Assembly (NCBI GenBank): GCA_017477435.1
Contig: JAFUVV010000049.1
Location: 1-34,376, forward strand
DNA from: Prevotella sp.
Lineage (GTDB): Bacteria > Bacteroidota > Bacteroidia > Bacteroidales > Bacteroidaceae
Direction: 5' to 3'
Length of the DNA stretch: 34,376 nt
The translations under genes were made by a program, and so were the position numbers. The notes under the pieces were generated by a model. That model was given only the letters and a program-made list of their open reading frames with translations. It was not told the DNA's origin and did no database searches. Positions 1 to 34,376 of this stretch are shown one piece after another (the first letter of the stretch is position 1; every line of letters begins with the position of its first letter).

Positions 1-117
1 CAACGGATAGATTCCGTCCACTATACTCTGTCTTTCAGTAACGGAGTTGGTGAGTCAAAGATATACTATTCTGATTCACAAAAATGGGAGGATTTTCCAC
101 GAACTATAGGTAAATAA
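1..117 (+). CDS. C-terminal end of an unknown protein (partial)
   Basis: An open frame runs from the first base to a TAA at 115-117, giving 38 residues that end DFPRTIGK. The start lies outside the window. The peptide is polar and rich in Ser, Tyr and Asp, with no recognisable motif, so no function is proposed. The DNA is AT-rich like the next 480 bases and unlike the rest of the window. It could be a short out-of-context frame, but it is open across the whole available length and is followed by another plus-strand gene 65 bp later. Confidence 0.4.
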   Translation, partial: QRIDSVHYTLSFSNGVGESKIYYSDSQKWEDFPRTIGK

Positions 118-182
118 AGATAGTGGATAAATTCAGATGAAATCATAATTTTCAAATTATTTGGAATGTAACATAGAAGAAC

Positions 183-594
183 ATGAAGATTAAAACATTA
201 TTTAAGATAATTTTTTGCGCAGGATTAATTTTAACTGTTGTTTTGTATCTATGCCATTTATATGGTAACCATATAGAAAGAACACAGGAACCTATTGTTG
301 ATTATATATAATGGATATAAGGAAAAAATAAACTATAAGAGATCAAATACAATTCTTATAACCTATAAATCAAAACAATATACATTACATACGGGAGACC
401 GAATCTTGGACAAAATAAAATCTGGAGATTTCCCTAAATTATACTATTCTTCAGAAACTGATTATCTTTTTTTTGAAGGAGATTACCTACCTGTGGGTTA
501 TGCCAAAGCTGCTTTGTTGTTCACCATTATCTTTACAATTATTGGTACTCTAATATGGAGAAAAGAACTTAATAATGATATTCGCACAATGTAA
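183..594 (+). pseudogene. Small two-helix membrane protein broken by a frameshift in a TA repeat
   Basis: An ATG at 183 opens a frame for 42 residues with one strong hydrophobic helix (about residues 7-27), then hits TAA at 309-311. A second frame continues directly to 594 and holds a polar domain with several Tyr and Lys, followed by a second helix (ALLFTIIFTIIGTLIW) and a short charged tail. The break falls exactly on (TA)4 at 302-309. Adding one TA unit would read Asp-Tyr-Ile-Tyr-Asn-Gly-Tyr-Lys and join both halves into one protein of about 137 residues. The rejoined protein would have an N-terminal helix, an outside or periplasmic domain of about 80 residues and a C-terminal helix. I do not recognise the family. 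The break may be real decay, slippage-based switching or an assembly error. Confidence 0.55.
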
Positions 595-702
595 AAAAAG
601 TCAAGAGCAACATGACGACATCCATTTATGTCATGGGCGACCGTAGTACCGAGGTGAGCCATCCTGCGAGCGGAGTCATCTGCTTTACATACGAAGGCGT
701 GA

Positions 703-822
703 GCAACGTGCCAGCGTGGTCAACGGTGCATCAGTGCTGCAGGTTCTGTGGTAACCAGTAATGTCGCTCCACGGACTTTAGTGGCTGGTAATCCCGCAAA
801 ATTCAAAAAAGAAATCATATAA
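703..822 (+). pseudogene. C-terminal remnant of a hexapeptide-repeat acyltransferase
   Basis: The frame that ends in TAA at 820-822 reads ISAAGSVVTSNVAPRTLVAG and then NPAKFKKEII. This is the standard end of left-handed beta-helix acetyltransferases (maltose, chloramphenicol or serine acetyltransferase type), where the last coil is followed by V-A-G-N-P-A-K. A TGA at 700-702 closes the frame upstream. The 5' sequence (595-702) shows no hexapeptide repeats in any frame, so the catalytic histidine and most of the beta helix are missing. It is a decayed relic, consistent with the broken gene just upstream. The substrate cannot be told from the tail. Confidence 0.6.
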
Positions 823-1180
823 ATTCCAATTTATCGGGCTGCTATCATATAACAGCGGCTTATCTTGACATCCCTTGTTGGAACTTCTGTATTCGCCCAT
901 CGTATCTGCCATCGGCAATGTCGTGGACTTCATGATCGGCGATGGTCGAAGGAAAAGAGGATTCCCCTAATCCACCGGGGGACTTCCTACGAAAAAGGTG
1001 GTAAAAGGAATTGTTGCAAAACAGTAGGGACGGGCTTTATGCCCGTCAGCTAATCGCGACATATATATTATAATGAGCTAGCTGATGGGCAAATAATTAG
1101 TGTAAAATGTAAAGTCTTGATTGTCGGCAGATGGTCGGTGATGGTCGGAGAGAGCTCTCTTTCCACTGGGGCAAGGCTCC
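823..1180. other. Intergenic region with a hairpin and a larger inverted repeat
   Basis: No convincing gene is visible. A plus-strand frame of 62 codons at 865-1053 starts with TTG, is rich in Arg, Cys and His and looks like chance. The stretch holds the hairpin at 1029-1047, the longer inverted repeat ending at 1090, and near its right end loose CGACCATC-type repeats (about 1125-1150) just downstream of the stop of the GH115 gene. Confidence 0.5.
1029..1090. repeat. Nested inverted repeats (7-5-7 hairpin plus 12-bp arms)
   Basis: GACGGGC, 5 nt, GCCCGTC forms a perfect 7-bp hairpin at 1029-1047. Its right arm overlaps GCCCGTCAGCTA (1041-1052), which pairs with TAGCTGATGGGC (1079-1090) with one mismatch across 26 nt. 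The two foldings exclude each other. The small hairpin has the same 7-5-7 geometry and nearly the same sequence as one at 19919-19937. It could serve as a terminator for neighbouring transcripts, although no clear T run follows, or it may be a dispersed palindrome. Confidence 0.5.
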
Positions 1181-4100
1181 TTATTTCTTCATTTCGTTTA
1201 TTATCACCTGTATGTCGGCGGTGCTTATTTTGCCGTCGCGGTTAAGGTCGAGAGACATATCCCAATCGGCTTGCGACTTTTTCATCTCGTTGATGATCAT
1301 CTGTATATCAGCTGTCGATACTTTTCCGTCGCCATTCAGGTCGTAATTGTCTGAGATTTTGTTTATGCGGAAGTAGTCCACCTTGAACCATCCGTTTTTC
1401 TGCTCTGGGTGCATGGTGCCGTCGCCCCGTCGTCCATCGGCGCGTATGCCAAGGCGCAGGTTCTCGCCACGCGCCACGTCGACATAGACGAACATATCCT
1501 GCAGGATGAAGTTGCCGTTCATTCCTCCTATGTATCCGGCGAATGTATTCTCCTCGCCCGATGTGAGGTTGTTGGGATAGTCTTCCTCCATGCCGTAGTA
1601 TTGCACGTTTCGGTTGGCGAAGAGTCGCGTGGTGGCCAGATAATCTTCTTCCACCCACAGCTTGCACTGCACGAGGTATCGTCCGGCACTAATCTTCTCG
1701 GCAGGGATTTCCTGATACAACTCAAAGCCTTCAGGGAAGTGGCCGCCCTGCGGGAGGAACCAGCATACGTTTGTCTGATGGGGGTTAGATGCGTCTTTGT
1801 TTATTCCATACGACTGTCCGGGGAACGTACCTACGATATTCCAGCCGTATGGTGTATACCGGCGTGTGGTGCCATCAGTGTTCTCTACGATGTTGCCGTT
1901 ATCGTTCCATAGTTCAAAGTCGTAGTTAGTGAGCAGTTCCTCAGTCAGCGTGAGGTCGTCGTCGGGATTTGGCTGTGGCATATCGCTCACTCGTTCGATG
2001 CGGAAGTAGTCCACCTTGAACCATCCGGCATTGTCGGTGGCTGTTGTACCGTCGTTCTTTTTGTTGCCCGTCTTTATGCCGAACTCCAGGTTCTCCCCTT
2101 CTGCTATCGTCACATAGACCTGCATATCGCGAAGCACAATATTGCCCGTCTCGCCGCCGGCATAACCGGCATAGGTATTTATCTCGCCAGGTATGAGAAG
2201 ATTGGTATAGTCCGACTCATAGCCGTAGTATTGCACGTTGTTGTTAGCATAAAGTCGGCACGATGTCTTCTTGCTGTTCTCCACCCAGAGCATGCATCTT
2301 ATCCTGTAGACACCGGGCTCAATCTTGTCAGAAGGTATGGTCTGATAAAGTTTGAACAACGAAGGCATCGGGACACTGTTTATCCAGCACACGTTGTTGC
2401 CATGATAGTTGGTTGCATCCTGATTCACACCGTAGCTGTCGAGTCCGTTGCTGCCTTTCTTCAGTTCACCTTCCGAACTCCACCCCGCGGGAATACCTCG
2501 GCCAATATTGCCCACGGCATTAAGCTCTCCGTCGTGGTTGTATTCGAAGTCGTAGTTCTCGATGAGCTGCTCGGTCAGAGTGAGATCCTCCTCCACGGGA
2601 AGACTGACATAGATATCGCTTACTACAACACCCGGATCGAGAACGGACACCTTCAGTTTTACTGTCTTTTCTTCCGTGGAAGTATAGTCTATCGTTGCAT
2701 CGTTGAATCCTTGCAGCACTGTCTGGTTCCATTTGCCTTCCATGGCAGTGGTCTTCAGGGAGATAGTCTTCGCACTGCCTCCGTCGACACTGAGTGCAAC
2801 GCGGAGATCGTAGGTAGTGTTGACAGGGAACGTCGGCAGACACCTGACGGAAACAGTATTCTTACCTGCTTTCACTGGGATGTCGTATTCCAGATATGGT
2901 GCTCGCGACACTGCATATTTCTTCATATCGAGCGGCCAAACGGTAACTCCGCGGTCGCTTACTCCCAGTCCCTCGAGCGTCACAAACGACCCGTTCATGC
3001 TCGTATAGTCTGTTGCCGGGATAATGGTGTACTCCGCCTCGGGATCCATCTCCATCTTAACACTGTTGATGCTTGTAGCAGTAGCTGTCTCGGGCATTCC
3101 GAAATGTGCAAGATTTCGAGGTTTATGACTCATCATGCCATTCCATTTTCCTCCAGCAATACCCGTGTTATACTGTGCAGTAAGGTCGGTGATGTTCCTG
3201 TAAGCCCGCCGTGCTTCGGCAGCATAGGCTAGCGCTTTGTCTCGCTCACCGGCAGATGCGAGCTTCATGCTCTCTGCTGCACGGAAAGTCTTTATATTCA
3301 TGTTGGCAGCACCCTTCACTGGATACTCTATCAACTGGAAGAAAGCGTCCTGCAACTCCGCCGGCACGGCACCCTTCACCGCATCTACCTTGGCCATCAG
3401 TGCTTCATAGTCGGCAATACGTGCATCCTTCTCGGCATCGGTAAATTCGACAGCAAACACATGTTCTGGCTTACCAGCCGCGGCAAGGCGATAGTACTCA
3501 CGCTTAATCTCTGCAATCCTTTCGGCGATCTCAGGACCAAATGTCTTCTCCGCCCAATAGCGACTATATCCGAAAGCATTCTCCGGAGTCCATCTGTCTA
3601 CATCCCATGCCAGGTCCATGCAGAATTCGAGCTCTGCCTCAGCCGGTTTTATGTCGCCGACATTAATCACCCACAATGTCTGCACCCCCTGCTGATAGGC
3701 TCTTGAAAGTTCGTAGCTGATGAGCGACGGCGAGTGCGAACAGAGCCACAGATAGTCGTAAGGCGTGCCCCAATAGGAGAGGTGATAGTAGATGCCGTTA
3801 CCTCCCGATCGGGCCTGCTCGCTTGCCACAGGCAACTGACGTATGTAGCCATGGTTGTCGTCAACCCAGCAGAGGGTGATATCGTCGGGCACCTGCAGCC
3901 CGGCGTTGTAGGCATCGAGCACTTCCTTGTAAGGGATGAACAGCTGCGGCACCTTTGTTGCGTCGTCCATATACTTATCGAGCAGCGAACGCTGGAACCC
4001 GATTATCTCGGTCAGGCCGTTCACCTTATCCTGCGTCGATGGATATCCCGAAATGCCCCAGTCGTGCACACCACGCATACCGACGGTGTACATGGCATCG

Positions 4101-5053
4101 TAGCCTACGCTCTCAGCAACGCGTTCCTCCCAATACTGCTGTATTTTTGTCTTGTTAGTAACGTAGTTCCAGTCGTCGTTGGTTCCATTCCAAGGAGCGC
4201 GCCTCCATTCCCACTCATTGTCTCTGAGCATCTGCTCACAATGGCTCGACCCGAGCATGATATCGTATTTCTTAGCAACGGGCAGATTGTCTTTGTTGTC
4301 CCAAAACGCCCTCGAACAGGCATGCATTGCCGGCCACAGGGTGTTAGCACGCAGACGGAGAAGGAGTTCCATCACCTTGGCATAGGTATTCGGACCTATG
4401 TTATTGTATTGTTTATCAATCCCCTTTGCAGCCCATGGCTGAAGAGCGAAGTCTTCGTCGTTGATGAATATGCCACGATACTTCACCGATGGTTCCTTTG
4501 AGATAGTCTTTTCTCCACAAGCATAGAGCTCTTGCTTTTTCATCGGTGCCACATCAGCCCACCATATCCACGGCGACACTCCCATCTGCCGTGAGAGTTC
4601 GAATAGCCCGTATGCCGTGCCACGCGGTGTAGAACCGAATACGACGAGTGCCTTCCCGATATTATCTGCAGGGTTATCCACTATTTGCAGACCGTAGGTT
4701 TCCCATTTCCCCGCAACAGCATCAGCATCAATTTTACCATCCGCAGCAAGATTGTCGACAAGTTCCGAACTTCCTAAGGTGCCAGCAATAACAGCCACAC
4801 CGACAGAAACGGTCGAAGTCGACACCTGCGGTTTCACTCCTGTCACAGCTTCGATGTCGTTGGCCACACACTGAGCAACCGTACCGACCACTTCGGCATC
4901 GCCTTCAGAGACAAGGATAGGAATTGCAGCGCCATCTGCTACTATAGCAATGCTGCCTTCGGAAGAATCATCACTTATAGAGATTTCGCTTTGTGCCTGC
5001 AAACCAACTGGCATCAGGACAACATACAATAATGAAATGAAAAACTTATTCAT
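1181..5053 (-). CDS. GH115 family xylan alpha-glucuronidase with C-terminal dockerin-like domain
   Basis: A secreted enzyme of 1290 residues. GH115 enzymes remove (4-O-methyl-)glucuronic acid side chains from xylan. A Sec signal peptide ends near LQAQ (residue 21). The N-terminal domain contains GSTPRGTAYGLFELSRQMG (about 140-158). The catalytic barrel begins with KYRGIFINDED (191-201) and carries RLRANTLWPAMH, TVGMRGVHDWG, PYKEVLDAY and CWVDDNHGYIRQLP, all typical of the family. After the GH115 C-terminal part come two similar modules of about 200 residues (starting near 822 and 1031). Each begins with DLTLTE and N-Y-D-F-E and ends with GWFKVDYFRI; they are probably carbohydrate-binding. The last 55 residues form two calcium-loop repeats (DLNGDGKVSTADIQ and DLNRDGKISTADIQ), a dockerin-like duplex. 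No type IX sorting domain follows. It starts 45 bp after the ABC exporter pair, with no obvious promoter between, so it may be the last gene of that transcript. Confidence 0.9.
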   Translation of the reverse strand: MNKFFISLLYVVLMPVGLQAQSEISISDDSSEGSIAIVADGAAIPILVSEGDAEVVGTVAQCVANDIEAVTGVKPQVSTSTVSVGVAVIAGTLGSSELVDNLAADGKIDADAVAGKWETYGLQIVDNPADNIGKALVVFGSTPRGTAYGLFELSRQMGVSPWIWWADVAPMKKQELYACGEKTISKEPSVKYRGIFINDEDFALQPWAAKGIDKQYNNIGPNTYAKVMELLLRLRANTLWPAMHACSRAFWDNKDNLPVAKKYDIMLGSSHCEQMLRDNEWEWRRAPWNGTNDDWNYVTNKTKIQQYWEERVAESVGYDAMYTVGMRGVHDWGISGYPSTQDKVNGLTEIIGFQRSLLDKYMDDATKVPQLFIPYKEVLDAYNAGLQVPDDITLCWVDDNHGYIRQLPVASEQARSGGNGIYYHLSYWGTPYDYLWLCSHSPSLISYELSRAYQQGVQTLWVINVGDIKPAEAELEFCMDLAWDVDRWTPENAFGYSRYWAEKTFGPEIAERIAEIKREYYRLAAAGKPEHVFAVEFTDAEKDARIADYEALMAKVDAVKGAVPAELQDAFFQLIEYPVKGAANMNIKTFRAAESMKLASAGERDKALAYAAEARRAYRNITDLTAQYNTGIAGGKWNGMMSHKPRNLAHFGMPETATATSINSVKMEMDPEAEYTIIPATDYTSMNGSFVTLEGLGVSDRGVTVWPLDMKKYAVSRAPYLEYDIPVKAGKNTVSVRCLPTFPVNTTYDLRVALSVDGGSAKTISLKTTAMEGKWNQTVLQGFNDATIDYTSTEEKTVKLKVSVLDPGVVVSDIYVSLPVEEDLTLTEQLIENYDFEYNHDGELNAVGNIGRGIPAGWSSEGELKKGSNGLDSYGVNQDATNYHGNNVCWINSVPMPSLFKLYQTIPSDKIEPGVYRIRCMLWVENSKKTSCRLYANNNVQYYGYESDYTNLLIPGEINTYAGYAGGETGNIVLRDMQVYVTIAEGENLEFGIKTGNKKNDGTTATDNAGWFKVDYFRIERVSDMPQPNPDDDLTLTEELLTNYDFELWNDNGNIVENTDGTTRRYTPYGWNIVGTFPGQSYGINKDASNPHQTNVCWFLPQGGHFPEGFELYQEIPAEKISAGRYLVQCKLWVEEDYLATTRLFANRNVQYYGMEEDYPNNLTSGEENTFAGYIGGMNGNFILQDMFVYVDVARGENLRLGIRADGRRGDGTMHPEQKNGWFKVDYFRINKISDNYDLNGDGKVSTADIQMIINEMKKSQADWDMSLDLNRDGKISTADIQVIINEMKK

Positions 5054-5098
5054 GACTTCGTGGTTTATAGAGATAATCTTTTTAACTTACCAAATGAA

Positions 5099-6970
5099 TT
5101 ATGCGATGGCGTTGCCAGTGAAGAGTTCATAATATTTCCCTTGCAGGGCGAGTAGTTCTTCGTGGGTTCCGTGTTCGATGATACGACCATGTTCGAGTAC
5201 GATGATCTGGTCGGCGTTTCTCACGGTGGATAGGCGGTGTGCGATGACGAACGTTGTGCGTCCTCGCATCAGCGTATCCATACCATGCCCGACTATCTGT
5301 TCTGTGCGTGTATCGATGCTCGACGTTGCCTCGTCGAGGATTAGCACGGGCGGATCGGCAATGGCTGCACGGGCGATGGCGAGCAACTGACGTTCACCCT
5401 GACTGAGATTACCGCCATCACCACTTATTACGGTCAGGTAGCCATTCGAGAGTCGACGGATGAAACTGTCGGCCCCAACGAGCTTAGCGGCTTCAATACA
5501 TTCCTGATCAGTGGCATCGAGTCGGCCGTAGCGTATGTTGTCGATCACGGTGCCGGTGAAGAGATGAGTGTCCTGAAGTACCATGCCGAGCGAGTGGCGC
5601 AGGTCATCCTTACGGATGTCTTTCACGTCGATGCCGTCGTAGAGTATCTGTCCTTCCTGTATGTCGTAGAAACGGTTGATAAGGTTTGTGATGGTTGTTT
5701 TTCCTGCCCCTGTGCCTCCCACGAAGGCGATCTTCTGCCGCGGATGTGTGGCAATGTCTATATCGAAGAGCACTTGTTTGTCGGGAACATAGCCGAAGTC
5801 GACATTGGTGAAATCGACATCGCCCTCCACTCTGTGCCGCTCTCCGTCGGGCATTCTCCAGTACCATTCATCGTCTTCGTCGTCGGCCTTTTCCAGTACC
5901 ACTCTCCCCTCGTCGGTCTCTTCCTCGGCGTCCAGCAGCGAGAACACTCGCTCGGCACCGACCGAGGCATTGATAACGCTGTTTATCTGCTGACTGATAT
6001 GCGACACGGGCTGGGTGAAATTCTTGTTGAGCGTGAGGAAAGCGACGAGCGTACCAAGGCTCAGATCTACCCTGCCCGATAGTGCAAGCGTGGCACCGAC
6101 GACAGCGATGAGCACATAACCGAGGTTGCCGAGGTTGCCGTTGATGGGCATCACGATATTGGCTATCTTGTTGGCATTGTTGACACTCGAGCGCAGGGTT
6201 TCGTCGATCTGCTCAAATTCTCGGGTGGCTTCGTCTTCATGGCAGAACACTTTCACTTCCTTCTGCCCAGTCATCATCTCTTCAATAAAACCATTCACAC
6301 GGGCGAGGCTCTCCTGCTGTGTTCGGAAGTGGCGACGGGAGATGCGGCCGAGCTTGGTGGTGGTGACCATCATGACGATGGCGAGGAAGATTGACACGAG
6401 AGTGAGCGGGATGCTCAGCACTATCATGCTTGCGAAGGTGACGGATATGGTTATTATCGACGAGAACACCCCTGGCAGGCTCTGGCTGAGCACCTGACGC
6501 AGGGTATCGACGTCGTTGGTGTAGGTCGACATGATTTCGCCGTGGGAGTGGGTATCGAAGTAGCTTATCGGCAAGCGTTCCATGTGGGAGAACAGGTCTT
6601 TTCGCAGGCGGAGCATCGTGCCCTGACTGACCGAGATCATGATGCGGTTGTAGGTATACGACGCTATGACTCCGAGCATGAGCACGGCACCGAGCTTGAA
6701 CAGGGCCTGCGCAAGCGAGCGATACTCGGGGTCGTCCATGCGTGTGAGCGGCACTATGTAGTCGTCGATAAGTGTTCGGGTGAAGAGTGTCGACGAGAGT
6801 GTTGCCACAGAGGTGATGATGATGCACACCATCACCGTCAGGCACGAGAATTTATAGTTACGGAGGACGAATCGTGTGAGTCGTCCGAGCGTTGCTCGCT
6901 TGTCGACATGGGAGGTATCGACTACTTCAGTGCGATTACCGCGGCGTCCGAAGGGCATCTGTGGAGGCAT
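5099..6970 (-). CDS. ABC exporter half-transporter, catalytically competent partner
   Basis: A 623-residue fusion of a six-helix type IV ABC exporter membrane domain (about 35-335) and an ATPase domain. Walker A is GGTGAGKT (418-425), the signature is LSQGE (522-526, not the usual LSGGQ), Walker B is VLILDE with the catalytic Glu at 547, and the switch His is in FVIAHRLST (578). A charged insert EKADDEDDEWYW (360-371) lies just before the ATPase core. The gene follows its partner by 43 bp on the same strand. In heterodimeric exporters (TM287/288, BmrCD, LmrCD), one subunit keeps the catalytic Glu and the other supplies a canonical signature; this protein fits the Glu-keeping role. The likely role is export of drugs, lipids or peptides across the inner membrane; the substrate is unknown. 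Confidence 0.9.
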   Translation of the reverse strand: MPPQMPFGRRGNRTEVVDTSHVDKRATLGRLTRFVLRNYKFSCLTVMVCIIITSVATLSSTLFTRTLIDDYIVPLTRMDDPEYRSLAQALFKLGAVLMLGVIASYTYNRIMISVSQGTMLRLRKDLFSHMERLPISYFDTHSHGEIMSTYTNDVDTLRQVLSQSLPGVFSSIITISVTFASMIVLSIPLTLVSIFLAIVMMVTTTKLGRISRRHFRTQQESLARVNGFIEEMMTGQKEVKVFCHEDEATREFEQIDETLRSSVNNANKIANIVMPINGNLGNLGYVLIAVVGATLALSGRVDLSLGTLVAFLTLNKNFTQPVSHISQQINSVINASVGAERVFSLLDAEEETDEGRVVLEKADDEDDEWYWRMPDGERHRVEGDVDFTNVDFGYVPDKQVLFDIDIATHPRQKIAFVGGTGAGKTTITNLINRFYDIQEGQILYDGIDVKDIRKDDLRHSLGMVLQDTHLFTGTVIDNIRYGRLDATDQECIEAAKLVGADSFIRRLSNGYLTVISGDGGNLSQGERQLLAIARAAIADPPVLILDEATSSIDTRTEQIVGHGMDTLMRGRTTFVIAHRLSTVRNADQIIVLEHGRIIEHGTHEELLALQGKYYELFTGNAIA

Positions 6971-6984
6971 ATTTTAAGGTGGAA

Positions 6985-7012
6985 GTTGAGAGTTGAAAGT
7001 TGAAAGTTGAAA
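6985..7012. repeat. Four tandem heptamers GTTGAAA between the ABC genes
   Basis: GTTGAGA followed by three GTTGAAA copies fills the 43-bp gap between two co-directional genes. A similar heptamer tract, (CAATTAT)n, is at 20014-20034. Tracts like this often sit at gene ends in Bacteroidales. Copy number could alter spacing or stability of the messenger, but nothing here proves a function. Confidence 0.6.
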
Positions 7013-7013
7013 A

Positions 7014-8759
7014 CTAATCGGCTGGTTTGTCGAAGTCGCCGGTGTTGTCGGTCTGTATGTTGTAAATCTCGCGGTAGACATTGTTGGTCTTCAGGAGATT
7101 GTCGTGAGTGTCGAATCCCGTCATCTTTCCGTTGTCCATGACGAGTATTCGGTCGCAGTCTTTCACGCTCGAAATTCTTTGAGCGATGATTATCTTCGTG
7201 GTCCCTGGCAGTTGTTCGCGGAAGGCTCGCTGTATCTTTGCGTCGGTCGATGTGTCGCAGGCGCTGGTTGAGTCGTCGAGGATGAGAATCTTCGGTCGTT
7301 TGAGCAGTGCGCGCGCTATGCACAGTCGCTGCCGCTGTCCGCCTGAGAAGTTGGCACCGCCCTGCTCTACTCGCGCGTTCAGTCCGTAGTCGAGAGGACG
7401 CAGGAACTCGTCGGCCTGTGCCATCTGGCAGGCATGCCAGCAATCGTCCTCGGTGGCTTCAGGGTTGCCCCAACGGAGGTTTTCGAGTACCGTACCGGAG
7501 AAAAGGATGTTCTTCTGCAGCACGACTGAGACGGCATTGCGCAGGGTGGTCAGATCATACCGTCGCACATCTTCGCCACCGACGAACACCGAGCCTTTGG
7601 AGACATCGTAGAGACGGTTTATCAGCGTGACGAGCGACGATTTTCCGCTACCTGTTCCTCCGATGACGCCAATGGTCTCACCGGAACGAATCTTGAAGTT
7701 CAGGTTGTTAATGGCATACTCGCCACTGCCGCCTTTGTATGCAAACATTACATGGTTGAACGCCACCGATGCGTCTTTCAGTTCCATGATGGGGTGCTTG
7801 GGATTCACGATGTCGGGTTTCTCGTTGATTATCTCGGCCACGCGCTTTCCGCTGGCAGCGCTCTGGGTGAGCATGACGAAGATCATCGACAGCATCATCA
7901 GCGCCGAAAGTATCGACATGACGTAGGTGAAGAGCGAGGTGAGCTCGCCGGTCGTCAGGGTGCTGTCGACAATGAAATGGGACCCGAACCATGAAAGAGA
8001 AATGATACATCCGTAGACCACCATGTTCATCACGGGATTGTTGAGGGCTATGAGGCTTTCGGCTTTCACGAAGAGTCGATACAGCCCCTCTGCGGCATGG
8101 GAGAATTTCTTGTTCTCGTGGTCTTCACGCACGAACGCCTTCACCACGCGTATGGCCGACACATTTTCCTGCACGCTGGTGTTCAAGGCGTCGTATTGTT
8201 CGAATACTTTCGCAAACATCTTCGCCACGCGGGTGATGATGTAGCTCAGTGCGGAGGCGAGTATTACGAGTGCCACAAGGAAGATGATACTCATCCTGGG
8301 ATTTATCACCAGACACATGATGACGGAGAGTACCAGCCGGAACGGCGCCCTGACAGTGATGCGGAGTATCTGCTGATAAGCATTTTGCAGGTTTGAGACG
8401 TCGGTGGTCATTCGTGTGACGAGTCCCGAGGTGGAGTACTTGTCGATATCGCTGAAAGCAAACTGCTGGATGTTGCGGTACATGGCGCGCCGCAGGTTAC
8501 TTGCAAAGCCCGAAGAGGCATAGGCCGATAAACGGCCAGCCAGTATTCCGAAGGCGAGGCTAAGCATGGCCATGCCAATCATGATGACTCCATAGAGATA
8601 TACATTATGCATATTGCCGGCGTTGATGCCGCGGTCGATAAGCATGGCTGTGGCGTAGGGGATGAGCACATCCATGACCACCTCCAACGAAATGAACACG
8701 GGGGTGAGCAGCGAAGCGGTCTTGTAACGACCAACCTGATTCAAGAGTGTCTTTAACAT
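7014..8759 (-). CDS. ABC exporter half-transporter, degenerate-site partner
   Basis: A 581-residue membrane-ATPase fusion. The membrane domain spans about 15-310. Walker A is GGTGSGKS (367-374) and the signature FSGGQ (471-475) is canonical. Walker B is ILILDD, so Asp496 stands at the catalytic Glu position, and the H-loop reads IIIAQRIS, with Gln527 in place of His. Both changes mark a degenerate nucleotide site. Its intact signature motif would complete the active site with the Glu and His of the downstream partner. It is the promoter-proximal gene of the pair: a TAnnTTTG-like -7 element lies at 8785-8792. The pair resembles MdlA/MdlB and BmrCD arrangements. Substrate unknown. Confidence 0.9.
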   Translation of the reverse strand: MLKTLLNQVGRYKTASLLTPVFISLEVVMDVLIPYATAMLIDRGINAGNMHNVYLYGVIMIGMAMLSLAFGILAGRLSAYASSGFASNLRRAMYRNIQQFAFSDIDKYSTSGLVTRMTTDVSNLQNAYQQILRITVRAPFRLVLSVIMCLVINPRMSIIFLVALVILASALSYIITRVAKMFAKVFEQYDALNTSVQENVSAIRVVKAFVREDHENKKFSHAAEGLYRLFVKAESLIALNNPVMNMVVYGCIISLSWFGSHFIVDSTLTTGELTSLFTYVMSILSALMMLSMIFVMLTQSAASGKRVAEIINEKPDIVNPKHPIMELKDASVAFNHVMFAYKGGSGEYAINNLNFKIRSGETIGVIGGTGSGKSSLVTLINRLYDVSKGSVFVGGEDVRRYDLTTLRNAVSVVLQKNILFSGTVLENLRWGNPEATEDDCWHACQMAQADEFLRPLDYGLNARVEQGGANFSGGQRQRLCIARALLKRPKILILDDSTSACDTSTDAKIQRAFREQLPGTTKIIIAQRISSVKDCDRILVMDNGKMTGFDTHDNLLKTNNVYREIYNIQTDNTGDFDKPAD

Positions 8760-8784
8760 CTGACGATAGTTTAGTTTGGACTTC

Positions 8785-8792
8785 CAAAGGTA
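8785..8792 (-). promoter_or_regulatory. Putative -7 element for the ABC exporter genes
   Basis: Read on the minus strand this is TACCTTTG, a full match to the Bacteroidetes -7 consensus TAnnTTTG, 26 bp before the ATG at 8759. No good TTTG lies 19-21 bp further upstream, so the assignment is tentative. Confidence 0.45.
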
Positions 8793-8873
8793 AGCATTTT
8801 CCAGCTAATACGCCATCTTTTACTTCGTAAAAAAGGAAAAAAGGAGTAAAAAGAAGAAAATGTTCATGATTTA

Positions 8874-8904
8874 TTTGTGAAGAATGGTTTATTTAATATC
8901 TTTG
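8874..8904 (+). promoter_or_regulatory. Bacteroidetes primary promoter for the lipoprotein gene
   Basis: TTTG at 8874-8877, a spacer of exactly 19 bp and TATCTTTG at 8897-8904 match the consensus TTTG/N19/TAnnTTTG fully. Transcription should start near 8911, leaving a short leader before the ATG at 8935. This promoter is also what selects that ATG: the longer in-frame start at 8884 would lie upstream of the transcript. Confidence 0.75.
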
Positions 8905-8934
8905 CGCCTGAATATCAAACAAAAAATAGTACAA

Positions 8935-9810
8935 ATGAAAAAGATTCTTATGATTATCGCTGCCGTCGCACTCGTGCTCGCATCGTGCACCGACGGGCGA
9001 AAAGTGAAGGAGTTTCCCACGAGGCCCGGCAAGACCGTAGTAGAGGACAGCGAGCCGGAGCCATTAGACCCGGTGAAGATTCCACGCTATGCCACTCATG
9101 TGTGCGACACCATGATGGGCCCATGGCATGTGGTGACATATGTCGACACCACCCCAGAACTTATAAAGGCTGAAGACGGCGAGATACACGACTCGTCGCT
9201 CCACCTTACCGCCGACTACAACGGCCACCGCGTGCTCGACAACAAAGAGATAACCACCTCCGACATCATCGGCGACAACTCCGACAGAGAGCATGGCTTC
9301 TACTTCTCACGCATCATCATGGCCACGCAGAACACGCTCTTCTTGCAAGCCGGAGCATACATCTACGACAGCGACGACGGTTTCACAAAGATAATGGCCA
9401 TCGACAGCGACGGGACCATCTCTGGATATCTGTTCGATATCCTCCAGTTTGAGAATGCCGTGCTGGTGGAGGAGTTCTACACCTTGCTCAACCACGAGAT
9501 GACCCGCCACGGCGAGGGCGACCGCGCAGGGGCGATAGAGGTCGTAGACAGATACACCACAGACGCTGTTAAGAAAGAGGTAAGGAAAAAGGGAATAAAG
9601 GCGATATACCCGCCAGCCATGGGCGACATTAAGGGGCGCAACATCGAGATGGGCACAGAGTATATCTCCGACATATATGTGAAGGCATTTTTCCACGACG
9701 CCGATAACGGCCGTCTCGACTCGGTGATGGCCGACACCGAAGGTTATTCCCACTTCAAGGAGACCATAAAGCCGATAGCAATCAAAAGCGTGACGCCATA
9801 TGGCGAATAG
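8935..9810 (+). CDS. Predicted lipoprotein, DUF4738-like
   Basis: A 291-residue protein beginning MKKILMIIAAVALVLASC. The lipobox LASC puts the lipidated cysteine at residue 18, so it is anchored to a membrane, probably the outer one. The mature part is rich in Asp and beta-strand-like, with segments such as GPWHVVTYVDTTPE, SLHLTADYNGHRVLDNKEIT and HGFYFSRIIMATQNTLFLQ. The length and layout fit the DUF4738 lipoproteins of Prevotella and relatives as I remember them, but I cannot verify the family from sequence alone. No catalytic motif is visible. The gene stands alone on the plus strand, divergent from the ABC exporters, and is followed by a strong palindrome (9866-9902) that may end its transcript. 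Confidence 0.75.
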   Translation: MKKILMIIAAVALVLASCTDGRKVKEFPTRPGKTVVEDSEPEPLDPVKIPRYATHVCDTMMGPWHVVTYVDTTPELIKAEDGEIHDSSLHLTADYNGHRVLDNKEITTSDIIGDNSDREHGFYFSRIIMATQNTLFLQAGAYIYDSDDGFTKIMAIDSDGTISGYLFDILQFENAVLVEEFYTLLNHEMTRHGEGDRAGAIEVVDRYTTDAVKKEVRKKGIKAIYPPAMGDIKGRNIEMGTEYISDIYVKAFFHDADNGRLDSVMADTEGYSHFKETIKPIAIKSVTPYGE

Positions 9811-9863
9811 CTTAATTCAGCAGCGGAAAACGTCAATCGCCGGAAAAGCAATCCAGTCGTCCT

Positions 9864-9951
9864 AATACAAGAGCCATGTACCCGCAGTACATGGCTCTTG
9901 TACTTTTAGTACATGGGCATCGAACTGGCAGTACTAGGCCCATGTACTCTC
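9864..9951. repeat. 22-bp x 4 palindromic array, copy 1
   Basis: Four consecutive 22-bp units (9864, 9886, 9908, 9930) follow the plan arm AGTACA, 7-nt centre, arm TGTACT, 3-nt linker. Unit 1 is the reverse complement of unit 2 over 16 bp (9866-9881 against 9887-9902, 5-nt loop), so these two form a very strong hairpin, followed by CTTTT. That hairpin lies 56 bp after the lipoprotein stop codon and could act as its terminator. Unit 3 has a decayed right arm (GAACTG). The same element occurs at 14595 and 25000, and a variant at 32064. Confidence 0.85.
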
Positions 9952-9991
9952 GCCAGACGACAACACTTCCCTCGGAGAAGCACTATCATGA

Positions 9992-10556
9992 GTCGCCCTC
10001 TTCGAGGACGTAATTACATATAAGAGCACAACATCCGCGGGTTTTACCCGCGGTTACAAAGCATTGACCGCTCCGCGGCCATTCCCCGAACGTAAGCCAT
10101 GCGATATCTACAACAGAATACAATTTCTTAATAGAATATCCACAAAAAGACTGAGCCATTATACATGGCTGAATTTAGCCTACCAACAACATTTTTCAGG
10201 CACTGCCTTCATAAAAGAAGAAAAACGCATATCTACTCTTTCTTCATCATGCAACCCATACAATCGAATACCCTCGAAGAGAGCAAAACAGCAAAGCTAT
10301 AATGACACGCATGCAAACACTACTTGCATCGACAGGCCCTCGAAGAGGACAACACAGCAAAGCTATATAGACACGCATGCAAGCATCACTTACACCGACA
10401 AGCCCTCGAAGAGAGCAACACAGCAAAGCTATATAGACACGCGTGCAAGGACAACTCGCATCGACAGGCCCTCGAAGAGGGCAACGCTTTATAACCGCGG
10501 GTGAAAACCCGCGGACTATACATACGATCACACACACCGTCCTCGAAGAGGGCGAC
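9992..10556. mobile_element. 565-bp non-coding element with composite inverted ends
   Basis: The 19 bases at 9992-10010 recur exactly, inverted, at 10538-10556; this sequence is itself a hairpin around GCCCTC and GAGG. Inside it on each side, 23-24 bp away, is a second hairpin, CCGCGGG/CCCGCGG (10035-10053 and 10495-10514), also in inverted order and followed by matching GGTTAYAAAGC sequence. The interior holds a 66-bp tandem repeat built around the same CCCTCGAAGAG core. No gene is convincing inside. An IS200-like transposase gene ends 75 bp to the right, so this may be a non-autonomous element or a REP/BIME-type cluster mobilised by it. Confidence 0.6.
10248..10485. repeat. 66-bp minisatellite
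   Basis: CCCTCGAAGAG recurs at 10271, 10337, 10403 and 10469, each exactly 66 bp apart. The sequence between is conserved too (AGCAAAGCTATA, GACACGC, TGCAA, CGACA), so the whole unit is duplicated. The first and last units are partial. Since 66 is divisible by three, both strands stay open as 22-residue repeats. Each unit contains the hairpin core found at the ends of the enclosing element. Confidence 0.75.
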
Positions 10557-10630
10557 GATGCTCTTACGATGACACTATACTACGTATGATACAAAAGGTA
10601 GAAACTACAACCCACCACCACCGCTGTCAC

Positions 10631-11083
10631 TCAGTCAGAAAGGAAATACTTCTCATCAAACTCCACCCCCTGCTCTATCAGCAGACAACGCAACTCTTCT
10701 GCAAAGCTAACCCTCTTGTGATGCTCCTTTTGATTCATAATATATCTACGTATCGTCTCTCTATCATCCTTCCCATAAGTCAAAGCACAATATGATTTCC
10801 CCCAGCCGTCGAAAAGAGGGAATTCGCTCGGATGAGACCTAAGAAACACGCTCGTAGCTGTCTTTATATTACGCATAAAATCGGCCACTGATATCGTCGG
10901 AGGAATATTAGCCAGGACATGCACATGGTCGGGCATTCCGCCTATACGATGAGTGACGCCGCCAGCATTCTTAATACATGCAAAAAGATAACTGTACAGA
11001 TCGCGCTCATGCTCAACATTTATAGCTGGCCGACTCGACTTTGTGCGGAAGACAATATGATAAAGAAGATTCGTGTAGCTCAT
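10631..11083 (-). CDS. IS200-like Y1 (RAYT-type) transposase
   Basis: A 150-residue HUH single-strand transposase. The metal-binding HUH motif is in MPDHVHVLANIPP (about 62-74), and the nucleophile Tyr is in RRYIMNQKEHHKR (about 116-128), the classic IS200/IS605 TnpA C-terminal helix. The start MSYTNLLYHIVFRTK is typical of the family. Such enzymes cut and join single-stranded DNA at hairpins. No TnpB partner is present. Palindrome-rich DNA lies on both sides (9992-10556 and 11110-11192), which favours a domesticated RAYT that mobilises REP-like hairpins, or an IS200-type element with degraded ends. The open frame is intact, so activity is possible. Confidence 0.88.
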   Translation of the reverse strand: MSYTNLLYHIVFRTKSSRPAINVEHERDLYSYLFACIKNAGGVTHRIGGMPDHVHVLANIPPTISVADFMRNIKTATSVFLRSHPSEFPLFDGWGKSYCALTYGKDDRETIRRYIMNQKEHHKRVSFAEELRCLLIEQGVEFDEKYFLSD

Positions 11084-11109
11084 GATACTGTCTTTATATA
11101 ATAAAAGAA

Positions 11110-11192
11110 AAGGGACTTAGATGAACATTACTATTGCCTGCAATAAAAACTGTTCTTCACAGTTATTTCGGCAAATGTTCGTCTAAGTCCCT
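11110..11192. other. Long stem with two inner hairpins between mdh and the transposase
   Basis: AGGGACTTAGATGAACATT (11111-11129) pairs with 11174-11192 with a single mismatch, a 19-bp stem. The loop contains ATTGC/GCAAT (11133-11144) and ACTGT/ACAGT (11149-11163), giving a three-way, cloverleaf-like fold. On the minus strand the outer stem is followed by TTTTCTTTTATT, so it could terminate mdh. It also sits 27 bp upstream of the transposase start, so it could be the recognition end of that element. Confidence 0.6.
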
Positions 11193-11220
11193 CTTTCTTA
11201 TTTAGTTTGCTATGAACTGA

Positions 11221-12213
11221 TTAAAGGTTCGGGTTGATTTCGCTCCACTTTGAGAGCTCTGGCACGATGTTCAGAGTGACGAGTTCATCGCGCATCTTGC
11301 AGAGGTGTTCGTAGCTCTGGTCGAGCTTTGCGTTTTCCTCGGCTGTTCCCTGTGGCACCTCGAAGTGTGCGCCCGTGGTGTCGAGGGTGGTCTTCATGGC
11401 CATCATGATGTGGTCGTACTTGTCGGTCTTCACGTATGTTCCCACTGGGAAGCGGAATGGCTCGCCGCCCATGACCGAACGGATCATCTCCACTGAGAGG
11501 TATGCCGGGCTCTGGAACGAGCTACGGCCACGCAGCTTGATGATGGCTGCACCGCCCTGTGTGACGTCTTTCTTCATCTGCTCCCACTCCTCTGCGGGGA
11601 ACTCAGGTGTACCGATGATGTCGGTCAGTTTGCGGCCGTCGATCTCGACGTGGCTGCCGAACACTGCCATCTGCTCACCGTGTCCGCCGTAGGTGGCGCA
11701 TCCTGTGATCTCGCTCTGCATGACGCCGAACTTCTTTGCCAGTGCGCTCTGCAGACGGGTGGTGTCGAGGGCAGCGAGGGTTGTGACCTGGCTTGGCTTC
11801 AGTCCTGAGTAGAGCAGAGTCACCAGACCTGTGAGGTCGGCGGGGTTGAAGATGATGACCACGTGCTTCACGTCGGGGCAGTACTGCTTGATGTTCTTTC
11901 CCAGGCCTTCGGCGATCTCGCAGTTACCCTTGAGCAGGTCTTCGCGTGTCATGCCTTCCTTACGTGGTGCACCACCTGAAGAGATGATATACTTTGCTCC
12001 TGTGAATGCCTCAGCAGCGTCGGTGGTGGCTGTGATCTTCACGTCGCCAAAGCCGCTCTGACGCATTTCCTCTGCCACGCCCTCGGGTGAGAACACGTCG
12101 TAGAGGCAGATGTCGTTAGTCAGTCCCATTGTCAGGGCTGTCTGTACCATGTTTGAACCAATCATTCCGGCTGCGCCGACGATTGTAAGTTTGTCGTTTG
12201 TTAAGAATGCCAT
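11221..12213 (-). CDS. mdh: Malate dehydrogenase
   Basis: A 330-residue NAD-dependent malate dehydrogenase interconverting malate and oxaloacetate in the cytoplasm. The Rossmann motif is IVGAAGMIGSN (11-21). The substrate loop reads APRKEGMTREDLL, with Arg84 and Arg90. LDTTRLQ supplies Arg153, and GGHGEQM the catalytic His178. The length is normal and the ATG is preceded by a good promoter (12256-12286). In Prevotella-like anaerobes this enzyme feeds the reductive branch to fumarate and succinate. It stands alone: the next gene upstream on the strand is separated by 168 bp with terminator-like palindromes. Confidence 0.95.
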   Translation of the reverse strand: MAFLTNDKLTIVGAAGMIGSNMVQTALTMGLTNDICLYDVFSPEGVAEEMRQSGFGDVKITATTDAAEAFTGAKYIISSGGAPRKEGMTREDLLKGNCEIAEGLGKNIKQYCPDVKHVVIIFNPADLTGLVTLLYSGLKPSQVTTLAALDTTRLQSALAKKFGVMQSEITGCATYGGHGEQMAVFGSHVEIDGRKLTDIIGTPEFPAEEWEQMKKDVTQGGAAIIKLRGRSSFQSPAYLSVEMIRSVMGGEPFRFPVGTYVKTDKYDHIMMAMKTTLDTTGAHFEVPQGTAEENAKLDQSYEHLCKMRDELVTLNIVPELSKWSEINPNL

Positions 12214-12255
12214 TGTTGTTTATTTTTAGTTTGAATCTGTTTCTTAAATTCGCTG

Positions 12256-12299
12256 CAAAGGTACAAAATTCTGCCCGAAGGGCAACATACCTTTCGGGC
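12256..12299 (-). promoter_or_regulatory. mdh promoter overlapped by a palindrome
   Basis: On the minus strand TACCTTTG (12256-12263) is a full -7 match, and GTTG (12283-12286) is a near -33 element at the usual 19-bp spacing. The -33 element lies in the centre of the 10-bp inverted repeat GCCCGAAGGG-N7-CCTTTCGGGC (12273-12299, one mismatch). A dimeric regulator bound there would block or recruit polymerase. Confidence 0.6.
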
Positions 12300-12324
12300 T
12301 ATTTTAGGAGACGAAATGTTATAT

Positions 12325-12363
12325 TTTTATAAAAACCGGCTTCCCTGCAAAGTGGAGTTTGCA
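12325..12363 (-). terminator. Possible terminator after the DUF2059-like gene
   Basis: On the minus strand TGCAAA-N6-TTTGCA (12346-12363) is followed by GGTTTTTATAAAAA (the palindrome at 12325-12336 and its flank). It lies 19 bp after the stop codon at 12382. The stem is only 6 bp, so strength is uncertain. Confidence 0.35.
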
Positions 12364-12381
12364 AAAAGGCTTGTTCTCACT

Positions 12382-13236
12382 TTATTCCGTTGCTGCCTTC
12401 ACGCCCTTGTCGCGCAGCCAGTCGAGGTAGGACTGCATGATGGTCATGCCCGTCTGCGGCAGATTCTTCATCATGTTGCTCGATGCATCCACCACGTTTT
12501 TATATGCAGGCATATCGGCCAGTTTAATGGCAAAGCGCAGGTTGCCTTCGTCCATGATGTTATACATCGAATTGAGATAAAGTGTGGGCAGGTTTGAGCT
12601 GAAGTATTTGTCGAGCTTCTCCACCATGCTGGCAGCGCCGAAGTTGCTGAGCAGCGACGTCAGCCCCTGCATCATATTCGATGAGAGAGAACCCAATCCC
12701 GACTTGGCATAATATTGTTTGAACAGAGTGGTGTAGCTTTCGGGTATCTCACTGTTCTGTTCGAGCGGCTCGGGTGTCTTGCCCGACATCAGTTGCATCA
12801 CCACCATCTTGCCGAAGTCCTCCCATGCTGCCGACGTGATGCTGTTCATCTTCGTCGCCTTCTGCTGCAGGTCTTTGCCTTCGGGGCTCTGCAAAGCCTC
12901 GGTGAGCTTTTTCAGATCGTCGGTCGATACGAGTCCGTTCAGCCCTTTGGCAAGCAGTCGCTCGGCGACATCACTCACGAACTGCTCGCCCAGATATTCC
13001 TCCACATACTGCTGCGAGTTGTCGTCGTCGAGCTCGGGAGCAATCGATTTGTTCAGCTCCGTAAACACTTTCAGCAGCTACTCTTTCTGGTTGCCGAGGC
13101 TATTTGGCGCGGCCTTCAGATATTTCTTCACTGCCTCGATGAAGTCGGCATCCATGTCGTCGGTCTGAGCATGCACTGTCAGGAACGACAACGACGACAG
13201 CAGTGTCACAATGATGATTCTGAAATTAATTTTCAT
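12382..13236 (-). pseudogene. Secreted DUF2059-like protein interrupted by an in-frame amber codon
   Basis: From the ATG at 13236, 52 codons encode a clean signal peptide (MKINFRIIIVTLLSSLSFL, cleaved near VHAQ) and the start of the mature protein, then TAG stands at codon 53 (13078-13080). The same frame stays open for another 231 codons to TGA or TAA at 12382. The downstream part (LTEALQSPEGKDLQQKATKM) resembles the DUF2059 pattern of periplasmic helical proteins. The protein is Met- and Leu-rich and wholly helical-looking. A GTG at 13068 could in principle restart translation, but the product would lack a signal peptide. One base change, for example from CAG, would explain the stop. Confidence 0.65.
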
Positions 13237-13320
13237 ATCCGTATCTGTTTGTATATTTGATTGTTGTCTTACGGTGTTGTTACTTTCTTTCCGTGCTTTG
13301 TCACAACTGACTACGGGCGC

Positions 13321-14352
13321 CTATTGCAACATGCTCATCGGTATGCGCGCCAGATAGATGGCGGGACGTCCGCCTTCATGCTGCGAATAGTAGCTCACCC
13401 AAAGCTCATTACCCTCGATGATAAGACCGGGATATGCATTGTCGCCGCCCGACGGTAGCACAACCTTCTCATCGAGTCTGCCCTCGAAATCACCTTTATA
13501 CACTGTGGTCGTAGAGTGAGGCAGATAGTAGTTGCGCGACGCAGCAATAATGCTGTCACCACTGACGATATAATCGGGACCACCTAAACGTAGGTCCATC
13601 TTGTGCCACTTCCACTCGGTGAACGGCTTGTTGCTTACTCCCCAATAGCCTCGGCAGTCGCCTGCATCGCGTCGCACCATCATCGACATGCGCCCATCGG
13701 GGAGGAATCGCACGGTGGTCTCGTTGGGGAAATCAGGCACAGCGAGGTCGGTAATCTTATCATATCGCACACCGTCGCGGGTTGAATAAAGTCGCAAAAA
13801 GCGCTCACCCGCAGGTGTTGTGCCATAGCCGACCACATATCCGACTCCATCATGCCACGTGATACGCCACAGCCAATCGCTCGTGTGCTCGTCGCCATCA
13901 ACGAACTCCACTGGCCTGGGCTCGGTAAAATGCTCACCGTCGCTACTGAAAACAACATGCGGTACCATACCTTTCAACTCACGATTGCGGTATATGCTAC
14001 CACCCATGATTACCATCAGCCTTCCGTCGGGCGTCACCGACAACTTCGGGTCGCGTAGGTCGTAGCCCTCACGAGCCCCGAGATAGACGCTCTTCCAACG
14101 CTTGCCGTCCTTCGAGACGATGATGCGCGTCTTGCCCTCGGCACGGCCCTGACTGTCGAAAATATGACTCTCGCCCTCGCGGAACGAGCAATAGAAGCGC
14201 CCCCTATATTTTATTAAAGAGGTGAACGAACTATATGCATCGGTCTTCCAGATGCAGTCGACGGTATAGCTTATCGTCTGCCGATTGTCTTTCGCCGCAA
14301 GCGATAACGACACTATCAGCGACAAAAACAAAATGATACTTGTCTTTTTCAT
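13321..14352 (-). CDS. Secreted sialidase-like beta-propeller protein
   Basis: A 343-residue protein with a signal peptide ending near SLSLAA. Repeated Asp-box-like turns mark a sialidase-type six-bladed propeller: SKDGKRWKS, SSDGEHFTE and STRDGVRYDK. Other blade strands end in GGDNAYPGLI and ELWVSYYSQHEG. SFREGESH, LRDPKLSVTPDGR and FLPDGRMSMMVRRD provide the several Arg residues that bind carboxylates in sialidases, but the canonical FRIP motif is absent. Exo-sialidase activity is therefore uncertain; it may act on another sugar or only bind one. It has its own promoter and follows waaA on the same strand after 429 bp of repeat-containing DNA. Confidence 0.7.
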   Translation of the reverse strand: MKKTSIILFLSLIVSLSLAAKDNRQTISYTVDCIWKTDAYSSFTSLIKYRGRFYCSFREGESHIFDSQGRAEGKTRIIVSKDGKRWKSVYLGAREGYDLRDPKLSVTPDGRLMVIMGGSIYRNRELKGMVPHVVFSSDGEHFTEPRPVEFVDGDEHTSDWLWRITWHDGVGYVVGYGTTPAGERFLRLYSTRDGVRYDKITDLAVPDFPNETTVRFLPDGRMSMMVRRDAGDCRGYWGVSNKPFTEWKWHKMDLRLGGPDYIVSGDSIIAASRNYYLPHSTTTVYKGDFEGRLDEKVVLPSGGDNAYPGLIIEGNELWVSYYSQHEGGRPAIYLARIPMSMLQ

Positions 14353-14382
14353 AAATGCAGATGGTTATAGACTTAATCGATG

Positions 14383-14414
14383 CAAATATAAAGATAAAAA
14401 ACGACACCGGCAAC
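14383..14414 (-). promoter_or_regulatory. Promoter of the sialidase-like gene
   Basis: On the minus strand TATATTTG (14383-14390) matches TAnnTTTG, with GTTG (14411-14414) 20 bp upstream as a near -33 element. The start codon is 31 bp downstream. The rest of the 14415-14594 gap shows no gene. Confidence 0.55.
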
Positions 14415-14594
14415 AAAACACAGAGAAAACTGACAATTATTCTTAACCCTAATCGTTCATCAGACCGAGAAAAGGGATATCATAGTCTGAAACAACTCTC
14501 TTTATGCCATAGTTGCATCTGTTCTGCCTTCTTACCGCCTTTATCTTTTTGACGGAGGCATGCGTCAGCCGAACCACAAACGCTTCCTGCCGAC

Positions 14595-14682
14595 AGTACA
14601 TGACTCTTGTACTCCGAGTACATGGCCCGTGTACTCCAAGTACATGGTTTTTGTACTGTGAGTACATGGCCCATGTACTGCT
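14595..14682. repeat. 22-bp x 4 palindromic array, copy 2
   Basis: Units start at 14595, 14617, 14639 and 14661, each AGTACA, 7 nt, TGTACT, 3 nt. The last unit is a near-perfect palindrome (AGTACATGG-C-CCATGTACT). The array is followed by GCCTG-N6-CTGCCGGCA (14683-14702), which also follows copy 3. It lies between the end of waaA and the promoter of the sialidase-like gene. Confidence 0.9.
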
Positions 14683-14781
14683 GCCTGCCATCGCTGCCGG
14701 CACAAAAAGATGAGGCATCTCCGACGGCCCGGAAATGCCTCCAACATGTATGTCTCTTGGCCCTGAGGGGCGAAAATGCCA

Positions 14782-16035
14782 TCAGAGCTTCACGCTCTTC
14801 ATTATTACATCGGTTGCTCCCACGCGGCTGGCAACGAAGCGACCGGCGTTCTGACCAGTCTTCGAGAGATAGTCGGCATCGGTGATGAACCGGCGCATCT
14901 GCGTGCGGAACGACTGAAGGTCTTTTATCTCGAATCCGCCTTCGGCAATGATGAGTTCGCGCGCCTCCTGGAACTTCTTGTTGTTGGGCCCAAAGATGAC
15001 GGGCATGCCCCACACGGCAGCCTCGAGCACGTTGTGTATGCCCACTCCGAAGCCGCCGCCTACGTAGGCCACGTCGCCGTATTGATACACCGACGAGAGG
15101 AGCCCGTAGCAGTCGATGATCAGGCAGTCGGCCTCGGCAGCCTCCTCGGGGGTGGTCTGCGTGTAGCGCACTGTCTTGCGGTCGAGCTTGGAAAGTATCT
15201 GGTGGAGATGGTCGTCGCCGACGACATGCGGGGCGATAATGAGCTTCCAGTCGCGGTGATGGTTGAAGTATTTTATGAATATATCTTCGTCGGGCTGCCA
15301 GCTGGAGCCTGCCACAAACACGGGCATCGCGCTGTCCACTCCATGCTCCTCGCTCCTCGCTCCACCCTTTCTGAACGCCTCGACGATGGGCAGGCGCTTG
15401 GCAGCATCGCGTATCTGGAGCACACGGTCGAAACGGGTGTCGCCGACAACCGTGACATTGTCGATACCTATCGTGGAGAGAAGGTAGCGGCTACGCTCGT
15501 TCTGGACAAAGAAGTGGGTGAAGCAACGGAGCACCTCGCCATACTGCCGGCCGTACCACTTGAAGAAGACCTGGTCGGGGCGGAAGATGCTCGACACGCT
15601 GTAGACGGGCACCTTGCGATGGCGGAGGATGTGGAGATAGTTGTACCAGAACTCATACTTTATGAAGAATGCCATCACGGGGCGCACAGTGCGCAGGAAG
15701 CGACGCGCATTGCGAATGGTGTCGAGCGGCAGATAGCAGATGATGTCGGCACCCTGATAGTTTTTCCTCACCTCGTAGCCCGAGGGCGAGAAAAAAGTCA
15801 GCAGAATCTTATATTCGGGGTGCTCGGCACGGAGACGCTCCATGAGCGGGCGACCCTGTTCAAACTCACCGAGCGAGGCGGCATGGAACCATACATACTG
15901 TGCCTCGGGATCGATCTTTTCCTTAAGCAGTCTTATGGCCTGACGCTCGCCACGCCACATCTGTCGGACCTTCTTGTTGAAGACGCTGGCAATGGCCACT
16001 CCGATCAGGTAGATATAGATAACGACGTTGTACAA
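14782..16035 (-). CDS. waaA: 3-deoxy-D-manno-octulosonic acid (Kdo) transferase
   Basis: Transfers Kdo from CMP-Kdo to lipid A precursors at the inner membrane, the first step of the lipopolysaccharide core. An N-terminal anchor helix (YNVVIYIYLIGVAIASVF) is followed by a GT30 domain with the WFHAASLGEFEQGRPL motif (glycine-rich loop and catalytic Glu), FSPSGYE, FIKYEFWYN, and the C-terminal nucleotide-sugar domain with GSSWQPDED, YVGGGFGVGIHNVLEAA and FGPNNKKFQEA. I place the start at the TTG at 16035 (417 residues), since relatives start just before the anchor helix; an in-frame TTG at 16095 would add 20 unconserved residues. It follows gltX on the same strand; the 111-bp gap holds a CTCCCC/GGGGAG hairpin. 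Confidence 0.9.
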   Translation of the reverse strand: MYNVVIYIYLIGVAIASVFNKKVRQMWRGERQAIRLLKEKIDPEAQYVWFHAASLGEFEQGRPLMERLRAEHPEYKILLTFFSPSGYEVRKNYQGADIICYLPLDTIRNARRFLRTVRPVMAFFIKYEFWYNYLHILRHRKVPVYSVSSIFRPDQVFFKWYGRQYGEVLRCFTHFFVQNERSRYLLSTIGIDNVTVVGDTRFDRVLQIRDAAKRLPIVEAFRKGGARSEEHGVDSAMPVFVAGSSWQPDEDIFIKYFNHHRDWKLIIAPHVVGDDHLHQILSKLDRKTVRYTQTTPEEAAEADCLIIDCYGLLSSVYQYGDVAYVGGGFGVGIHNVLEAAVWGMPVIFGPNNKKFQEARELIIAEGGFEIKDLQSFRTQMRRFITDADYLSKTGQNAGRFVASRVGATDVIMKSVKL

Positions 16036-16146
16036 AATAGGTGATGGATTATGAGTGATGGATTCGGGATAATGGATACGTGGTGATAGTCCCAACCGAC
16101 CTCCCCATGGGGAGGAACTATGAACTATGGGCTAAGAATTATGAAC

Positions 16147-17664
16147 TCATTTCAGCACTTCCACGGCGCGGCGCAGGCGCTTCAGCGTCTCTTCCTTACC
16201 GAGGAATGCGGATATGTCGAACATACCGGGACCCTTGCCTATGCCGACCAGGGCAAGGCGGAAGGCGTTCATGACGTCGCCAAGCTTGTAGTCTTTCGCC
16301 TCTACCCATTTCATCACGACAGCCTCCTGACCCTCCACAGAGAAGTCGTCGATGCCCTCGAGAACGGCAGCAAGCTCCGTCATCTGCTGAGCAGAATATT
16401 CCTTCCAGCGCTTCTTCACCGTCTTCTCGTCGTATTCCATCGGAGCAATGAAGAAGAACGAGCAGAGCGGCCATAGCTCCTTGACGAAGCTGACGCGGTC
16501 TTTCATCATCGCCACCACCTGCGTGACGCGATCCATGCTCTCCTCGACACCGTTGTTTGCCACAATGGGAGCAAACAGACGGGCAATCTCCTCATTCGAC
16601 TTGCGGAGGATATACTCATGGTTGAACCAGATGCCTTTCTGATAGTCGAACTTCGCTCCTGCCTTCGAACAACGCGAGATATCGAAGGCTTCCACGAGTT
16701 CGTCGAGCGAGAAGATTTCCTGCTCTGTGCCTGGATTCCATCCTAAGAGCGCAAGGAAATTGACTACTGCCTCGGGGAAGTATCCGCTCTCGCGATATCC
16801 GGAGCTCACCTCGCCCGTCTTGGGATCGTGCCACTCCAGCGGGAAAACGGGGAACCCGAGCCGGTCGCCGTCGCGCTTGGAGAGCTTACCCTTGCCCTCG
16901 GGCTTCAGGAGCAGCGGCAGGTGGGCAAAACGCGGCATGGTGTCTTCCCAGCCGAAAGCACGATAGAGCATCACATGGAGAGGGGCCGACGGAAGCCATT
17001 CCTCGCCGCGGATGACGTGGGTGATTTCCATCAGATGGTCGTCGACAATGTTGGCAAGATGATATGTCGGCAACTCGTCGGCACTCTTATAAAGCACCTT
17101 GTCGTCTACGATGTCGCTCTTTATGACCACCTCGCCACGGATCATGTCGTTGACGTGAATTTCCTGCCCGGGCTCCACCTTGAAACGGACGACATACTGC
17201 CGCCCGTCGGCGATGAGAGCGTCGACCTCTGCCTTGCTCATCGTGAGCGAGTTCTTCATGAGATGACGCGTGTGGGCATCATATTGGAAATTCTGTATCT
17301 CGCTCCGCTTGGCCTCAAGCTCATCGGGAGTGTCAAAGGCAATATAGGCAGCATCGCTGTCAAGCAACTGCTGCACGTATTTCTTATATATCTCGCGACG
17401 CTCACTCTGGCGGTAGGGACCATATTCTCCACCGAACGACACACCCTCGTCGAATTTTATACCAAGCCAGCGGAACGATTCGATGATGTATTCCTCAGCT
17501 CCCGGGACAAAACGGTTGGAGTCGGTATCCTCTATTCTGAACACCAAATCACCACCATGCTGGCGAGCAAACAAATAATTATACAATGCTGTGCGGACTC
17601 CTCCAATGTGAAGAGCTCCAGTAGGACTCGGTGCAAAGCGCACCCTTACTTTTCTCTCTGACAT
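16147..17664 (-). CDS. gltX: Glutamyl-tRNA synthetase
   Basis: A 505-residue class I aminoacyl-tRNA synthetase charging tRNA-Glu. The HIGH motif appears in [21 protein letters not shown] near the N-terminus, and the KMSKS counterpart is [11 protein letters not shown] (about residue 260). [13 protein letters not shown] and [11 protein letters not shown] are family signatures. The C-terminal half is the helical anticodon-binding domain. The length is normal for bacterial GltX. The start is fixed by the conserved [14 protein letters not shown]. The gene diverges from the HD-domain gene; a minus-strand -7 match lies 35 bp upstream. Confidence 0.96.
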
Positions 17665-17699
17665 TACTCTAAAAAAGATTGTAATATTATAATTTTCCG

Positions 17700-17707
17700 C
17701 AAAATTA
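17700..17707 (-). promoter_or_regulatory. Putative gltX -7 element
   Basis: On the minus strand this reads TAATTTTG, matching TAnnTTTG, 35 bp before the gltX ATG. No TTTG stands at the expected distance upstream; the region is T/A-rich. Confidence 0.4.
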
Positions 17708-17715
17708 CACTTTTT

Positions 17716-17749
17716 TTTGCAGTTAAAGATTATTTTTTTAGTATTTTCG
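17716..17749 (+). promoter_or_regulatory. Putative promoter of the HD-domain gene
   Basis: TTTG (17716-17719), a 22-bp spacer and TATTTTCG (17742-17749), which matches six of eight positions around the -7 consensus. It is 65 bp upstream of the ATG and partly interleaved with the divergent gltX promoter. Confidence 0.35.
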
Positions 17750-17814
17750 CAAAGTAATACGACAAACAGGGATTTTTAATTCCAAAAACAAGTAAAAGAA
17801 ACAAAGGTAAAAGC

Positions 17815-19866
17815 ATGATTGACATACTGAAAAAGCGCCGTTATACATGGCAGAGCATCGCCTCTCGCTCCCTCATCGTAGTCATCACCACAGCCATCAT
17901 CGTGTGGTTCCTGCCACGCAATGAAGGACAAAGTCTGCACTACGACATAGGCAAACCATGGATGTACAACTCGTTCATAGCAAAGTTCGACTTCCCTATC
18001 TACAAGACCGATCAGGCCGTGGAGCGTGAACGTGACTCGCTGCTGGCTCTCTACCAACCCTACTACAACTTCGACACCAGCATCGAACAGAGAGCGATAG
18101 ACAAGTTCAACGACAACTTTGCCGACGATAGTCTCGGAATCACAAAAAGCGCAAAACAACTGGTAATAAACCGTCTGCACGAATTATACCAGACGGGTAT
18201 CATCAGCACACCAGAGTATAACTCGCTCAGCGAAGACACCACGGCGCTGATAAGAGTGGTCACCGGAAAAGAAGCAAAGAGCAACCTGCTGCGCAACTTC
18301 AACTCTACACTCTCAGCCTACGAACAGGTCTTCGCCGACAAATCGCTCGCCTCACTACGGCCAATACTCCAGAAATGCAACCTCAACGAATATATTGAAC
18401 CCAACCTGATATACGACAAGGAACGCAACGAGACTGAACAGAACGACCTGCGCAGCTCTGTTCCCCTTGCCAGCGGAATGGTGATAAGCGGACAGAAAGT
18501 GATCGACCGCGGAGATATCGTCGACGAATACACCTACCGTGTGCTCAACTCCTTCGAACGGGAAATGAAGCGACGCACAAGAGCAACGCAGGAAATCACC
18601 AGCACACTGATCGGACAGACGCTCTTCGTGCTCATCATGATTGCCCTGTTCACCATCTATCTCTCGCTCTACCGAAAAGACTATTTCGACAAGCCCCGCA
18701 GCATAATCATGCTCTACGGCCTCGTCGTCTTCTTCTCCGTGCTCGTCTCGCTGATGATGTCGCACAACCTCTTCAGCGTGTATATCCTACCCATCGCCGT
18801 CGTACCAATATTCATACGCGTCTTCCTCGACTCGCGCACAGCATTCATCGCACATGTCGTCACAGTTCTGATATGCGCCATATCGGTCAGATATCAATAT
18901 GAGTTCATCATCATACAAATCGTTGCGGGCCTCGTTGCCATCTATTCGCTGCGCGACCTCGCAAGCCGGGCACAGCTGTTCAAATCGGCAATGCTGATAA
19001 CTCTCGCCAGCGCAGCCATCTATTTCGCAATGCAGCTCATACAGACCGACTCGTTCGACAAGATGGATGCCGACATGTATAAGCACTTCATCGTAGGCGG
19101 CATCTTCCTACTCCTTGCCTATCCCGCAATGTACATAGTGGAACGCGCGTTCGGATTCTCGTCCAATGTCACCCTCGTCGAACTGTCAAACACCAATAAG
19201 GGCGCACTTCGCGACCTCAGCGAGATTGCCCCAGGCACGTTCCAGCACTCGATAACCGTGGGAAACCTTGCTGCCGAGATTGCCAACAAGATTGGTGCCA
19301 ACAGCATGCTCGTCCGTACAGGAGCGCTATACCACGATATCGGGAAGATGACCAACCCTGTCTTCTTCACCGAGAACCAGGCAGGCACCAACCCGCACGA
19401 CAACATGCCTTACACCGAGAGTGCTCACATCATCATCAGCCATGTCGCCGACGGACTGAAGATAGCCGACAAGTATTCGCTTCCGCAGTTCATAAAAGAT
19501 TTCATCTCCACTCACCACGGCTGCGGCATGGCAAAGTATTTCTACATAAAGCAGAAAAACGAGCACCCCAACGACGAGATAGACGAGTCGCAGTTCCAAT
19601 ATCCTGGTCCGAATCCCTTCACCCGCGAGCAAGCCATCCTCATGATGGCCGACAGCGTAGAAGCTGCTTCGCGCTCACTGAGCGAATACACCGAAGAGGC
19701 CATTGCCACTCTTGTCGACAACATCATCGACCGCCAAGTGGCTGATGGTTTCTTCACCAACTGCCCCATAACGTTCAGCGACATCCGTCAGGCAAAAGCC
19801 GTAATCATTGAGCGACTGAAGAGCATCTACCACACCCGCATCTCCTACCCCGAGCTGAAGAAATGA
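17815..19866 (+). CDS. 7TM-HD family protein, probable cyclic di-AMP phosphodiesterase (PgpH-like)
   Basis: A 683-residue inner-membrane protein. One N-terminal helix (about 19-32) precedes a large extracytoplasmic domain rich in Tyr and charged residues (7TMR-HDED type, about 40-255), then about seven transmembrane helices (260-440) and a cytosolic HD domain. HD residues are visible as FQHSITVGNLAAEIA (His478), ALYHDIGKM (His507-Asp508), ESAHIIISHVADG and FISTHHGCG. This layout matches PgpH, which hydrolyses cyclic di-AMP, a regulator of turgor and wall homeostasis. The ATG at 17815 sits right before the first helix. It is transcribed alone, divergent from gltX and followed by a hairpin. Activity on cyclic di-AMP is inferred from the family. 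Confidence 0.88.
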   Translation: MIDILKKRRYTWQSIASRSLIVVITTAIIVWFLPRNEGQSLHYDIGKPWMYNSFIAKFDFPIYKTDQAVERERDSLLALYQPYYNFDTSIEQRAIDKFNDNFADDSLGITKSAKQLVINRLHELYQTGIISTPEYNSLSEDTTALIRVVTGKEAKSNLLRNFNSTLSAYEQVFADKSLASLRPILQKCNLNEYIEPNLIYDKERNETEQNDLRSSVPLASGMVISGQKVIDRGDIVDEYTYRVLNSFEREMKRRTRATQEITSTLIGQTLFVLIMIALFTIYLSLYRKDYFDKPRSIIMLYGLVVFFSVLVSLMMSHNLFSVYILPIAVVPIFIRVFLDSRTAFIAHVVTVLICAISVRYQYEFIIIQIVAGLVAIYSLRDLASRAQLFKSAMLITLASAAIYFAMQLIQTDSFDKMDADMYKHFIVGGIFLLLAYPAMYIVERAFGFSSNVTLVELSNTNKGALRDLSEIAPGTFQHSITVGNLAAEIANKIGANSMLVRTGALYHDIGKMTNPVFFTENQAGTNPHDNMPYTESAHIIISHVADGLKIADKYSLPQFIKDFISTHHGCGMAKYFYIKQKNEHPNDEIDESQFQYPGPNPFTREQAILMMADSVEAASRSLSEYTEEAIATLVDNIIDRQVADGFFTNCPITFSDIRQAKAVIIERLKSIYHTRISYPELKK

Positions 19867-19914
19867 TATTCAGCCGCAATTCCATCCCGCTGGAAAAAAC
19901 CTTTATTCTAAAAA

Positions 19915-19941
19915 GGGGGACAGGCTCGTCGCCTGTCTCCC
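19915..19941. terminator. Hairpin after the HD-domain gene
   Basis: GACAGGC-N5-GCCTGTC (19919-19937), extended by GGGG and TCCC to a stem of about 11 bp, 52 bp after the stop codon. No long T run follows, so it may be a rho-assisted end or a dispersed palindrome; it is a sister of the hairpin at 1029-1047. The remaining gap to 20182 holds three heptamers CAATTAT/CAATTAT/CAATTGT (20014-20034) and the promoter of the next gene. Confidence 0.5.
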
Positions 19942-20147
19942 GCTTCATACAATCATAATTATCTCATCGGCTTGCCGATTTTACAAAACGCGATGCGTGA
20001 CTAAAAGAATTTCCAATTATCAATTATCAATTGTCATCTTTCTCTCTTTTTGCACAAAAACTCATAATTTGTGCAAAAACATATATGAATATGTTTAACA
20101 AAAGTTAAATATCGAAGTCGAAATGGTTACAAAGAGAACAATCGTGG

Positions 20148-20155
20148 TAACTTTG
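20148..20155 (+). promoter_or_regulatory. -7 element for the FadL-like gene
   Basis: TAACTTTG is a full TAnnTTTG match 27 bp before the ATG at 20183. The region around 20125 has only a weak -33 resemblance. Confidence 0.55.
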
Positions 20156-20182
20156 CAGCCAGTTTTTTAAAGTTATTTTAAG

Positions 20183-21829
20183 ATGAATAAAACAAAATTC
20201 ACAGCTATAGCCTTCTGCTTAGCTGCTTCGCTATCGACATTTGCCGGTGGCATCCTCACAAACACGAATCAGAGTGTAGCCTTTCTCCGCAATCCTGCCC
20301 GCGATGCCGCCATCGGTCTCGACGGTGTCTATTCCAACCCCGCAGGCGTGGCATTCATGAGCGAGGGATGGCATTTGGCCTTCAACTGGCAGTATGCCCA
20401 TCAGACACGCACCATCACAGGCGAGAATGAGCTTTTTGCCTTGGGCGCAAAAAACAACGGGCTCACCAAGAAAAAGTTTGAGGGAGTGGCAAATGCACCT
20501 ATCATCCCCTCGCTGCAGGCAGCATATAACAAAGGGCCATGGAGCTTCCAGATGAACCTCTCGGTGCCAGGCGGCGGCGGAAAATGTGAGTTCGACAAGT
20601 GCGTGGGTTCGTTTGAGACAGTAGTGGGCGCCATTGCCAACCGGCTCATCGGCGTGTCGAATGCCCTCAACGCACAGTTGGCACCACTCGGGGCAAGCGT
20701 ACCGAATGTGACAGGATACGACGTGGATGCCTACATGAAAGGTAAGCAGTTCTACTTCGGACTGCAACTGGGAGCTGCATATAAGATAAATGAGCACTGG
20801 TCGGTATACGGTGGACTGCGACTGCTCTACGGTACTGCCGCCTACGAGGCTCGTCTGAACAACATACGCGTCATGAACGGAGCAGAGGGGATGACGCTTC
20901 CCGCATACTTTGAGGGAGTGACAAAGGGACTCTTCGATGCCGGTAATGCGATCACTCAGAACATCACTCGCATCCAAGACGGAATAGCTCAATACGTGCA
21001 GGGATACATGGCAGCAGGCATGACCCAGGAGCAGGCCATGAACACCCAAGAGGTGCTGGCCCTGCAAGCACAAGGAGCACAGTTGCAGGCAGCGGGACAA
21101 CGTCTTGCTGCGGCAGGCGAAGAGCTGAAGCAGAGCGGCGAGATCCTGGCGCCTTATGCCAACGGCATGAATCTCAAGTCGGACCAGAAAGGCATGGGAA
21201 TAGCCCCGATAATCGGCGTAGACTTCAAGACAGGCAACTTCAACTTCGCTGCCAAGTACGAGTTCAAGACCCGCATGCGCATGAAAAACGACTCCGACCT
21301 GAAGGAAGCCACCGTCATCTCGGCTACCAATAAGTTTGTCGACGGCACGAGCGTCCCCGAGGACTCACCGGCACAGCTGGCAGTAGGTGCTCAATGGGAG
21401 ATTCGTCCGAACGTGAGAGTGAACCTCGGCTATCATCATTTCTTCGATACCGACGCTCACTGGTATGAGCACAGCGAGAAGCTCCTCGACGGAGGTACAA
21501 ATGAATACCTGGCCGGTGCCGAGTGGGACATAACGAAGAAGCTGCAGGTGAGCGGCGGAGCGCAGATAACACGCTACTCCCTCACTGATGCCTACATGAA
21601 CGACATGTCGTTCGTGGTCAACTCATGGACATTCGGACTGGGCGTGGGATATCAGGTCAGCGACAACGTGAAGATCAACGCCGCCTACTTCCAGACCAAC
21701 TATGGCGACTACAACATGGACACTCCTGAGCAGAACATGGCTTCGCTCGGACTCACCATTCCGGCAGGCAAGAACTCGTTCACACGCACTAACCGCGTGC
21801 TCGGACTCGGGGTGGAACTCACGTTCTAA
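20183..21829 (+). CDS. FadL/OmpP1/TodX-family outer membrane transporter
   Basis: A 548-residue beta-barrel protein. After a signal peptide ending near STFAGG comes the FadL-type N-terminal hatch, with NTNQSVAFLRNPARDAAIGL followed by DGVYSNPAGVAFM, the family hallmark. Alternating aromatic and glycine-rich strands follow (FQMNLSVPGGGG, FYFGLQLGAAYKINEHWSVYGGLRLLYG, WTFGLGVGYQVSDNVKINAAYFQTNYGDYN), ending in VLGLGVELTF with a terminal Phe for BAM recognition. A helical insert of about 75 residues rich in Ala and Gln (about 250-325, QEVLALQAQGAQLQAAGQRLA) is longer than usual and looks like a coiled coil. Family members take up fatty acids and other hydrophobic compounds. It is a single gene with its own promoter. 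Confidence 0.88.
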   Translation: MNKTKFTAIAFCLAASLSTFAGGILTNTNQSVAFLRNPARDAAIGLDGVYSNPAGVAFMSEGWHLAFNWQYAHQTRTITGENELFALGAKNNGLTKKKFEGVANAPIIPSLQAAYNKGPWSFQMNLSVPGGGGKCEFDKCVGSFETVVGAIANRLIGVSNALNAQLAPLGASVPNVTGYDVDAYMKGKQFYFGLQLGAAYKINEHWSVYGGLRLLYGTAAYEARLNNIRVMNGAEGMTLPAYFEGVTKGLFDAGNAITQNITRIQDGIAQYVQGYMAAGMTQEQAMNTQEVLALQAQGAQLQAAGQRLAAAGEELKQSGEILAPYANGMNLKSDQKGMGIAPIIGVDFKTGNFNFAAKYEFKTRMRMKNDSDLKEATVISATNKFVDGTSVPEDSPAQLAVGAQWEIRPNVRVNLGYHHFFDTDAHWYEHSEKLLDGGTNEYLAGAEWDITKKLQVSGGAQITRYSLTDAYMNDMSFVVNSWTFGLGVGYQVSDNVKINAAYFQTNYGDYNMDTPEQNMASLGLTIPAGKNSFTRTNRVLGLGVELTF

Positions 21830-21850
21830 GACATAGAACAGGTTTTTCAC

Positions 21851-22023
21851 CACAGATTTCGCTGATTTAGCAGATTACATCCCAATTACTCTATTCTACA
21901 AACGAGATTTCACAGATTAGGAGCATAGAGGGATATATCACAGACGGCGCTGATTTAGCTGATTTTACACCAACTGCTATATTCATCAAACAAAATTTCA
22001 CAGATTAAGAACTGAAAGGTTTT
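21851..22023. repeat. Two diverged 88-bp direct repeats built on CACAGATT words
   Basis: The unit starting at 21851 and the unit starting at 21939 align over about 85 bp: CACAGA, then CGCTGATTTAGC, then GATT, TATTC, CAAAC, ATTTCACAGATTA and AGG occur in the same order and spacing, with roughly a quarter of the positions different. An inverted, shorter copy of the word (AATCTGTGTAATCTGCGGTG) lies at 22168-22187. The DNA is non-coding and separates two convergent genes. Confidence 0.7.
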
Positions 22024-22067
22024 TAACCGATGACGACGATAACATAGTAGTTTTTTACACACATATA

Positions 22068-22127
22068 GCAAACCGATTTCGCAGGTACGAATACAACTTT
22101 CGAATCTGTGAAATCGGTTTGCTTTTT
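22068..22127. terminator. Bidirectional terminator between the FadL-like gene and priA
   Basis: A 17-bp stem (22068-22084 against 22106-22122, one mismatch) with a 21-nt loop is followed by TTTTTATT on the plus strand. It lies between convergent genes, 239 bp after the FadL-like stop and 83 bp after the priA stop. Confidence 0.65.
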
Positions 22128-22204
22128 ATTATTATCTTAACAGGTATAATGTATAAAAGTCGGCGTAATCTGTGTAATCTGCGGTGAAAGACAAATCCTT
22201 CACA

Positions 22205-24475
22205 CTACAGGGGGTCGACGTCGTAGTAGATCTGCAGCGAGACGTAGCGCTTGTCGTCTTCTATCTGTTTTTGAACGGCACGCAGGTACTGCCTGACGAG
22301 CTTTTGGTCGATACCGTTCTCGAGTTTTACCATCAGTTTCCTGACGTACATGTTTTTCACTCTTGCCACCGATGGTCGGTCGGGTCCGAGCACTCGCGTG
22401 CCGAAGATGTTGCGCAGCCGCGCGCCAGTCTCGCGTGCCGCAGAGTCGACGATGTGCTCCTTGCGGTGGCGCAGGTATACGTAGACGAGGTGGGTGAACG
22501 GTGGATAGTGGAACTCGCGGCGCTCCTCAGAGAGTTCCTGGAAGAACCTTTGGAAATCGTGCTCCACAACATGTCTCACGACAGGCAGCTGTGCATTTCG
22601 TGTCTGCAGGATGACGCGGCCCTGATGTCTTTTCCGCCCGGCGCGGCCGCTCACCTGGGTGAGCATCGTGAAGGCCTGTTCGTAGGCGCGGAAATCGGGA
22701 TAGTTGAGCATGGTGTCGGCATCGAGGATGCCCACCAGGGCAACGCGGTCGAAATCGAGACCCTTTGTGATCATCTGCGTACCTATAAGCACATCGGTGC
22801 GATAGTGGGAGAAATCGTTGATGATACGCTCGTAGGCATTGCGGGTGCGGGTGGTGTCGAGGTCCATCCGCTGGGTGCGTGCCTCGGGGAATGTCTGGCG
22901 GATGATGTCTTCTATCTTTTCTGTTCCGAAGCCTCGTGAGCGCAGGTCGGTCTGCCCGCACGACGGACAACTCTTCGGAACGGTATATGTATATCCGCAG
23001 TAGTGGCACGTGAGGATGTTCATGTTGCGATGGAGAGACAGGCTGACGTCGCAGTTCTTGCATCGTGGTACCCATCCGCACGTGGGGCATTCGATCATCG
23101 GGGAGTAGCCGCGGCGGTTCTGGAACACTATCACCTGCTGTCGTCGGTCGAGGGCTTCGCGTATGGCAACGAGCATGGCTGGCGAGAACGGGCCACGCAT
23201 CATCTTCCTGCGGGCGAGGTCTTTGATGTCGACAATCTCGACGGCTGGCAGTGAGATGCCCTGATAGCGTGTGGAGAGGGTGACGAGACCATACTTGCCG
23301 GTCATGGCGTTGTGATAGGTCTCTGCCGACGGGGTGGCACTGCCGAGCAGCGTCTTTGCCCCACACATGCGTGCGAGCATGATGGCTGCCGAGCGTGCAT
23401 GGTAGCGCGGCGAGGGGTCTTGCTGCTTGAACGACGACTCGTGCTCCTCGTCTACGATGACCAGTCCCAGTCGCTGGAAGGGGAGGAACATGGCGGAGCG
23501 TGCGCCGAGGATGATGTCGTAAGGCTCGGGGGAGAGTTGTTTCTTCCATATCTCCACCCTCTCGGCGTCACTGTAGCGCGAGTGGTAGATGCCCAGCCTG
23601 CGTCCGAAGACTCGCTGCAGGCGCTGGGTCATCTGCACGGTAAGAGCTATCTCGGGAAGGAGGTAGAGCACCTGGCGGCCCTGACTGAGCGTGCGCCCGA
23701 TGAGATGGATGTATATCTCTGTCTTTCCGCTCGACGTCACCCCGTGGAGGAGTGTCACTCCGTGGCTGTCCATCTGGCGGAGTATCTCGTCGTAGGCTTT
23801 CTGCTGGGCGTCGGAGAGCGGCTTCACGTTCTCGGGATGCGGCTCGCCGTCGAGGTTCAGCCGACCCACTTCCTTGTAATATATCTGCAGTATGCCGCGG
23901 TCGGTGAGCATCTTGACGGCTGCCGACGTGGCATGGCTGACGTTCATCAGTTCTTCTCTTGTCACCTCGCGTATGTCCTCTGTCGGCGTCGTCCCTTCGA
24001 TGCTGTCCCAGTGGGATAGCGCGAGGTAGTCCATGAGTACGCTCAGCTGCCGCGAGGCACGGCGCATCTGGTCGAAGAGGGTATGTAGGGCAGCGGCGTC
24101 GCGATACTGCGGGGCGAGCTCCACATACTGCTCGGTGCGCGGATGGTAGGCGGCTTCGTCTTTCATCCCTGCCGGCATGGCCACGTTGTAGACGTCGCCG
24201 AGGGGCGCCATGTAGTAGTCGGCAATCCATCGCCACAGCCTCAGCTGCTCGGGGAGGAGCACGGGGGCGTCGTCGACGACGTGGAGGATGTCGCGCCATT
24301 TCATCGCCGGTTCCTCGTCGTGGAGGCGCGCAACCATGGCCGTGTAGGTCTTGCTGCGCCCAAGGGGAACGACGACACGCATGCCCACGCGCACCACCGC
24401 CCGCAGGCTCTCGGGAAGCCCGTAGGTGAATGTGCCTTCAAGAGGAAGGGGAAGAACGACGTCGGCAAATTTCAT
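22205..24475 (-). CDS. priA: Primosomal protein N' (replication restart helicase)
   Basis: A superfamily 2 DNA helicase of 756 residues that reloads the replicative helicase at repaired forks. The DNA-binding start is KFADVVLPLPLEGTFTYGLP. Walker A is GVTSSGKTEIYI (near 247) and Walker B is VIVDEEHESSF (near 341). Eight zinc-binding cysteines are visible in the order CPTCGW, CKNC, CHYCG, CPSCG (about 462-500). C-terminal helicase motifs include GTQMITKGLDFDRVALVG and QVSGRAGR. I chose the ATG at 24475 because the family begins with the KFADVV segment; an upstream in-frame ATG at 24541 would add 22 hydrophobic residues that look like chance. A leader of over 300 bp with promoter-like and repeat signals precedes it. 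Confidence 0.94.
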   Translation of the reverse strand: MKFADVVLPLPLEGTFTYGLPESLRAVVRVGMRVVVPLGRSKTYTAMVARLHDEEPAMKWRDILHVVDDAPVLLPEQLRLWRWIADYYMAPLGDVYNVAMPAGMKDEAAYHPRTEQYVELAPQYRDAAALHTLFDQMRRASRQLSVLMDYLALSHWDSIEGTTPTEDIREVTREELMNVSHATSAAVKMLTDRGILQIYYKEVGRLNLDGEPHPENVKPLSDAQQKAYDEILRQMDSHGVTLLHGVTSSGKTEIYIHLIGRTLSQGRQVLYLLPEIALTVQMTQRLQRVFGRRLGIYHSRYSDAERVEIWKKQLSPEPYDIILGARSAMFLPFQRLGLVIVDEEHESSFKQQDPSPRYHARSAAIMLARMCGAKTLLGSATPSAETYHNAMTGKYGLVTLSTRYQGISLPAVEIVDIKDLARRKMMRGPFSPAMLVAIREALDRRQQVIVFQNRRGYSPMIECPTCGWVPRCKNCDVSLSLHRNMNILTCHYCGYTYTVPKSCPSCGQTDLRSRGFGTEKIEDIIRQTFPEARTQRMDLDTTRTRNAYERIINDFSHYRTDVLIGTQMITKGLDFDRVALVGILDADTMLNYPDFRAYEQAFTMLTQVSGRAGRKRHQGRVILQTRNAQLPVVRHVVEHDFQRFFQELSEERREFHYPPFTHLVYVYLRHRKEHIVDSAARETGARLRNIFGTRVLGPDRPSVARVKNMYVRKLMVKLENGIDQKLVRQYLRAVQKQIEDDKRYVSLQIYYDVDPL

Positions 24476-24816
24476 ACCGCAAAAATATAGGAAAAGAGGG
24501 AAACCGCAAAATAAAAAGAGAGGAAAAAACCGTCGGCCCATAAAAATAGCGAAGGAAGAACAGAGGCCCGCGAACGGACATGTTCTCCCTAAACATTATT
24601 ACCCTTTACTTGGAAAAATTTCTCTACTTGTCACACGACAAGTTGCAATAGCTAAGGTGTCTTCTCAGACTTCTGTAAAAAACGATACCATGTTAAATCT
24701 TGTGATGTGGGCTGCCGCTGCAGCCCGTTCCTGTAAAAGTCATTCTGTATGTAAGCCCTCAACGGGCGGAACTTGAATTAGAAAATCAAAGTCCTACTTA
24801 TGATTATTCAACGATG
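24476..24816. other. priA leader region with two small hairpins
   Basis: No gene is convincing here. GGGCTGC-N4-GCAGCCC (24709-24726) and GCCC-N5-GGGC (24755-24767), the latter in the context TGTAAGCCCTCAACGGGCGG, look like dispersed intergenic palindromes of the kind common in Bacteroidales. If transcription starts at the -7 element at 24817, this is an untranslated leader of about 340 nt. Confidence 0.4.
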
Positions 24817-24929
24817 CAAAGATAGCACAGCGCAGCGAAAATCTCTTTTGTAAATATGACTTTCGCTTTCGTAAAAATGACTTTTTCTGAAAATTTGGCA
24901 AATGTGACGCATTTTGTCACATTTACAAA
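24817..24929 (-). promoter_or_regulatory. Putative promoter with a cluster of four operator-like words
   Basis: On the minus strand TATCTTTG (24817-24824) matches the -7 consensus. Directly upstream lie four copies of a 14-15-bp word, written on the plus strand as TTTGTAAATATGAC (24847), TTTCGTAAAAATGAC (24867), TTTGGCAAATGTGAC (24894) and, inverted, GTCACATTTACAAA (24916-24929). The last two form AAATGTGAC-N7-GTCACATTT (24900-24924), a perfect 9-bp inverted repeat. This looks like a regulator-bound promoter reading toward priA. Confidence 0.5.
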
Positions 24930-24999
24930 AGCCGGCAGACTGTCTTTCCTCTCTCTCCGCTCGATATTCCTGTCGCATCCATGCGAAATTCTTGTCGGA

Positions 25000-25087
25000 A
25001 GTACATGGGCCTTGTACCGAGAGTACATGGTTCTTGTACTCGGAGTACATGGGCTTTGTACTGGGAGTACATGGCCTTTGTACTCTT
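25000..25087. repeat. 22-bp x 4 palindromic array, copy 3
   Basis: Units start at 25000, 25022, 25044 and 25066 with the plan AGTACA, 7 nt, TGTAC(T/C), 3 nt. All four units are in the same orientation, with TGG opening the centre. GCCTG-N6-CTGCCGGCA follows at 25088-25107, as after copy 2, and the upstream flank TTCTTGTCGGA resembles TTCCTGCCGAC of copy 2. The array lies between the stop of the beta-barrel gene and the promoter cluster before priA. Confidence 0.9.
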
Positions 25088-25212
25088 GCCTGTACTATCT
25101 GCCGGCATCACCAACCAGATTTTGCGGCGGAGGAGAAACAAAAGAGTCCCGGCAGCGGAAGGGCTACCGGAACTCGTATTTTCGTGCTAAAGAGACATTC
25201 GGGGTATGGCTG

Positions 25213-25875
25213 CTAGAAGTAAAGTGCTGCCGACAGCTGCCAGACGTTCTGCTTGCTGTCCATGAATTTCACGTTTTCTTTCACCTCGTCGGCTATCCGC
25301 TGATAGGATATCTCACCGGTGTTGCCGCAGGCGATGTTGTAGGTCACGCTCACCTCCACATGGCCGAGCGTGACGCCGGCACCGAAGTTGATGCTGAACA
25401 TCGACCCCTTCGGGCGGAACGTCGTCTTATACCACTCGCCGCTGGCCAGGTCGATGTTCTTGCCTAAGTTGAACGTCATCTGCGGTCCGGCGGCCAGATA
25501 GACCCATCCGAACTGCAGGCGGACGTTGAGAGGGATATCTACAGCCCGCTGCTTGACGCTGGTGGGCTCCATGTCGAAGACCGTCTCGCCCATGCCGCTC
25601 GCTGCTACCTCCGGCGACTCGGTGAAGTTTTCCGACAGACGGAACGAGCGCTCATTGTAGAGAGCCGACAGGTCGAAGGCGACGAACGTGCCTGTCTTCA
25701 CGCGCATCGTAGGACCAATGAAGAATCCCGTGCGATTGCTCGTCTTGAGCACTTCGTTGCTCAACTTCATCGAAGTGAGGTTCAGACCGCCCTTCACACC
25801 AAAATTCACCTGCGCCGTAGCAACGCCCGACACAATCAGCGCTGCAACCACAGCAAGAACACGTAACTTCTTCAT
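25213..25875 (-). CDS. Outer membrane beta-barrel protein, PorT-like family
   Basis: A 220-residue protein with a signal peptide (MKKLRVLAVVAALIVSGVATA, cleaved before QVNFG) and an eight-strand-barrel pattern: FGVKGGLNLTSM, GFFIGPTMRVKTG, FVAFDLSALYNERSF, DIPLNVRLQFGWVYLAAGPQ, SINFGAGVTLGHVEVSVTYN, and a terminal LSAALYF with final Phe. This is the common Bacteroidetes PorT-like barrel domain. The ATG at 25875 is preferred; upstream in-frame starts add residues before the signal peptide. It follows gldN beyond a strong terminator, so it is probably a separate unit. It may be an orphan barrel or an accessory to type IX secretion; membership of the PorT branch proper is uncertain. Confidence 0.8.
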   Translation of the reverse strand: MKKLRVLAVVAALIVSGVATAQVNFGVKGGLNLTSMKLSNEVLKTSNRTGFFIGPTMRVKTGTFVAFDLSALYNERSFRLSENFTESPEVAASGMGETVFDMEPTSVKQRAVDIPLNVRLQFGWVYLAAGPQMTFNLGKNIDLASGEWYKTTFRPKGSMFSINFGAGVTLGHVEVSVTYNIACGNTGEISYQRIADEVKENVKFMDSKQNVWQLSAALYF

Positions 25876-25910
25876 CTGCATATGTTTATTCATTAATGAC
25901 TTCCATTTAT

Positions 25911-25994
25911 ATAAAAAAGAGAGGTAAGAAGGCATACTCTGAAGGCGAGACAACAGACCACAGTCCCATCTTCATTGCAAGCCTTCTTACCTCT
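25911..25994 (-). terminator. Terminator of the porP-gldKLMN operon
   Basis: On the minus strand AGAGGTAAGAAGGC (25981-25994) pairs perfectly with GCCTTCTTACCTCT (25920-25933) over 14 bp, followed by CTTTTTTAT. It begins 7 bp after the gldN stop. The 47-nt loop is long for an intrinsic terminator, but the stem and T run are strong. Confidence 0.75.
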
Positions 25995-26000
25995 TAGCTT

Positions 26001-27041
26001 TTATCTGCGCTCACGACGCACACTGATACGAGCACTCCCGCTGCCGCCCGAGCTCGAGCCAGAGCTGTTCTTTGCGCCCTTCACCTTCGACTCCGACGAC
26101 TTGCCGCGGCGAGTCCGCGACTTCTTCTTCATTGCCTTCAGCTCTTTCTTGTCGAGCTTGGCAATGCTGTCGAGCGAATCCTTGCGGGACTGGTCGCCCC
26201 ACATCTTGCTCTCGAAGGTCTTTATCTGATTCTCAATCTTGTTCTGCTCCTTCACAATGGTGGAGTCGTTCTCCACGTTGTTGGCGAGAGTGAGACCCTG
26301 CATATTGTTGGTCTTATAGATCTTACCCTTGTAGAGGTTCTTCGTGAAGTAGTCGTCCACGCTCATCGTGGCAGCATTGTTCAGATTGCTGGTCATCATC
26401 GTTTGGTTGGAGAGGAACGGAGCCAGGTCGTCGTAGACAACCCAGAAGAGCGGGCGCTTCTCGCCACTATCGCCGAAATCGTCGGCAACAATGCGAATCG
26501 GACATAGCGCCTGAACCTTAGTATGGAACGTGGCAGTAGACTGGTCGTAGTATGAACTCTCCTTCACGTAGTAGGCCTTCACCTCCTCCGACGGGATGTC
26601 GCTGTCGTCTATTCGCGTGCCCCGATCGGTGCGTTCGAAGTAGATGCTCTGGTCTTCAAGAAACTGCAACGGGCGCACTCGCGACGAGTCGTTGAACACC
26701 TCGTTGCCGTCGGTGCGGTAGATATAGGCTTTCAGCTTCCCTCGCATGACGAGTTTGAACATATACGTGAACAGATTCATCTGCGATCCCACGGGGGTCT
26801 TCGGATAATACAGGCCCGCGTTCGCATCGTCGAGAAGACTAATCTCGCGATAGATATCACGCCTCCATGCCACATCGGCGTCCATCTTTCCCTGCGCAGG
26901 GAACGATATCTGGGCGCGGGTAGACATGTTGTCGGCATTCGACTTTTGCGTCTTCTGCTGTTCGGCACGACGTGTTGCCGGCTGTGCCATGGCACCAGTG
27001 GCCAGCAATGCTAACGTCAGTATAAAAAATATCTTCTTCAT
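26001..27041 (-). CDS. gldN: Type IX secretion ring protein GldN (PorN)
   Basis: A periplasmic protein of 346 residues. With the GldK lipoprotein it forms the large ring under the outer membrane that supports type IX secretion. The signal peptide ends ATGAMA before QPATRR. The GldN domain is visible as DVAWRRDIYREISLLDDANA, then LYYPKTPVGSQMNLFTYMFKL, YVKESSYYDQSTATFHTKVQ and RPLFWVVYDDLAPFL. The last 60 residues are very basic and Ser/Gly-rich (KKKSRTRRGKSSES, then GSSSGGSGSARISVRRERR), a likely disordered tail. It is the last gene of the operon, 45 bp after gldM. Confidence 0.93.
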   Translation of the reverse strand: MKKIFFILTLALLATGAMAQPATRRAEQQKTQKSNADNMSTRAQISFPAQGKMDADVAWRRDIYREISLLDDANAGLYYPKTPVGSQMNLFTYMFKLVMRGKLKAYIYRTDGNEVFNDSSRVRPLQFLEDQSIYFERTDRGTRIDDSDIPSEEVKAYYVKESSYYDQSTATFHTKVQALCPIRIVADDFGDSGEKRPLFWVVYDDLAPFLSNQTMMTSNLNNAATMSVDDYFTKNLYKGKIYKTNNMQGLTLANNVENDSTIVKEQNKIENQIKTFESKMWGDQSRKDSLDSIAKLDKKELKAMKKKSRTRRGKSSESKVKGAKNSSGSSSGGSGSARISVRRERR

Positions 27042-27086
27042 TGAACCTTATTTTTCTGTTTTCGTTATTCTTTTTCCATTCATTCG

Positions 27087-28631
27087 CTACTTCACGATCA
27101 CCTCCATAGCGCCGGGCAACGTGCGGTTGATTCCATCTGGACCGACGGCCTGCACGCCACGGATGTAGAAACGGCGGTTGCGAGAGAGACGGCGGAATTC
27201 TTCCTTCTGGCGCGACGAGAAGTTGGCACCGTTAGAGGCCATCGGGATGGCATTACCCATACCGTCGAAGAACACAACTTCGAAGCTGTTCACCGTGAAA
27301 GGAATGTCGAGCAGTCCGTCGTCGATTGCAGCGCTCAGGGTGTTGAGCGACATGAGCGAAGCCTTTGCCAAGCCGCCGCCTTTGAAACGGTCGGTGCCCA
27401 CCACGGCATACGGTGTGGGATCGGGCAACTTCCTCACTTTGAACTTGAACGAGCCCATCTGCCGCGAACGGCCGTTCTGGTTGGCCGACACATTGATGGT
27501 CACTTCCTCGCCAATCTTCGTTGGCTTCGCAATGAACTTGCCCAGGCCTATCGAGCGGAACGACCCGTCGCTCATCGATGCCGACACGGCACCAAGAGGC
27601 ACACCGGGGATACTTATCGAGACAGGGTTCTCATAGCCGGCGTAGAGCACGTTCATCAGGTCGGCCGACACTGTGGCGCTCGGGGCTACGACGTTGTACT
27701 TCTGATTGAAGTCGCGGCGTATCAGGTCGCCATCGCCATTGCGCATGGTGATATATCCAGCAAAGGAATGCTCGCCCACCCCACCGGCAGCAAACTTATA
27801 AGTGTTGCCGCTTATCTGCCTGCCGCCTACGAATATCTCGGGTTGCATGGTGGTATCCACGGCTGCCATCACAATCTGAGCGGAATATGTGTCGCCGCTG
27901 ATTACGGTGTTGGCCTCGGGAATGACAAACGCGTCGATCTTATTCACACGCACATCCTTCACGTCGATGTTCGAAACGAGCGTGTGTAGCACCTCTCCCT
28001 CGGCGTATCTCACGTCGCTCTGCAGTTTCGAGAGCAACGTCACGGCTGCTGCCACCGGCATATTCTCAAACATATACTCCTGCCAGTTCTTCCCCAGGGC
28101 CTTCGCACTCTTCGACACTTCTGTCTGCAGGTTGCTCGAGATGATTTCCTTCTGCTTCGGGTCGCTTATCATGTTGAGGATGCGCATGCGGTATGAGTTT
28201 ATCGCATCGTAGAGCTTCTTTCCCTGTCCGGTTCCCGGGGCAAGCATCACCTGTGCTGCTGCCTCGAGGTCGTCCTTCGCCTTGATGTTCTTCGGATCGC
28301 CGTCTTTTCCGTCGGCTTCCTGAACAATGGCTACTTTCAGGCTCTGCGCCAGATTATAGATGGAATCGCTCATCTCCTTCACATTCTGCGCTCTGTCGAA
28401 CCATTGCTTCACCTTCTCGGGGTTGGTCTTCATCTGAGCGGCGAATGTCTCGTAGATCGACGCGTTCTGCTTGGTCGAGTTGGCTGTGGTGCGGCTCAGG
28501 CTGTCTTCGACGATCGAGAAGCCATTGAGCACCTCGGTCGAGACGTTGAGAGCGAGCATAGCCATCAGAACGACGTACATCAGGTTGATCATCTTCTGAC
28601 GCGGAGATATTGGTCTTTTCTTTATTGCCAT
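27087..28631 (-). CDS. gldM: Type IX secretion motor protein GldM (PorM)
   Basis: A 514-residue inner-membrane protein with one N-terminal helix (MINLMYVVLMAMLALNVSTE, about 14-33) and a long periplasmic arm of four domains that reaches the GldKN ring. The conserved opening KKRPISPRQKMINLMYVVL and the residue pattern STEVLNGFSIVEDSL identify it. The helix pairs with GldL to make the proton-driven rotary motor. Later Ig-like domains are seen in NTVISGDTYSAQIVMAAVDT and LPDPTPYAVVG. It starts 29 bp after gldL. Length and order are normal. Confidence 0.95.
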   Translation of the reverse strand: MAIKKRPISPRQKMINLMYVVLMAMLALNVSTEVLNGFSIVEDSLSRTTANSTKQNASIYETFAAQMKTNPEKVKQWFDRAQNVKEMSDSIYNLAQSLKVAIVQEADGKDGDPKNIKAKDDLEAAAQVMLAPGTGQGKKLYDAINSYRMRILNMISDPKQKEIISSNLQTEVSKSAKALGKNWQEYMFENMPVAAAVTLLSKLQSDVRYAEGEVLHTLVSNIDVKDVRVNKIDAFVIPEANTVISGDTYSAQIVMAAVDTTMQPEIFVGGRQISGNTYKFAAGGVGEHSFAGYITMRNGDGDLIRRDFNQKYNVVAPSATVSADLMNVLYAGYENPVSISIPGVPLGAVSASMSDGSFRSIGLGKFIAKPTKIGEEVTINVSANQNGRSRQMGSFKFKVRKLPDPTPYAVVGTDRFKGGGLAKASLMSLNTLSAAIDDGLLDIPFTVNSFEVVFFDGMGNAIPMASNGANFSSRQKEEFRRLSRNRRFYIRGVQAVGPDGINRTLPGAMEVIVK

Positions 28632-28660
28632 CTTACTATTGTTTGTTGGCTTTACGTGTA

Positions 28661-29488
28661 TTATCCTTGATTGTTACCGGCCTGCACGCTGCCTGGTGTG
28701 GCCACGCCCATGTTTACTGTCATGGCCTCTATCATACGTGCATAGATGCGGTTAAGCTCTTCTATCTGTCCTGCCATCTTGCGTGTCTGGGCGTTAATCT
28801 CGTCGATGGTACCTATTTGCGAACTTGCGCTCTTAAGCTGCATCTCGTAGACTTTGCAAATGCCTGTGAGTGTGCGGTTGAGATTCTCCATCTCCTCCGA
28901 GTCGGTTGTAAGACGCTGGCTCTGCTCTGATACTTTCTCGAGAACTTCGGTGAGTTTCTGCAACTGCTCTACATAGTTGTTCGTTGCCTCGGTCACGTCG
29001 GTTGTTGCAGGCTGTCCACCCACAAGTGCTGCCACGGCAGGCTGTCCGTCGCCACCTATTTCGATTGTACCGCCAGCCGGCACTCCGCCTTCGACACTCA
29101 CGCCGCCGTATCCGCCCTGGCCACCACCGATAACGATGGTGCCTCCGCCAGGAGCAACCACTGTGGCACCCTTGCCTTCGTCCTCACCAGCCTCTTCGCC
29201 TTCTTCGTCGTTGCCTTCGAGACTGACATGTGTAGGCAGGTCGCGGCCGTCGGCAGTCTTGTCAAACGGACGGTCGAATCCTGAAATGAAGAACACAAGC
29301 ACCTCTGTACCCATTCCGAGGAACAGCCAGAAGTTGGCACCCGGCATGTGGGTCAGTTTGAACAGGGCACCAAGAATCACGATAGAAGCACCCCAACTAT
29401 ATGCATAGTTCATGAACGTCTGTCCGGGAACGCTGTCGAGCCATTTCTGCAGACGATAAATAATGTTGTATTTACTGTACTGTGCCAT
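28661..29488 (-). CDS. gldL: Type IX secretion motor protein GldL (PorL)
   Basis: A 275-residue inner-membrane protein with two helices (about 28-45 and 52-70, YSWGASIVILGALFKLTHMPGA and FWLFLGMGTEVLVFFISGF). The membrane Glu in TEVLVFF is the kind of residue implicated in proton use. It surrounds the GldM helix dimer as the stator. A Gly- and acid-rich linker of about 75 residues (EGNDEEGEEAGEDEGKG, then GGGTIVIGGGQGGYGG) separates the membrane part from a long C-terminal coiled coil (NNYVEQLQKLTEVLEKVSEQ onward). Its ATG overlaps the gldK stop in TAATG, which suggests translational coupling. Confidence 0.94.
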   Translation of the reverse strand: MAQYSKYNIIYRLQKWLDSVPGQTFMNYAYSWGASIVILGALFKLTHMPGANFWLFLGMGTEVLVFFISGFDRPFDKTADGRDLPTHVSLEGNDEEGEEAGEDEGKGATVVAPGGGTIVIGGGQGGYGGVSVEGGVPAGGTIEIGGDGQPAVAALVGGQPATTDVTEATNNYVEQLQKLTEVLEKVSEQSQRLTTDSEEMENLNRTLTGICKVYEMQLKSASSQIGTIDEINAQTRKMAGQIEELNRIYARMIEAMTVNMGVATPGSVQAGNNQG

Positions 29489-30936
29489 TATTTCTTATTC
29501 TTTTTTTGTTTTCCACTTGTTGTATTTGCCAGACTTCTCACGCAACGGAATCCGATATATGAGCGTGGCTGGTTCTGGTATTCCCACGTACGCCATGCGC
29601 TTCGGATATAGCTCTCCGGATCTTTCCATGATCCTCCACGCACGCTTTTCTTCTTCAGTTTATACGGATCTTCCTTGGCTGCCTTGTATTCGAGCTGCGG
29701 GTTGAGGTCGTTCATGGCATCTACACCTGCCTCAGTGAAGATGGTGCTTGTCCATTCGGCCACATTACCGGCCATGTCGTAGAGTCCGTTGGTATTCGAG
29801 GCGTAAGCGCCCACCTTGCTTGTTATCAGGTTACCGTCCTCGGTATAGTTGCCGCGGTCGGGTTTAAAGTTTGCATAGAAGCATCCGTCGCCGTTCTTTA
29901 CATCTTTGTTCTCCCATGGGAACTCGTTGCCATCCTTGCCTCGTGCGGCATATTCCCACTCTGCTTCTGTCGGCAGACGATAGCGCTGCACGTAGCGTGC
30001 CTCGGCGCCAAGTCCTTTCAGCAGATATTCGGTGCGCCAAGCGCAGAAAGCGTTTGCCTGCTCCCATGTGACTCCCACGACGGGATAGTCGTTGTAGGCG
30101 GGATTGCTGAAATAGTTGCGCAGATAGGTCTCGTTCTCGGAGTTGTGGAAATCGTTCACCCAACATGTGGTATCGGGATATACGTTCACGATGTATGTGT
30201 TGAGGAAGTCCCACGGCCCTGAGAGCTGGCGGTTGATGGTTTCGCGCACGATGCGGCCCTCATCATCTACGTATGCAGTGTCTTTTGATATCATGATTAC
30301 CTCGTCGGGATTTACGTTGACGTCGGTATTCAGATTGCGCTCATCGGCGTGCATGCGATTGCGACGCAGGGCGGCAGTGGTGTAGTCGTACACCTCGTAG
30401 CGATAGTTGAGCTGACGGTAGTCGAGCAATTTCTCGCCAGTGACTGGATTTGTCACATACAGGCTTTCGAATGCACGCTGTTCGTCCTCGTTGGGCTTAC
30501 GGGGTAGCGACTTTTTCCAGTTCAGATGTGGAGTTACGGGGTCGCCGTTCTTGTCTTCGGTAATCATGTATGTCTCATCGCCTCCGTATGATGGGTCGGC
30601 CATACGTGTGCGGAGGATGCTGTCGCGCACCCACATCACAAACTGCTTGTACTGCGAATTGGTTATCTCTGTCTCGTCCATCCAGAATCCGTCGACCGAG
30701 ATGTCTCTCACCGGTGTCTGCTTGCCCCACAGCGAGTCTTGGCTGTCGAGACCCATGTGGAGGTAGCCGCGTCCCACCCTCACCATTCCATATGGCGATG
30801 GTTCGTTGAACGACTTGCCCTTGACGCCTACCACTTCGCCGCCTTTTCCCGACGACGAGGCCGACTTACTGCCGAAGCAGCCGGACAGCGTGATTAGTAG
30901 AACCGTGCTGAGCACTGATATCAAGATCTTCTTCAT
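29488..30936 (-). CDS. gldK: Type IX secretion ring lipoprotein GldK (PorK)
   Basis: A 482-residue outer-membrane lipoprotein; the lipobox LSGC places the acylated Cys at residue 20. The main domain is a formylglycine-generating-enzyme fold (GRGYLHMG, then VRDISVDGFWMDETEITNSQ, YRLPTEAEWEYAARG, YDMAGNVAEWTS, KSVRGGSWKD, RSYIGFRCVRS), used structurally in GldK rather than as an enzyme. It forms the periplasmic ring with GldN. Order and overlap with gldL are as in Porphyromonas gingivalis porPKLMN. It starts 75 bp after porP. Confidence 0.95.
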   Translation of the reverse strand: MKKILISVLSTVLLITLSGCFGSKSASSSGKGGEVVGVKGKSFNEPSPYGMVRVGRGYLHMGLDSQDSLWGKQTPVRDISVDGFWMDETEITNSQYKQFVMWVRDSILRTRMADPSYGGDETYMITEDKNGDPVTPHLNWKKSLPRKPNEDEQRAFESLYVTNPVTGEKLLDYRQLNYRYEVYDYTTAALRRNRMHADERNLNTDVNVNPDEVIMISKDTAYVDDEGRIVRETINRQLSGPWDFLNTYIVNVYPDTTCWVNDFHNSENETYLRNYFSNPAYNDYPVVGVTWEQANAFCAWRTEYLLKGLGAEARYVQRYRLPTEAEWEYAARGKDGNEFPWENKDVKNGDGCFYANFKPDRGNYTEDGNLITSKVGAYASNTNGLYDMAGNVAEWTSTIFTEAGVDAMNDLNPQLEYKAAKEDPYKLKKKSVRGGSWKDPESYIRSAWRTWEYQNQPRSYIGFRCVRSLANTTSGKQKKNKK

Positions 30937-31011
30937 TTTCTGTTGTTATATTTGATTCACTTTTCTTATTTTCTCACCTGTGGCGGAGGGTCCTCCTGCG
31001 TGGGTCTGACG

Positions 31012-31971
31012 CTATAGGATCCTGACGCTCTTGTGCTTGTTCTTTCCTTTTTTTATAAGGTTTATGTCGGTCTGGTAGCCGATGAAGAGTTCATGGCTAC
31101 CGTTGCCGGGGTTGATGGCTGAGGTGTATATTTCGTAGCTATAACCCAGCATCACTCCGTGGAAACGGCCTCCGATGAGGACTGTCACGGAATTGGTGGG
31201 GCTATAGCTGACGCCTCCGTACATCAACTTGTTCTCGTGGTTATACTCCAGCCGGCCGGTCACGTCGGCGCGCCAGCCTACCAGGTCGGTGCGCACGAGA
31301 ACAGATGGTTTTATTGTTAAGAACGGACTTCTGAGCTTAATATTGTATCCAGCGGTAAAATAAAGTGTCGGATCTATCTGCAGCTCGTTGCGCTCGCCGA
31401 GTTCCACGAGGGGCGAATTGAGGTGCAGGGCCGATACTCCCACGTAGAACCGCTTGTGCTTGTAGTAGAGTCCGGCGCACAGGTCGAGCTGGTGGCCGTC
31501 TACCTTCGACGTAGGCAGGGCGGGGTCGCCAGGCTCGTCGGGGTCGAGCTCGCCGCCGTCGAACACCTCGCTGATGAGACCGGCCTGCACGCCGATGCCA
31601 AGACGGCCGCCGAAGAGGGGAAGCTTGTAGGAATACTGCAGAGAGATGCGCTGGTGGGAGAACAGGCCGAGCTTGTCGTTGATGAACTGCACACCGCCGC
31701 CGTGATACGATTTCCAGAAGTAGAACGGAACATCGGCAGCGGCATACATGGTCTGAGGATTATGCTCGAATCCGGCAAGATCCATGGCATACGACAGGTC
31801 GACATTGAGCACAGATTCCTTACCGACAGCGGCAGGATTGAACGATGGCTCCATGTCGAAATAGTGGGCAAACGACACGTCGTACTGAGCGCGTATGCCC
31901 AGCACCGACACCCAGAGAAGCGTCAGAAACAGTATAATTCTACGTCTAAACACGAATAAATAACGAGTCAA
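31012..31971 (-). CDS. porP: PorP/SprF family outer membrane protein of type IX secretion
   Basis: A 319-residue barrel protein with a signal peptide ending GIRA before QYDVSFAHYFDMEPSFNPAAVG, the PorP/SprF signature start. Strands such as GGVQFINDKLGLFSHQRISLQYSY, RLGIGVQAGLI and KRFYVGVSALHLNSP follow. Family members bind the type IX ring or help present secreted proteins at the surface. It is the first gene of the porP-gldKLMN operon. No TAnnTTTG promoter is evident in the 200 bp upstream; instead a 22-bp x 4 array lies at 32064-32151. Confidence 0.92.
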   Translation of the reverse strand: MTRYLFVFRRRIILFLTLLWVSVLGIRAQYDVSFAHYFDMEPSFNPAAVGKESVLNVDLSYAMDLAGFEHNPQTMYAAADVPFYFWKSYHGGGVQFINDKLGLFSHQRISLQYSYKLPLFGGRLGIGVQAGLISEVFDGGELDPDEPGDPALPTSKVDGHQLDLCAGLYYKHKRFYVGVSALHLNSPLVELGERNELQIDPTLYFTAGYNIKLRSPFLTIKPSVLVRTDLVGWRADVTGRLEYNHENKLMYGGVSYSPTNSVTVLIGGRFHGVMLGYSYEIYTSAINPGNGSHELFIGYQTDINLIKKGKNKHKSVRIL

Positions 31972-32063
31972 CTCCGATTTTATTGCATATTCAGCGATTT
32001 TTATACCTTTTGCAATGAAATCGTAACGCTGAAGAGGAAAAAACAGAGCATAAGCATGCCTGC

Positions 32064-32151
32064 AGTATCAAGCCTTGATACTGACAGTATCAAAGTCGGA
32101 TAGCAACGGTATCAAAGCCAGATAGTAAGACTATCCACGCCAGATAGCATG
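32064..32151. repeat. 22-bp x 4 palindromic array, variant copy 4
   Basis: Units start at 32064, 32086, 32108 and 32130. Unit 1 is AGTATC, 7 nt, GATACT, 3 nt; the others are AGTATC/GATAGC, GGTATC/GATAGT and ACTATC/GATAGC with the same 6-7-6-3 spacing. Unit number, unit length and geometry match the AGTACA arrays exactly, but the arm sequence differs. It lies between the adenosyltransferase stop (31 bp away) and the porP start (92 bp away). Confidence 0.8.
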
Positions 32152-32182
32152 GACAGGCCTTATCGTCGACAGAAGCAGGCGC

Positions 32183-32683
32183 CTATTCCTCCAGCCTCCG
32201 GGCAATGAGGAACAGCCAGTCCGACAGGCGGTTCATATACTTCATTGCGGCAGTCAGCTCTGCCGTACGCTCCCCGACACTCGCAAGACAGCGCTCGGAA
32301 CGACGGCAGACAGTGCGGCACACATGGGCCTGAGCCGAAGGGAGATTCTTGCCTGGAAGCACAAAGCCATCAAAGGGTGGGACAAGCTCAGAAAGAGCAT
32401 CGATGGCCTGCTCGAGAAGCTGAGCTTCCAAATCGAAGAATTCTACAAGCCCGAGGGCCGGATTGCACGACAATGAAACGCCTACTTTAAACAGATTGCG
32501 TTGCACTCCCTGAAGGTGGTCCTCCAGCTGAGCGTCGCTGATCTGAGCCTCAAGCACGCCGATATGAGCGCTCAACTCATCAAGACATCCAAGGCACTCC
32601 ACCCTGACGTCGTCCTTGCCAACACGTTCACCACCAGGCAACGACGTCTCGCCGCCGTCACCGCAACGCGTATATATCTTCAT
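32183..32683 (-). CDS. Cob(I)alamin adenosyltransferase, PduO type
   Basis: A 166-residue helical-bundle enzyme that transfers the adenosyl group of ATP to reduced corrinoid, making coenzyme B12. The ATP loop is IYTRCGDGGETSLPGGERVG at the N-terminus, followed by RVECLGCLDELSAHIG. The C-terminal CRRSER and YMNRLSDWLFLIAR are the family signature. Its ATG overlaps the stop of the upstream gene by 4 bp (ATGA). No cobalamin riboswitch or other B12 gene is visible nearby, so it probably serves corrinoid salvage for enzymes encoded elsewhere. Confidence 0.93.
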   Translation of the reverse strand: MKIYTRCGDGGETSLPGGERVGKDDVRVECLGCLDELSAHIGVLEAQISDAQLEDHLQGVQRNLFKVGVSLSCNPALGLVEFFDLEAQLLEQAIDALSELVPPFDGFVLPGKNLPSAQAHVCRTVCRRSERCLASVGERTAELTAAMKYMNRLSDWLFLIARRLEE

Positions 32684-33102
32684 AAATTCACAAAATAGTT
32701 ACGTTTATACATCTTCAGGTCGAAAAAAGCTATCCCCGCCAGGCCAGCGTCGATAGTAACTCCCGTGCGGGGATCGGCCACGAGAGAACGCCAGGCAGAC
32801 AGCGACGACTCATCTTTATATATATTAAGGCAAAGCACCACATCCCTGCTACTCATCTCGCCCAGCACATCGCGACGCAGCTGTCCGTCGCACATGTCCC
32901 ACTCCGACAACCGCCAACCTTTCTCAGAGCAATGGCGACGCAGACGATCACCAAGCTGTTCCGTCCTGCTCCCCTCACCGCCACGGGCACACACCACCTC
33001 AGTCACCAGCCCATAGACAAAAGGCGACTGAATACCAAAACCACGGCTATGACCCACAGAACGCAGCCAGCGGAAAGCCCTCTCAAAAAAAATCGGCATC
33101 AT
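32680..33102 (-). CDS. Short methyltransferase-like protein lacking the SAM-binding core
   Basis: The start at the ATG at 33102 gives 140 residues; a TTG seven codons upstream overlaps the preceding gene. The N-terminus RAFRWLRSVGHSRGFGIQSP followed by FVYGLV and the C-terminus DPRTGVTIDAGLAGIAFFDL followed by KMYKRNYFVNL match the two ends of a Bacteroidales family of SAM-dependent-methyltransferase-like proteins that I recall as about 240 residues. The glycine-rich SAM loop of that family is absent; about 100 residues seem to be missing in the middle, with no frameshift or stop. It could be an in-frame deletion or a genuine short branch. It is translationally coupled to the adenosyltransferase. 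Confidence 0.6.
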   Translation of the reverse strand: MMPIFFERAFRWLRSVGHSRGFGIQSPFVYGLVTEVVCARGGEGSRTEQLGDRLRRHCSEKGWRLSEWDMCDGQLRRDVLGEMSSRDVVLCLNIYKDESSLSAWRSLVADPRTGVTIDAGLAGIAFFDLKMYKRNYFVNL

Positions 33103-33112
33103 AATGCATCTA

Positions 33113-33811
33113 CTATTTATCAAGAATAATGTCTATCAAAGCCGTGACATCAGAGATATCCTCCCGTCCGTCACCAGTAATGTCGGTCTGAGACAACTCA
33201 ACGCCACCATCGTCAATACGATTAAGAATAGCATCAATAAGCGACGTCACATCCGAAATATCCACCCGACCGTCTGTATTCACATCACCACGCAACACTC
33301 CCAGAACAAGCCTGTAGACAACAATCGCATGCTCATAACTCCCCAAATTGCTCGCAGCATAAGCCCTGTACGAGATATTATCATCGGCAAGACCAAGAAA
33401 TCTGTCCGAATTATTCGGAGCATAAATGAGCACAGTACCATCCGACTGGAAACCAAACGCCCACACAGTAGCATCAGACTTACTGCTCGACGTCAAATCA
33501 GTAGAACTGCTATTTTGCAGATAAACATACGAAACAGGATTAGCATCTATCTGCAAATTCTTCATATAAAATCCTCCCTTCGCAGATTCCAATGTCCAAA
33601 CATACGATTCATCCCCCCTCAGTCCGCCATATTTAAAGTCGGAAGTGGTCTGAAGAGCTCTCCCAGCAAAACTATTACCAAACACTCTCCCCTCTTGCTC
33701 AAAAACATACATACCACCGTCCTCAACCTCAGTCACCCGCTCAAGCCGATACACCTGCGCCTCCACACAAACGCCATAAAGAATGCAAAAAAGAAGGAAA
33801 ATGATTCTCAT
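33113..33811 (-). CDS. Secreted protein with C-terminal dockerin-like repeats
   Basis: The ATG at 33811 starts a signal peptide (MRIIFLLFCILYGVCVEAQ); total 232 residues. The middle (about 25-165) is beta-rich: GGMYVFEQEGRVFGNS, GDESYVWTLESAKGG, VWAFGFQSDGTVLIYAPNN and RFLGLADD. This resembles small Prevotella surface domains that start with G-x-Y-V/L-I-V, but I cannot name the family. The end holds two calcium-loop repeats (GDVNTDGRVDISDVTSLID and DITGDGREDISDVTALIDII), a dockerin-like pair as in the GH115 enzyme at the other end of the window, with different linker residues. No type IX sorting domain follows. It precedes the methyltransferase-like gene by 10 bp. Confidence 0.75.
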   Translation of the reverse strand: MRIIFLLFCILYGVCVEAQVYRLERVTEVEDGGMYVFEQEGRVFGNSFAGRALQTTSDFKYGGLRGDESYVWTLESAKGGFYMKNLQIDANPVSYVYLQNSSSTDLTSSSKSDATVWAFGFQSDGTVLIYAPNNSDRFLGLADDNISYRAYAASNLGSYEHAIVVYRLVLGVLRGDVNTDGRVDISDVTSLIDAILNRIDDGGVELSQTDITGDGREDISDVTALIDIILDK

Positions 33812-33831
33812 ACCACTATCAACAACTAATT

Positions 33832-33865
33832 TTATCATAAAAGTGATAATCATAAAAATGATAAT
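33832..33865 (-). promoter_or_regulatory. Overlapping inverted repeats upstream of the dockerin-tailed gene
   Basis: TTATCA-N6-TGATAA (33832-33849) overlaps ATCAT-N4-ATGAT (33849-33862), and TGATAAT occurs twice 15 bp apart (33844, 33859). The cluster lies 21-54 bp before the start codon, where an operator would be expected. No clear TAnnTTTG element is present. Confidence 0.4.
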
Positions 33866-33900
33866 TTCGTATCAATTCAAACTAAGGACATACAACAAAT

Positions 33901-34080
33901 ACCACAAACAAAATTAATCCTTTCACAAAAAAACACAAACTTTTCCCATCACTTTTTTTCCCCCACCACAAAAAAAGCGCAAAAAACCTTCAAAATTACA
34001 TTAAAACTCCACTAAAACTCCCTCAAAAACCCCATCACCACCCCCTCAAACATCTAACAAAGACCTCTCAAGCCCCACAA
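33901..34080. other. G-depleted non-coding stretch
   Basis: By eye this 180-base stretch has 4 G against about 63 C on the plus strand; the rest is A and T. Words such as ACTAAAACTCC and CCCCATCACCACCCCC repeat loosely. No gene or terminator is visible. It lies between the rRNA terminator plus minisatellite and the dockerin-tailed gene. Confidence 0.6.
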
Positions 34081-34224
34081 TAGCCTCTATCCTTTCTATC
34101 CTTTCTATAGCCTCTATCCCCTCTATAGCATCTATCCCTTCTATCCCATCTATAGCCTCTATCCCTTCTATAGCATCTATCTCTTCTATAGCATCTATCT
34201 CTTCTATAGCCTCTATATCCTCTC
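34081..34224. repeat. 9-bp minisatellite beside the rRNA operon
   Basis: Fifteen consecutive 9-bp units of the form TAGCNTCTA or TCYCNTCTA run from 34081 to 34215, then one degenerate unit. Units alternate, so an 18-bp period is also visible (TAGCATCTA-TCTCTTCTA, twice). On the minus strand two frames are open, one reading as Ile-Glu/Asp-Ala or Gly triplets, but no start or stop context supports a real gene. Confidence 0.8.
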
Positions 34225-34235
34225 TCCTCCCCAAG

Positions 34236-34280
34236 AACAAAAAAAGAGGACCTCAGTCCGTTCTGAACCAAGGTCCTCTC
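34236..34280 (-). terminator. rRNA operon terminator
   Basis: On the minus strand GAGGACCT (34272-34279) pairs with AGGTCCTC (34246-34253) around a 17-18-nt loop, followed by TTTTTTTG. It begins about 10 bp after the 3' end of the 5S rRNA. Confidence 0.85.
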
Positions 34281-34286
34281 ATAAAA

Positions 34287-34376
34287 AAGGCGGCTACCTA
34301 CTCTCCCACATTGCATCGCAGTACCATCGGCGCAAGCGGGCTTAACTTCTCTGTTCGGGATGGGAAGAGGTGGGAC
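34287..34376 (-). rRNA. rrf: 5S ribosomal RNA (3' part)
   Basis: The minus strand contains the 5S core CCCGAACAGAGAAGTTAAGC, then GCGCCGATGGTACTGC and the 3' end GGGAGAGTAGGTAGCCGCC followed by T's. The 5' end (about 20 bases) lies beyond the right edge. The rest of the rRNA operon (23S, 16S) should follow to the right. Confidence 0.95.

Follow-up and report, generated by a model that had tools for sequence, protein, structure and literature searches.

Described dispersed repeats and site arrays

The REP, BIME and REPIN elements, which occur with RAYT transposases, are dispersed intergenic palindromes of high copy number, with lineage-specific expansions and several families per genome (PMC3733652, PMC6006769). 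The palindromic arrays of the Prevotella genome described below resemble them in being dispersed intergenic palindromes with many copies, lineage-specific expansions and several families per genome; with 19-bp palindromes in approximately 171 arrays, a number obtained by scaling, they show the REP hallmark of a small palindrome in many intergenic copies. The arrays differ by consisting of four tandem palindromes at a fixed 22-bp step, by having no GTAG/CGTC tag and by keeping their geometry with arm letters that vary from species to species. In addition, there is no constant association with a Y1 gene: the RAYT/Y1 transposase flanked by its own repeats, typical of REP systems, was not found, with an array near one of four Y1 places and no Y1 match in two array-bearing genomes.

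Multi-dimer operators, partition-site arrays (parC, iterons) and scattered MatP or Noc sites are phased tandem or scattered sites bound by dimers. Sites of this type feature one conserved sequence and occur at few loci or as single sites, whereas the arrays number approximately 171 by scaling and have arm sequences that vary from species to species.

The BrickBuilt MITE of Porphyromonas gingivalis consists of 23-nt direct repeats in varying number, occurs in 19 copies and carries in its leader and tail terminal inverted repeats resembling those of IS elements (PMC4596501). It shares with the arrays the short tandem repeats, the intergenic sites and a Bacteroidales genome; in contrast, its repeats are direct, 23 nt long and variable in number, and the string "palindrom" is absent from the portion of the text examined (PMC4596501). 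For P. gingivalis W83, the same source mentions an earlier report of 22-nt tandem direct repeats that gave no precise positions (PMC4596501). At gathering score, 5S rRNA is the sole Rfam match in the window, the arrays having none, and no title or abstract start in the literature searched describes the element. The arrays are classed as a variant of dispersed palindromic repeats, apparently without earlier description in the titles and abstract starts searched—in line with the initial annotation, which knew of no named element of this design.

Arrays in the analyzed contig

The window, i.e., the whole stretch of 34,376 nucleotides that was analyzed, is contig 21 of a 2.32-Mb assembly of 62 contigs judged 78% complete. 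Arrays of 88 bp can be read directly at 9864, 14595, 25000 and 32064, exactly where they had been proposed. The 88 bp include a terminal 3-nt linker, and the symmetric core measures 85 bp. The features, none of which is assigned a strand, are:

9864..9951: four-unit array with AGTACA/TGTACT arms, worn; 19/24 pairs, one arm being TCGAAC and one AGTACT; a 308-aa ORF ending at 9810 precedes it, and an opposite-strand Y1 transposase ORF ends at 10631
14587..14594: left edge of the 14595 array, CTGCCGAC; one instance of a weak symmetric edge motif
14595..14682: four-unit array with AGTACA/TGTACT arms; 24/24 pairs intact; flanked by two minus-strand genes
14680..14687: right edge of the 14595 array, GCTGCCTG; one instance of the same weak motif
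25000..25087: four-unit array with AGTACA/TGTACT arms; 23/24 pairs; in the gap upstream of priA
32064..32151: four-unit array of a second arm class, AGTATC/GATACT and variants; 19/24 pairs; between a PorP/SprF gene and a cobalamin adenosyltransferase gene

A scan for geometry only (6-nt arm, 7-nt centre, 6-nt inverted arm, 22-bp period, four units, scored by arm pairs out of 24) finds in the window exactly these four arrays at a threshold of at least 18 pairs and none in each of two dinucleotide shuffles; at least 20 pairs retains two of the four. The arrays of the initial annotation are confirmed, with refinements: those at 14595 and 25000 are clean, the 9864 array is worn and the 32064 array carries other arms. 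Because the latter arms differ from those of the other three, the window holds two arm classes with one geometry.

Further repeats were seen. Two 21-bp copies (CTTTCGTAAAAATGACTTT) at 24845–24884 share the gap of the 25000 array, and a degenerate 9/18/45-bp tandem repeat (TCTATAGCC/TCTATCCCT) at 34073–34227 adjoins the 5S rRNA match at 34285–34376 on the minus strand. A different dispersed palindrome (ATCACGGGGACTGTCCCCGTGAT) lies in two copies at 1371–1436 of L135, with further matches in G398 and G143 (query 371–444).

Array number and units per array

A pattern spanning two adjoining units occurs genome-wide 379 times on one strand and 370 times on the other. The genome sample comprised the window and 20 stretches chosen for containing matches, 393 kb in total. 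It features 43 places with AGTACA/TGTACT arms: 41 four-unit arrays, one six-unit array and one lone unit, with two of the 41 counted as four that had scored five under a lenient rule because of a chance unit in front. In addition, 85 lone units and three two-unit chains in the sample were inspected by eye and attributed to chance or to off-register 9-of-12 matches. Scaled by the pattern counts, approximately 171 AGTACA arrays are expected genome-wide.

The same geometry is present in this sample with other arms, namely ACTATC, GGCTAA, ACATAA, and ATTAAA framed by GCTAGC-centred palindromes; some of these matches lie near the threshold of 17, in or near the chance range. Four is again the commonest count with other arms (9/15, 13/17 and 7/9 arrays) as given by a detector that has a floor near four and misses two three-unit arrays; the 41 of 43 for AGTACA was counted without such a floor. 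Unit numbers of 3, 5, 6, 7 and 8 also occur elsewhere, i.e., the unit count does vary. The argument of the initial annotation that a common count and geometry speak against random slippage is borne out by the 41 four-unit places among 43 and by 22 being the only prominent period among 15–44; random unit counts and spacings were looked for in the sample of this genome and were not obtained.

Several arrays depart from the usual form. In the six-unit array at L026 14826, a pair of units (44 bp) is duplicated, which preserves a trace of expansion by whole units. At L150 4288–4563, two arrays with TTGGTA and AGTACA arms adjoin each other and comprise 12 units by one count and 7 + 6 by another, counts that may overlap. 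Composite arrays, in which two GCTAGC-centred palindromes surround two ATTAAA palindromes at a 22-bp step, are found at L053 2118, 9268 and 14413 and at L022 2353.

Spacing, sequence constraint and edges

The spacing was taken from exact arm hexamers without presupposing 22. Distances from AGTACA to TGTACT are 13 (138 cases), 35 (105) and 25 (2); from AGTACA to AGTACA, 22 (97), 44 (65), 12 (1) and 34 (1); and across the linker from TGTACT to AGTACA, 9 (101) and 19 (1). In each stray distance, a hexamer from beyond the arrays is involved. Around 42 arrays and with one mismatch tolerated, the arm distance is 13 (162) or 10 (1) and the linker distance 9 (120) or 12 (2). One-base spacing deviations are absent from both measurements, i.e., from the 393-kb sample with exact hexamers and from the 42 arrays with one mismatch. 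Over the period range 15–44 in relatives' loci, only 22 is prominent; signals at 33 and 44 were rejected as periods of their own, since nearly all of them proved on inspection to alias the 22-bp lattice. The exceptions are a repeat of 33 bp in L091 and a separate one of 42 bp in L084.

Both arms are exact in 137 of 170 units around the 42 arrays. Across 41 aligned arrays, the arms are near-invariant and the loops and linkers variable; units roughly follow AGTACA-W-R-R-N-Y-Y-W-TGTACT, and the outer positions of the linker are mostly G or C. Loops and linkers agree between arrays at a mean of 20.8 of 37 positions (approximately 44% differ). The most alike pair agrees at 31 of 37, which is inside the column-shuffled range (largest 32), and the spread is 3.48 compared with 2.82 after shuffling. 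Since this likeness stays within column expectation, no recent copies are seen in this sample, yet small indels are also absent. Dyads are located in both the loop centres and the linker centres, 11 bp apart.

The edges of the 41 arrays carry a weak symmetric motif of about 8 bp, YYGGCKGC ... GYWGCCRR, whose left and right letters do not covary within arrays; these edge columns show no GTAG/CGTC tetranucleotide tag at the hairpin foot. A target-site duplication was not found for the 41 arrays: the best of several thousand combinations of offset and length reaches z 3.8 at uneven offsets (29 left, 12 right), with none at the edges.

Arm classes and orthologous loci in relatives

The AGTACA two-unit pattern occurs in 16 of 398 same-genus genomes drawn from a larger group, this one included; the other 15 have 1 to 18 matches, counted over both strands combined. 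Relatives' loci were collected via PriA, 80 being kept of 214 found, under the labels Prevotella, Prevotellaceae, Hoylesella, Segatella, Leyella and Xylanibacter. The geometry scan of these 80 loci yields 34 arrays in 24 loci at threshold 18, where two shuffles give one each, and 15 arrays in 12 loci at threshold 20, where the shuffles give none. Their arms are mostly others, e.g., AGAAAC, GCGAAA, ATTACC, GTTCCA, TTGGTC and TGTACA. The occurrence is patchy, with one match at threshold 18 in 20 same-genus stretches (229 kb, some very short); 20 same-order stretches (273 kb) give one match, equal to each of their shuffles, and 50 kb of E. coli give none. Carriage by phages or plasmids was considered and dropped, the AGTACA class having no match in viral contigs and the 14595 array none in phages or plasmids.

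The nearest named genome is the MAG RUG12886, whose PriA is 82% identical; over the 22 kb compared, it is collinear with the window. The two gaps that carry the window arrays at 25000 and 32064 are occupied in this genome by four-unit ATTAAA/GCTAGC-class arrays (scores 20 and 18); the gap matching 14595 has no array at threshold 18, and one array lies in a gap that is empty in the window. A narrow pattern of this class occurs 39 times in the RUG12886 genome. The array-bearing gaps align poorly between the two, and a clean empty site relative to this nearest species was abandoned because the intergenic DNA is too diverged to place its boundary.

At the 3' end of a DUF6078 gene (family scanned in one of five species), an AGTACA array overlapping the stop codon is kept in five species. 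The sole length change inside it is one whole extra 22-bp unit in one species, and in the two most distant of the five the far flank does not align. A second locus has three units in one species and four in a relative; in a third species, the gap lacks an array and holds approximately 1 kb of other DNA. A third locus has the array with its edges (128 bp) directly next to both flanking blocks in one genome, whereas in another 8.5 and 2.1 kb of other DNA separate it from them. In one related clade, different loci of one genome share, among the matches listed, blocks of approximately 95–190 bp that include the edges, GTTTTATCAT and ACARCCAT. Copying of the whole structure, as suggested in the initial annotation, is thus seen in this one clade; the best pair among the 41 sampled arrays of the present genome stays within column expectation.

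Gene context and rival explanations

Genes were called by a simple hexamer-scored caller (256 genes, 81% of bases), and the context was read for 49 arrays, i.e., the 41 four-unit AGTACA arrays and 8 chosen others. They are distributed over 23 tandem, 10 convergent and 8 divergent gaps, while 2 overlap a predicted gene and 6 lie where a stretch ends; for comparison, the same DNA has 49 tandem, 23 convergent and 19 divergent gaps of at least 150 bp. The initial annotation had pictured each transcript as a string of four small hairpins, and an RNA element at transcript ends or in leaders, which would stabilize, terminate or bind protein, could account for the low minimum energies of the four window arrays relative to shuffles (z −2.8 to −8.7), the terminator-like site scanned inside the 9864 array and the overlap with the stop codon in one clade. 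However, the predicted folds of these four arrays differ from one to the next and pair mostly between units; divergent gaps are occupied; and the orientation by loop asymmetry is independent of gene direction (8 co-oriented and 9 anti-oriented among 17 four-unit AGTACA arrays between same-strand genes). Selection on RNA would predict an excess of G-U, and it is A-C that prevails among transcribed-strand arm mismatches (11 compared with 3 in 19 AGTACA arrays, 20 compared with 4 with three ACTATC-arm arrays added). The absence of an Rfam match for the window arrays points in the same direction. The string of hairpins is, hence, not upheld, and an RNA element is improbable.

Mobility and copying bear on how the arrays arose. 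They may, at rather low probability, be REP-like or MITE-like parasites of little host function, moved in trans by a Y1 (HUH) or other transposase that would read structure and let arm letters drift in pairs. Such parasitism explains the copy numbers, with dispersed palindromes mostly between genes, and the lineage-specific bursts; variable stems with fixed geometry, the common-edged blocks among the matches listed and the orthologous gap with an array in two species and none in a third also agree with it. Four Y1_Tnp matches are present in the genome, one of them inside the window. Against this, three of the four Y1 places lack an array at threshold 18 over 1.5 kb or as far as the contig extends, the fourth having one within that distance, and two array-bearing genomes, both 99% complete, give no Y1_Tnp match; on these grounds, the window transposase was rejected as sole driver. 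The missing GTAG-type tag and target duplication and the lack of a closely alike pair among the 41 sampled arrays also weigh against parasites, which would need neither a strict 3-bp linker nor a count of four. MITEs without target duplications do exist. Alternatively, hairpin-primed strand switching could yield tandem palindromes at a fixed step with no selection involved, and a step of 22 common to many arm classes and whole-unit differences would fit such a copying artefact. Yet the arms are intact where the loops vary, an array is retained in five species with an unalignable flank in two, the peak at four units is sharp, and neutral decay should give one-base spacing changes, of which none are seen. 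This artefact is already disfavoured and highly improbable. Near the window's Y1 (IS200-like) transposase gene (10631–11083), a different tandem repeat of 66 bp (3.3 copies), which contains a TGCAAG/CTTGCA hairpin, lies at 10271–10485 and is possibly that gene's own repeat.

A putative DNA-binding platform

With about even probability, the arrays are double-stranded DNA platforms that would be bound cooperatively by dimers of a putative protein and dispersed lineage by lineage. Each array would form a lattice of eight half-sites in alternating orientation. Since the symmetry centres in the 7-bp loops and 3-bp linkers are 11 bp apart, one DNA face could accommodate a row of four dimers, or of eight monomers in contact, of a single protein. 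Constrained half-sites and a fixed helical spacing of dyads are what cooperative operators or architectural sites display, and a dyad-symmetric site for a cooperative dimeric protein, as the initial annotation proposed, is the best reading of the sequence. A strict 3-bp linker is required by helical phasing and not by a row of RNA hairpins, which supports the platform. The fixed linker, the two sets of dyads, length changes by whole units and the indifference to gene direction would all follow from such a platform. Its role may be architectural or boundary-like, marking or insulating gaps between genes, rather than the control of particular promoters. The arrays would spread as blocks within a lineage by a putative copying machinery, one arm sequence taking over per lineage with spacing and usual count held. 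The platform and the parasite are compatible, and both can be true.

Several points count against the platform. Several unrelated arm classes in one genome are hard to reconcile with one base-reading protein, which is a weak point, as are the patchy occurrence (one match in 229 kb of same-genus stretches) and the lack of an evident candidate binder among ten proteins near arrays at four relatives' loci (L137, L146, L147 and L152). In addition, AGTACA is not avoided outside arrays (120 observed compared with 105 expected), and unit number varies elsewhere (3, 5, 6, 7, 8). B-form DNA has approximately 10.5 bp per turn, and a 22-bp step therefore drifts by about one base per unit. The proteins at the four loci include DUF6078, AAA_14/DUF4143, RloB-like, a TonB receptor, a ZIP transporter, a PLP enzyme and a metallo-hydrolase. 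Since none of the ten is an evident binder, the idea that an adjacent gene regulates itself through the array was rejected. A sigma-70 region 2 protein lies approximately 2.3 kb from the array in L147.

A genus-wide extension of the platform is conceivable, if unlikely: a site system inheriting geometry and not sequence, with four palindromes, an 11-bp dyad step and arm letters replaced by lineage, sometimes in the same gap. A putative binder family with specificity turnover and a fixed polymer architecture would then act on chromosome organization.

Significance

Dispersed bacterial repeats are usually recognized by their sequence, and a family that keeps its spacing and usual count but not its letters eludes sequence-based searches. 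Such a family also provides binding-site dialects in a naturally occurring series. Should there be a cognate protein, it would represent a new DNA-binding system of chromosome scale in a genus common in gut and rumen; if the arrays are selfish, they would be an unusual mobile class with no evident enzyme.
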